Source of the DNA: Patiria pectinifera
Taxonomy: Eukaryota > Echinodermata > Asteroidea > Valvatida > Asterinidae
Direction of reading: 5' to 3'
Length of the DNA: 64,000 nucleotides
NCBI GenBank assembly: GCA_029964075.1
Contig: CM057142.1
Coordinates: 30,506,392 to 30,570,391, forward strand
Below the pieces are notes generated by a model, which saw only the letters and a list, made by a program, of their open reading frames with translations, did no database searches and had not been told where the DNA came from. Position 1 is the stretch's first letter. The number at the start of each line of letters is the position of its first letter. A program made the translations under genes and the position numbers. This document shows positions 1-64,000 of this stretch, piece by piece.

Positions 1-2870
1 TAGTCAATGTTTTTATTCAAGGGGCGCTTGTCAGAAGCCATAAACCATAGGTACATATGCCATGTAGCCAGGGATCACGCCCAAAATAAAGATGCTAGCA
101 ACAAGTGTTATGCTGCAAACCCAGGAAATAGCACACAGCTTTCTAGCTGCGGGATAGCAGCTCACCAAATCATCATGTCTACGTTAGTTAGTTACAATGT
201 AGTTAGTAACAAACGTTGACATTGTCTAGTGCTCCTTCATATTTTGACTGATTTCAACCAAACTTTGTCAAGAGTATCAGTAGCCCAGCCCCAACATGTC
301 ATATGACTAAACTGGGGTCAAAGGTCATCAGGGGGTCACTGGGGTCAAAAAGCTGAATTTTGCACTCAAAAGACTACATTTGTACTTCCAGAAAATACAT
401 GGCACAATCACGTGACTCATGCATGAACACGAATTTGTTGGCCCGCAGCTTCCGAGATATTTCCAATGGAGCTTGTTTAACAAGCTCTCAGTTAATGATA
501 GTACAGGATGCAGATCATGCAGTGTTTAAGTACATGGAGGTAAAAGTTTGATTCCGCACGTTGCATGTTGTTCATTTAAAAAAAAAAAAATGACAATTCG
601 GTCCTTGTATTTCCCCATCATTCATTAAATTTTCTCATTTAAATATTTATTTAATCACTTCTTTTATCAACTTTTGTGGTGTTTCATTACATGGTGAAGG
701 TTTCTTCAAATATCATTCACCATTGAAAAGTTTATAATCCGGTTGCGTTTCAGATTACTAATACTTGCCAAGTCATGGGCAATATATTGAGAGTCGAAAA
801 GATATTAAAAAAAGAAGGGGGCACTCTTGGAAGCAAGTCGGGTCACTTGGCAAAAAACTTGACTCAAAAAAAAGGGAAAAAAAGAAACAGGGTTGGTAGT
901 CTCCAAATGTTTTAATCATGCAGCAGTCTAACATTTGTATTTCGTTTGACGTCCAAGTAACAAGTATGGATTTGAGAAGAGAGGATTCTTCAAAAATTCT
1001 TTCAAACTTGGGCAGGCAATATTTAGAGGATTTGGAGGCTGTACCATATACCCCCTCCCGTGACTAAGTAGTCACGATCCCATCCGAAAAGTGAAATTGT
1101 ACATTGAATCTCTTCTTGAGGAAATGTTACTGCGTGGATGTTGGCTCATTTTCAGGCATTGGGCATTGGTTTTCGCAGGTGCCCACCGCACCTGCCTCCA
1201 ATTTTTAGCACCTGACGCCTCCAATTTTTAGCACCTGATGCAACTGCAGAGTCTTATGATTTGGGTCTTGGTTGAGCATTTGGTGATGATAGAGGGGGCT
1301 ATTTAACTCCATCTGTAAAGTAAGCCACAGGGAAGGTGGCTTCAGATAGGGGTCTGCAATGATGAGCTAAGATACATGTACATGTATATCTTGACTTGAC
1401 TTTATTTCCATCCAAGATAGGTACATATCTACAATAATTAGCCACTTTTTATACTACAAAACTATGACAAAGTAAACCAATTTTCGTGGTGTTAAGAAAT
1501 ATAAAGCAGGGATGGAGGGGACCCGCAAGAAGCAAGGCTTGTAGAGTGCAAGTCCCCTGTAAAACATTCAGCAAGGAATTAAATTGTAAACGAATACATT
1601 ACAAGGACAAGACAAACATAAAAACGACCGATAAACTGGTGAACTAAGGGTGAAATTAAAAATTTGCATTGCTAGGTTCTTAAAAATATATGAACAACCA
1701 ACCACAACAATTCGTTAAAATGATTGATGAGCACATGAGCTACAACAATGAATTGATTATAAAACATAAATATTTGAAGAGAATCAAAAAGATATATCAG
1801 GTTTATTACAGTCGTGCACTTTGAGTTTTGCCGCATTTAATGAAACTCATTAAATAATCTACATGTATATATAACATTTTTAACAATAAGACACATTTCT
1901 GCAACTGATCAATTAGTTGTGAAGTTTTTGACAACTACTTGAATGGAAGTTGAATAAAAACTGGTGATATAAAAAAATGTCTTAATAATTTGTGACCTGC
2001 CATAGCATAATGAGGAATAACCCCCAACTTTGACTTTTCATGTTATGTTTATCATGTTAAAGCACAAATCATTGGCTTTCCAGTGATACCAAAATTATAT
2101 CTGTAGCTTAATTTATTCCAAAGATATGCTGCAGGAACTTCAACAGTGTCCTGGAGTCCTGCCAAATTTCTCTAACCTTATTTCGAGAAAAACGGCTTTG
2201 AAAAAAAAAAAGACAAGCATTGCACCGCCAAAGGCCGGTGAAAAACATTCTTCACTCTTTCAACTTTTTTTTTTTTTTGGTATATTTTTCCCAATCTAAA
2301 TGCATAATGTGAATTTTGGATACCTCGGCTACTCAAAAACACAAAACAATCAATATCGATTTTGACATGATTTTTCAAGTACCGGTATATGCGACTTCAG
2401 GCGTTGATTACTCAAAACAAGGTTTTGGGGGACATTCCTCATTTTGCCTCAGTAGGTCACATTTACCCTTTGTGAAAATAATTTTACTGTTAGTATGTAT
2501 TGTCTTGTCCCCATGAAATTGATGCTTGCGCTAGGGAATAAATTTATTCAGCTGACATTTTCCCAAGGGCGTTTACATACATGTACATATTTTCTGTAAG
2601 ATTATATCAAGAGATTTATTCATAGAGGAAGGTGCATAAAGCATCATAGTGTACAATGTACATTTCTGTTCAGAGCAGCTGTGAAAGTGCAGTTTGACAA
2701 TGTTTTTTATCTGCAGAGATGTTATCATAGAATGTAAACAAAAAACAGGTTGCAGTTATATGTATATTTTTCATATACACGCGTACAGGTGCACTGATGA
2801 TTTGTGATACATGTAATTAGAATTTATTAAAAAGGTTTTCTGTTACAATATTGAATACATGCATTCTTGT
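1..2870. other. AT-rich non-coding flank with old repeats
   Basis: No exon is recognisable. Bases 1-220 share a block (TTCAAGGGGC..., GTCAGAAG, CCAGGGATC-CGCCCAAA, AATGCTGCAAA) with 47185-47310, so both are copies of one dispersed repeat. Bases 1190-1240 hold two direct copies of CCTCCAATTTTTAGCACCTG. Several poly-A/T runs are present. Confidence 0.5.
1383..1870 (-). mobile_element. Probable 3' end of a non-LTR retrotransposon
   Basis: Read on the - strand, the block ends in GGATGGAAATAAAGTCAAGT followed by another CAAG, a polyadenylation-like AATAAA plus short tandem tail typical of CR1/L2-type LINE 3' ends. It is preceded by a gene-tail-like sequence with GGGTCCCCTCCATCCCTGC. No coding part is visible; the inner boundary is a guess. 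Confidence 0.35.
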
Positions 2871-2875
2871 ATATA

Positions 2876-3343
2876 CAGTGAAATCTCAATACTAAGTCAA
2901 ACCTTAAGGGAACAGGCCCAAAATTTGACTTAAGCAGAGTTTTGAGTTAAGCAGGGTTGTATTGTGGAGTGCTTTGGTTCCAATGGTTACGGTGTTCGAC
3001 TCATGTGCTGTGGTACATGGGTTCGAACCCTGACAGGGAACAAGGTGCTTGTGTTCTTGGGCAAGACACTTTACTACAATTGCCTCTCTCCACCCAGGAG
3101 TATAAATGGGTACCTGTGAAGGTAGAGACCAGAATGCGCTGATCTTGAGCTGCAGCAGAAAATGGTCTCATGGCCTGATGAACAGGGGTACTAATTGTGA
3201 AGCGCTTTGAGACCTTTGGTATAAGGCGCTATATAAGCACTATATTATTATTACTATTGTTTTACCACTGAAGAGAACAGATTCTTTGTTTGACTAAACA
3301 GTTGTTTTGAGTTATCAGAGTTTGACTCATCAAGATTTCACTG
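2876..3343. mobile_element. pogo/Tigger-like non-autonomous element with TA duplication, split by a SINE
   Basis: Ends CAGTGAAATCTCAATA... and ...CAAGATTTCACTG are inverted and each flanked by TA. Repeated AGTCAAA/TTGACTTAAG-type motifs (GACTTAAGCAGAGTTTTGAG) sit just inside. A SINE occupies about 2963-3258. A second copy lies at 29944-30469. Confidence 0.65.
2963..3258 (+). mobile_element. tRNA-derived SINE
   Basis: The Pol III B box GGGTTCGAACCC lies in the head, followed by GGGCAAGACACTTTACT, a central CTCTCCACCCAGGAGTATAA block, AAGCGCTTTGAGACC and GGCGCTATATAAGCAC, and an (ATT)n tail. The same layout occurs at 27417-27788 and, truncated, at 48190-48420. It is inserted inside the pogo-like element. 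Confidence 0.75.
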
Positions 3344-4812
3344 TATATGTACCGTACCTATGCTCATATAACACTATAACTGTCATCAGTAGACCTATTA
3401 CTCACATTATCAACGCTTCCTTTAAAACTGGCATTGTTCCTAACTCACTTAAAACTGCCAAGGTTGTTCCTATTTTTAAAAATGGTGATCTTCATTCAGT
3501 TATCAATTATAGACCCATTTCTATTTTGACCTGTTTTTCAAAGATTTTTGAAAAATGTGTTTATGTTCGTATTATTCAATTTCTTAATAAATGTAATATT
3601 TTAACCGACTGTCAATACGGATTTAGAAGTAATCATTCAACTACACATGCAATACTTGATTTTGTTGATAAAGTAACAACTGCTATGGATAACTCTGAAC
3701 ACACTCTGGGGATATTCCTCGATCTTTCAAAAGCTTTTGATACCATTGATCATGACATTTTGCTATATAAGCTTTCTTATTATGGTGTTCGAGGAGTAGC
3801 CCTAGAGTGGTTCAGAAGTTACCTTTCAGACAGACAACAGTATGTATCTATAGGCGGTTCAAATTCAACTTGTAAGGCCCTAAAATATGGTGTTCCACAG
3901 GGTCAATTTTGGGCCCATTGCTTTTCTGATCTATATTAATGACTTTGTTAAATCATCTGATGTATTTTCATTTATTTTATTTGCTGATGACTCCAACTTA
4001 TTTATCTCGAATAGCAATTTGACTACTCTCACTAACACAGTTAATTATGAGTTAAAATCTATCTGTAATTGGTTTGCAGTTAATAAGCTGTCACTTAACA
4101 TTAAGAAAACCAACTATATGTTATTTAGTAAAACTGCCAGTAATCTCCTTCCAACATATTAATTAATGACATGGCCATGGAAAAAGCAGATTGTCTTAAA
4201 TTTCTTGGATTATATATAGATTCTAAATTAACATGGACTAATCATATAGATTATTTATGTAAAATTATTGCGAGAAACATAGGTGTCATCAACAAGATCA
4301 AATATTTTATCCCTCCCACAATTTTAGTTTCCCTGTATAATACATTAATATTGTCGTACCTCAGTAATGGTATTCTAGCCTGGGGAGCATGTTCCCTCGG
4401 TAATCTCAATAGGCTTTTCCTTTTACAAAAACGGGCTCTTCGAATAATTAATTTTACTGATTTTAATGCCCATACTGATCCCCTATTTTTCAAACACAAA
4501 ATTTTGAAAGTTAAAGATATTTATTTCCACCAGCTTGGGTCTCTAATGTATCAATCTGCTTCAGGCACCTCACCATCTTCCATTACTTCAATTTTTACCC
4601 GGAATTTTGATGTTCATTCCCATTATACTCGTCAAGTCTCTAACTTTCATCTCCCATTGACTCGCACAACTTTAGCCCAAAAAACTATTAGATATGAGGG
4701 ACCCAGGCTGTGGAACTCCTTTACCGAGAACCTGAAAACATCCAAAAATTTGTCTACTTTCAAACGGAAATATAAATCGACCCTGTTGTATAATTATTAT
4801 GATCCCGTGTAA
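3307..4812 (+). pseudogene. LINE reverse transcriptase pseudogene (frameshifts, stop)
   Basis: Coding remains of the LINE above in three frames: 3307-3939, 3887-4162 and 4171-4812. The breaks are a frameshift just after GVPQG and an in-frame TAA at 4160. The catalytic FADD is intact but stands apart from the palm A motif by a frameshift, so no full enzyme can be made. Confidence 0.85.
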
Positions 4813-5095
4813 CCCATTAACTTCGAGAATTGCTTGTGCAACAAATCTTATCCTGCTTGTTAACTGGCATGTAAAGTTTGTGTATTGTCCTTGTCTATTG
4901 TCTGTCCTGTGTCTTATGTATTAAAAGCAACTTTAAATTTGTATACAAGGGGCCTACGATTACAAGCTTAGCTTCTTAGTGGGTTCCTCTACAGTCTCAC
5001 TATCTGTTTATATAGTATCTTTTTTGTATTAATTACGATCATTAAAAATGTGTGGCACTGTGGAAAATAAATGAACAATGAACAACAATGAACAT
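3346..5095 (+). mobile_element. 5'-truncated CR1/L2-like LINE with decayed reverse transcriptase
   Basis: Reverse transcriptase motifs in order: YRPISILTCFSKIFEK, QYGFRSNHSTTHA, FLDLSKAFDTIDHDILLYKL, GVPQG (about 3887-3901), then after a frameshift GPIAFLIYIND, FADDSNLF (3980-3991), NKLSLNIKKTNYMLF. A stop near 4160 and another frame shift precede the C-terminal part (FLGLYIDSKLTWTNHI ... RYEGPRLWNSF ... LSTFKRKYKSTLL) ending at 4812. The 3' end carries AATAAATGAACAATGAAC-type short tandem repeats at 5067-5092. No endonuclease domain; inactive. Clade by overall pattern (Jockey/CR1/L2 group), not by tree. Confidence 0.85.
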
Positions 5096-5313
5096 ACACC
5101 CCATGAAGACCAGAAAAGTGTTACTATGAAGTGCAAGTTAAGAGAAATTCATTTGTATCATGCAAAATATACACATTTATCTGTTAGGCTCTTCTGTGTA
5201 TATACAGTGTATGCACCAATAAACCAAAGAAATAACAGAGGTTGTTTTCAACTTTTTTGTGTTTTTTCTCTTAGTAATGTTTTCTGCGCTTTATTATTAT
5301 TATTTTTTTGTAG

Positions 5314-5518
5314 GGTTTTTAAGCCACTCTACCTTGCCATCCAGACCTCCCATGTACAATGATGTCACCAAGTCCAGAACCAAAATCTTACTCTCGCCGG
5401 CGACGCCCGAGTCCCAAAGGCGGGGCAGAACAGGGTCCTTTGGGAGCAACTCCTCGGGTAGCGACGGGAAACTCCGCAAATGGGGCTCCCAGGACAGCTA
5501 TAGCTTCCCAACTTCCGG
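5314..5518 (+). CDS. EML: Candidate internal coding exon of a longer EML isoform
   Basis: An open block runs from a pyrimidine-rich ...TTTTTTTGTAG acceptor to a strong GTAAGT donor at 5519. It is clearly more GC-rich than its surroundings and encodes about 67 residues rich in Ser, Arg, Lys and Gly (SRTKILLSPATPESQRRGR, then GSFGSNSSGSDGKLRKWG), like the basic linker of EML proteins. It ends with two bases of a codon, exactly the phase exon 2 (12256) needs, so it can replace exon 1. It begins needing one base from an upstream exon, which I did not find in 1-5300; the coiled-coil part of a long isoform may lie upstream of the window. Inference; an in-frame ATG inside (5355) could instead be a start. 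Confidence 0.6.
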
Positions 5519-5606
5519 GTAAGTAGGAATTCCTCATGGAAAACAAATCAATTCTTTCAAAGAGCATATTGGAATCTAATACAGATCTCTCATGGTTGAA
5601 AGTTAA

Positions 5607-6135
5607 AGGTACGGTAATATACAACATTTGCAAACAGGAGAAAACAAAACTACCAAATTAATTTGAACTCTCTTACTTGACTGTAAGTGAATAATAGTTT
5701 CAAGCATCCTGTGAAATTATGGCACCTGGTGTGCTGTCTTTTTTAAGAAAAAGTAGAATTTTTGTATCAATTTCCATGATGGTTGGCCGGTCATCGCTGG
5801 GGAAAAAAGCTGCCTTTTTTTCAAATACTGCCCCCAATTTACAAAATTTAGTTAGTCCACATTTTTTTTGCAATCGGTTACACATCCGTGAATGGGTTCA
5901 AGCTAGCTAGTCCGACTCCCTGACCTGACAATTCCACCGACATCTATAAGATGCTCTGTTTCATCTGAAGTAGGGTCAGGGAACCAGACTTACATGTACA
6001 AGAGCAGCATTTTTTTTCTTGGTTTTTCCAGCGTATGAACACAAAACTTCATACAATATTTGCTATAAAATACAAACCCGGAATCCATCCATCCCTCAAT
6101 ATAACAGCAAAAGCAAATGTTGTATATTACCAGTG
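5607..6135. mobile_element. TTAA-type MITE, family A copy 1
   Basis: Left end TTAA then AGGTACGGTAATATACAAC and ATTTGCAAAC; right end GCAAATGTTGTATATTACC, an inverted match, but the right TTAA is lost. The internal block CATCCTGTGAAATTATGG and CTCTGTTTCATCTGAAGTA recur in copy 2 (7462-7842). Lies just after the candidate exon 5314-5518. Confidence 0.65.
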
Positions 6136-7461
6136 AATGATAATGTTACTTTTTGAATTTTTCGGGGATTCTTTTGTTTTGGTGTCCTTAGTATTACGGG
6201 TAGATGTTGATGGGTGTGGGTGCACTAAAACCAAATTCTTTTTATACCCCTCTATTTTCAGTTGAAGGTATTTTTTTTTCTCACAGATACAATGTGGCTT
6301 TTGAGTTTGTGATTCAATTCAAAAATCAGAATGCATAGTTGACAGATTAGTCACTCATCAAAATCAATCAAATTAGAATTGTTGGCAGCAAAATTTTTAA
6401 GATGACTGTGATTACAAACAAACAGATAATTTCTGTTAATGAATTCCATTGGAAGGCGTGACTTGTAGCAAAATTAACATACATGTAACTATTCTAACTA
6501 TCAAATTCTGATATAAATATTTGACTGCATGTATCATTTAATGAATGATGCCTTTGGAATGTCAACATGCTGGTCGCATTTGCATCTATCAATTGATATT
6601 GTTAATTCTTTGAGCCACATTGTTGCAGCTATGCTCATTTGTTTTGAATTGAATGCAACGTATTGATTTTTGTGTGTGGCATGGGAAAGTTTGGTTCAAT
6701 CAAAATGTTTTGTTGAAAATTTACTGCAGTGTGAAGCTTGGAGGAATTTCATTGAAAAGTTATTATAAATCCACTGCTAGATATAATTCCAAACCTTTAA
6801 GCCAATAATTTGTGGGGGGGGGGAATGTTGTTTGGTAATAGAAAATGTGCAGTGGAGGTGCCTGTTCAGAAAGGGGAAGGGTTGCTTTGCATTTTTGGTT
6901 TGGTTTGCCTACTAACCTCAGTCACTTGTCTGATATCATTCAATGATTTTAATATTGAACCATGCTGTGTTCCCATTGAACCCCTATTCCCATTGATGAG
7001 TTTTGCACAGTGTGTGCATGTGCCTGCCAAAATGTGTGCCATAATATATAACCAAACTTAATGTAAAATTGGATTTGAAAATACAACCGTTGTTTTTTTA
7101 CCAGTTTGAAATGAGAGAGTTTAAAATTTGGTTTCATTCACTCAGTTTATTCTGCCATGGATACCGTATTTACATGTAGATTGACAAGATGGGATCCATT
7201 TTGTGTCCATTTAGAATCAAAGAAGTACAGTATGTACATGTACATGTACATGTACTTGTAACTGTTAGAAGTTATGCAATTGTCTTCTACTAGTACATAC
7301 ACAAAATTATATGAGTATAGAGTGAACAGCTTGTGAAGTCACAGATATGCTTGCAATAATACATGTATAAGTGAAATTTACTTTTTATAAAAAAGCTATA
7401 TTTTCATTTTTATTTCTAAGGTCAAAAGGGTGTCTGTAATATGTAGGCCTATCTGTATTAA

Positions 7462-7842
7462 AGGGAAGATATAACATTTGCAAACATCAAAAAACGAAAT
7501 GATCAAATTATCACGAAATATCTTAACTGGATTGTTAGGGAATGACATACTAAAGCATCCTGTAAAGTTGTGGTTTACACACCTGTGAAGACTACAAGCG
7601 TGCTAGACTGATTCTCTGATCTTACAATTCCCCAAAGTCTATAAATTGCTCTGTTTCATCTTAAGTGGGGTCAGGGGACCAGACTACAAGAATATGATTG
7701 GTTGTCTTGGTTTTTGCAGCATCTACCGTACGAACCCAAAACATGAAACAAGTCAGTGCAACAATATTTGCTATAACATACTAACCCTCCAAATCTATTT
7801 ATTAATGAAAATTGCAGCAAAAGCAAATGTTGTACATTCCCT
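7462..7842. mobile_element. TTAA-type MITE, family A copy 2
   Basis: Both sides carry TTAA (7458-7461 and 7843-7846). Inverted ends are AGGGAAGATATAACATTTGC and, read inward on the other strand, AGGGAATGTACAACATTTGC. 381 bp, no coding capacity. Confidence 0.8.
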
Positions 7843-8277
7843 TTAACAACATGTTTTGTAATCTTGGCCTAGAACATATATTTAGAGAACACTGTAGTTT
7901 AGTTCTGTAGTTCTGCAGTTTTATATGTAGTGTACAGTGTAGCACATTATTCTAATGTCTTGCACGTGTGCATGGTTACAGGAAAACAGGAAAGTAAACA
8001 TTAAGTACTGGTATTTATTCTTCCTGGATTGTGTAATTTGTTCATACCGGTACATGTCATTACAGACCACGTCATTGCAGACCACGTCCTATCTCCAATG
8101 ACATGCTGAACTATAATCAGATGGACCCTGAACATGTGTGTTTGTAATCATTCTATTTTTAGCATCACACGTAATGCATTCATTGTGTGCTGTAAGTTTT
8201 ATGCAGGAAGTCAAATGCTGTATTATATTATCAGCTCCCACTTGCTTGGTTTTCCCGCCATTTCTCTTGTGGGTCAG

Positions 8278-9712
8278 TTAAAGGAACAGTTTGCCACTGT
8301 GACCATCCAAGCATTTTGTCTCTTTTTTTTTTGGTTTAAATTTGAATAAATTTGCAGTTGGAATCAAAGATTTGTTTGATTACAAAGTGAAAATGTATAT
8401 TAAATTGATATGCACCGTTTATCCTTTATTCATGTGTTGTTGTTGTGTACGGTACTATTAATCTTTGCAATACATGTGAAAGCTAGATTACTCAAAACAA
8501 TACTTTAATTTGCCATTTGGGGTGAGCCTGAAAAAAATGTAACACAGAAGATGAAGAAATCTTCCCTTTTAGATGAAAGAGGTAAAACAAAAAAATCAAG
8601 AGTGATGATGGCATTCCAGGGGAAAAAAGCAATGACAATGCCAATATCATTTCACAGCTAGGTGCCAATACTAAAAACAACATCTACACCCAACCCAGTT
8701 GGCAAGGATTCCAACTTGGGTCGTGTACGGGAAAACAAGGAAATTACCATTGAAAGAACTGAGAATTACCACTGCATAATGCTGACTCCCAGAAACTATT
8801 AGATCGTAAAGCAGCAAAATATTGATGTTGGGACGCCATCGATATAACTCCTCCGTCGTCAATTTGTTTAAACAAATTATTAACTTTTCTCCGTTCAAAG
8901 CATTCTGGCTGATAAAAAAAAATGATACATGTATTGTAACTTGCTTTTTTAAAAAAATTTTATTGCTTAGTTTCTCATGCTCAAAGGCCATTCACTGTAT
9001 CAACCAATTGTTTGTCAAAACTCGAGCTGCTGTAGTCTCCACTTTGAACATTTTTTCAAATCTTACAAAAGTTCAAAATACACATTCCATACCAAAAATG
9101 TGCCCATGCATTGCTTTTTGTTATTCTTTATTTAATAATGAAACCCCGTTTTTAAATCAGTTCATAATAATGCAACTAAAATGTGGACTTTGGATGGCCC
9201 CTACAGGTATTTGAAAAAGTGCAAGTGTACTGCGCTGTACAAAAAGTGACCAATTTATGTCAGCAGTTAAACATCAAAGGTGGTTGTACATCAAACTATC
9301 CCGAAATATCATCACACTGATACTTAGTTTGAGAAATGAAGTCTATGAATTACATATTTTTTGTTCATTTATCTAAAAATGAAACCAGATAGGATATTGA
9401 AAGAACTCAGTATACCATTCAAACATTTAAGTTACATTTTGCATTTTAGCTGTTTAGGTTGTCATTCCTTTCAAAATATACAACATTTTGTATATTTTGA
9501 AAGGAATGACAACCTAAACAGCTAGAGAATCATAGAAATATAAACCTCGAGTCTAAATAGATCACTCAATCAGATCCGTGTCAAGATTGTACCGTTTCAG
9601 TTTATACTAATAAAATAATTAACTTCCAAATTGTAGCATGTGCGCGCTCATGTACATGTACAAGAATTTTCTATTTTTTTTTAAAAACCACCATCGAGTG
9701 CTCCTTTAATGC
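8278..9712. mobile_element. Possible TTAA-flanked element
   Basis: TTAAAGGAACA at 8279 and TGCTCCTTTAA at about 9700 are roughly inverted (AGGAACA/AGGAGCA) and flanked by TTAA. Beyond about 10 bp the ends do not match, so this may be chance or two elements. It encloses the perfect hairpin at 9448-9523. No genuine ORF. Confidence 0.2.
9448..9523. repeat. Perfect 36-bp inverted repeat with 4-nt loop
   Basis: Left arm 9448-9483 begins AGCTGTTTAGGTTGTCATTC; right arm 9488-9523 is its exact reverse complement; the loop is CATT. It is about 550 bp upstream of EML exon 1. Confidence 0.9.
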
Positions 9713-10073
9713 TACCGCACTGGGTCACATGCACAATACAGTCAAGGCAGGCTTCACTTCAGTGGTTTAGTGAGGGTGTGACTAGCTCCAATGCATGGCA
9801 TGTACATGTACATGCACTTGTTCAGCAATTACAGTGAGCGGGACTTCAGTGTGTGTGTGTGACTGTGAGATTTCATTGTGTGAAGTCCACTAGCTGATCT
9901 GCACTGGGAGTCTGTGTAGTTGGCAGCCATTAGCACCGGTGGTGTGTGGACTTTTGCGGAGGGAACCCGAAGGAAGATAGAAGGGGGCCTGGACAAGTGG
10001 ATAGTACTGTTGGAGTAGTTTGGTGTTGGATCTGGTTGGTGGTGTCTAGTGGTTGTATAAAACCAAAGGAAAC

Positions 10074-10192
10074 ATGAGTGCGAGACCCAGTAGTGCCAGA
10101 CCTGGCGCAAAGGCCTCACCCCGGGGCTCTACACCCCGGCCTGGATCTGCAGCCGGTGGCCGTAACAGGCCTCGATCTAGTCCTGGAAAGAA
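10074..10192 (+). CDS. EML: EML exon 1 (alternative first coding exon, residues 1-39)
   Basis: ATG at 10074 in good context (A at -3), with an in-frame TAG at 10047-10049, so this ATG is the start for transcripts that begin here. It encodes MSARPSSARPGAKASPRGST and continues basic and Pro/Ser/Arg/Gly-rich, typical of the microtubule-binding leader. GTAAGT donor at 10193; ends two bases into codon 40. GC content is far higher than the flanks. The promoter and cap site are not visible: no convincing TATA box, and the TATAAAA at about 10056 is too close to the ATG. Confidence 0.88.
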
Positions 10193-13100
10193 GTAAGTTG
10201 TTATCCCATTTTTCACAAATCTCTCTTTTTTTTCATATTTGGTACTTGTTAGATTACCTACATGTACATCTGATGAACTTTTTGAACATTACATGTGGTA
10301 AGTAACTTTGATTTTACAGCAGACTCATTGCTTCATGGTAGAAATTGGACCACGCGTGCGCGTACGGTGTACATGTAAAAAGTAGAGTATAGAGAAATGT
10401 TCAGTTACAAATTTAACCTTTTAAAACATGGACAGGTGTTTTGTGTTTGATTTTACCTTTTTGGAAACGGTCGGTAAAGGTTGTAAAATGATGACTATGA
10501 ACATGATGAATGGCACTGTGCTGTTACATGGAGGAAGGAAATATCCTTCCTCTAGCACTAGACACTATGTCAATTAGAACAGTCTGTTTGTGCTCTGCTT
10601 TGCTTTGACCAGCTCCATACTGGCTTACCAGCAGGTTTACCTTGGTTTACTTCGAACCTTGTTACAATTCTGGATAGAATGCAGTACGGTATATCCTGAT
10701 GCCAATTTTTTTTTACAAATTCTTATGCTACCACAACGATTGTCAGTCATCATGTACATTTGTACAATGTTGTAAAACTTGGAACTGAGAAGTGTATTCA
10801 GTTTTGTTAAACATATTTTAACAAATTTTGCGGCTCCCTATAGATTTTGTACACAACCAATAATGTGGCGTCTGGATACTGTTTTTGGTAATTTCTGAAC
10901 CGATTGTGCTCAAAATTAATAGTTAACTTCAATATGTGGATTTGATTAGTTGCTGAATTGTTGACAGAACGTCTAGTTGCTTAGCTTTTATAGTACATGT
11001 ATACCGGTACTTCACATCATATGAAAGTAGTTACTGTTATAGACATGTTGGAGTTATACGTGTACATGTAGTTAATCATTCAATAATTGTAATGGCGTTT
11101 TTATATTACTAGGTAAACATGGAACTATCAGCTAGATACAGAGGTGTGTGGACTTTCAAAGTTCAAGCTCCTACCTGTAGCTTTAAATTTACATGTAATA
11201 GTATATTCTGTAGTTTGCTGTCAAAGTAAGAAGTGCTTGAAAATGCAGCTCTGTAGTTATTGTCTAACTCTATCTAAATCTTGAAATTGTAATAACATAC
11301 TTTGTAGTTAATGTAGTGGCTAAAAGTTCTTGTTGAGATAATTAAATTATGTGTAAATCACTAATGGAGAGAAACTACACGTCATTTAAATGTGGTGTAA
11401 ATTTGAAATGAATTTAGTTGAGCCTTTGCGATTTTTAACCAGGACCTGAAGAAGTCCATGTATTTCTGTTTCCAGTCAAATTACATTTAACAGCGCATAT
11501 TTTGGCTACAATTTGATGTGTACATTGTACACGCTTAAATGTGGACTTCAAGTTCCATGACAAAATTGGCTCCAAACCTAAAAGTTTGGGTGGACAGGCC
11601 TTTTCAGTGTGGCTTCTTGCTGAACTAAATTCATTTCAGATAGGCTAAATGATGAAGCCTAGTTATTGGAAGAACGTAGGCAGCAATATGGTAGACATGC
11701 TAAGGCCAAAAAAAATAATAGTTCTGCTTCCGGTTTCCCTACCGACCCTATTCTATTTTTTTATGGGAAAAATGAGAAAAAAACCACCAAAACCATCAAT
11801 TTCTACCTTTTACCCTTGACTACACGCAGACGCCTCCATATGATTGTATACAAAAAAAAATGGCAAAATAAAAAAAAATCCCTACCTACGTGTACCTACC
11901 CTATTTTTGAATGCCATGTTATCGGAAACAGAACTATTATTTTTTTGGCCTAACAACTGTTGTACTGCTTGTAGTAGAACATGTACATGTACAGGTACCA
12001 TTGGTAGAAAAGCGATGCTTTGTACATGTACATGTACATTGTACATGATAGATAAGCCATCTGTAGTTCATGTACGGTACATGTATGTACATGTACTAGC
12101 ATCATTTTTCCAAGATCGATCTAAAAAAATCAAGAATGTTATCCCGCTTGGACTGGCATACGGCAGGCACATGCACACGTGGGCAAGTATGATGGCAGTA
12201 GTGTGCACATCTCTAGTTAGATTTCTTCACACTCTGTAGTTCTTCTCTTTCACAGTTCACCTAGAAAAAGTGCCTCAATGACAAACATCCACAAAGCAGG
12301 GGAAATTAATGGGGCACGTCCACGGTAAGTTTCAGGATGCTGCATCCAGAACGATTGCAGCTGGTGGAGGATGATGGTAAAATGGGTCATTTGGAAGTTT
12401 TTAACCTTTGACCTCCTAGAATAAAAGGAATATGGGCAACTTTTGTTTTTTAAAAACAGCTTAGTTAGATGTGCTGTTCAGAGTTTCCCTTCATTGTTTT
12501 TCACACGTAATGTATTCATAGTAAGTGGCTCCTTATCTTCTGCTAGTTTTAGACACCAGTGATATGTGTCAGTGAACTAGCCTGTTAATTCGATGTAAAC
12601 AAAAATGGAAAAATTGTATTTTTATCGTTAACATGTCAAAAGTACATGACAACAGGTTTATGTCCATACTAGAACTACATCTTCGAAATCTAGACACACA
12701 GACCTAAAAAAAAGAGCTTTATTCTGTACAAATTGGGTTACATGTGTACATGTACATGTATGCCTACTTTGACACTAAAAAAAAAGTTCTGCAGAAAGTT
12801 TGAAAATGAATTGTCAAAAGTAAATATCCAGTTCTGCAGGCCCCTACTGTGTCTTTTATCAATCCAATCCCTCGTGTTGAATTATTTATGCCCTGCTTAG
12901 AGTATTTGTGTTCATGTTTATTCTATCAGAACTCACGAAACATGGGTTAGTAGTACTTTCCATTGTGTCCTATTGTAACAGTGAGAAAAGTGCAGAGGGA
13001 AGTTTTCTTTATATCCACTGTGCCCCGTTTCATGGGAAAATGTTAAAGTTATAATGCTCTTCAAACTGGAACAGATTTTTTTTTCTTTCTGTATTGTTGC

Positions 13101-16100
13101 GTCCAATATTTTGACCTTTACTTCAAAGGAAACTGCAACAAAAAGAATTCTGTTCAGTGCACGTTTACAGGTACCGCTACACCTCCGCTTGATCTATTGT
13201 AGTCTGAGCTCTTTAGGGTGGCGAGTGGGAAAGCACATTCATCACTGTAAAAAAAAAGTTGTGACGTGTCTACACTCTGCAGAAAATGTGAAGGAATATG
13301 GCGGGACAATTTTGTGTGTGACAAAGTATGTTCAGAATATAGTGAACAAATTTTGTTGTACTGCAGAGTTTGAGTGTTTATGAAAATTAAGATGAAAAGT
13401 TAAGGAAGAAAACAAGAGCATGAAAGCAAGTGGCAACTGGACAAGAGCAAAAAAATCATTGCAGATAAATGGGGGCTTTTTCCGTTGAAATTAAAAAATT
13501 GCTTCGAAATATTTCTGGAATTTCTTCCTCTCAACATCAACACCCTGAAAACAAAATGTGACCCGTCTCCATGAATTGAGCATTAAAATGTAAGTCAGAA
13601 ATTGCCATTTTAAAATACAGGGGGGCAAAACCAAAATTGGAAGGGATGGTCGTTGTTTTTTTTGGTTTTTTTGGTAGTGCACCTCAATCTGTAATCCTGA
13701 TTTCTACTTTTACCAAATGTTTTTTTCCCTATCAAACATATTTTCATCCCCTTTTATAAGTTGACTGAACTGTTGTACAACAGAAGGATTTTTTAAAAGT
13801 CATTTTCTCAAAAATTACTTTTACAACTTCAGTTTAGTTGGCAGTCTATAGTTTTGTTTCTGAACTCAGTAGGCCTACCCTGAACTATGGTATACCATTA
13901 GAAAGATCTTGTTCTGGAGAATCCAGATTAAAAAATATCTCAATTTTTAAGAAAGTCCATCTTAATGCTCATTTTGTGGTTATGGGGTCACAAATGAACT
14001 CTTCCATTTTGAATTAGTGCATTTTACAAATACTGGGAAGGGAAAAAGTTGGAAATCTTCAAATACCTGTACTTCAAAATTGAAGGACGATTGCTACCAG
14101 TTTCTGCAAAAGACACGTGATAGATTTCACACACAGTACTATACAATGTATGCTAAGTAAACATGGTGAAGTCTCTCATCAGTCATGTCCTCATCCAGAA
14201 AGTCTGGCACCCTTCACACTCATGCACTGTATACACAATATAAGGTGTGAACACTGTCTATACAAATAGGCAGTGTCAACAAGGTCTTGACTGGCCAGTA
14301 ATTGTAGGAGATTGTGTGTGTATAAACAAATGTCGCGAGTCCATACAAACCTCTGTTTGTAGTTAGTTAAAGACCTTTTGTTATAATATTTGCTTTAGTA
14401 ATAACCGGATGTCTACTGTAACACTACAATGACATGCGGTGTATCAGTGCCTTGAACTTTGCCAGTTGAAACATGGTTGAAATTGCTTCAATTATTTTGC
14501 TTATTCCCATGAAATTGTACTTACGGGAGCTTGTTTCAGCAACAAAAGGCAGCCTGTTTTTTATAGTAATTTGCTATGTTCAGAATCAACCTGTTCTGTA
14601 ATTGGCATTTTTTTTTTACCCGAACCTAATCAACGCAATGCACTTTCCTGACTGACCTTGCTCTGTTGTATTAAAGCTCAGGCCCCTGGATGGCAGTAAT
14701 GATATGCAAATTTTCATGGCATTTGAAAATGCATGATGTGCACTGCAATGGAACTAGTGTTCTGCATAGGTCAGAAGTTTGATTTTAATACAGATCTAGT
14801 ATTGCTTCATATACATTTGTACTACAGTACACGAAAATGCGAGAGAAATATGTAACACAATAGAAAGGATCATATTTGTTGAGTCATTAGTTTGATGTAT
14901 GCAACATATGACATTCGAAATTTGATCTCTGTTAGATTTGTTCTCATTATTCAGAAAATAATTTCAATATTTATTTTTCTCTTTTTGTAGGCCGAGCAAG
15001 GAGGCGCTATACAATCCAGGTAAGATTTATTCGAATATGAATTTAACTTACAAAATTAAATTGCGTAAAATTACTCCATTGACCTTTGTCAAGACCTGTT
15101 GCCCTTTTAAAGATAACACAATACATTTCATTAAATTTCAAACATTTAAAGACTGCTGCATTATTTTCATATACATAATTTTTTAGGGGGGGGGGGTGGT
15201 TGTATTCATAAGGATGTATCCCCTTGGCCTATAACCCCTTCTTCCAACCATGTATCCCCTGTGTAAATTAGAATATGGGAAATGGATGTTAGCCTGAGGC
15301 CTGATTTAGTTCAAATTGTAAGCATGGACTCGTACGTGTACCGACAGGTAGAAACCCCAGTCAGAGACAGTTTATGGTCTGTGCTTATCTTTGCATGGCA
15401 AGGGAAGCAATAAACACTATGTACATGCACACATTGTTGTAACAACAATATGCATACTTGAGCTTATCAAGGACAAGGTACCTAGACGGTTTTTATTAAC
15501 TTTTTTGAATACATGAATGTACTGCATGCACAGCACGTCCCAAAATACCTGCAACTTTTTTGCAAGGCTCTAGCGTCGGCGCGGAAAACACGTACCGCCA
15601 ATATTTTTATACCATTTTAAAGCATTAAATCTGAACTTGGCGAGTATTGGTTTGATATTTAATATAGTTTTAAAATTATTCGTGTTCAAATAAAGGCATG
15701 TCGAAAACAAACTCAAGCGATTTCAAGGAAAATCGATCATGCGGTACATCAGGTGCAAACTCGAGTCACACTTTGAGCGTGCTTTTTGAATAGGTACATT
15801 CTTGCACGTGAATTTCAAACTTGAACTTGAAATAAAGAACAATATTGTGAATTTGTTTAAGGTGTATTCTACGTGGATCGAAAAGAATAGGAAACACAGA
15901 AACAAAAAGGCAACAAGATTGTCACATTATGAACGTGATGAACCATTTCTACACTAGAAAAAGTGTGCATGACTAATTTTCCTTGAAATCGGTTGAGTTT
16001 GTTTTTGACATGACCTTATTTGAACATGAATCATTTCAAAACCCTTTTGAAAATCAAACCAATACTTAATCGGGGATAAAGTTAAGATTCCAAGCTTAAA

Positions 16101-19100
16101 AATGGTATAAAAATAATGGCGGTACGTGTTTCCGCGGCGACTCTAGAGCCTCGTAAAAAAATGTCGCAAACTTGTTCTTACAGTGTGTACTTGATAAGAA
16201 ACTGAGATCAATTCTCAATATAGTTGGCGATTGCATCTTAACATTGACTTTATGGCAGTATTTAGGCAGCTCTTGCATAGAATTATTACTTATAAAATTA
16301 CTTTTGATCTCCACCCCTTTAAATTGAATTGTACTTTCATTTAATTTACATTGTAATAGTTGAAGGGAATACCAGGGAATATTTGTGTAATTATTATGTA
16401 CTGGTACTGAATGTAGAATTTTTTATACAGGTAGAGCGAAATATACAGTATTGAATGTGTGAGTGTTTAAACAAACGTGTACGTACTTCACATGGAAATT
16501 GAAAAGTAGCGAGAAAAGTATAGAGAAAAAAAGCCAATCACTTTTATGGCCCATTAAGAAGGAATCACGTTGGATGTGAATTAAAACAACAACACACATG
16601 TATGTACTCTGAGAGCAAAAATAATTAGGGCAGCCACAAAGGCATAGAGATGTAAGTAGTTATATATTGCAAATGAAAAGATTAGTCTTACTGATGCCAC
16701 ACTGGCCTTGACATTTATGAATGAAAAATTGTAGCTTTCATTTAGTAAAAGCGTCAGGCTTCAGTGGGTGTGGCCATCAATGCAACCTATTGAAAGAAAA
16801 CTGATGTGTTTCAAAGAAATGTATTTTAAAGCTATCGATTCACTGTACTGTAGGCTTCATTGTTATTTTTGGTTTCATATTTTGTTTATATAGATTGGAA
16901 TCACTTATTGGCTGTTTTTCTGGCCTGGTTTATTTTGGCATTAATTACATTTGTTTCATAGTGACAAATGCACACATGAACATACACACAATCAAAATCT
17001 GCTTTTAAAATTACAAAATGTATAAGACATGTACCGGTACATGTATTTATAAATTAGGAGTTTAACTAGACTTATTGATCGCAAATTTTTTTTTTTCCAC
17101 CACAAGTGACTGGATGATATTTGGGAACCATGTTTTCACGCATAAAATCACACTGGAAATAATTGGCTGTTCACATACCAGCATCTTGTATGCACAACCC
17201 TTGAAGGTTGATGTTTGACATTGTTTGAAGGTGACTATTGCTAAGGACGTGTCAGTCGGAATATTTGCTCCACTTTTCAATACAAAAGGTTGAAAAGGTC
17301 AAAAAAGAAACGGCAAACTTTCAACCCTCATTTTTTTTTAACCTTGACTCCCTAGTGTCTTTTACTAAGTACTGGACCAAGTCCGCCAAAATCCATCACT
17401 GACCCTGCTTCACATAATGCTTCAGGACCAAATCCGCTGAAATCCACCACAAGACCACCACTACTATAGGTGGATTTTGATGGACTTGGTACTCATGGCT
17501 TGCCTACCAAAATCCCCAAAATGGGGGAATGGATTTTGATGGATTTGGGAAGGTTAGGGTCAGTGTAGTTTTGGAAAGTGATTAATACTGAAAGTTGACA
17601 AAACTTTGGTTCAAGTGAGAATATTTAGAACATTTCAAGGGTTCTGAATTCTGAAATCAGGAATGAGTGTGGTGTGTATTTTCTTACCAAAATTTAAAAA
17701 AAAAAGGCCAATGCATGATTTCAATATTGGAAGGACTTTTGTGGACTTGCTCACTGGTACACATAGACATGCTTCGGGTACGTACAGAGTTTTCCTGACT
17801 TCACTTAGCGACAACAGAGCAAAATTCATTTTGTGACCTTTTGAGTAAACAAATTGCCAAACTCAGATAACAGTGACAAAGTACAAAAAGAGAACAAAAC
17901 TACTATCCTGTCGTCGCTGCAATATTTCTGATTCCAAAAAGGTATCTAAATATTTCTTATCAACGTGACGGAATCCAGTATCAGTATTCACGCTGCTACA
18001 TGTACTATTCTGTCAATGAAATTGGACAAAAAGTGTGTGTATTCAGCTGCTAGAAAATACCATTCGCTTTCATATCTCTCTAAAAATCACTACTTGCCCA
18101 AACCTCCCCACAGATATTTTCCCTGCCGTATTTCAATGAGTTATTGATCATGCTGCGCGTTTCAAAGTCTCTGTGTACACTTTGTTTTTGGACAAGCAGA
18201 TTGTATCGCTTGACTGAGCCCAGCAAAACTCCTTCGGAATGCCCTCTGAGGAGAATGCTTTAATAATACAGGAAATGACAAAGAAGGGAGGGATCGAGTA
18301 AAGCTGCAAACTTGTACATAAGAAACGTGGGAACTCTCTTATTACAATGTAGGTGGACCTTCAGGTTCCATTCTGCACTTTTAACCCCATTTAACCCTAA
18401 CCTCTTGGGTATATTTACCAGAAAGTATCCTGAATCTGCGAAAATCCATCAATTTTGCCATGCACAAAAAATTGGTGGCCAGTGAGTCCATCAGAATCCA
18501 CCAGTTAGGTGGGAGTAAATCTGTTGAGATCCTGAATCCGCCAAAGTCCCCCAACTGCTCAATATGGAGGTGTCCTGAATCCATCAGAATCCTGCAGTTC
18601 CACTAGGCTTATAATCCTGAATCCATCAAAATCCCCCAGTTTGTGTAATATGTAGGTATCCTGAATCCGCCAAAATCCCCCGAAACGGGTGTGAATTTTG
18701 ATGGATTCAAGTACATTAGGGTTAAAGGAAAACCTCCAATTTAATAGAACACATTGAATTAAACATTCAAAAAAAGTTTATCTTTCATTCCATAATGTTA
18801 AGCAGCCGACGGACTGTAAGTAAAAGCAAATCCCACATTTTGCCATAGACTCATTAAGCGAACCAAATTAGAAGCCATATCGCTATTCTAATGTGGAACC
18901 AAGTCTAAGTCTGCGTACATGTCACACAAAGTGGAGATTTGCGCACATGTTGGTAATCCTCTTGGTCAAAAGAACATTGAGTGCATGCATACCACTGTGT
19001 GCGAGTGTGTCAGTATAATGAGACACTAGTGTAGCAAGAAAGTTTTCATGGGTAGGGGTGTTTTACCCCTCCCCAATCCCCACTGTAATGGCGGTAGTAG

Positions 19101-22100
19101 CGAAAACGAAGACCCCTAAAACAAAGACCCCTAAAATGAAGACCCCTAAAACAAAGACCCCTAAAACAAAGACCCCTAAAACGAAGATCCCTAAAACGAA
19201 GACCCCTAAAACGAAGACCCCTAAAACGAAGACCCCTAAAACGAAGACCCCTAAACGAAGATCCCTAAAACAAAGACCCCTAAAACGAACACCCCTAAAA
19301 CAAAGACCCCTAAAACGAAAACGGGTCTTCGTTTTTGAGTGGGTCTTCGTTTTCGAGTGGGTCTTTGTTTTCGAGTGGGTCCTCTGTCTTTGGTCTTCGT
19401 TTTAGGGGTTTTCGTTTTCGATACTATCGTGTAATGGCTGGTGGCAGAATGTGCCCACGTGCATGCACAGTATAGGTACAGGTACTAGCTCAGTCACATA
19501 ACTACTGCATGTACTGAATACACAGTTGAGTTGTTCTTGTATGGTGCTGTACAGTGAAGGGCAGTGTCATGGAACCCGACTTATAATATAATTTGCATGC
19601 AGTGGGTCCGACCTTGAAAAAGGCCCCTGCTTTGGAAAGTTCCATTTTATTTGTAGGTGCAACATATGTTTAGACAAGATTTTTCATTTGCATAGCAGAG
19701 TGCAGTAGGATTTCATATGTACAGTACATGTACCGGTGTAGCATGAATTTAGGCTTTATGAAATACGGACTCATTGGTGGTATTGCGCATGCTCATGCAT
19801 AGATAATTAGGAAAGGGACCGGTCACGTGAGAGGGTTTAACCAATAAAAGGGAAAAAGAGTCCGATTTTTATTCGAGTCTGATTTTCATATGACACCGGT
19901 ACTACCAGCACATTTTTTCCATGTTATTTGTCAGAATGACACTTAATACAATGAGTTATTTAGCATTATTCAAATATTTATTTGATGAAATACTAATGAT
20001 TTACTAATGATTTTCTAACTTTCAGACGCTGAATATCTTTAATAAAAGATGCAATTGGAATTAATTTTCAAAGGGAATTAATGTTATTTTTAATTAATGA
20101 GGGAAATTAATTGATTCCAAATTGGACACAGATGCAAGCAAGTGCTCCATTAGTGCAAACAAAATAGCAATGAATATGATAGCTTCGACAACTTGTTTCA
20201 AGTCCAGCCAGTGAATAGTGACCCAGGACCTTAATTTCTCTGAACAGCCCTGGACGTTGACTATCCTATGACAAGCTACAAATGTAGCTCCTGATTTGAA
20301 TGATTAGCATTGCATGGCTAATGGAAGTTCCAAATGGCTTCTGATCTCTCAACCATAGAGCTATAGCCTAGGGTATTACATGTATATATACTGCTGTATT
20401 CTGGAGACTGATATCCATTTCAGTATCTTCGGTCAGGAAGGAAGTCATTATAATTATGGTCATTAAAGATGCATTCGCAGAATTCTCCATTGACTTCTGT
20501 GATTTTTTGTTTAGATTTTCATATATGATGGTCAGTTGTTATGAAAAAAAATTCACATATTTATATGTTTTCCTATTTGTTAAATTTTTTTACTGCACAA
20601 GTTAAAAGATAACAAAAAAAGTATTTAGGTCCTTTAAAAATATTTTGTAGTAGTCCGTGGGACGAGGCCTTTTTTTCGCTTGCCACGCAGTCTGGTTCGC
20701 CGAATTTTATAAAACTTCTCAGACATGTAGATTATGGTGTACCATATCGAAAAAACTTTGTTCCCCGATCCACAGTTTGTTTGAGAATGAGAAAATCTGG
20801 GATAAAAACGCTGACAATTCTACTTATTTCGCAGAGTTTCATGTACATGTACATGTACATGAACCTACATTGTACTTGTAGGGAGAAACTTATTCTAAAC
20901 AAGTCGGGTGGTACAGGTAATTTAAAAAAAAAAAAAAATGATTTACTCTTTTTTTCCCATTAAGCTTAGTTCCAACAAAAGAGCATTTTGGGGCGTTCCA
21001 CTGACGCTTAAAACCACGCATACACTCCACGAAGTATATACATGATGCATGTTCTTTATATCAAATGCAGTCCTACATGTACATGTTTCATGTAATTATG
21101 GGTTTTTATTGCCTGCCTCAGACAGTACACGCATGACTGGCCAAGCCAAGCGGCCAACTATTCATCCTAAAACTTACACGTGATAAGAGTTAACTTGCAA
21201 GTCTGGGTACAGCAAAATAGCTGGTATGACTATATATAAATTATCCCTCTGAAAAATGGAGATACTTGTAGAATGGAAAACTCCGTGGTTCAGCATAGCC
21301 AGAGGTTTTTTTGGGTTGCCTGGCTGTCATAAATTTTAACCCAGAATTTTTGTTCGGTCACGTGGCCGTCACAAAATAAAAAAAGCAGACAGTATTTGGC
21401 ATTATTGGACAATTCACTCTTTTCACACTCCGCCATTGGGCATGCACAGCCTCGATCTGACAACTTTACACAATGAAAATAACCGGTTCAGTGATCTGAA
21501 CCCCGACACGGGAATCACTGAACCGGCTGTATTTATTGTGTAAAGTTGCCAGATCGAGGCTCTGCATGCCCCTGGCGGAAGTGTGAAAAGAGCGAATAGA
21601 TTGGACTGTGTGAACATTGCGGTATATTTGTGAACCAACACGAATAGAAATACCTTATATTGCTTTCCAATGGAAAAGCAGTAGTGTCGTTAGGGCAGCT
21701 CCAATTCATTGGTCTCTGAACTGGAAGTTGTGAACATAAAAAGCGTAAAGCAGCTTCTCTTTCGGCTTTAACTTTGCCCTTATCCTTCAAAATCCATCGG
21801 GAGATTTTGAAGGATTGCAGAGCCCAGCAACTCTCAAAGACTTCACATGGGGTTTGATGGTGGTTTTTTGCACAGTGCTTGATTTTTGAGGATTTTTGAG
21901 GATTCAGGAAATTTTCAGCAGAAAATGGGTCATTGTATTAATTTGGGGTCCAATTTTTTTTCCTGTACCTGTTACGGGGCCGTATCATAAGTCTGACGCC
22001 TCCATAAGTCCGGAATTTCAGACTCTATGGCGTCGGACTTATGAGGCTAAGTCCGACAACGGAAACAAGGCGTTTAAATTTGTTGGACTTACGAGGCGTT

Positions 22101-25100
22101 GGAGCTATGAGGTGTCGGACCTATTAGGCGTCAGACTAATGGGCCTTTATTTGGTTAGGGGATGGGATTTTGTCGGACTTAAGAGGCGTCGGACCTATGA
22201 GGCGTCGGACTTATGAGCGGACCCCCCTGTTACATGTACATCTGAAAAATCCTGAAGCACTATCTAATGCAGTCGTCCTCAAGACTGATTATGAATAGCA
22301 AACCTACATGTACCTGACAAATCAAAAATTGTTTGAATTCATTCTTAATGATACTTGAATGGCAAAATACGAAGTACATGTAGCAAAGTATCAGGGACAG
22401 GAAAAATGGCACACTACATGTATATGGACACTAAATTCAAATGCCTGTATATGTACAATGTAGGGTTATACATGTACATTGTACCTTGTACAAAGATGCA
22501 CGGATCCCGTTCTATATCCTACTATCTCTGTGGATATTTCTGGATTGTTGTGTGTGTCCTTTTTCCCAGTATTGATCACTCATGTGTCTGAAATACAAAT
22601 CAATAGCTTCAATTGATCTTTTGGCATCTTTCCCCCAACCATCCGTGACCATTGATAAAAATCAAATCGACTGTCGGCTAAGTTACGTTACAGACTCCAT
22701 GACATGAACATTTATGTGTACACATGTATGTACTTGCACACAATGTAATTGTAGGCTGGGCAGATTTTACAAGATTGCTTGCTTTTTTTTTCAAGACAAT
22801 ATCAATGGAAAATGTTTGTTGGGTGTAATTTGATATATATTTTTTTAAATTTTTTTTTCAACGCATGATTTGCTTAGAATAACATGTGCTGAAACACTAG
22901 AAGTTCTGATATTTTGTTACACAGTAAACAATTTATATGTGCATTCTGTGCTAGACTATAAAAACAAATAGAGCTGATATTATTTCACAACTTGTGAACA
23001 GCATTTTTAAAAATTTTTAAACATACATTGGATAAAAAAAAAATTGTAGAAGTTAATTTGTGGAAACTCCTCATGGCATTAAAAAAAATCATATTTGTAT
23101 TTTATTTTAAATTTATGCGTACTAAGAGAACAGTTGGGGAATGTCATTTAGTCTTAAAGCTCTGAAAGTTTGTTGCTTATTGTTTTGTTCGTACAGTTTT
23201 ATTCAGTCATATTTTCATGCCATTGTTGCGTTGAACATTTTCAAGAAAAAGTTGTGGAAGCATTTGAATTTATTTCAAAAGCATTTGAATATATTAAAAA
23301 ACAACGTAGTAGAATTTTTTAAAATAGATGAAAAAAAAAAAGTTGGACAATTATTAGTTATCCATTACAGCCTTTGAGGTGGAAGTTCTAATGTATTGAT
23401 TCATAGCAAACATTTCAGGAATATAAAAGGTAAAAAAAATCAGCCTGAGAAATGGAAAGAAGAACCTTTTAAGTACAACACACGCAATGGGGGAAAATCA
23501 CGGTGGGTTGCATGTACTCTTTCACGTGCTGCAGGAAAATGTTGTCCTAGGTCGGCGCGGCGCAGGCTGCTGCGCCGGGCGATGTATTAACTTTTACGGC
23601 CGGGGACCGGACGGGGCAGCCGGCAGCAATTCCCGGTGATTATTTCTCATCATCAATTTCCACATTTGTTTGTGAGAGTATCGATTGTAAATGATTTGAT
23701 ACAACTTTTGTGGCCCTTTTTATAGCTTCTGTAGTGTAAATGGAACTAGTTCAAAGCATTTTGGCGAGAATTTGGAGGCCTTACAAAATTGAAACCGCTG
23801 CCGTCGGTGCGGCTTATACGCCGGTGCGGCTTATACGCCGACTTCAAATCTTAATTTGCAGATTTTTGCGTGCTGCGGCTTATACGCCGCGCGGCTTATA
23901 TTCCGAAAATTACGGTAGGTTGTGTAAATTGTGAAAACCTGAACCACTGGGATTTGAGCCACAACCGCCTAGTTAAATGATGCGGAAGCTTTTGCAATAT
24001 TAACCTGATCTCACTCCTGTGTCTCATTCAATTGACAAGTGAAGTGTGGAGGAGAGTATCAAATCTCGTGTCATTAGATGTGACAGGCTGGTTGATCTCT
24101 GGGCTGAAAAAAAGGCCAGCATCGTGTCAAGTGCATACAAGCGATGTGTTAGCAAACTGATATTAAAGTCACACTGTGCGTGGTCCAGACAGCCCTGTTG
24201 TGTTGAAACCTAGTAAGGCCAAAAGAAAAAAGGCTCCGGTTTCTGGTCTGCCCGCGCGTCGCCGTAGCCATGCGCGTCGGCAAAATTAAACAGTTTTTTT
24301 TTTTTTCAATGTGAGATGATGTTTCAAAACCGTCAAACTCTAGTGGTTTGACTGGAATCCTGCTGCTGCACAATTTTAACGTGTTTTTAGATGGGGTTAC
24401 GGTCGAGTATAAGCTTTACAAAATGTATGTGGCCTCTCTGGGCCCCGATACATTTTGCCCCAAATTTAGTCGGGCACCATTTGCAATCATCAGCCGACAT
24501 TTGACCAAAAAAAAACAAAACGCGTCGCCGCACCACTTTTGGGGCAAGCTCCATACCAGAAACTGAAGACTTTTTTTTGTTGGCCTAAGCAGACAAGACG
24601 GATCTAGTGTGGACATGGTGGATGAAATTACAGTTTTGTCTGTTTCGACTTGAGTGTTTACCTTATAAAAAAACCTGGACACGTACATTAAATGGCTTCA
24701 TGATACAATATATTTGGTTTTTGGAAAGTAACTTTGTCACAACACGTTATATGCATCTTCTTTCTTATTGTTACATTGGATACATGTTGTTGATTGATGT
24801 GGGGAGTTCTTTGGGAATGGGGCCGTCAAGTTTTCAAATGTGTAACATAGAATTATTTGTAATTACCAGCAACACAACTAATTGTATTGACATCTTAAAA
24901 ATAAAACGAAGATTTGTCAGAACATGAACAGAAGTATGACTTAAATTTCAGGTTTACATCCAATACAAAATGCTTGACTCAAATACTGTAGATATATTTT
25001 AAATTGAGCAGTTTTTTGTTTCGGTAACTTCTGCTCCCTTTAAACATACCCTTCTACATTTTTGTACTTTTTACATATTATAGGCAATTCCAGCATTATG

Positions 25101-28100
25101 TGATGTGCCTGACAGGGCTTTTAAGAGCTCAGTGAATAAACCTGAAAATGGGAATTTTCAAATCTTATACACGTATCCATCGTTTAGTGATGGCCAAAGG
25201 AGATTACAGACTGAATCATTTATTGGATATCATGCTTGACTGGCTCTGTCACAGACATTACACTTCCTTTCATAACGTTGGAATCGCTCATACATGTGTA
25301 CACAATTACTTGTTCCTAGTTGTGAGGACATACATGTACATGTACATTGTACACCTGTCTGTACGAGGTATTTGTGGGGACCAGAAAACGCTGTGGGGAT
25401 AGCAGAAAGTTCCCATAACTCGGTCCTAATTTGCCTAACAATAACAAACTTCCCCATAACACGATGTAGGCCTGCACATGTGTATCAGGTGTCGGTCTAC
25501 AACTGTGCCATAATTGCTGCTAAAAATTAACGTATGAATTCACTGAAGAACCTATTTCTTCTTTTGTATCTGACACAGATGAAGGATGGGTGCGCATTTA
25601 CATGAGGGGGCGCCCGATCACCATGTTCATGCCCACGGAAGCGGGAGACTTCTCCGTCAAGGCAAAGCAAGAGCCCCCAGCTGAAAAGCTCAAGCTGGAA
25701 TGGGTGTATCCTTTTCATCCCCATGGCTTTCAAGCCAGACAGGGGGACATTGCGATCGCGTATTCCTTCTGTGTGTCCGTGTGTCTCTGCGCGTTGGTTT
25801 ATGGTGTAAATCGAGGACACACACGCGCAGCATCATCGGTGAATCGAGGACAAGAAAATCAAGGACGACCTCGGTTAGAAAACGTGTACAAAACCAATGA
25901 GAGCTGTTGTGAAAAAGTTACAAACAAAGGAAAAGGGAAGAGTCCTGAATTTGGTCCTGAATGGTTGAAAGTCCTTCACACTGGGCCCGATTCAGATTGA
26001 AAATTTGCTTCTGTGGACAGGGTACAAAACCATGGGTCTGACACAGAAGTCAGAGGCACAAGAAAGCAGTACATTCATCAAAGGGTATTCAGGCATAAGA
26101 AGAAACCTGTAACCCAGACTACAGTCCACCTTAATATTAGCACAGACCCAAACTTTCTCAAACCAAGAAGTAAGACAACATCAGTGTTGTAGTCCAGTAC
26201 TTTTTTCCGAGTACTGAGTACTGCCGAGTACTTACGTAGCCGAGTACGAGTAGGAGTACGAGTACTTGTACCTCCGAGTACAAGAACAGGTCTCCGAGTA
26301 CGAGTACTTATACTTCCGAGTACGAGTACGAGTACTTGTATTCCGAATACGGCCATACGGCAAATGGTTGATTGTGCGTAATAATTGGCCCAGGCCCAGT
26401 CAGACCGATGTACAGACCCAATCACAGCTAGCTGTTGTGTTTGTCTGGACGTGCACAGAGGGAAATCAAGAAACTTCTATTTCTCCACAAGCCAATCAAC
26501 CATTTCAAACTGAAAGTATCGATAAAATAAGGCCATGGTGTATAAAGTCAAGCTATACCATTTCTCCCGAGTACTGCTATTCCAGTACGAGTACTTTGAT
26601 GATCAAGTACAATTTTGACATGTCGAGTACGAGTACTTTGCTGCCCGAGTACGAGTACCGTCATTTCGAGTACGAGTACTTTGACATTCGAGTACGAGTA
26701 CGAGTACTCCAAAAAAGTACTCGAGTAGTACTCGAGTACGAGTACCGAGTACGAGTACTACAACACTGGATAACATACCAATGATGACTGTGTGATTTCA
26801 TGTAACCAAGGCACCACTTAGTATAAGCTTGTTTAAGTGTAGACTACTGTTTCAACTTGTGTTGCTAGTTTGACAAGTCCAATCGTAAGTGCTCTAATAG
26901 AACACTCGATAAGCAAATTTCCGAGGCAAGATTTTCTTTAACCTGCTGGAAACAGTTACGGTTACAGAGGGAAAGACTGCCGCACCAACCTGCACATTTT
27001 GCCAACAGGTGATATCGTCTACTTCATGGCAGCCGTGGTCATCCTGCACAACGTGCAAGAGAACACCCAGAGACACTACATGGGCCACAATGACGACGTC
27101 AAGTGGTAAGTTGGACAGAAGCAGATTGCAGCAATATTGCGTGAGTGGATCGTGTTTGCTCGTACCACCTCATCGAAGGTCTTTGGTGAGCTCTTGGTTT
27201 TTGAGCTCTCGATGGCTTATTCTGTTTACTCGGCAATCAGGGTCAACCCACGGGCACAGAATGTACGTACATTGGTAATGACAAGTGACCTACATTACAT
27301 GTATCCACCCTGCTTCGCGACGGCTCCTTTCCTTCACAGGAGTTGGTGAAAGTCGAAAGCACACTGTATCCCTCATACACTGGCTCGCATGAGTAGGCCA
27401 AACAGCACCATATCTGTGTGGAGTGCTGTGGCCTCTTGGTTGAGGGCATTGGATTCATGGTCTGCGGGTAGAGCTGCAGGTTGTGGGTTCGAGTCCAGCC
27501 GGGGGTCGTGGTGCGTGTGTTCTTGTGCAAGCCACTTTGTCACTCATTGCTTCTCTCCACCCAGGAGTAATTGGGTACCTGTGAGGGCAGAGATGGTTAT
27601 TGTGGTTGATTTTAGCTGCTTTGCACCTAACAGGCAGCATCGAGCTGTATACTCCCCAGGGAGCTGAGATGGTAGGAATGTTTCATGGGCCCAATGAGCA
27701 GGGGTAATAATGATGTAGTGCATTGAGCACCAGTCCTGGTGGATACGTGTTCTTTATAAATACTCACTATTATTGTTATTATTATTATGTTAGATCCCAC
27801 AAACCAGTATTTGATTTTTTAAACTTGACAGTTAGTCCTCAGAAATGAGCATGTGACTTACAATAGCAGTTGACCATATGCAGCCATGCCGCAAAGAAAT
27901 CTCCATGGAATTAAGTAAAATTAACCGTGTCTCTAAAAAGAGATCTTAAAATAGTATACTTAAAAAACGAAACTTACATAAATACAGCCTAGTACCTGTA
28001 TTATGCCAGCCTTACACTATTCTGTTTGTTGTTTTTTGTTTACAGTATTGCCATTCATCCCAACACTGTGACCATAGCATCTGGACAGGTGGCCGGCCAT

Positions 28101-31100
28101 GATCAGGACGAAGGCAAAGTAAGTCACTAAGCCAGGACATGTAGTATATTTCACCCACTCCAATTTAAAATAGAGCAAATCGTTAACAATGGCCAATTTT
28201 CTGGCTCATTTTTGGGAGCCACGATCAAACCGAGACCATGTGGCTGGGCACGAAGGACAACGGCCATTGACCATTATCATATTGCGGCCATTTTTAATTT
28301 TTCCCATTCAAATCAACTTAACCAAAGCGAGGCTGGAAGAAAAAATAGTCTGGTTCCTTTTTGCACAAAAAACAATATCATTCAGTACTTTTATTGGATA
28401 CAGCAAACATGACTGAAATGGTGGCAGCATGGTAAAGTTCAATAGGGGGCAGGTACTGGTATTTTACCCGTTCCCATCCAAAAAGGCATAGGGAGTGAAG
28501 AATTAACAAAAATAACGTCACACTTTGTTTACATGTGCACTTTCCTATGGGAGCCAGGTGGGACGAGATCCACCACGCTCCCATAGGAAAGCGCACATGT
28601 ACCAACAGAGTGTGACGTCATTATGATTGAGGCTTATTCTTAACAATAATAATAATACTACTACTACTAAAAATAATAATTTTATATAGCGCCAAATCCT
28701 TCAAAACGACGTTCAAGGCGCTTAATTAACAATCATTAAAAATTAAAAATAAATTAAAAACATGAAGAACCTTTCAAATCTACATATTGTTACAAAAATA
28801 TTATTAATAATAAAGTAATATCAATACAATTACATTAGCATTAAAACCTAAGAGCAAAAGTAATCAAGCAAAAGATACATATACAAAGTAAAAAATATGG
28901 CATATGAGAGACCTACACATTAAATATAAATATTTGTAATGAATGATAAAAATACAATAAAAATTTAAGAATGTGACAAGTATACAATAACAAGACCATA
29001 ATGGGCAGACAAAAACCAACCAAGACTGATACAAAACAAAGACCTATCAACAGACCCACAAGTAAAAGACAGATGACAGCCCAGGAACAAAATATGGTTC
29101 TATTATTCTTCTATTTAACCCATTAGCACCTGTACTACATGTACAGTATATTTTTTACAAAGTATTTATTCACTGAAAAATCAATAAAACCATAGAGTGC
29201 TCAGCGGTTTCGGGCGCTACAGTGAGTAATAGATGGGGCTGTTTCGGGCGCTACCGTGACTAAAGTGTTAACCAATACCAAAAGGTGGAGAAAAATATTT
29301 TTGTGAATGTCATATTATATAATATTGCTGGGCCCATCTTGAATTGTCTGGAATGAGCTCGCTTGGTGAGACCCTTACCAAAACCTCTACATTGCACAAT
29401 TTCCTCTTACATTTTTAGCCATTGTAAACGATATGTTTTCATCGTGAAGCGTACGTAAATGTGCATTCTTTCTCGGGCACTAAAGGCAACAACATGAACA
29501 AGCTTGGTTCCGAAACAGATATTAAAAAATTCTTGTCATTTTCTGAAAACCGCTTACGCGTATAAATTTGCCCTGACTTGAATGATTTCTTGAATCGAGG
29601 TCAACCACAGTAAATTGCTTCGAAGGTTTCTGTGCTGTCTTCATGAAGCATAACAGATTCAGCCTTCATAAAAAAACCTGACAGAACAATAGATCTTCCC
29701 TTGCGTTTATGGACACGCATTTCCTCGCATCCTTTTTTTGTCATCATGAATGCAGTTTTATTATTGATTTATCTATTGCGCATGCTATTCTGAGCTGAGT
29801 TTCATCAAACGGTGTACATGGAGGCTAATGGGAATTTATGCACATCCTGTTTCAATCCGAGTGGTATAGCTCAGTCTGATTCAATCCAATTTATAAAAAG
29901 AAAAAAAACTTGAAGTCTATTTTTTGTTAAAAAAAAAAAAATACAGTGAAATCTCGATTAGTTAAATCTCAAGGGAATGAATAGAAATTGTTGAGATATC
30001 CAAAGTTCCAGTTACGCAAAGTTCCCAATTTTTCTACGATCATAATTATGAATGTACGTGTACAATGTACATGTACATGAATGGCTTTTACCGTAATTCG
30101 CTTGCCTTACACGTTATTTGGCTCACTTTCCTTCTTTTTATTGATTTTAATGATGTATTTTTCAATCACAAATCATCATTTTGCTAAGATTTTATATATT
30201 TTTTTTACCTAAAAGTGTCTGCGCTAAGGATAAATATAACAATAAACCATTCAAACTGCGCATTAACTTGATGGAGCAAATCTTTATTTCTTGTCGTTTG
30301 TCGAGTCTCTAGTGACCGTGCGATATCGACTTAACCGAGTTTCCGATCTGAAATTTCGAGTTAGCATGAACATGTTTGAACATGATTTGCTATTATTTCG
30401 ACAGGGATAAGTTCTTCCTTGATGACTGGGTTTTCAAGTTACTGGTTTTGACTTATCAAGATTTCACTGTATAATATTCTGTTTGTGCTATGTATCACAT
30501 CTTAATGTTAATATGTCAAGCAATGCAAATATCCTTTTACATATATAAATAGTTCAAAACAAATCGCTTTGATTATTCTGAATATCTTCTGAATAGACTT
30601 TGTTTTTTTTACGTAGCTTTGTTTTGGTATAGATGTACAAGGGACTGCAGCTAACATATTAAAATACATTTATTCACTTTACAATTGTTTAACTGCTTTT
30701 TGAAAGGAGATTTGTAAAATTACGTGTTAAACAAAACAAAATAGTCTCTAGCTTTAAACCTGACAAAGCCTCAAATGTAGTATCAATTTGTTCATTCGAA
30801 TTGTTACACATCATTGAATTGCTAGAGTAAATTTACTCTGAATATAAATCACTTGACTGCAAACCTGAGATGTGACGCATGGAAATATTGACCGGGAGTT
30901 GCGGGTGCTGAACCGGCCATCAATCAGTGTCGAGGTTAATGGTGCCTAGCGAAGAACTGGCTTGAGCATATTTAATGGATTGGCCGGATTGGCCGTAGTT
31001 GCTGTAGTAGCAGTTGATTATGTGGATACGCGCTGATGTAAATACATTTGTTGGTGGGAAGATGGGTAGACACATGAAAAAATATTTGGCCTTGCTAAGT

Positions 31101-34100
31101 TGATCCTCGAGCAAAACTCTAACACCGCGTTCCCACTTGAATTGAAAAAAGGTGGATCAAGATCCGGCATTTTGGTGTGATCGTTATCTTACCGCAACGA
31201 AACCGCAAGTCGCGTTTCCACTTATGCTTGATCCACCTTTTCGTCCGGAAATGTTGGGTCCGAAAGGTCACTGAGTTCGGAATTACGCGCGCTCTGTGGG
31301 AGTGCCATTGTTGCATGGTTGCATGCTAGGCCAGGATGGGTCATTTTCAAACAGCACTATCAGCATTCACCGACAAAAATTACGCGAATTCACCAACATA
31401 AATCACGGATCCGTAGAGGATCCGTGCGTGCATAAATTAACAGGTGAAATCCAACAGAGCCCCTCATTGTGTGACATCACGGCAGAAACCAATGCATCGA
31501 TAAGGGGTTCCCTGGTTCTGAAGCTTCTCATTGGTTAGAAACGGTCACATGATGTACTACGACATCATTTTCCAATTTTCTATAATCAATACTTCAGATT
31601 TGTCACCTCCGTACGTACCGCGTTATCGGCACTATTCTCATCGCATACTCGTAAGGTTTTCCATGATTCTGTGCCAAAGTGAAGTCTTTTGGTGAGTGCG
31701 GACTCAGAGTCATTTGTGGATGGAAAAATAAGTAAAATTTCAGGAATGAAAAAGGTTTAGTAATGGACGAACACGCAACAAAAATAAGGCCTATATAGTG
31801 TAGTTTTAGGATACCACGTGCGCTTTTGCATGCGCGGTGCTAGCCCGTAGTTCAGCGGTTGTTTATTGTGCATGTTGTATACGCTGGAAATGTTCACATG
31901 AGCTACACGCCTGAAAACGTGTTTCTTCGTTCATGAGACCGCAACATTTTCGCGCCACTCGTACACCGGGCGGATGTTAACAGGTCAAATTGCCGGATCA
32001 GATCCACCTTTTACGCTCCCATCTGATCGTGATCCGGCAATTGCCGGATCTGATCCACCAATTGGGGGATCTCTATCCTGGTCCAGAGGTGGATCAGAAA
32101 AGGTGGATCTGATCCTGATCCACCTTATAACGGTTAGCGTTCCCACTACACACAATTGCCGGATCTGATCCACCAATTGGGGGATCTGATCCGGCAATTT
32201 GGCAAAAGGTGGATCAGATCCCCCAATTGGTGGATCAAGTGGGAACGGGGTCTAAGTTGCTTACAAAAACAATTTGTCTTGCAATTGTGACATTGTTTGC
32301 TCAAGATTAAACAATAAGCAGTCAGCTGTTGTGTAAATAAATTGATTTGTGAGCCCCAAAAGTGTTTATTATACTGGTATGGGGGATACTATGGGCATCA
32401 TTGAAGTAGGGGTGTGGCAGAATCACTTGGCTGTACGCCTGACGATCACACATGTGTAGCCACACATGCATGTGTAATTTTAAGCTGAAGCATAGTAATT
32501 TGGGAACATCTTAAAAACAAACACAAGGAGAAAAAAGAAAGACATTTGTGAGGCGTCCTAGCAAAATGAGTTGGAGCTGGGCTGGAAAGAGAATAAACTT
32601 CTCCTACAATAAGCCAGTTCGGTATTTCAGTGACCCGAGGACATTCCATTGACAAGTTATGGCTGTTTAAAGTTTGCATTTTTCGAATATGCCCACAAAG
32701 TAAAATATTGAGGAAAAGGCCTTTAAAGTTTTGACTGTGTTAAAGTCGTGAAAATGAAAGACGCCAACTTTTTTTCACTTTTGACTGTTACTGTTCTATG
32801 CTTTGATCTTTCAAAAAAATATGCTTTGTGGACTACAGAAGGTACGTCTTTATTGTGAAGCAGTTGCTTGTTTATACCAGCATGCAGCCCATCCACTGTT
32901 TACCTGTCATGCATTATTCATTAACGCACCCCTGCATGGGCCTATTGAAAATTGTGGAGTATAGACGTTGGGTTTTCTGTAATATTTTTTTTTATTGATT
33001 TCTATCGTATATTGCTGAAAAAGAAAATTTCACTTTTTTTATACTGTTTCTTTAAATTGTATGTCATAAACATATATCAAAGGTTACAAATTAAATCTAA
33101 ATATGGAAGAAAAAAATCACCCCCGTTCTGTTTTTGGTTTTCTTCTGTTTTGTCCACTTAGGCCTGTGCCCAGTTCCGTCTTGTTTTCTCACATTTGTCA
33201 CATATGTAAACAGACTGTTCAATATAAGAGGAAGTGTGTTTTAGGAGATTTTCTATGACACATTCGTGACAAGACAGGCACTGTGTAACAGATATCAGAA
33301 CAGCTTGACCCAGTTGACTGCAGATTAATTTTGAACAGATGGATAATCACATTATGTAGATCATGAAACAGGTGAAATTGCTTTTTATGGATGGTTGATT
33401 GGTTCTTTGCAGCCTCATGTGCGTATCTGGGACTCCGTCAACCTGAACACGTTGCATGTCCTGGGACTTGGATTCTTTGACAGAGCTGTGTGCTGTGTAG
33501 GATTCTCCAAATGTGTAAGTGTCTTCTTTTTCTCCATCTATCTCAGTTGTTATTTTAGAAGAACTGAGGGTTGCAGGCCAGTAAATCGGTCCGGAATTGC
33601 CTACGCCGGCCAAATCACGATTTGCATGCCCTCAAATTCTCCGGTATTAGAGCATTTTGAAGGCAGTGAACTTGATGATTTGTAAAAAAAAACAAAAAGA
33701 AGGTTGGAAGCCGTGCAGAGGACTGCAAGCTCGTATTTCTGTGAAATGTGGATGAAATTAGGCCCTAAAATGGCTCTATTTTGCTATGGTGGGTAGGCGT
33801 CCATTTTCAAAATGGCGATGGGCTTCAGGACTGCTTTTAGGGGTGATCATCTTCGGATGAAGTTTTCTCCCAAAAGTCTTTGGTTAACCCCCAGATAATT
33901 GAACAAAAAAATGACAGATGATGAAATAAGCTGCAATTTGATGCATGTCCTGAACACCTCAGAGAGTCCTGAGTACTTTTAATATTTTTTCGGAAGTGCG
34001 CATACTCTCCGCTAAGGTCTATGGCAGTCGATTTACTGGTCTGGACCCTAAGGGGAGAGAATGTAAAATTTCACCATAGCAAAAACATGACACGAGATTT

Positions 34101-37100
34101 AAGTCAAATATGCAGTGCTGTGTTGGTTTTTTGCTTATTGTTTAAAGGCATATAGGATCATTTGCATCTATCCCAAAGGCAATCTACCGAGTTGTTATCA
34201 AAAAAGCTTACTTGAATTAAAGATCCTACTGGTACTAATCATCCTGTGAAATAATGCCATCTGGCTTGCTGTCATTTAGAAGAAATCATGAAATGTAGGT
34301 GATTTCCAACAATCAGTCAATTGACTGTTTTTTGAAATATGAAGTGCTTTAGATGAAATCGTGTTTTGTGATCAAAAGGTTGTGCATGGTTTTTCACTGT
34401 TTTCTCAAAAAGTGTAATATCCACTGAGCAGAATCTTCAACAGGTTAATTAGGTTTTGAAAATTTGTTGGATTTTGAGTAGTGTTATTATTGGAAATGAA
34501 CAAAATGCATGGAATGCAAATGATCCTATATGCTTTTAAGGAAATGCAAAATTTGTTGTACAGGTCTTGAATTTTCATTGTAGAGTACCACCCACTTCAG
34601 GCAAAAACAATATTGCATGGAGACATAGAAGGGAAATTTAGGGAAATGGGAAGGGTTGTGGTAAACATGCTATTAGAAGAACATGAACTCATAAAATTTA
34701 AAATGGGATTTTGTTTACATTGCTGTATGAAGCTAATTATGTCTGTTGAATTAGTTTGGGAAATTCATTGTCTAGGGTTGGAAGGGATAATAGGCAGGTG
34801 GATGCACTGTCTTACATTTGTTGGACCTAACCTGAAGTACTTCATGTTTTTACATTCTTGTGTAGGACAAAGGCGTCCAGCTGCTGGCTATTGATGACTC
34901 TAATGACCATGTCTTGTCAGTCTGGAACTGGGAAAAGGAGAAGAAACTGGCTGATTCCAAGGTAAAAGCGCATTCATACTCAACAGGAATGGGAATGAGA
35001 ACGTGAAACAAGAGTAGCATCACAAATTATCAGGGGTGTGAAATCTCAGCTTTAAAGCTGATTTCAGCTTTCTTTGTTTTGGATTTCAGCTTTTTCCCTC
35101 ACTTGCTGTGTACAAAAGTATAGGAGATTTCCAAAGTTCAGCCTTTTATTTTACCTTTTTCAGCTGTTTTCAGCTGTTTTTATTAGCGGTCACTCACACC
35201 TCTGAATTATACAATCCCCGTCATGTGATTGATGGTTGGTTGATCACATGTCATTGAATTATTCATCCAACTCATTGCGGGGCCGCACTGCGAAAAAAGA
35301 AGTACCATTTCATTTGGTTACAGATGAAATGTTCCAATCCATTCGGCTTTGCCTTGTAGAATGGAAAATTCCGTCTGTCAATTGAAGGAATGATTCCTAC
35401 CATTACACTCCCATAAACATTCATTATTTGTTTAACACATGCGGCAAAATATGCCAGAGTTGGAAATAGGTTCAAGCTTTTTGTTAATTGGCGGAACAAA
35501 TATTTGATGTGATGTCACATTTGCAATTATGTTTTGTATCCTGCTGAGTCGGAACTAACATTTAGGCAAACTCACTCATTCAGTATTCTGCCAGACACCA
35601 GTTCAATATTTTGAAATGTTTAGATTGATAAATAGAATTATGAATATTCATCTACGGTATCTATCTATTGTGGTCTGTCCATAGGCAGGTTCTTCACATG
35701 GTGAAAGAATAATTGTACGTGACTTCCTACAAAATTCCATTCAACTTGAAATATCATTTGTGTAAAATCATCAAAGTTATCGTTATCTCCAAACATCACA
35801 AATTTTAATTAATATTCATTCATAAATACCTCAGACAGTTTAGCTATTCCTATTGGTCGAGAGCCCGTCACGTGGCCGGTCTTAAACGGATGATAAAGAC
35901 ATGGCTAGCTGGTCTTAAACACTTTTCCAGTGTCACAATAAAATGTGGACTCCTAAAAATCCAGTGCCTCTAATACTGTTTCATTGGTTGAACGTTCACA
36001 ATCCTCACATAGGCATGCGCAACACTACCAGTGAGTCAGAATTTTATAGTTCAAAATTCCAAACGCAACGCACCAGGTGCGTTCTGCGCGACATCGCGCA
36101 GAACATGCCACGCGCCATAAAAGGGTTGTTTACATCTTACTCGCCATCTGAACACTCCATTATTTTGCCAGAGGGATGTTTCAAAAAGCATGAAGTGAAC
36201 TTGTTGAACAAAATTGGGATTTTTTGTCCGAATTATTTGATATTTTTTAACCGAAAAGGTATTTATGAATGGGAATAAATATGTGCTCGGTCGGTATTTA
36301 TCACTCTGTTTAAGACCGCTTAGAGTCTGGGTGCTGATAATTACCCTCGCCTCCGGCTCGGGTAATTATCAGCACCCAGACTCTAAGTGGTCTTAAACAG
36401 AGTGATAAAAACCTCTCGAGCACACATTTATTCCCTTATTAATGATTCATATTCTCAGAATTTCCGATTGTACTGAGTTTTGCTTTGTTGTCTTTGCTCC
36501 AGTCTTCAGGGGACCCGGTTGTGGCGGCGGAGTTCCACCCCCTGATAGAAAATCAAATGGTTAGCTGTGGTAAGGGCCATTTACTCTTCTGGACGCTAGA
36601 CAACAACAAGCTGGTCAAGAAAGCTGGCATCTTTGAGGTGAGTTTTAGTCAGAAGTTTTGAAGATGTTATTCGCTGACGAAGTTGTGACGTCACTCCGAG
36701 GTCAACTCAGTGCAACCATGGTGACCGGTTCACGTGCACTGCAGTGGCCCAATGTGCTGACCGTATTTTTGCTGCGGCTATTGCTGTGGCCAGTGCAACC
36801 ATGGTTACTGGTTCATATGCACTGCAGTGGCCGCTGTAAATCAAAGTTTTATAATTGGCTTGAATCTCCTCTGGGAAGCAAAAATAAGCACAACTGTGGT
36901 TTTAACTGGTGTGGTGACAATCTTCTGCAAAACACTTCATTCATTTCAGGTACTAATTTTTGAAATTGTTCTATAAAAATAGAATGTAGATTTGCTGTCT
37001 GTTATGGTTTGTATTAAAAGTACGTGAAATTTGTCCTTAAAGCCGGCCTCAGGTCGACCTTGCGATGACACAGATCAGTCAGCGACTGACTTTTTAGGAT

Positions 37101-40100
37101 CAAGGTGTGCCTGAGCTACGTCCGTCGGGAACAACTCAGTCGCCGATTTTTTTGCGACCTGAGTGTAACTGCGACGATATTAAGACGATCGGCATCAGCT
37201 GGCGCTAAAAAAAAATTAACAGTCGCAAGAGAAGAAAAAGTTTAACTTCTGCGACGTGTTCCGCGACAATCACACGTTTTCTCAGTTTTGTGACCTGAGC
37301 ATAATTTTTGTGCTTGATGCCAACGGTTCCGTCTTGGTGCAAGCTTATAGCTCCATGGCGCAAGCAAATCATGGGTTGACCTGAGGCAGGCTTAAAGAAT
37401 GTGCGTAAACCATTGCCAAGGAAGTAAGCCTGGCTTGAGGAAAAGGTGACGTCACACTTTTTCAGCCTACCGTATTTGTTAGCTGTCTGGCATAAAATGC
37501 GTGTGATGGAAGCATTTTGAGAACTTTGATGCCAAGATATTTTATTCTTCCAAGGCCATTTTAGATGGCGGGCTCACAGCTCATTTGTAGCCCTTTTTAA
37601 GATTGAAAAATCTGAATTGTTAGAAACTGAGTCTCCAAAGCCCAAAAAATTTGGGGTTTTATAAAAAGGAAGTTTCTTGACTACATACTTGTTCATAAAA
37701 ATAAGACAAAAATTCAAGCTTGCTGCACATTCAGAGAGGTTTGGTTTCAACTGAAAAGCAGAGATTTTTTTTTTTTAACTTTTCGTACACAGTGGGTTAA
37801 TTGTTTTTCACTAATCTCTCGTCTGAATCCCATAAAATTTGCGAATGGAAGATGTGACCCGTTGGGCTTGACTTGAATTGCCTGATAAAAACTGTAAAAT
37901 ACTCTTGTGGTAATTTTTCCATGATTTTCTATATTTCCACAATTGTCTATATTTCCACAATTGTCTACTACTTACTGAATTCCTAACTTGTACATGTATG
38001 TGTCTATTCTGAGTCAATTTCACTTTTGACTGTTACTGTTCTATGCTTTGATCTTTCAAAAAAATATGCTTTGTGGACTACAGAAGGTACGTCTTTATTG
38101 TGAAGCAGTTGCTTGTTTATACCAGCATGCAGCCCATCCACTGTATACCTGTCATGCATTATTCATTAACGCACCCCTGCATGGACCTATTGAAAATTGT
38201 GGAGTATAGACGTTGGGTTTTCTGTAATTTTTTTTTTTTATTGATTTCTATCGTATATTGCTGATGGTACAGTGCCAATGTTATGAGTCCAAGTGCTTTT
38301 CTAGATCCTTAAAAGTCAAACTTTATTGTGCTGGTAATGGCAAATTCCCTCTGTCTCCATGTAAATATTTGCAAATAAATTGACAGTTTTCGCTCAGCGG
38401 CAAAACCAATTTAGGAGACTTTGATTGAGAATTTTGTGCTAAAGTAGATTTACACTGCTCTTCCCCAGTATGTTTACTTCCCAAGCTATATTCCTTCTTG
38501 TTTTTTCATCTGTGGGAACTCTTACTGGCTGTTACAGAAAATGCCTGCAATGTGTTGTCCTTGTGGTAATGGAGATTGACTTTGTTCAGAGTTCTTTTGA
38601 TACTCTTCCAGTGAGCATCAATGTTTCTTATTTGCGCATATATCACCACCTGCCACTACATCGGTTTCTCGTTGGCTTGAAAATATCTGTGAAATCCTCC
38701 TTCATGCTCAAACCAAATACTTCAATGGTGTCTATAACTCAGATGTAATTTCTTTGTGCTTTTAAGAAATGAAAATTACCTGGGAATTTTCAATCTTATA
38801 GGTTGAATATATCTTAAGAAGGACATCCCAATTTTTATGTCATGAATGAATGAAAGAAAAAATTATTGGGCAAGAAAAAGATACGAGCACTAAACATTTG
38901 TTTAATGAGTGAATTGTTTCCATTGGCAGTAACTGTTTTTATCAACTTCAGTTTTTCATATTTAGGAAGTCCAGTGTAAAAATGAGTTAGGTTTATAATT
39001 TGGAATAGGATTATAAACATTAGCTGTGAAGTGTCAAAAATTGTGACAAGAGAGCTGTTGTAAATTTCTCACAACTTTAACCATAAGTCTTCCAGTCTCA
39101 TATATGAAATTGTGTCTTGTTTTGTTTTTAAATGTTTGCCTCATCTTTTCACAGAAACATGACAAGCCCAAGTTTGTGTTGTGCTTTACATTTGCTGGCA
39201 ATGGCGATCTGCTCACCGGTGATTCCAACGGCAACATCTTCATTTGGGCCAAAGGTAAGCAAGGGTCATTAAGTGGAATATCCAGGAATTCTTCTGAGAA
39301 GAGGATTTTTATTTAGCTCTGAAATTGAACAATCGTGTACGATTAACCCTAACTCTCGGGCTCTTTTAGCTAGGAACCATCCTCAATCCTGCAAATTCCT
39401 CCAGTTGCCACCATGTAAAAATTGGTTTCAGCATCAATCCTCCAACATCATTCGTTATTTCTTGAATTTGTTCAGTGGAGGGGTGACCATTGCCTCAATC
39501 GTTCAAAGTCCTCCAACAATCACTCTTAACGTTCAGAAGCAGTGTGAATGATATCGAGCATGATGCAGCTGGGCTCAACTGTGCACAACTGATCATAAAC
39601 AATGCTGGGTACAGCCTACGAACTTGACACAATGCATCCTCCCACATCAACTCACACTTTTTTGCCATTCAGCCTCATCGATCCTCCTAAACTGCCTGGA
39701 GGATTTTTGACGGTTGAGGAGGGTTAGGGTTTATTAAAGGTATCAGTGTTTTTTTCTGGACCCGACGGCCCGCCTACTGTCCGCTGACTGCGCCAATAAC
39801 TGACTGACTGACTGACTGACTGCAGTCTGAGTATAATCAATATTCTAAACTGAGACTTTCAGTCAAGCTCGACCACCCAAGCCTACTTTTGTTATTCAAG
39901 TAAATTTCATATTCATCAGGATGTCAGACTGAGTGATAGTTCAAAGTGAAGAGCTGATCATGCTCTTTCTAATGCGTATGAATATCTAGTGTTAAAATGG
40001 GCACTTTGGGCAATTCCGTAGAATCCAATGTACGTCCAACTACGTAATGTACATGTACATGTACAAGGTCATTAAGGTGGTGGTACCTTAGGTTGGTCCG

Positions 40101-43100
40101 TAATTGTTTTCTACTCATTAGATGTCATATTATTACGGTAGTGATGTATCACATTCACTTTTCCATCAGCAGCTCATTAAAGTGTCTGACATGTTCATCT
40201 GAATTAACAGCACGGCCTATTTGTTAAATCTGGTCACATTTCTGTTGATGTCCATTCCAGGCAGTAACCGCATCAGCCAGGCCATCAAGGCTCACGAGGG
40301 GCAAATCTTCTCCCTTGTCATGCTTCAGGACGGAAGGTTCCTGTCTGGTGGGGGTAAAGACAGGAAAGTCCACATCTTTGATACTTCCTACGATGTGACT
40401 GTCACGCTAGTGGTAAGACGTCAACAATCTACCTTTTGATTTGTTTATGGTTGCATCTCAAAAATTAAGAGGAGTAATTCAGTTGGCCTTTCAGACGAGA
40501 TATTGCACAGATGAGACCTGCACTTTTAAGGAATAGTTTCAATTCAGCATACAAATTTCTCCAAACAGTGAGATCCCAACCAATAATCAAATGTACATAT
40601 TCTCTGACTGCTCGATCTGTGTGGTTTCTGGGGATTAATAAGCTAGTTTGGTATTCCAACTGCGTATGCACTCTGATATGGGTCACAGGTCATTCGAGCT
40701 AATCGAATGAATGCGCAGCGAGACGGGCGCACGACTAATACCGAACTGGCTTAAAATTGAGGTATAGACCATGTGACATTTGTTTACAAAATTGGATGTT
40801 GTTATCACGTGATGCCATCTTCAAACAAACGGTTCTCTTATGCACTACATGTATATCTCTTGAAGAGTGAGTGGTTTTAAAGTGTTGTCATACTGTTTAA
40901 TGTGGGCCAAATAACATGCAAAAACAAATTCTTAAATGTTTGGGTTGCCCAGCGGTTGTCTGTTGGCATAGCGTCACAGGGCACATGGTCTTTACAGGGT
41001 GACAGGGTGGCAAAACAAAAAAACGGAATGGTGTACTTCCGCTACCCTGAGACTCAAACAACCCATACCAATGCATGGGGAATTCTGTTAAACAAAAATG
41101 ATACCAAGATCGCCCGATTTGGTCCAGTAGTTTTTGTTCTATAGCCTATTTTGTGAAGCAAGGCTGGGAGTCATTTTATCCCAATGAATTACTAAGTCAT
41201 TGGCAAGAGTTATTAATTGTTAAGTAATAATACCCACATGATCAGTTATATGCTTAGCTAAAAATAGGCTCTGCTGCAAAAACTACTGGACCGAATCGGG
41301 AGATCTTGGTATCATATTTGTTCGAAAAAGATTCTCCATCCATTGGTACAGGTGGTTTGAGGCTCCAGGTAGTGGAAGTATGCCGTTCCATTTTTTGTGG
41401 GCCACCCTGTATATACTTTGCAGTCTTGGAAAAGGACTCAATTATAACATTAAAATGAATGCCATTTACAAATTTTGCACTAGGAGATTACAACAGACAC
41501 TGTTTGTCTTTTCTTGCAGCTGCCTGAGTCGACTGGCCCATGTCGCTGTCTGTGCCCAGGTAAAGACAAGGACATCTATGTAGGGACAACCCGTAATGCC
41601 ATTCTGCACGGAGACATGGAGGGCGAAACCTTCACCCCTGACGTTGTGGTAAGGCCTTCCAGTTCCTTCTCTTTTAACTTTCTTTCATGCTACTTCGCTT
41701 AGCTCATACGCGTGAAAAACAGTTTGGTATTGATGGACCGCCATAAGAAAGAAAAAGGAGGCAAATTGTTTCAAAGTATATATTTTACAGTATGGGATAA
41801 TGGTGGGACACAAACATCTTCTGAAATTAGACAAAGTATTAAGAGGGGATTGGAACAAGTCAGTGGAGTGTCATGGCCTAGCGGGCAAGAACACCGGACT
41901 CATGCTCTGGTGTTTCAGAGGCAACAGTGGCATGGGTTCGAGCCCGCGGGTGGACACTTGTGCCCTTGAGCAAGGCACTTAACCATTATTGCTTCGTCAC
42001 TCGGATGGGACGTAAAGCCGTAGGTCCCGTGTGTTGTGTAATCCAATGCACGTAAAAGAAGCCAGTGACACTTATCGCTAAGAGAAGGGGTTTGCCCCGG
42101 TGTTTCTGGTCTCCTGTATAAACTCCCACGCGGAGTATTTAGGAGATGAACCAACCAAGAAGAAGACCAAGAAGAATGATGATTATGCAAATAAGAGCCC
42201 ACTTTATGGCGGGCCAAACAAACAAAACTAAATTTGTGCTGGACCTGAAGGGCCAGCCTGTCGTCTTCTGACTGAGTCCCAAAAGATATTTGGGTCAAGC
42301 TCGACAAGGCACACAAAATCTTGTTTTCAGTAGAACTTTCACACTACCAGGCACTGGTATCGGGCATATGCTGTGAAATGAATATACTAAACATTTGTCT
42401 GAATGTAGTTTCGTGTAGTTTGAGCTTCAATTGTGGCTGCCATGACTGGAAACAACTCGAGAACTAACTTGGTGATCAAGAAATAAATAACCAACATGCA
42501 GATGATGTCTCCATCAGGTGCCATTGCAAGTCCATACGTCAGCCGTACTCAAACTTTTTAATCAATCACCCTTGGTGTTGTCTGGGATGATTCACTTGCG
42601 CCAGAAAGTGCAGATTTGAATGTTTTGAACTTGATATGACTTTCCCTATAATATTCAAAACCAGCTTGTTCCTTTCCGCTCTCACCTACCCCTTCTCTCT
42701 TTCCCTTCTGCAGGCCCATACCGACGAGTGTTGGGGTCTTGCCGTGCACCCCAATCAGAGCTTGTTCCTGACTTGTGCCTATGACAAGCATGTTATCATG
42801 TGGGATGCAGAGCAGCATCGCCCACTCTGGATGAAGACCATGGAGGAGGTAATTCAAAACAAACCCTTTATTCAATATAAGGTTTTGCCCTTCACTGACG
42901 TATAAACACTGTATACTCAGTGTGTTGTTTACCTCCCGAGTGAAAGTTGGAAAAAATCACTCGGGTGGGACTCAAACCCACAACCTCCTGCTTTCTAGTG
43001 CAGACGTCTTACCACTAGACCACCGAGCTTACAGGATCTGTTGGCTGGTTCGAATCTGATACATCGTGATTGCCTGGTTTGTGTCTGATGTACATAAAAT

Positions 43101-46100
43101 TCCATCTTACGAACCCATGGTTATAATTCTCAGTAGAATTTGGCGAGTCATTAATAGGCATATAGGATCATTTGCATTTATCCTAAAAGTAAACTTTCCA
43201 ACTATTATCAAAAAGATTATTTGGATTAAAGATCGTACTGATACTGAACACCCCGTGAAATTATTCCGTCTTGCTTGCTGTCATTTAGAAGAAACCAAGA
43301 AATGTAGGTATCAGTCAATTGACTGATTTTTTTTTAAATAAAGAGTTATATAGACGAAATTGTGTTTCCGGATAAAAAGTTTGTGCGTGTTTTTTTTTCA
43401 GTGTTTGCTCAAAAAATATCTAATATCCACTGGGCTGAAAGTTCAACAGGTTAGGTTTTGAAAATTTCTTCTTTGGATTTTGATTATTGAAAACAAACAA
43501 ATGCATGAAAGGCAAATTATCCTATACGCCTTTACAGAAGGGGCATGCACACATGTAGTAGCTTTTTTGCGTGTGGCGGACACAACGGGTAGGGGGCTAC
43601 TTGGATTTGTAAAAGCTATTTTACCCTAAAAACCTAATTTAATTTATATCACACTGACGCAAAATGCCATCTTATAAAAGCTATTGTATTGGCCCAAATA
43701 TCCCAATAGGACATGATACTTTTTTTCAATGCTGCCATACTAAGGATGGAACATGATGTTACATGATCAAATTGACAGTACATGTACATGGATATATTTA
43801 CAATTGATTTAATACTGAACATGAACTAAATGGCAACATCTAGGTCCTGGGTGAAGCAACAGCTTGTGTTCCCCAGCCTATGGACAGACAGACAAGTGAC
43901 AGACATACATGAACAGACAGAGCACATACACCGGTGTAAGACAGTAATCAAGGCTGTTATTACCCCTATTACATTTAGTATGCAATTAATAGTTGCCTTT
44001 TTAGTTTTCTAGCCAAAAAAAAAATGAGAGTGGGTGATGATTTCATAAGAGTCATCCAGACTAATCCAATATAGAGTGCCACGTTGGACAACACTATTTT
44101 TGGACAATGAAGTTCGATTATAATTAACATAAAGATTTGTCCTTGCAGCCCTGCGGGTATTATAGGAAGGTTTGATGTAAAATAGTGGAGAGAGACGGAT
44201 AGTAAAGGGAACACAATGGCCTACATGTACATTGCGTTTTAGAAATAAACCCAGCGTTGCATTGAATTTCAGTACATATCCACACACACCCAAATCATTG
44301 TCTTGATATTGCTGCCCTCATGTAGGATCCCTGCCAGTCGGCCTGCTTCCATCCCAACGGTGGAGTGGTCGCCCTTGGTATGAAGACAGGACGTTGGATG
44401 GTGCTAGATGCCCAGAACCAGGATCTGGTCACCGTCCACACTGATGGTAACGAGCAGCATGACATCGTCAGGTACTCACCAGGTAAGGTGATCAAATATT
44501 GCTCACCAAATCTGTTTGCTCAGCAAAAGTTAGCGGAGTACCATTCGCAAGCAATATACATCTCATGGCATTTGGGTTGGTGACCTGACATGGGTAAGCA
44601 AAGATATTCCCAGCTTACCAATCTTATTGTGTGTAGCAGCTACAGGGCTATGAGGGTAGTAAATGCCAGTGTTGTACTCTAGTCCATCACAAGTCTTTTG
44701 CCTTTGCCTTTCCAAGGCTATGTTCATCCAATGTCGGATGCAGCCCTCCTCGTGATCCGTCCAACGGGCGTGCAACATTTCCTCAGTTGTGCTGATTTCC
44801 TCATTTTTTCCTTCTCATGAATCCCATTATAAATTGAAAAACACTGTACAAGTTGCATTCCTGTTCCAAGTTGACCTGTCTTCTGCTTGTCTCGCTCATG
44901 TCGTACCCATGAAAGCTGTGAGGTCATCTTGCCATCTTCTTTTTTTGCTTGCCTCTTCTCCTTTTCTCTGTCCTTGGTTGCCATTCTGTTAATCTTTTTG
45001 TTCATCTGTCCGGTATTTCTGCGAGCTGAGCCAAGTGCCCAGCCCATCTCCACTTTGACTCTTTGATCTTTATGTTGGCATCCTTAACTCAAAGTTCAAA
45101 GTTCATTCAAATTGTGACTCATTCAAAAGTGAGTCTGGGTGACTTGTGACGGACTCAACTACAACACCGGTAAATGTACAATACTGGTTGCATGACCTTA
45201 CGTGATACTTACCCAAGTAACCAGCTAAGTGGTTCGGTTACTTAGGCCATGCTCGAGTAAGCGCGAGAAGTCACTTGAGAGTTAAATCGAATGCAGTCGT
45301 GCTTGCACGAGTAAGCGCGGGGTAATTGAACACGCTATATGTAGGAGAAATTTGGAGGTCAGCTGAATCTAAAGTATGGTGCTTTCATTGGTCAGTAATT
45401 CTTCTAAGCAATTGTTTTCCCTCTTAATAAATTTACTCAAGCTACCCTACTTTTTAGCAAATCATGGTTTTTTTTCTTCTTTATTCCACTTCCAGATGGG
45501 AACTATCTGGCAGTTGCCTCCCATGACAACTACATCTACATCTACGCAGTGACTGAGGAAGGACGCAAGTACAACAAAGTTGGCAGATGCTCAGTAAGTG
45601 CTCCATTAATTATAAGTATAAAGTTCGTAACATCCAGGGACAACTGTTATGGGTCTGCTGCCTGTAAGCAGAGAATCTTTGTAACTGGAGTAGAAAATGC
45701 TGCACTAATGGTAGCCATATTTTACAGGTTTGTGCCATTTGGATAGTCTGTAGTTACAGATTTCTGTGGTTACAGTGTTTGCATAGAATGTCTGCACCTA
45801 GTATTCAGGCATGAGACTTTTTGAATCTGAGGTAAAGACATTGTCAAAATAGTATAAAATGCATCTCTCAGACATTTCATCCGATTTCCAAAGTTGTCTC
45901 TAAATTGACAATATCATCCCTATAGCACAGAATGGCGATTGTAAGACACATAATTTTGAGTAATGAAATTGGTCGCTGAAGAGAGTAGTCTGCGGATAGT
46001 GTTTGGGAGTAGGTCTTTTTTGTTGTGCTAGATCCAGAGAAGCAGCCGATTGTCCTCAGAATAGCTGACTGACTGACTGACTGACCAACCTGCTGATTGA

Positions 46101-48587
46101 GTCACCCAGTATCAATCATAACCTAAAATGAGACTTTCAATTCCAGCTTGACTAGCCAAACCACATTTTTTGTATATTTGGGTTGAACGGGTTACCGGAC
46201 AAACTCCTTTATTAACCCTAACCTCCCCAACTCCATCAGAATCCCCATTTTGGTCGATTTTGGGGGACTTGGTCCTGCAGGCCTGGTTTGACTAGATATT
46301 GACGGAGTATGATGGACTTGGGCCTGGAGGCCTAAAGCAAAGCATGCATATATTGGAAGCAAATGTGATTGATGGATTTTGGCGGACTTGGTCCAGTACT
46401 TGGTAAAAGACAGTACTAGAGAATTATGGTTAAAGAGCTACAGCGAGATGCACATTACCATCAAATGTCGCCAGGTATGTACTCCAAGTACCCCCTCAAC
46501 CGTTACAAAGGGAGAGATGGAGGCCAATGGGGTAGACATTCAAACGCAAGTATGTCATGTCATGAGACGCAAGCAAGGACGCCATGGGTTTATGAGCACT
46601 CAGAAGCACATGCGTTGTTTGTGCTGTACGCACGCAAACTAGTACGTGCATGCCATGTGTCCCCCACTGAAGCTTTCGAAAGAAAAGCGTCATCTACTGT
46701 CCGTGTACGTAGTCCGTTACCGTTTAACGCTTTGCTTCCCACCCTTAGGGTCACTCCAGCTTTGTAACCCACATAGACTGGTCAGCCGACTCCAACTACC
46801 TGGTCTCCAACTCAGGAGATTATGAGATCCTGTACTGGAAGGCTGAGAACTGCCGTCAGATCCCCTCAGCTACCAGCATGCGGGACACCGAGTGGGCTAC
46901 CTTCACCTGTGTCTTTGGTTTCCCTGTCTGTGGTAAGAGAATAAAAAGCACTCAGCGGCAGAAATACAGCGTTGCCAACAGTGCTTTCTCTTTATATTTT
47001 ATTTTGTTGTTTCTTCAACTAAATCACAAAGTGAAACTGACTAGGTGCATTATATTTATTCAAAGTTGAACAAAAATGTTGACTGGAGCGGGGTTTGAAC
47101 CTGCAACCTCCGGATTACCGTTCCGGTGCTCTACCAACTGAGGTATCAAACCCTATGTTGGCGGTTCCTAAATTTTGTCAGTGTCTTTGTTCAAGGGGCA
47201 ACCCGTCAGAAGTCGTAAACCCGTATATATGCCAGTGTCCAGGGATCCCGCCCAAATTCATGATGACAGCAAAAGCAGCAATGCTGCAAAAACCAGGAAA
47301 TATCTTGAAACAAATGGCCTTCCGTCTCAGATGACGTTGGTCCAAATCTAGCTGAATGCACTGTGTGGATATGGGGAAGGGTGCTTGCAAAACACCAGTA
47401 TGGAATGTTAGAAATTCTTAGCATTTATTAAGACTGGAATTGAACTTCAACACTGCTTCTAAATTACGCCATTTAGTTTAGTTTTTTTTTTTTTAAGCCC
47501 AGATTGATTTTAAAAAGAAGCTATTTATTAATTGATTAATTTTTGTTGGCAGGTATTTGGCAGGAGGGCAGTGATGGGACTGACATCAATTCTGCCTGTC
47601 GCTCTCATTCCGGTGCAATCCTAGCTACGGGTGATGACTTTGGCAAGATTAACCTCTTCAGCTACCCGGTCACCCAGCCCAAGGTACAGCCAAAAAAATA
47701 GAATGGATGGGAACTTCCGGGGAAATCAGATAACCGTTATCCACTTTGAAAAAAAAAGATTTTGAAAAAAAAGATTTTGAAATCTGAGATTTCTCCCTCC
47801 ACTAACATGACTAAAATAGAGTGTTATGGACTAAGGGTTAGAGTGACCACAAATTTGTATCCTTGTGGAGACACACACAATAGGGAACAAAACATTGTAA
47901 AGGTCTCCACAGGGCAATTTCTATAGATGAATAGGTCTCCACAAGGTTTTCACGAAATAGATATATGGGTTTTACTCAAAAACTAGGAATTTCCAAGGTG
48001 GGTTGATCTGTTGCAAATGGAGAGTTTTAGAAAAGGGATATCAAGTCCAAATTTCAGCCAAGGAAACTAATTCTGGTTAAAATAAGAGCATTTTGAAACT
48101 TCACTTTCAAAATTGAACACTTTACTACACGAGAACAAAGAAATGTCTCCACAAGGATACACATTTTAGAATGGGTGTCCCACTCTAGTGTGGCAGTACA
48201 TATATGGGTTGAAACCTTAATGGGAATAATGGTGTTTGTGTTCGTGGGCAAGACACTGTACTGCAGTTGCCTCTCTCCACCCAGGAGAACAGTTTGCACT
48301 GATCCCAAACAGCTACATAACACTGATCTTATAGCCTGATGAACAGGGGTAATAATTGTGAAGCGCTTTGGGACAATTGTATGAAGTGCTATTAAGCACC
48401 GCATTATTTGTAATTATTTAAGTACATGTTGTAGTTAATTTTTAATTTTTGCATTTCACAGGCTGGTCACAATAGTAACCGTGGTCACAGCAGCCACGTC
48501 ACAGCAGTGGAATTCTCCAGTGACGACACACGTCTCTTCTCGACTGGTGGTCGTGACATGTCCTGCATGCAGTGGAAAGTGGTGTAA
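10074..48587 (+). CDS. EML: EML/EMAP microtubule-associated protein gene, 18 coding exons (whole span)
   Basis: Joining 10074-10192, 12256-12324, 14991-15019, 25579-25705, 26956-27105, 28046-28118, 33413-33514, 34866-34961, 36503-36637, 39155-39254, 40261-40412, 41520-41648, 42714-42848, 44326-44482, 45496-45593, 46749-46932, 47553-47683 and 48462-48587 gives 2112 nt, 703 residues plus TAA. Every junction keeps frame and every intron is GT-AG. The product has a basic S/P/R/K-rich N-terminus (1-70), a HELP motif (WVRIYMRGRPITMFMP near 76-91, WVYGYRGKDCRTN near 114-126) and a tandem WD-repeat propeller with blade ends such as VRIWDS, LSVWNW, FIWAKG, IMWDAE, ILYWKA. By family knowledge EMLs bind microtubules through the basic region and HELP/TAPE domain. 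Length fits the short, coiled-coil-less echinoderm EMAP form. It resembles the EML1/2/4 group; which paralogue cannot be decided here. Introns range from about 0.6 to 10.5 kb and hold most of the transposons. Confidence 0.96.
11704..11950. mobile_element. Harbinger-like MITE, TAA target duplication (short relative)
   Basis: TAA at 11701-11703 and 11951-11953 flank inverted ends GGCCAAAAAAAATAATAGTT and, on the other strand, GGCCAAAAAAATAATAGTTC. The GGCC start and 3-bp TAA/TTA duplication fit PIF/Harbinger-type elements. Related ends occur at 24217-24585 and 53028-53386. Confidence 0.75.
12256..12324 (+). CDS. EML: EML exon 2 (residues 40-62)
   Basis: Acceptor ...CTCTTTCACAG, donor GTAAGT at 12325. 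Encodes NSPRKSASMTNIHKAGEING plus ARP, a basic Ser-rich linker. The entry phase fits both exon 1 and the 5314-5518 exon, so this is the likely first shared exon. Confidence 0.9.
14991..15019 (+). CDS. EML: EML micro-exon 3 (residues 63-72)
   Basis: Only 29 nt, between ...CTCTTTTTGTAG and GTAAGA. Encodes RPSKEALYNP, matching the KEA(L/V)Y segment just before the HELP motif in EML proteins. Both phases fit neighbouring exons. It is followed by the longest intron (15020-25578). Confidence 0.9.
15550..16171. mobile_element. Fold-back element with ~200-bp inverted arms
   Basis: The left arm (about 15550-15745) and right arm (about 15964-16171) are imperfect reverse complements. Paired blocks include CGGAAAACACGTACCGCC with GGCGGTACGTGTTTCCGC, TTTATACCATTTTAA with AAAAATGGTATAAA, and CAAACTCAAGCGATTTCAAG with CTTGAAATCGGTTGAGTTTG. 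The spacer of about 220 bp is not coding. Target duplication not identified. Lies in EML intron 3. Confidence 0.8.
17342..17560. mobile_element. TTAACC-type element with repeated AAATCC motifs, copy 1
   Basis: TTAA at 17338 then CCTTGACTCCC; right end GGGAAGGTTAGGG. The interior is repeated AAGTCCGCCAAAATCCATCA-like units on the left and the inverse (GGATTTTGATGGACTTGG) on the right. The left part matches 46216-46429 in inverse orientation. No right TTAA. Confidence 0.55.
18395..18721. mobile_element. TTAACCCTAAC element with repeated ATCC motifs, copy 2
   Basis: TTAA at 18391-18394 and 18722-18725. Ends CCCTAACCTC and, inverted, CCCTAATGTAC. The interior contains about six units like TCCTGAATCCGCCAAAATCC / CCCAGTT, diverged from each other. 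No ORF. Confidence 0.7.
19092..19429. mobile_element. 8-bp-duplication element whose body is a 15-mer array
   Basis: TGTAATGG at 19084-19091 is repeated exactly at 19430-19437. Inverted ends CGGTAGTAGCGAAAACGAA and, on the other strand, CGATAGTATCGAAAACGAA. The body is about 15 direct copies of a 15-mer (ACGAAGACCCCTAAA) from 19105 to 19320, then inverted copies (GGGTCTTCGTTTTCGAGT) to 19400. An 8-bp duplication suggests a hAT-type mechanism. The lysine/threonine/proline reading frame through it is a by-product of the repeat. Confidence 0.85.
21412..21597. mobile_element. Near-perfect palindromic MITE (84-nt arms)
   Basis: Arms 21412-21495 and 21514-21597 are reverse complements with few mismatches: CTCTTTTCACACTCCGCCA pairs with TGGCGGAAGTGTGAAAAGAG, and CCTCGATCTGACAACTTTAC with GTAAAGTTGCCAGATCGAGG. 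The loop is about 18 nt. No coding. Confidence 0.85.
21976..22225. mobile_element. 8-bp-duplication element built of ATAAGTCCGACGCCTC units
   Basis: CCTGTTAC at 21968-21975 is repeated exactly at 22226-22233. Ends GGGGCCGTATCATAAGTC and, inverted, GGGGTCCGCTCATAAGTC. The body is many copies of GTCGGACTTATGAGGC in one orientation on the right and the inverse near the left end. 250 bp, no ORF. Confidence 0.85.
23805..23920. repeat. Repeated GCGGCTTATACGCCG motif, probable transposon end
   Basis: Four copies of GCGGCTTATA(C/T) between 23809 and 23910, closing with GCGGCTTATATTCCGAAAAT and TACGGTA. The layout resembles the subterminal repeats of the other DNA elements here, but the opposite end was not found. 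Confidence 0.5.
24217..24585. mobile_element. Harbinger-like MITE, TAA duplication, copy 1
   Basis: TAA at 24214-24216 and 24586-24588. Ends GGCCAAAAGAAAAAAGGCTC and, inverted, GGCCAACAAAAAAAAGTCTT. The internal sequence (CGTCGCCGTAGC, GGTTTGACTGGAATCCTGC, TTAGTCGGGCACCATTTGCA) is about 85% like 53028-53386 by eye. Confidence 0.85.
25579..25705 (+). CDS. EML: EML exon 4, HELP motif first half (residues 73-115)
   Basis: Acceptor TCTGACACAG. Encodes DEGWVRIYMRGRPITMFMP, then a stretch ending KLKLEWV, the hydrophobic core of the HELP (hydrophobic EMAP-like protein) motif needed for microtubule association in the family. The only donor that keeps frame with exon 5 is the weak GTATCC at 25706, preceded by T; the nearby GTGTAT two bases upstream would break the frame. 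Confidence 0.93.
26182..26768. mobile_element. 8-bp-duplication (hAT-like) element with GAGTAC arrays
   Basis: GACAACAT at 26174-26181 and GATAACAT at 26769-26776 (one mismatch) flank inverted ends CAGTGTTGTAG / CTACAACACTG. Dense CGAGTACGAGTAC repeats occupy 26205-26345 and 26565-26760; the middle 220 bp is non-repetitive. The 587-bp element lies in EML intron 4. CAGTG ends plus 8-bp duplication fit hAT. Confidence 0.85.
26956..27105 (+). CDS. EML: EML exon 5, HELP second half and first WD blade (residues 115-164)
   Basis: Acceptor ...CTGGAAACAG, donor GTAAGT at 27106. Encodes VYGYRGKDCRTNLHILPTGD, then an AAVVILHNV strand and RHYMGHNDDVK, the conserved GH-D signature of the first propeller blade. 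The intron just upstream carries the GAGTAC-array transposon. Confidence 0.95.
27417..27788 (+). mobile_element. Full-length tRNA-derived SINE
   Basis: The head has an A-box-like TGGCCTCTTGGTTGAGGGCA and B box GGGTTCGAGTCC. Then GTGCAAGCCACTTTGTCACT, the CTCTCCACCCAGGAGTAA core, AATGAGCAGGGGTAATAATG, and an (ATT)n tail at about 27768-27788. Same family as 2963-3258. Confidence 0.8.
28046..28118 (+). CDS. EML: EML exon 6 (residues 165-189)
   Basis: Acceptor ...TTTGTTTACAG, donor GTAAGT at 28119. Encodes CIAIHPNTVTIASGQVAGHD followed by QDEGK, the IHP...IATGQVAG segment invariant in EMLs. Ends in phase 0. Confidence 0.95.
28511..28623. mobile_element. Short palindromic MITE (~45-nt arms)
   Basis: AATAACGTCACACT...CTTTCCTATGGGAGC pairs with GCTCCCATAGGAAAG...AGTGTGACGTCATT. 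The loop of about 22 nt is CAGGTGGGACGAGATCCACC-like. No coding; in EML intron 6. Confidence 0.8.
28640..29115 (-). mobile_element. Retroposon in reverse orientation with (AAT)n end
   Basis: Starts with AATAATAATAATACTACTAC and TATATAGCGCCAAATCCTTC, the inverse of a GGCGCTATATAA + (ATT)n retroposon tail. The rest is A-rich without a recognisable head. Boundary on the right uncertain. Confidence 0.45.
29944..30469. mobile_element. pogo/Tigger-like MITE, TA duplication
   Basis: TA at 29942-29943 and 30470-30471 flank CAGTGAAATCTCGATTAGTT and ...GACTTATCAAGATTTCACTG. The internal AAATCTCAAGGGAATG and GTTTTGACTTATC match the 2876-3343 element. 526 bp; no transposase. Confidence 0.75.
31118..32254. 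mobile_element. Composite element with GGATC(T/A)GATCCACC repeats
   Basis: Left CACCGCGTTCCCACTTG (31124) and right CAAGTGGGAACGGGGTC (32236) are inverted. Motifs GGTGGATCAAG/ATTGCCGGATCTGATCCACC recur near the left end (31150-31245) and densely at 31985-32245, many palindromic. The central 700 bp has no recognised gene. Target duplication unclear (TCTAA on both sides is possible). Confidence 0.55.
32773..33018. repeat. 246-bp intronic duplicate, copy 1
   Basis: Nearly identical to 38018-38264 (for example GAAGCAGTTGCTTGTTTATA, CATGCAGCCCATCCACTGT, GAAAATTGTGGAGTATAGAC). It starts at TCACTTTTGACTGTTACTG and ends ATCGTATATTGCTGA. No terminal inverted repeat or tail. Confidence 0.85.
33413..33514 (+). 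CDS. EML: EML exon 7 (residues 190-223)
   Basis: Acceptor ...TTCTTTGCAG, donor GTAAGT at 33515. Encodes PHVRIWDSVNLNTLHVLGLG, then FFDRAVCCVGFSKC: a WD blade end (VRIWDS) and the GFFDRAV motif characteristic of EML proteins. Confidence 0.95.
33565..34051. mobile_element. Possible inverted-end DNA element
   Basis: TGAGGGTTGCAGGCCAGTAA plus ATCG at the left, and the inverse of TTAGGGTCCAGACCAGTAA at the right. No clear target duplication. Interior has AAAATGGCTCTATTTTGC but no ORF. Confidence 0.4.
34146..34535. mobile_element. TTAA-type MITE, family B copy 1
   Basis: TTAA at 34142-34145 and 34536-34539; inverted ends AGGCATATAGGATCATTTGC and AAGCATATAGGATCATTTGC. Central CATCCTGTGAAATAATGCC is shared with family A. 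390 bp; in EML intron 7. Confidence 0.85.
34866..34961 (+). CDS. EML: EML exon 8 (residues 224-255)
   Basis: Acceptor ...TTCTTGTGTAG, donor GTAAAA at 34962. Encodes DKGVQLLAIDDSNDHVLSVW, then NWEKEKKLADSK. DDSNDHVLSVW is a hallmark EML blade. Phase 0 on both sides. Confidence 0.95.
35031..35204. mobile_element. Short hAT-like element with TTTCAGCTTT repeats
   Basis: Ends CAGGGGTGTGA and TCACACCTCTG. AATTAT precedes the left end and follows the right end. The interior repeats TTTCAGCTTT/TTTTCAGCTG about six times. 174 bp, in EML intron 8. Confidence 0.65.
36271..36435. mobile_element. Palindromic MITE (76-nt arms)
   Basis: GGGAATAAATATGTGCTCGG pairs with CTCGAGCACACATTTATTCCC-like right end, and CTTAGAGTCTGGGTGCTGAT pairs with ATCAGCACCCAGACTCTAAG exactly. 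The loop is TCGCCTCCGGCTC. It stops about 70 bp before exon 9. Confidence 0.85.
36503..36637 (+). CDS. EML: EML exon 9 (residues 256-300)
   Basis: Acceptor ...TTTGCTCCAG, donor GTGAGT at 36638. Encodes a blade with AEFHPLIENQMVSCGKGHLL then FWTLDNNKLVKKAGIFE. The CGK-HL-FWTL segment is the family pattern. Confidence 0.95.
37041..37391. mobile_element. TTAA-type MITE with GCGACCTGAG repeats
   Basis: TTAA at 37037-37040 and 37392-37395. Ends AGCCGGCCTCAGGTCGACC and, inverted, GCCTGCCTCAGGTCAACCC. The interior repeats GCGAC / TTGCGACCTGAG several times in both orientations. 351 bp. Confidence 0.75.
38018..38264. repeat. 246-bp intronic duplicate, copy 2
   Basis: Same orientation as copy 1, in EML intron 9. 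Differences seen are single bases (CTGTATACC for CTGTTTACC, GGACCT for GGGCCT) and poly-T length. Either a recently moved unknown element or a segmental duplication. Confidence 0.85.
39155..39254 (+). CDS. EML: EML exon 10 (residues 301-333)
   Basis: Acceptor ...CTTTTCACAG, donor GTAAGC at 39255. Encodes KHDKPKFVLCFTFAGNGDLL, then TGDSNGNIFIWAKG: the PKFVLC...GD..TGDS-GNI-WAKG signature at the junction of the two propellers. Confidence 0.95.
39347..39733. mobile_element. TTAACCCTAAC element with repeated ATCCTCC motifs, copy 3
   Basis: TTAA at 39343 and at 39734; ends CCCTAACTCTC and GGAGGGTTAGGG. Motifs CATCCTCAATCCTGCAAATT and AATCCTCCAACATCATT recur through it. Sits about 90 bp after exon 10. 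Confidence 0.6.
39745..39905. repeat. Dispersed repeat with (ACTG)n, copy 1
   Basis: (ACTG)n at 39799-39822, then TGAGACTTTCAGTCAAGCTC and a CCACCCAAGCCTACTTTT block. A related copy is at 46010-46175. Each lies next to a TTAACCCTAAC element. Confidence 0.55.
40261..40412 (+). CDS. EML: EML exon 11 (residues 334-384)
   Basis: Acceptor ...TCCATTCCAG, donor GTAAGA at 40413. Encodes SNRISQAIKAHEGQIFSLVM, LQDGRFLSGGGKDRKVHIFD and a short tail. AHEG-IF-L and SGGGKDRK are diagnostic for EMLs. Confidence 0.95.
40637..40755. repeat. Short inverted-end repeat (AAGCTAGTTTGGTATT)
   Basis: TAAGCTAGTTTGGTATT and AATACCGAACTGGCTTA are inverted with two mismatches. The same end sequence (TAAGCCAGTTCGGTATT) occurs alone at 32601, so it is likely a small DNA element. 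Confidence 0.45.
40995..41409. mobile_element. Mariner-like MITE with ~140-bp inverted arms, TA duplication
   Basis: TA flanks CAGGGTGACAGGGTGGC and ...GTGGGCCACCCTG. Arms pair over long stretches (GATACCAAGATCGCCCGATT with AATCGGGAGATCTTGGTATC; GTCCAGTAGTTTTTG with CAAAAACTACTGGAC). The left end has an extra CAGGGTGA. It sits about 110 bp before exon 12. Confidence 0.75.
41520..41648 (+). CDS. EML: EML exon 12 (residues 385-427)
   Basis: Acceptor ...CTTTTCTTGCAG, donor GTAAGG at 41649. Encodes LPESTGPCRCLCPGKDKDIY, then VGTTRNAILHGDMEG and TFTPDVV. The IGTTRN-like VGTTRNAIL segment is conserved in the family. Confidence 0.94.
41865..42180 (+). mobile_element. tRNA-derived SINE of a second family
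   Basis: A-box-like TGGCCTAGCGGGCAAGAACA and B box GGGTTCGAGCCC, then GTGCCCTTGAGCAAGGCACT. The body (CACTCGGATGGGACGTAAAG, GTGCACGTAAAAGAAGCC-like) differs from the 2963 family. Tail rich in AAGAAGA. Confidence 0.7.
42714..42848 (+). CDS. EML: EML exon 13 (residues 428-472)
   Basis: Acceptor ...CCCTTCTGCAG, donor GTAATT at 42849. Encodes AHTDECWGLAVHPNQSLFLT, CAYDKHVIMWDAEQHRPLWM and KTMEE: a full blade with GH/D-type start, WGLAVHP and the W-D end. Confidence 0.95.
42955..43030 (-). mobile_element. tRNA-like SINE head (reverse)
   Basis: The - strand reads GGTGGTCTAGTGGTAAGACG (A box) through GGTTGTGGGTTTGAGTCCC (B box), a tRNA-like fold without convincing acceptor pairing. The B-box part recurs at 59055-59090. 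Confidence 0.6.
43155..43531. mobile_element. TTAA-type MITE, family B copy 2
   Basis: TTAA at 43151-43154; right side TTAC. Ends TAGGCATATAGGATCATTTG and, inverted, AGGCGTATAGGATAATTTGC. Strongly similar to 34146-34535 throughout. Confidence 0.8.
44326..44482 (+). CDS. EML: EML exon 14 (residues 473-524)
   Basis: Acceptor ...CCTCATGTAG, donor GTAAGG at 44483. Encodes DPCQSACFHPNGGVVALGMK, TGRWMVLDAQNQDLVTVHTD and GNEQHDIVRYSP. The TGRW-V-D and VTVHTDGNEQ segments are nearly invariant in EMLs. Confidence 0.95.
44667..45169. mobile_element. 8-bp-duplication (hAT-like) element, 503 bp
   Basis: GTAAATGC at 44659-44666 and GTAAATGT at 45170-45177. Ends CAGTGTTGTACTCTAGTCC and, inverted, CGGTGTTGTAGTTGAGTCC, closely matching the ends of 26182-26768. 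Subterminal GTGACTC/GAGTC motifs (GTCCATCACAAGTC; GGTGACTTGTGACGGACTC) but no dense array. No transposase frame. In EML intron 14. Confidence 0.8.
45496..45593 (+). CDS. EML: EML exon 15 (residues 525-557)
   Basis: Acceptor ...CCACTTCCAG, donor GTAAGT at 45594. Encodes DGNYLAVASHDNYIYIYAVT, then EEGRKYNKVGRCS: the SHDN-IYIY blade of the second propeller. Confidence 0.95.
46010..46175. repeat. Dispersed repeat with (ACTG)n, copy 2
   Basis: GACTGACTGACTGACTGACC at about 46067, then ATGAGACTTTCAATTCCAGC and TTGACTAGCCAAACCACATT, matching 39745-39905 loosely. Confidence 0.5.
46216..46429. mobile_element. TTAACCCTAAC element, copy 4
   Basis: TTAA at 46212-46215 and 46430-46433. The right part (TGATGGATTTTGGCGGACTT, GGTCCAGTACTTGGTAAAAG) is the inverse of the left part of 17342-17560. 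Motifs of AAGTCC..AAATCC type on both sides. Confidence 0.65.
46749..46932 (+). CDS. EML: EML exon 16 (residues 558-618)
   Basis: Acceptor ...CCCACCCTTAG, donor GTAAGA at 46933. Encodes GHSSFVTHIDWSADSNYLVS, NSGDYEILYWKAENCRQIPS and on through MRDTEWATFTCVFGFPV. SNSGDYEILYW and EWATFTC are family signatures. Confidence 0.95.
47084..47315 (-). mobile_element. tRNA-like SINE unit plus dispersed body
   Basis: On the - strand, ACCTCAGTTGGTAGAGCACC ... GGAGGTTGCAGGTTCAAACC is a tRNA-like A/B-box unit (47084-47155) with a CCGGA/TCCGG anticodon stem and loop ACGGTAA. The neighbouring block 47165-47310 is shared with 1-220 and lies upstream of the tRNA-like part in its own orientation, which is unusual for a SINE. 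Confidence 0.6.
47553..47683 (+). CDS. EML: EML exon 17 (residues 619-662)
   Basis: Acceptor ...TTTTGTTGGCAG, donor GTACAG at 47684. Encodes IWQEGSDGTDINSACRSHSG, then TGDDFGKINLFSYPV. The GVWPEGSDGTDIN-like motif and TGDDFGK blade match EML C-termini. Confidence 0.95.
47838..48196. mobile_element. Possible element with repeated GTCTCCACA
   Basis: TAGAGTG ... TGTATCCTTGTGGAGAC at the left and GTCTCCACAAGGATACACAT ... CACTCTA at the right are inverted. GTCTCCACA(A/G)GG occurs twice more inside. No matching target duplication found. Confidence 0.45.
48197..48420 (+). mobile_element. Truncated SINE next to the last EML exon
   Basis: Contains GTGGGCAAGACACTGTACTG, CTCTCTCCACCCAGGAG, TGATGAACAGGGGTAATAAT and AAGCGCTTTGGGAC, as in 2963-3258, with a deleted middle and degraded head. 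Ends about 40 bp before exon 18. Confidence 0.75.
48462..48587 (+). CDS. EML: EML exon 18, C-terminus and stop (residues 663-703)
   Basis: Acceptor ...GCATTTCACAG; TAA at 48585-48587. Encodes AGHNSNRGHSSHVTAVEFSS, then DDTRLFSTGGRDMSCMQWKV and V. GHSSHVT, STGG-D and the final QWKV are the conserved closing blade. A SINE ends only about 40 bp before the acceptor. Confidence 0.95.
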   Translation, partial: AGHNSNRGHSSHVTAVEFSSDDTRLFSTGGRDMSCMQWKVV

Positions 48588-49326
48588 ACTCAGCACAATC
48601 GATTTTGTTTTTCTTCCACGGAGCTTCTCTCCTCAAGTGGTTTAAGCACAGATAGCTTTTCAACGTTCCAGGTTGTTTCTATAAAGTAAACAATTCTTCA
48701 GACCTGTATCATGTCTTGTGATTTCTTTCTATAAATGGACGTCTACAAGTTTACATGTGTATTCATAAAAAATATTGGGGAAAGAACCCAAGTTTAGCAT
48801 TTTGTGGCTCCTAATCATCCTTCGAAATGTCTTTTTTTTTTCACGTAAATGACTGTAAAATAGGCTGTTGGATAGACTCGTGTTTAGACTATACATCCTT
48901 ATCTATGAGCACGTTCAGGGGAGGACCATTAGTCAACTAGTGGTTGCTCTGTGACGTAGCTATACCTGCGCTCTTTAAGCATTGTGCGACAACCTGCAGT
49001 CAAATGATGGTCAAAATTTCATATCGAAACTCCTTATTAATTGTGGTTCCCCCTGCCGTGTGATGCGCATGGCTATTGGTAACCAGCGATAGAACCGTGC
49101 CCTGTGGTCCGGTTCCAAATAGTCAGCTAGAGTAGTCCAACCACATCCTGTGTTCAAACTATGTCAAAGTATGGTTAACTATAATTTGCACCCGAACTTG
49201 TTCTTTGCTGTCCGATCAGGTTACAATGAAAGAAACTTTCCCTTGTGAAATTAATCTGCATTTCAGACTTATATTGTTATGAAATCCTGTCTTCAAGTCG
49301 GTAGGGGGAATTTTGAAGTGACCCCA

Positions 49327-50172
49327 TTTCCCGGGTATCTGCTTTGTATTGAACAATTTTTGCACAATTCTGGGTATTCCCCTTTATTAAATGTACAATT
49401 AGGATGGAATAATGTGACTTCAGACGTAATTCACGTAGCTGCTTGACTATAAAGAATGATATTTTGGAACAAAAGAGATATCATGTACATGACCAGTTTC
49501 CTAGGGATTTTTTACGATTTAAAAAAAAATCCCTTTGAAATCTGGAATTTTGAGAATTTTCCATAAAGGTCTCAATCTATAAAGGTTTACATAGAATGGT
49601 TTACATACAAAAGAAATGGGTATTTTGAGGAGTGTGTTTTAGGCAAATACAAACATATATCATCATTGACCCTATGTTGTTTGGGCCCGTGGCAGCCCCC
49701 AAATGCAATTATTTTGTAGGTTTTTCATTTCCCCCCAAATCTCCCCCCGTTTCCCGGGTATCTGCTTTGTATTGAACAATTTTTGCACAATTCTGGGTAT
49801 TCCCCTTTATTAAATGTACAATTAGGATGGAATAATGTGACTTCAGACGTAATTCACGTAGCTGCTTGACTATAAAGAATGATATTTTGGAACAAAAGAG
49901 ATATCATGTACGTGACCAGTTTCCTAGGGATTTTTTACGATTTAAAAAAAAATCCCTTTGAAATCTGGAATTTTGAGAATTTTCCATAAAGGTCTCAATC
50001 TATAAAGGTTTACATAGAATGGTTTACATACAAAAGAAATGGGTATTTTGAGGAGTGTGTTTTAGGCAAATACAAACATATATCATCATTGACCCTATGT
50101 TGTTTGGGCCCGTGGCAGCCCCCAAATGCAATTATTTTGTAGGTTTTTCATTTCCCCCCAAATCTCACCCCT
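49327..50172. repeat. 423-bp tandem duplication, two near-identical units
   Basis: Units 49327-49749 and 49750-50172 both start TTTCCCGGGTATCTGCTTTG. They differ at about one base in the compared text (CATGTACATGACC versus CATGTACGTGACC) until the last bases. Recent duplication, polymorphism or assembly artefact. Confidence 0.92.
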
Positions 50173-52388
50173 GATGTGTCACATTGGACTTTTTTTTTTA
50201 GATAGGTTGACAGATTTTCACTGAACAGGTAGAGTTCACTTGTCTTAAGCTTCATCTTGTAATGCCATGTCATATGAAGCAGTAATGTCAAAAGAAACAC
50301 CCCAACAACTTTTATGTTTTAGACATTTATTGCTCATATGTTGGCAGCTCAAGGCAATCAGAAGGGTTTTTTTAATGGCAATTAGTCAAAAAAAATTCAA
50401 AAAATTGATTATGAATAATGCTTTTAAAGATGGATCACTAACGGATTTTATTTTTTGTTTACTGGATAGACAGCGTTTTCTTTGATTTCATCACGTTGTT
50501 AAAACACCATAAGGAAGTTATTTATTTAAAAACTTCTTTCATTTTGTACTTTTTTTTACCAGTTTCTTCAAAGCTGTTTAGCAAGTTTACGCTCATGTTT
50601 ACTACAACGAATTCTAAGCCACGAGCGGATCAATTTTTTACATTCGTCTCTTGGTCTTTGCAATTTTTTTTTGGAGCAGATGCATTCAGTGGTGGTGGTG
50701 GTTAGTACAAGCAAACGTCAAATTCAGTGTGATAGCATTTAAGGTCTTTTGATTGAAAGCAAACGACAATTTACAGAGGTGACATATCGTTGAAATATCA
50801 CCAGAGAAACCTGTCAGTAAACTAAAAATAGAAAAATTCAACAAAAGTAAAAAAAAAAAAAAAAGCATTAAAGTTTAATGAGTTTAAAGAAATACTGCAT
50901 TCATGTGAATCGGCCATTATTTTTTTTTTTTGCAATGTCAAATCTTGGCTATTAAAAAGGGATGTAGAATTTATAGGCATCTTAATGCACATTTATCAGC
51001 AAAAATTATTGGTCTTTCAACTGACTTTTCTGTTGAGAGATTCAGAGGTAGCAGTTTGGATACAAAGGCAGCTTAAGTAGTGTGTAGGCGTCGCCGGGAA
51101 ATCCCCAGCAATTCTAGTAATTAAAAGTGGCTTATGCCAGATCTGCTAGAAACAACACAAAATGCAGTTGGTTAGGTTACAAGGAAGAAAACTTGCAAAG
51201 GACATTTAAAGATATTTCTTTATGATTTCAGCCTTTTTTTTACATTGTGATTGACACTGGTGCCATTGTGAAAGTTGTTGATATTTGAATGTGCACTGGT
51301 ATTTGGGAAGGCATTGGCATAACACTTTTTGTTGTGGGTTAAGAATGGTTTGCAGTTTGAAATAATTCAATTGATTTTTGGATTTCTTTTAATTTTTGAT
51401 TTGATTTAGTACCTAAGTTCATCATTCAAATACTTTTTCCGTTCAAATTTTGTGACTTGAAAATGAAATTTCACATTTTCTGTTAATGTGAACTTGAACA
51501 AAATCAAATTCTACCTACAATCCTCCCAAAAGCCTTTTTTTTCAAAATCAGTGTGGAATAACTGAATGGGAAGAGAACATGGAGGCTACAAGTAGTGTTG
51601 ATGTAAATTCATTTGTTCCAGAGTTCCAGTCTTTTACTGTTCACACAAATAGTGGAGAATCTGCCTACAAAGGCACATGGAGACTCGGCCATGGTTGCCA
51701 TTAATTTATAACAGCATCTTTAGCAGATTAGTACGTGGTCATTGCAATTGACTGCATTCTATTTTGCGTAGTTACGAGGAGCAATTTTTTGAGGTACAGT
51801 AAAGTTATCTTGAAAGCTGCTGGTGTAATTGTTTTTGTTCCCTTCTTTTCTCAGAAAAGACATTCTGTTTGATTTACTATGCCTTTAAAAGGATATTTGA
51901 TTTATCTGGTAAGGTCGTTGGTGGCCATCTTTGTATGGCTCCAACGGTCAAGGCAGACCAAGGCTTTGATCACCATATATTTGGCAATGGCACCAGACTA
52001 ATTAGGAAGTGTAGTTGAATGTAGAATCTTCAGAAGGAAAAAAATAGCAAGTTGAGGTAAACCTGCTCATTTATCTCTGGTTTACTCTTAACTGTAGTGT
52101 GAGACTCGGGCCTCAATTTGTTTTTGTGTTGGCGATTTTGGCATACGGTGAGCTGCGATCAAGTTACTACCTTTTTGGTAAAACAAATCTTTGTTGAATG
52201 AATAAGTAAAGCCAATAAGACAAAAACATACAAGACCCAGCCTGGAGATGATGAATAGATGTAAGAACTTTGTAGTTGACACAATGTGATGTAAGCGTAT
52301 ACTGTAAGATAATGACAATATTGTTACACATTTAAGCTGTATTTTTCCTGTGGAGTACCACTGTGGATCTGTATTTCTCTATGGTCAA

Positions 52389-52394
52389 AATAAA
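52389..52394 (+). promoter_or_regulatory. Candidate polyadenylation signal AATAAA
   Basis: First canonical AATAAA after the EML stop codon, in ATGGTCAAAATAAAATACAT. It is about 3.8 kb from the stop; earlier ATTAAA variants could be used instead. Confidence 0.35.
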
Positions 52395-52440
52395 ATACAT
52401 AATACAATGACCAATTCCTGGCTCCACTTTCTGTATTGAA

Positions 52441-52685
52441 GACACATAGGATGATTTGCATTTTAAAAGCTTACTTGGATTAAAGATCGTACTGGTACTA
52501 AACGCCCCGCTTTGAAACAATTCCGTCTGGTTTGCTGTCATTCAGAAGAAATGAAGAAATGTAGGTGGTTTCCAACGCTCAGCGAATCGACTGATATTTG
52601 GAAATAAAGAGTTATATAGACGAATCGTGTTTCATTATCAAAAGGTGCACGTTTTTCACTGTTTCAATTCGATTTGAAAAGCTAT
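52441..52685. mobile_element. TTAA-type MITE, family B copy 3 (truncated)
   Basis: ACATAGGATGATTTGCAT end, then TTGGATTAAAGATCGTACTG, TTTGCTGTCATTCAGAAG and AAATAAAGAGTTATATAGAC as in 43155-43531; the right end is missing. Confidence 0.75.
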
Positions 52686-53027
52686 TTTTCGGGGTGCCAT
52701 ACCCAAAAAGCACGTATACACCAACTTAAGTCCACTAACGTATTGTAAACATTTTCTGTACATGTATTAGCGGTGTCAGCACAAAACGGTGGTCATAAGC
52801 GCGCATACCTGTGGCTAACAGAGCCGTGATATCAAAATGTTGGGATTGACTTGCAACGGTTGTGGGTGAAATAACAATATGTACTTAGATGTACTACATG
52901 TATATCATGTGTAGGTGTCTGATTGGGCCCATGTGGTTGATTGTAATCACGCTAATAAGCATAATTAATTTTTGCATTTACGGAAAGTCCGTGAAATTAC
53001 GGCGAAAATACGGAATATTTTACTTTA

Positions 53028-53386
53028 GGCCAAAAAAAAAGAGTCTCCGGTTTCTGGTATGCGCGCACGTCGCCGTAGCAATGCGCATCGGCAAAATGAA
53101 AAAGGTTTTTTTTTCAATGAAAGATAATGTTTCAAACCGCCAAACTCACTGGTTTGACTGGAATCCTGCTGCTGCACAATTTTAACGTGTTTTTAGATGG
53201 GGTTATGATCGAGAAGCTTTATGTGGCCTCTCTGGACTCCCATATATTTGCACGAAGTTTAGTCGGGCACCATTTGCAGTCATCAGCCGACATTTGAAGC
53301 AAAAAAAAACAGGTAAAAAAAAAAAAAGCCGCGTCGCCGCACCACTTATTGGGCAAGCTCCATACCAGGAGACTTTTTTTTTGGCC
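53028..53386. mobile_element. Harbinger-like MITE, TTA duplication, copy 2
   Basis: TTA at 53025-53027 and 53387-53389. Ends GGCCAAAAAAAAAGAGTCTC and, inverted, GGCCAAAAAAAAAGTCTCCT. The body matches 24217-24585. The flanks (TTTACGGAAAGTCCGTGAAA; TTACGGAGTCCGTAAATTTA) are themselves palindromic, so it may have landed in another element. Confidence 0.85.
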
Positions 53387-53604
53387 TTACGGAGTCCGTA
53401 AATTTACGGGCATTTTTAACAGTGTATGTTTAGCATACGTATATATAGGTTTACGACTAATGAGGCTGCCGTTTGCATTATATTTTCCAAACAAATGAAA
53501 ACAGTTGACAGTCGTTATTGCATGGAGCCAAAACATATGCGCACAGCAATAATCCAGGTTTCTCGGCCTATTATTCAGACAAATTGTTTTTGAGGAGAAT
53601 TCTA

Positions 53605-53690
53605 AGGAAGCCTGATGGTCGAGTGGTAAGATTCGTCGTCCACGAATCACGGAGTCCGGGATCGAATCCCGTCGGTGTCCGTTTTGCTTT
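53605..53690 (+). mobile_element. tRNA-like SINE head
   Basis: TGGTCGAGTGGTAAGATTCG (A box) ... CGGGATCGAATCCCG (B box) with an ATTCG/CGAAT stem and loop TCGTCCA. The acceptor stem does not pair well, so it is a SINE head rather than a working tRNA-Asp gene. Confidence 0.6.
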
Positions 53691-53749
53691 TCACAGCACG
53701 CGTGCTATTTAGTCATTATAAGATGTTTAATTTCCCGCCGTAGAATACC

Positions 53750-54050
53750 AACAGTACCTTAGCTTAATCGGTAAGCACTGCTGCTGGTACTGTCCACGAG
53801 TTCCAGGTTGGTACCTTCGTACAGTTTCAGGGCATGTGGTCCACTCGGAAGATCAGGGCTTAGGGTGCCGCCCTGTTCCTCCCTTAGCTCGTTGCTTTTA
53901 CATGGTGACTGGCCCTCCGGGGTTACATGGATGGACAGGGAAGGAAGTGTATATTGGCCGGGAACGCCGAGATCCCAGAAGAGGCCTTAGGGATTAGCTT
54001 TGGCATTGTTATGGCTCAGACCGATCCCTGAATGCTTGGCTAGCACATAA
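53750..54050. repeat. GC-richer dispersed-repeat-like block
   Basis: ACCTTAGCTTAATCGGTAAG resembles a degenerate A box, followed by a distinctly GC-richer 250 bp (GGGCTTAGGGTGCCGCCCTG, TACATGGATGGACAGGGAAG). No ORF worth naming. Possibly the body of the SINE at 53605. Confidence 0.35.
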
Positions 54051-54734
54051 CTTTTTGATTTTTTTTATCCTATATTTTTTTTTAAACTGTTGTTTAATAA
54101 GTTTGATGTTTACATCTGCTCAGTAGGCCTACGGTAGTATTAAAAACAAAACAAAGTAAAAAATCAATGCATTTTTAATAATTGACTATAATCAAAACGA
54201 AGTTTTGTTCGATCAATATGACTATGCCATTATTAATGTCGCGATTTCCAATTGAATTAGAGAACGCAGTATGCAATATTGTACCTTGCAAAAATAAAAA
54301 TGTACATCGTAATATGATTATTACATGTTTCAAAATAATATTTCTTTAATTGTGAACATTCCCCAAATATATAGTAATTTGCAAAATAGGAAATTGCAAG
54401 AAAATAAAGTGCCTCACCCTTAAAACTGGAAATCTAAAAAAAAAAAAATAAAGTCAAGTGGAACACCTGAATTTTGAAAATTCCATAACATGGGACTTTT
54501 ACAGACTTGCCTTTGACTCATGTCAGTGACAGACAGTCACGGATCCAGCTGGCTTGGGGGGGGGGGGGGGTTCGAATCCGTCTCCTGCTCTGACACAATA
54601 AAGTAAAGATGGCTCATCCGTTACAGTTGCCTTTTGCCACCATGAAAAACTTCCGGTGATGAATATAAATGACCCGCAAAAAGCATGGAACCAAACAGGC
54701 GGAAGCGGCGGAACCATGAATGTTGGCAGGGAGA

Positions 54735-56385
54735 GGGGAGTTCATCAGCAAAAAAATTCTGCAATGTAGACAAGTTTTTTCTCCAATATTTGGAACATTT
54801 GGGCAAAAACCATCGATTTTGTGACAAATAAATTAACATTTATCACTGATTTTACCCCGTATTTTCATCCATATTATCTTTTGAAAAGCAAATGTTATCA
54901 CAATTGGAATTGGAATGTGTTGTAGGGTCCCTTAGGCATCTTTCTAGAAAGTTACAAAAAAAATCGTTTTTGTTGAGTTCATCAGCAAAAACATTCTGCA
55001 ATGTAGACAAGTTTTTTCTCCAACATTTGGAAGATTTGGGCAAAAACCATCGATTTTGTGAGAAATAAATTAACATTTTTCACTGATTTTACCCCATTTT
55101 TTCCATCCATATTTTCTTTTGAAAAGCAAATCTTGTCACAATTGGAGTTGGAATGTGTTCTAAGGTCCCTTAGGCATCTTTCTAGCAAGTTTCAAGGAAT
55201 TTAATTTTTTGGTGAAAATTGTAAAAAAATGCAAGGGGTTAGCCTTACTTTTTTTTTATCCAATTTTGGCCAAAAATTGACTTTTCTGCAAACAATGCAG
55301 AATTTCCTTTCGAAGTCAGAGGAGCACTCATCAATACGCAAACACCAAATATTTGGAAGATTTGGGCAAAAACCATGGATTTTGTGAGAAATAAATTAAC
55401 ATTTTTGACTAATTTTATCCCATATTTTCATTCACATTTTCTTTTGAAAAGCAAATATTATCACAATTGGAGTTGGAATGTGTTGTAGGGTCCTTTAGGC
55501 ATCTTTCTAGCAAGTTAAAAAGAATTTCGTATTTTGGTGTAAATTGGAAAAAATGCAAGGGGTTAGCCTTACTTTTTTATCCAAATTGGGCCAAAAATTG
55601 ACTTTTCTGCAAGCAATGCGAAATTTCCTTTCGAAGTCAGAGGAGCATTTATCAATACTCAAACACCCAATATTTGGAAGATTTGGGCAAAACCATGGAT
55701 TTTGTGAGAAATAAATTAACATTTTCACTAATTTTACCCCATATTTTCATCCATATTTTCTTTTGAAAAGCAAATATTGTCACAATTGGAATTGGAATGT
55801 GTTGTAGAGTCCCTTAGGCATCTTTCTAGCAAGTTTCAAGGAATTTAATTTTTTGGTGAAAATTGAAAAAAAAATGCAAGGGGTTAGCCTTACTTTTTTA
55901 TCCAAATTTGGCCAAAAATGACTTTTCTCCAAACAATGCAGAACTTCCTTTCGAAGTCAGAGGAGCACCAGTCAATACTCAAACACCCAATATTTGGAAG
56001 ATTTTGGCAAAAACCATTGATTTTGTGAGAAATGAACGAAAATTTTCCACTGATTTTACCCCTATTTTCATCCATATTTCCTTTTGAAAAGCAAATCTTG
56101 TCACAATTGGAGTTGGAATGTGTTCTAAGGTCCTTAAGGCATCTTTCTAGCAAGTTTCAAGGAATTTCATTTTTTGGACAAAATTGAAAAAAAATGCAAG
56201 GGGTTAGCCTTATTTTTTTTATCCAAATTTGGCCAAAAAAAGACTTTTCTGCAAACAATGCAGAACTTCCCTTCGAAGTCAGAAGAGCACTAATCAATAC
56301 TCAAACACCCAATATTTGGAAGATTAGGGAAAAGGCATGGATTTTGTGAGAAATAAATTAACATTTTTCACTAATTTTACCTCAT
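54735..56385. repeat. Satellite-like tandem array, ~320-bp unit
   Basis: The marker GGCATCTTTCTAG(C/A)AA occurs at about 54935, 55173, 55498, 55817 and 56138 (spacings 238, 325, 319, 321), so the unit is about 320 bp with one shortened copy. Shared blocks: GGGCAAAAACCATCGATTTT, AGAAATAAATTAACATTTTT, CTTTCGAAGTCAGAGGAGCA, GCAAGGGGTTAGCCTTACTT. Units differ by a few percent. Confidence 0.92.
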
Positions 56386-56389
56386 ATGG

Positions 56390-59300
56390 TACATGAACAT
56401 ATACTTTACTAGTTTCATTCAAGAACAAACAGAATTATGAGGAATGCATAAATAGCATACTCTTGTTGGTTTAATTTTATTTTTTCATCGGTAAATCAAG
56501 CTATTGAACTAGCCATAAATGCAATCCTTCAAAACTATCTACTCTTCCGAAGCAAAAACTGCCATAAAACGTCAAAGTCAAAGTCAAATGCACAGTCAAA
56601 TATCTCAGTGTACCACATCAACTTGGCTCTGGTCACAATTCAAAGATAACACACTATCATAACCAACATTTTCAAACTGGAATATATTTCTTTCAACAGC
56701 AACCGTATTTTCGTATGTATTTTTAATGTTTTAGGCACGCACAATCACACGGCATTTCACTGTATATTTAGATATATATGGGACAATAAAATAAAATAAT
56801 ACAATATAAATAAAAATAAACCAAGTCTAATCAAACACATTTTTCATATTTACCTTTCAGCATAAAACACTTTCAAAGGTTCCCCTTAAAGTACATTCGA
56901 AATATATGTAGTTTCTTTTTAACAGTTGATAAAAATCTTTTTCATATAATAAAATATATAAATAAATACTTTTTGAAGGGGTGAATTTGAAATGTTCATA
57001 AAGGTGATAATTACAATTTTGTCAGAATATAGTTCATGCAGCACCTTAATCATAGGTGATTATAAAGTATCTACAAATCAACCATCAGTTGTAATTATAT
57101 AAATAATTTTATATAAATAATATATAAATAATAATATAAACAAAAAAAATCAAAATATGAGATCTGGGTTATACATGGGTACACATAATGGTTTGGAACC
57201 ATTAATTCAAGTACATGTATATGCAGTATGCAAGGTACAATGTGCATCTATATTAATATCAGCAAGTGTTAAATGTGATACATTTCTTGTACATCTTACT
57301 TTGCATAGTAAGCAAATATATTTGTACATACTTTAAAGTGGTGATGACGAGTTCAATGACAAAGGCTTAGGCCTATGCTATGAGTGCAATCTACAACGTA
57401 AGAGTAACTCTAAGCGACCAGCTAATGATAAGAATAAGTATCAGAAATTATTTACATTGGCAGCAGCAGCAACTAACATGAACAAACTTTCGTGAACATC
57501 TACAACTACAACTTGTATGTTAACTACAATGATTATAGTAGGCGTACAGTCTCAGTTTTACAGCAACAAAGTTATTAGTAGTCTCTACAAACTGTGTTAT
57601 GCTTCGTCCCTTGATTCAATGGGACCTCGATCACTTAACACACATCACACAGACTTCATAGCTTTTGCAGCACTACATATCGTTTGCCTTGAACATTTGA
57701 GTATTAATGACAAACATCAAATATGTCTAACAGCATAAATTGTAGGCCCTATGTGCTGTATACATGTATTCACATTTAATATGAGACCATTAAATGACAA
57801 ATAATAGATAAGAGATTGTTATTGACATCATAGGCGATTGCCGGCGACTATGATATATACAATGTACATGTATATCTGAAAAGGAGATGTATCATAATCA
57901 TCATCACCAAATATACACAGTCGGTCACAAACTATTTCTATGCGGTTTCTCTTTCACAATAGACATTGTATAAACACAAACACAAGCTTGCCTTTCCGAA
58001 AACCAAACTTGTCTTTCCGAATATTAATGATTGCCAAACATTCCCCCGAAATTTCAGGGTTTTTATAAGAGTAGGAAGAATTAGAATTTTTAAAAACATA
58101 TGTGGTTACATAGTAAACATACACCCATATTCTTACTGATCATAAATCCTGTGTAAGGTTGCTTTACCTGTTTCCATTTTGTATAAACGTTAAATACTGA
58201 GCAATACTAATAACAGTATTGTCTTGTGTATTACACTTAGTTGACATGGTGAAAATCATTAATGAAAGAAACAAAAAGACAAATGTCAAAACAAAGATGG
58301 CAGAACATTCCATAATTAACCATTTAAAAAACCTTCAAACCTTATAGGAAATGTTTCTATTTTTTCAATGACCATAATTTTTTTTTTTAAATATGTGTTT
58401 TGACTGTAGTTATCAAATCACCTGTAGTTATCCAAACAGTTACTCAATCATTTCTATTACATTATATATTTTTGTAAAAGCCCAAAACAAACCAAAATGT
58501 AAAAGTTTACTCCAAGCTATGTACATATTTTTTTGTACTTATATCTTACTTTCTATTTTAATGAATATCAAATTTGAACCAAAAAGATATTTTAATCCCA
58601 AAACAGTTTTCAAATCAATCATTTCTATTAAAAGAAAAACACAAACAAATCAAACTGTAAAACTTGACTCTGAGCTCCAGCCCTACTTGTTAGCGTCAGA
58701 CTCCTATCACTAAAAGCTCCATGGAGCTACCAAAACTTGGAACTTGGACAAAAAAATCCAGAATTAAAAGCTGAAATTCAAAAGGACATGGCTCTATTAT
58801 TACCAGGAAAAAGTCTGCCTGATATCAATTTTTCAAACAATACATGTATGATTCAGTCTAATATAGCATACACACAAAAACTACACACTGAATTCATGAC
58901 ACAAGTTACTACTTACTACCGTCACTCATGATCTTTATGTATATTAAACCAAGCTTTTTTGTTTCAATATTGGGTTTCGCCTTCCCAAACAATACTTTAT
59001 AATTCGTGTTTCTTTTATGCTCCCCAAGAGCATGCAAGCAAAATTCACATGCCCGCTTGGGTGGGACTCAAACCCACAACCTCATGATCCATAACAGTCC
59101 TGAATCCTCCAATTGTAATACGATTTTGCATACCCTTAGGGAGTTAGGGTATAAGCTTTTGCTAGTGGCTTGTATAAGCTATTGCTAGTGGCTAGAGTAG
59201 TTGCATCTCTCCAAACATAAAATTCCATCATGTCAGAAATTATGTATATTTACACAATTTGGCTACTTACAAAAAAAATATGTTTCACGTACATTAACTT

Positions 59301-59390
59301 GATACAAGACAGCTAAGAATGAATTTCTTGTAGTCGAGTTCACCATTAGGCCATGACAAGTAGTCATTTCATTAGTATTAATCAAAGGGG
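56390..59390. other. AT-rich DNA, no gene recognised
   Basis: No exon-like, conserved or splice-bounded frame. Contains TA-rich runs (57100-57140) and scattered ACATGT motifs. Around 59055-59160 are a reversed SINE B-box fragment (GGGTGGGACTCAAACCCAC) and a TCCTGAATCCTCC...GGAGTTAGGGT fragment of the TTAACCCTAAC element family. Confidence 0.6.
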
Positions 59391-59934
59391 CAGTTTTGCT
59401 GGTCTCGGTCTCGGGAGCTGTGGTCTCGGTCTCGGTCCCCTTGGTCTCGATATTTTGGCCGGGCTCGAGTCGAGACCGGCAATATGTAGCATTTACAGCT
59501 CGATCGATTACTTTGTGTTCACTTCGTTCAGTACTGTTGATAGTTAAAATATTTTCTACCCGTAGATCATGTTGTCAGCCTTGTTAGTGAATCTTTATAA
59601 TATCGTGGTTGGTTCGGACGGCCTGTGTATTACTTCTTGCTCAAGCAAGGTGTCATATGCCAGTTTGTCAACACTGCCTAAAATTTTGTCTGTAATCTTC
59701 GTGAAAAAAAAGATTTACAACTTACAAAAATAAAATGTGTTTTGTATTTGTATTGTATTTAGATTATTGTTATTTGTTATCTGCGGTCTTGGTCTCGGTC
59801 TCGGTCTCAGACCATATCGGTCTCGGTCTCGGTCCGCCAGGGAGGGGCTGGTCTTGGTCTCGGTCTCGGTCTCGAAACTTCAGGTCTCGGTCTTGGTCTC
59901 GGTCTCGGACTATACCGTCTCGACTACAACACTG
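59391..59934. mobile_element. hAT-like element with GGTCTC arrays
   Basis: Left CAGTTTTGCTGGTCTCGG, right CCGTCTCGACTACAACACTG, whose last 12 bases equal the end of 26182-26768. (GGTCTC)n lies at 59398-59455 and 59785-59925. Flanks CAAAGGGG and CAGGGGGG could be a diverged 8-bp duplication. The middle 300 bp is unique. Confidence 0.65.
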
Positions 59935-59942
59935 CAGGGGGG

Positions 59943-61215
59943 GGGGGTCTCCTTATCCACCCCCACCCCCAAGCGAGGCTTGTGACAAGCAATCAGTTGG
60001 CCAGTTAATACTGATTTCATGCAATCTGCTTGTCTTGGGACAGCTTTTCAATCAGTTCATACTAGAGTGACAGGACATTAAAAGACTGGTTCCCTGCCTG
60101 CACGTATATGTTTAGTACATGAGACTGGCTACCAGTACCAGACTTTGTACCAGCTTTTCATTCAGTGGAATATATGCAGCCAAAGATCTGCATTAAACGC
60201 AATCCAATCAAACTTTGGGATACAGATCTTTCACTGCCAAGATCTTTAGATTTGTTAACATTTAGCCAGTTATCCCGACTCTTCCCGTACCTGAGCACAC
60301 AAGCTATCCACAAGACATCACAACTTCACAAATCATGTTTTCATGTCAGAGCTGCTTAACCAGGACCAAACTAAATGTCTCTGGAAATGTTGCTCTGTAA
60401 ATTATTGTGAACATGAACAACCCTCACAATTGATACAGTTAAAAACATGAAGCATGTTTTAGGAAACAATAAAAAATATATGTTGTCAGGCTTTTGTATG
60501 GCTTTGCATGACTTCATAGACATACGTGTGTGTAACACACTTCTCTGGTTATTTACAAGTGCTTTTGATTGTCGAAATATCAATAGGTAAAAAAATGCAA
60601 AATCAGAACAATTCAACATAATATTTAAGCATATATACATATATTATACATGTATCCATGGAGTTATTTATGACGAGACGGCATCACATAAACCTTCAAA
60701 ATACAATTCACAAAACAGGTTTATTTCTAGCATCATGCATCATGCCCATACTGTCCGCAAATTTTTTATTTTTTTTCTGTTATAAGCTTTTAAATTTTTT
60801 GTTAAATTATTTTCCTCTTTATTAAAAATATATATATATATTATATACTATTTAAGTTTTTTAAATTTATTGTTTAATTTAATGTTTATTTATTTCTCTC
60901 TTAAGATGTTCTTATTTCTGAAAATCTGATTTCAAACTTTCTAGCAAATGATATTGTTCAAAAAGTGATGAAAACCGTAAATTGCATTTTTTGTTCAATT
61001 GTTACATTTTACTTACTGCATACCTTTTAAATTGTTTTTAGTTACAACAAATTTCGTTACTATACTTACTTATGGTAATATTTCTGACAAAAAAAACAAT
61101 CAGTCTATTTTAGTTTCCCTTAAAATTTCTTTGCTTCAAGTATGATTTACTTCCATTAAATCAAACACAAATACAATTGTGGACATTCTCCGGTACAAGG
61201 TTGCAATATATACAA
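59943..61215. other. AT-rich DNA, no gene recognised
   Basis: No supported exon. Many TTTATT and poly-T stretches (60760-60900); reverse-strand AATAAA signals could mark the 3' UTR of a - strand gene to the right, but nothing else supports it. Confidence 0.5.
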
Positions 61216-61216
61216 T

Positions 61217-61950
61217 GTGTCCTGAAAAAGGGAAACCAGGTTTGGGGGTTCAGTACTCAGCAACCAATAAAATATACGTGTATTTGGTAATGGTAAGCAT
61301 CAACTCGAGATTCAGGCATTCCTCTGTCTATTGATACCAAGAAAATGTTAACAGCATCATCACGCACAAGTGGTCGTGAATTGTTTAAAGAGATCCTTCA
61401 AAAACTGGCGTTATTAATTTGTTCACGCCTCTTCTGAATGAAAGCTGTTTGTGGAAACATGAATGATGGGGAAGGCTACATTGTACGTGCGCATGCTAAC
61501 GATGCTGCATGCAACCTACAATCCCGGCCAAAATGGTTGGGACACTTCCTGAGCCTGCCACGGTCACCCACTCCCCCGCTCCCCCGGTCAATGTTGTTCT
61601 CTCCAGCTGATGGAGCACACACCGCGCAATGAGAGACAACATTGAACAGGCCGGGGGCTTGAGGGCCCAGCGAGATTTGGCCAGGATTGTAGCTCACTAT
61701 CATCGCAGAGAGGATGGAGTTTTCAAAAGGATATGGTGGGGTGAACATGGGGCACCTCCTCACTCCGGGATGATCGTGAGAAATATACTTAGGTAATTCT
61801 TTAATGACAGGTTTATTGCAAGGGCGGATCCAGAACACACCTTTTTTTTGGGGGGGGGGCCAAAAAAGTTTCGGGTCCCCCCAAAAAAAAGTGATTCCAA
61901 AAATTACGGCGAGGGGTTTGGGGGCCACTTAAGGGCCCCGAAAAATCTTT
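61217..61950. mobile_element. Possible decayed DNA transposon and G-run repeat
   Basis: TACAATGTGTCCTGAAAAAG at 61217 resembles mariner-type ends (TACAGGGTGTCC...). No partner end or transposase motif was found. At 61820-61900, AGGGCGGATCCAG with long G and C runs forms an inverted GGGGGGCCAAAA...TCCCCCCAAAA block, a separate repeat. Confidence 0.3.
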
Positions 61951-62439
61951 AGATTCTAGTATGTATATAAATCTTCCCAAATTGTTTGCCTGACTAATAT
62001 TTCAAAGCATTTAAGCAAAATACCAACAAAAGTGCAGCAGTGGTATCCTTCTTTTTCTTGCCAACTTCACAGTACACTGTCTGATCACTATTTGATTAGA
62101 TGCACATGTACATCACTGAACTCTTTATTCTTGGTAAGTATTTACATGTATGGGATATATTATCTAGAATGCCTGCAGACCCTACTCCGATCCCATGCGC
62201 TTAGATGGGTCGGGGGGGAAAAAACACCATACTGTTCATCTTCATTTAAAGGTCATTTATATTAACAATGATATATTCTGCCATCGAAAGTGCTTGAGAC
62301 TCAAAGCACAAATCACAATGAAAAATATTAGGTAAAAGAAATTTTAAAGAGGATTTAAAGTTGCGTTCCCCATCCTCTTCAACAAATTCAATTTTATTCT
62401 ATTCATATATTTCCAACCTCATTTCCTCCTTTTTTTTTA

Positions 62440-64000
62440 GACGGCTGCACATCACCTCGCCTATCCTCTTCGGGCCCTAGGCCACAGCCCATAAGGCTGC
62501 AAGGCTATCTCCAGCGGTCATTGTCTCTGACTACGGTCTTGGTTTGGCTCCGTAACTGCCACCCCATTCCTTTCTCTCATTCTCCAGTATACGTCTCCAC
62601 GTTGTTTTCGGGCGGCCAACTTTCCTCTTGCCTTCTGGAGCCAAGGAAAATGCCGTCATGCAAAGGCTGTTGTCTTCCATTCTCAGTACATGACCGATCC
62701 ATTTCCACCTCCTTACTTTGGCTTCATCGCTTATCCGACTCATATTTGTTTTTCTTGAGTATGACTTCAATTTTAAATATTCTTTTAAATAAGAACTTTG
62801 CATGGCGGTGGTGTAAACTAGTGAGGGTTTTCGGTAACACCATGTGAAAGAATCTCTTTTGAGAAGATGTGTGGTTCTGAAAGAACCAGCTGGTTGTGAC
62901 ACTCGACGTTCCAATACGTATGCTGTGAGGAACTGGAAAGTGTCCAATAATTTTCTGTTATCGACTTGATTGATTTTCCATGTGACGCATTTATAATATA
63001 GAAGAACAGACACTACCAGTGAATCTGTTTGAAATCCGTATTTCTTGGATCTTCATCAATGCAACTTACTCTTGCCTTGCAGGTTCGATTGTGTATGTCT
63101 TCTCCCCCTGCGCCTTGGATAACGTTAGCACCCAGGTATTTGTACTGCTCGACCTCGTGAAGCTATTATAAGATCTAGTGTTTATTTTCAGAACTTCTGT
63201 TTTCTTGGTGTTTACTTTCAAACTGGTTTTTGCTGCATAATCAGTTAGCCTCGTCCCTTTAGTCTGCATTTGACGGCAGAGATGACACAAGCGCAATCAT
63301 CTGCGAAATCCAAATCTTCCAGTTTTGACGCAAATTTCCATCCAATCCCTACATTGTTTCCTTCTGTTGTAGGTCCTATGCTTCATTATCCAGTCCACTA
63401 CAATAAGGAAGATAAACCCGGACATCCCATCTTCTTGTTTCACTCCAGTTTTGACCTTGACTCACTCTGACTCTTCGCCTTCTTCTAATACGGCCCATTC
63501 ACTGTAACCGTACAAGATATTTACAGGCTGATTAGCTTTGGTGGTATCCCATAGCTAGCCATGATCTTCTATAGGCTGTCCATGTTTGGAGTCAAATGCT
63601 TTTTCAAAGTCCACAAATGTAACATTCAAGGTCGACTGCCACTCGACGACTTGCTCAATAATTTGTTCAGGATAAGTATCTGCTCCACATTATTTCTTCC
63701 TTGTCCAAATCCAGCCTGTTCAGCTCTCAACTTCTTGTTTACTCCGGCTCTGATCCTATCGATAAACACTCTCCAAGATTCTTCGTTAGGGACAGATAAT
63801 GACGTATACCACGCCAATTTCCACATCCATAACCTTTCTTTGGCATTTTGACAATAAGGTCTCGTTTCCATGCCTTTGGAACCTTTTCTTCATGCCATAT
63901 TGTCTTGAACAGGTCAGAAAGCCAGTCTACAGATGTGTCTGTGTCCACTTTCAACAACTCTGCGGTAATCTCGTCTTGACCCATTTAGCTTTTCTGAAGC
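62440..64000 (-). mobile_element. Decayed RTE-like LINE, continues past the window
   Basis: On the - strand, in order: DEITAELLKVD, PKAWKRDLIVKMPKKGYGCG, NWRGI, FIDRIRAGVNKKLRAEQAGF, GQGRNNVEQILIL, a FADD-containing LEDLDFADDCACVISAVK (about 63276-63329), KTSLKVNTKKTEVLKI, and the C-terminal RRWKWIGHVLRMEDN / PEGKRKVGRPKTTWRRIL (62560-62760). This order and the GHVLRM/GRPKTTW tail are typical of RTE-type non-LTR elements. Broken by several frameshifts; the 5' part lies beyond 64000. Confidence 0.85.
62531..63984 (-). pseudogene. RTE-like reverse transcriptase pseudogene
   Basis: Coding remains of the element above in pieces 63739-63984, 63626-63871, 63066-63296 and 62531-63013 on the - strand. 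The piece 63300-63600, which should hold the palm A motif and the GV-QGC region, is poorly preserved. No complete enzyme. Confidence 0.8.

Follow-up and report, generated by a model that had tools for sequence, protein, structure and literature searches.

Family-specific subterminal words as putative transposase binding sites in hAT elements of Patiria pectinifera

The short mobile elements in the window, by which we mean the whole 64,000-nucleotide stretch of Patiria pectinifera DNA that was analysed, are overall best read as hAT elements of a known kind in which putative transposase binding sites, particular to each family, are unusually dense. Two of them, E3 and E4, are quite probably internally deleted members of a hAT group (E4 is also truncated), and the short words crowding their ends would be family-specific sites for the BED zinc finger of the transposase. 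An earlier note had ascribed one common architecture to five elements of the window; they turn out to be three different things.

E3 (26182..26768, forward strand) is a non-autonomous hAT element of the GAGTAC family, with its T-end on the left and its G-end, the BED-exon side of an element, on the right. Both tips are exactly CAGTGTTGTAG, and the flanks GACAACAT (26174-26181) and GATAACAT (26769-26776) form a duplication matching at 7 of 8 positions. GAGTAC arrays, read on the forward strand, occupy 26209..26335 at the T-end (12 words forward, 0 reverse) and 26569..26758 at the G-end (15 forward, 3 reverse), and a 12-bp palindrome of two opposed words, GTACTCGAGTAC, lies at 26728..26739, starting 30 bp from the G-end. 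The total of 27+3 compares with a mean of 1.0 and a maximum of 5 in 1,000 shuffles, and a scan of the window in 600-bp stretches places E3 first and E4 second for arrays. The arrays are present in each of the 12 copies read, one of which is that of the window; the duplication is exact in five and has one mismatch in another five. Of 1,402 candidates 40 were scored, with the window copy counted among them, and most of the other scored copies align along almost the full element, at 83-92%.

E4 (59393..59934, forward strand, left limit approximate) belongs to the GAGACC hAT family, with L013 and L014 as relatives, and is truncated on its left side. Its right tip (59924-59934) is exactly CAGTGTTGTAG, and its flanks hold no 8-bp duplication. 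The left end formerly placed at 59391 aligns to sequence some 55-75 bp within L013 and L014, which are fuller copies, and is therefore a truncation and not a true end. GGTCTC occurs 16+1 times (shuffle mean 0.66, maximum 4), in one direction on both sides. The description of element bodies as arrays thus suits E3 and E4, whose counts exceed those of the shuffles, but the claim that the arrays face opposite ways does not (27 vs 3 and 16 vs 1). E5 (44667..45169, forward strand; 30-nt inverted ends, 83%) is hAT-like by the 7/8 duplication of its flanks GTAAATGC and GTAAATGT and by tips with one mismatch to CAGTGTTGTAG at each end; the end said to be shared by three elements is accordingly exact at both ends of E3 and the right end of E4, and inexact in E5. 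No array is present in E5, a high-copy repeat is nested at element positions 98-185 (about 44764-44851), and no other full-length copy occurs among 40 scored of 1,224 candidates.

What places these elements among the hATs? Genome-wide, the exact tip CAGTGTTGTAG occurs 4,500 times (2,262+2,238), against 318 (152+166) for its reversed control, and the 8-bp target-site duplication is exact in 13 of 21 CAGTGTTGTAG tip pairs and has at most one mismatch in 15 of 21. Full-length hAT relatives measure 5.1 kb and possess exact 8-bp duplications, a BED finger and a hAT C-terminal domain; the duplications are exact in each of the full-length GAGGCC copies A046, A047 and A048. The two array-bearing elements tested, A046 and A054 (GAGGCC and GAGTCA families), score above the cut-off for both PF02892 (BED zinc finger) and PF05699 (hAT C-terminal dimerisation domain); the single tip seen in A054 is 2 bases off CAGTGTTGTAG. 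The transposase gene has several exons; related ones are present in A044, A045, A049 and A054 and adjoin GAGACC, GAGTCC and GAGTCA arrays; BED exons are the sole transposase exons seen at GAGTAC arrays. The 8-bp duplications, PF05699 and PF02892 place the group formed by E3, E4 and their CAGTGTTGTAG relatives among the hATs. No GAGTAC transposase with catalytic exons, PF05699 included, was found among the loci examined. A tree built from 10 pieces of the C-terminal domain is poorly resolved (1 of 7 inner branches supported) and does not show a single origin of GAGACC, whose rows need 2 changes. Among the papers listed in a literature search for the tip CAGTGTTGTAG, titles and abstracts dealt with unrelated topics.

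Because full-length relatives bear arrays, those of the short copies are inherited. The full-length GAGGCC copies already contain 19+7, 17+6 and 15+5 words, comparable with the short elements, and this, together with the arrays in every E3 copy read, leaves without support the idea that non-autonomous hAT elements arise time and again by growth of their subterminal repeats. The short copies may have stayed mobile because the arrays escaped deletion.

The array words have the form CGAG-NNN, with GAGTAC in E3, GAGACC in E4, and GAGTCC, GAGGCC and GAGTCA elsewhere. The outermost 100-200 bp or so at either end carry the family's own variant (TAC, TCC, ACC, GCC, TCA), 7 to 35 words to an element, behind 11-bp tips that are common to the families exactly or nearly. 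A census of 100 T-ends listed of 750 yielded TCC 33, ACC 24, GCC 18, TAC 14 and others 11; the reversed control gave 0. The majority direction is equal in both halves of 29/29 elements (572 vs 95 words, several copies per family), and the two ends of an element therefore differ. Directions are nearly balanced in the G-half of the GCC copies (8-7, 7-6, 6-5). Of 39 elements, 26 have a palindrome of two opposed words that starts 11-42 bp from the G-end, and in none of the 39 does such a pair lie within 55 bp of the T-end; the 13 elements without a pair near the G-end include A051, A053 and A057. Over the 39 elements, opposed pairs total 54 in G-halves and 11 in T-halves, the latter all in GAGTCC elements. 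No 21-bp helical phasing of the words is detectable: random placements reached the observed value in 3,902 of 5,000 cases, and permutations of the gaps in 4,769 of 5,000. A literature search for doubled words likewise led to papers on unrelated topics, judging by title and abstract.

The arrays are best read as putative binding sites of the transposase through its BED finger, in line with the binding role suggested earlier. There are 103 related BED matches genome-wide; 18 of 23 BED loci have an array, and none was present in the adjoining DNA examined at the other five. The most similar other BED shares the word for 17 of 18 BEDs, and for 8 of 18 with near-copies excluded. At the family level, each word thus appears to go with a different transposase lineage, which favours the proposal that each motif marks a different parent transposase. 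K replaces R in 4/4 GAGTAC fingers with an open helix, and base 5 of their word is A, not C; A replaces N in 2/2 GAGACC fingers and also in L099, a BED locus at which no array was seen. Two TCC fingers, L087 and L101, fit the finger-word pattern poorly. The TSNxxR stretch of these BEDs matches, by eye, the base contacts Q64, T65, S66, N67 and R70 given for the Hermes BED in PMC10368747. A PDB profile search produced one weak match over this stretch, the ZBED1 BED (2ct5, E 0.091), and a PDB search with a single BED query no match up to E 1; an AlphaFold model of one BED (mean pLDDT 57.6) has a helix at residues 47-58. The array-flanked BED exons of the GAGTAC copies L089, L096, L097 and L103 show no sign of purifying selection, with 2-7 non-synonymous and 0-3 synonymous codon differences between pairs.

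E1 and E2 are fold-backs and, judged by their ends, not hATs. E1 (19092..19429, forward strand) has the family ends YGGTAGTATCGAAAACGAA, an exact 8-bp duplication TGTAATGG (19084-19091, 19430-19437) and arrays that are indeed opposed, with 14 units on the forward strand at the left and 5 on the reverse at the right; in the 600-bp scan it shares third place with a stretch at 11501 that is rich in ATGTAC. E2 (21976..22225, forward strand) has the ends GGGGCCG/CGGACCCC, units GTCGGACTTATGAGGC and an exact 8-bp duplication CCTGTTAC (21968-21975, 22226-22233). Its window copy holds 6 units on the forward strand and none on the reverse (up to 2 mismatches), with one inverted unit at the left end, and is not near the top of the scan; the opposed arrays attributed to E2 occur in its relatives. 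Of the 8-bp duplications noted as certain or probable for all five elements, those of E1 and E2 are exact, those of E3 and E5 reach 7/8, and E4 has none. It is unlikely that E1 and E2 are also hATs with a mechanism common to E3 and E4, despite duplications that extend to several relatives, in the E1 family exact in L113 and 7/8 in L115, L118 and L119 (8 copies fetched), and in the E2 family exact in L105, L107, L108 and L109 and 7/8 at the best offset in L111 and L112 (8 fetched; L107 duplicates the window locus). Against it, the ends begin YGGTAG (YGGTAGTATCG in E1) and GGGG (GGGGCCG in E2) instead of the CAG of a hAT tip, and the arrays of the relatives are opposed, not head-to-tail. Could the arrays simply have grown as microsatellites or minisatellites do, each at its own locus, with no function in transposition, as the earlier note itself had considered? 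Such growth fits E1 in part, since its window copy has 14 forward 15-mers and the 8 other copies fetched have 2-3, and the tandem 6-bp gaps between adjacent words (71 of 169) are as slippage would give. At least two further E1 relatives also look long, however (C3:3928072-3929147, C13:9639708-9640179), E3 is array-bearing and mostly near-whole in copy after copy, and full-length elements from other families have like arrays at either end, all of which makes this explanation very improbable.

Common descent deserves more weight, although we hold it to be somewhat doubtful: the words would be alike by descent from one array-bearing ancestor, shaped by drift and homogenisation with no recognition code. 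With BED-word agreement down to 8/18, shared ancestry by itself may account for the link. The GCC fingers and the TCC finger of L085 have the identical helix TTSNFTRHLQRVH despite words unlike at base 4, and the code therefore does not lie in the helix alone; at the R position, L087 has S and L101 has K, where the L101 frame departs. The 7 to 28 majority-direction words with an identical variant triplet in a single element are, on the other hand, hard to obtain by drift without selection or homogenisation. Under the preferred reading of the words as putative BED sites, the BED finger would bind the family word, and a multimeric transposase might capture the G-end first via many BEDs, as has been suggested for the left end of Hermes; the shared tip would then serve to pair the captured G-end with the T-end. 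The word could act as a family address limiting cross-mobilisation among co-resident families.

From sequence, each word resembles a private docking address and tends to accompany its own version of the BED finger. We raise only tentatively, as a conjecture with the odds against it, that finger and word form an exchangeable address module, with at least five co-resident families behind the same tip or nearly so, finger and word changing together, and each family thereby insulated from the others. In that case the fingers would be a natural mutant series for reading BED recognition; to our knowledge, no recognition code exists for BED fingers, which are widespread in transposases and in ZBED and CGGBP regulators. 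At least five families of one genome with the same or a near-same tip and different finger and word provide a natural series for deriving such a code, and the same families offer a test of whether end arrays prevent mutual mobilisation of related transposons.

In the plant elements Ac/Ds and Tag1, the transposase recognises repeated subterminal words. They need about 200 and 100 bp of end (cited in PMC10368747). That source describes Hermes, the house fly hAT, as generating 8-bp duplications and having a BED finger that binds short subterminal repeats, with 17 and 14 AAG(T/C) sites at the ends, a quasi-palindrome of two sites at bp 11-27 of the left end and a right end bound by no BEDs. The opposed pair near one tip only, here at the G-end of 26/39 elements, appears analogous; unlike Hermes as described there, the words are 6-7 bp long, number up to 35 per element, are mostly tandem and in one direction, and differ between related families behind the same or near-same tip. 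Medaka Tol2, in the same source (PMC10368747), has a perfect palindrome of two sites directly after its left tip, much as the opposed-word palindrome lies near one tip here, and needs 200 and 150 bp of ends; it differs in having one word (AAGT), with five sites in the first 50 bp of ends. Coral MITEs, as described in PMC2872659, are not similar to the present elements. PMC8097297 reports that the BED-type domains found in hATs, and in the domesticated proteins descended from them, recognise a variety of motifs, and that for all four hAT-encoded proteins the motif has high-scoring matches within the subterminal DNA of the protein's own element. The CGGBP and hAT BED proteins of that work were measured, and across species, whereas the families described here are co-resident in one genome and known from their sequences.

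The chief interest of these elements lies not in the short copies themselves but in a set of related hAT families that share one tip and pair differing, densely repeated words with differing fingers. The five short elements exist, as the earlier note had it, but they are not of one common kind: E3 and E4 form group A, E5 forms group B, and E1 and E2 form group C. The genome searched (613.5 Mb, 1,020 contigs) is eukaryotic, judging from its size and its split transposase genes. E3 (26182-26768) bears an exact CAGTGTTGTAG tip at either end, a duplication matching at 7/8, and 27 GAGTAC words on the forward strand with 3 on the reverse (mean 1.0 and maximum 5 in 1,000 dinucleotide shuffles). Among the best 40 of its 1,402 candidates scored, window copy included, most match E3 along almost its full length, the non-window copies at 83-92%, and 23-30 forward words occur in 12/12 copies read (counting the window copy and its local duplicate L031). 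E4 (at 59391) has GGTCTC 16 times in one direction and once in the other and a good right tip; it is without a duplication because its left boundary is no tip and aligns to interior sequence of the fuller copies L013 and L014, ~55-75 bp in. E5 (44667-45169) has hAT-like tips, a duplication matching at 7/8 and no array. Among the best 40 candidates scored, its inner part is common to six other loci at 79-87%, and most remaining matches fall on a nested repeat at about E5 positions 98-185.

E1 (at 19092) and E2 (at 21976) are fold-back elements, and the ends of neither family start with CAG. The E2 family has 1,172 candidates (best 40 scored); eight fetched copies carry minus units at the left and mostly plus units at the right. 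Their duplications, at the best offset, are exact in four of the eight (L105, L108, L109 and L107, a duplicate of the window's own E2 locus) and match at 7 of 8 bp in L111 and L112; the script left L106 and L110 unscored. For E1 (61 candidates, best 40 scored) the duplication is exact in L113, 7 of 8 in L115, L118 and L119, and a poor match in L114 and L120, while the right end was not found in L116 and L117. All eight fetched E1 copies, picked for shortness, are short fold-backs; each holds 2-3 forward units and the window copy 14. Array length thus varies between E1 copies, and its expansion seems not to be unique to the window, because the relatives at C3:3928072-3929147 and C13:9639708-9640179 look long in the genome search listing.

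The block spanning E1, E2 and E3 (19084-26776) has a second copy on its own contig, ~117 kb upstream (G000:C14:30405450-30415863), which keeps the CCTGTTAC and GACAACAT/GATAACAT flanks and in which E1 matches in two pieces, 2.2 kb apart. A further dense array, outside the earlier note, occupies 31990-32250, with AATTGCCGGATC(A/T)GATCCACC units in either direction. Exon-like coding stretches at about 25580-27110 and 44400-45590 appear by eye to resemble an echinoderm microtubule-associated protein-like (EML) gene, in whose introns E3 and E5 would sit.

The tip CAGTGTTGTAG occurs 4,500 times genome-wide, as against 318 for the reversed word used as a control. The first 100 tips listed all lie on contig C1; of the 23 close pairs seen by eye among them, 21 were fetched (20 regions), and their 8-bp duplications are exact in 13, with one mismatch in 2, two in 2 and four or more in 4. 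The bodies carry CGAG followed by TAC, TCC, ACC or TCA/TCC. Later counts omit E5 and also L028, a 5.1-kb pair whose flanks do not match and whose word differs. At L015 (C1:7526550-7531150) two near-identical GAGTAC elements, 3.7 kb apart, have the same CTTTCTAT duplication; this is probably a tandem duplication, and the two tip pairs (L015 and L015b) probably represent one event. The T-end, one of the two different ends of each element, shows the triplets TCC 33, ACC 24, GCC 18, TAC 14 and seven others 11 in 100 listed of 750 genome-wide, a census in which the last base of the search pattern selects for some ends.

A profile search for the hAT C-terminal domain (PF05699) gave at least 94 matches (150 of 182 candidates scored), many of them on contig C7. 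Upstream extension of nine of 30 such loci yielded a 5.1-kb element in three copies, flanked by the exact duplications ATAATGTT, GTCGCTGC and GAATTAAA. Its tips are CAGTGTTGGAG and CAGTGTTGTAG, GAGGCC arrays occupy either end, and it encodes the hAT C-terminal domain as well as a BED finger (families tested on copy A046). The arrays of the short elements look inherited from full-length elements, because the 5.1-kb elements hold about as many words. Relatives include two with GAGACC (A045, with one exact tip, one with a mismatch and flanks not matching; A044, tip not found in the sequence read), a deleted copy, A049, that has GAGTCC words and an exact duplication, and A054, with GAGTCA/GAGTCG words and one tip that differs at two bases. 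On contig C22 the flank TTACATAT is common to A050-A053, suggesting that one insertion was duplicated locally.

Searching with the BED finger gave at least 103 matches (150 of 170 candidates scored). We read 23 loci (16 from this search, six fetched, and A054), of which L082-L084, L086 and L098 belong to A046-A048, A045 and A044. An array is present at 18 (TCC 6, GCC 4, TAC 4, ACC 2, TCA 1, and the mixed L095, with GAGTCA words upstream) and absent from the sequence read at L088, L091, L092, L099 and L102; L101 has 3 words only, and at L093 the array word is outnumbered by a TGA word of a different repeat. The word is a family trait, since in a set of 18 BEDs, which omits L095 and takes in the decayed L018, 17 share their word with the nearest other BED (the sole GAGTCA finger does not); the number falls to 8 when near-copies are excluded. 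We infer that the BED finger reads the word. The helix stretch, which coincides with the Hermes base-contacting residues T65, S66, N67 and R70 (matched by eye), is TSSAFTRH in ACC, TTSNFNKH in TAC and TSSNFSRH in the TCA finger; other TCC fingers have variants (L087 TSH, L090 IRY, L094 TFSNFTRH, L101 TK then out of line). A recognition code, if one exists, must involve residues beyond this stretch, because the GCC fingers have one helix, TTSNFTRH, in common with the TCC finger L085, and L100 (TCC) has it too.

Lone BED exons lie between arrays at L085 (C13:8821461, minus strand), an element of 1,204 bp whose ATAGAAAG duplications are exact, and at L089 (C13:7576109, plus strand), where recognisable tips are absent; tblastn found a catalytic exon at neither. 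These loci could encode a BED-only competitor, but no sign of selection appears among the four GAGTAC BED exons compared. L094 (C14:27286734, plus strand), with a BED between two T-ends ~1,074 bp apart and the same GACCGTGT flank, looks like a tandem duplication.

In the earlier note the arrays face opposite ways on the two sides. This is wrong for these hAT families, because the majority word direction is identical in both halves in 29/29 elements tested, several of them copies of one family (572 words versus 95), the G-half of three GAGGCC copies being nearly balanced (8-7, 7-6, 6-5). Many minority-direction words belong to opposed pairs, GNNCTCGAGNNC. In 39 elements (L017 and A049 left out), 54 such pairs lie in the G-half versus 11 in the T-half, the latter in GAGTCC elements only and starting at least 56 bp from the tip. 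In 26/39 a pair starts at a distance of 11-42 bp from the G-end, which in A045-A048 lies on the side of the gene that holds the BED exon; none does so in L011, L016, L018, L019, L020, truncated E4, A051, A053, A057, L030, L033, L034 and L037. The family set is an unusually clear form of an already known hAT end architecture: according to PMC10368747, Hermes and Tol2 have an opposed site pair close to the left tip, as these 26 elements do at the G-end.
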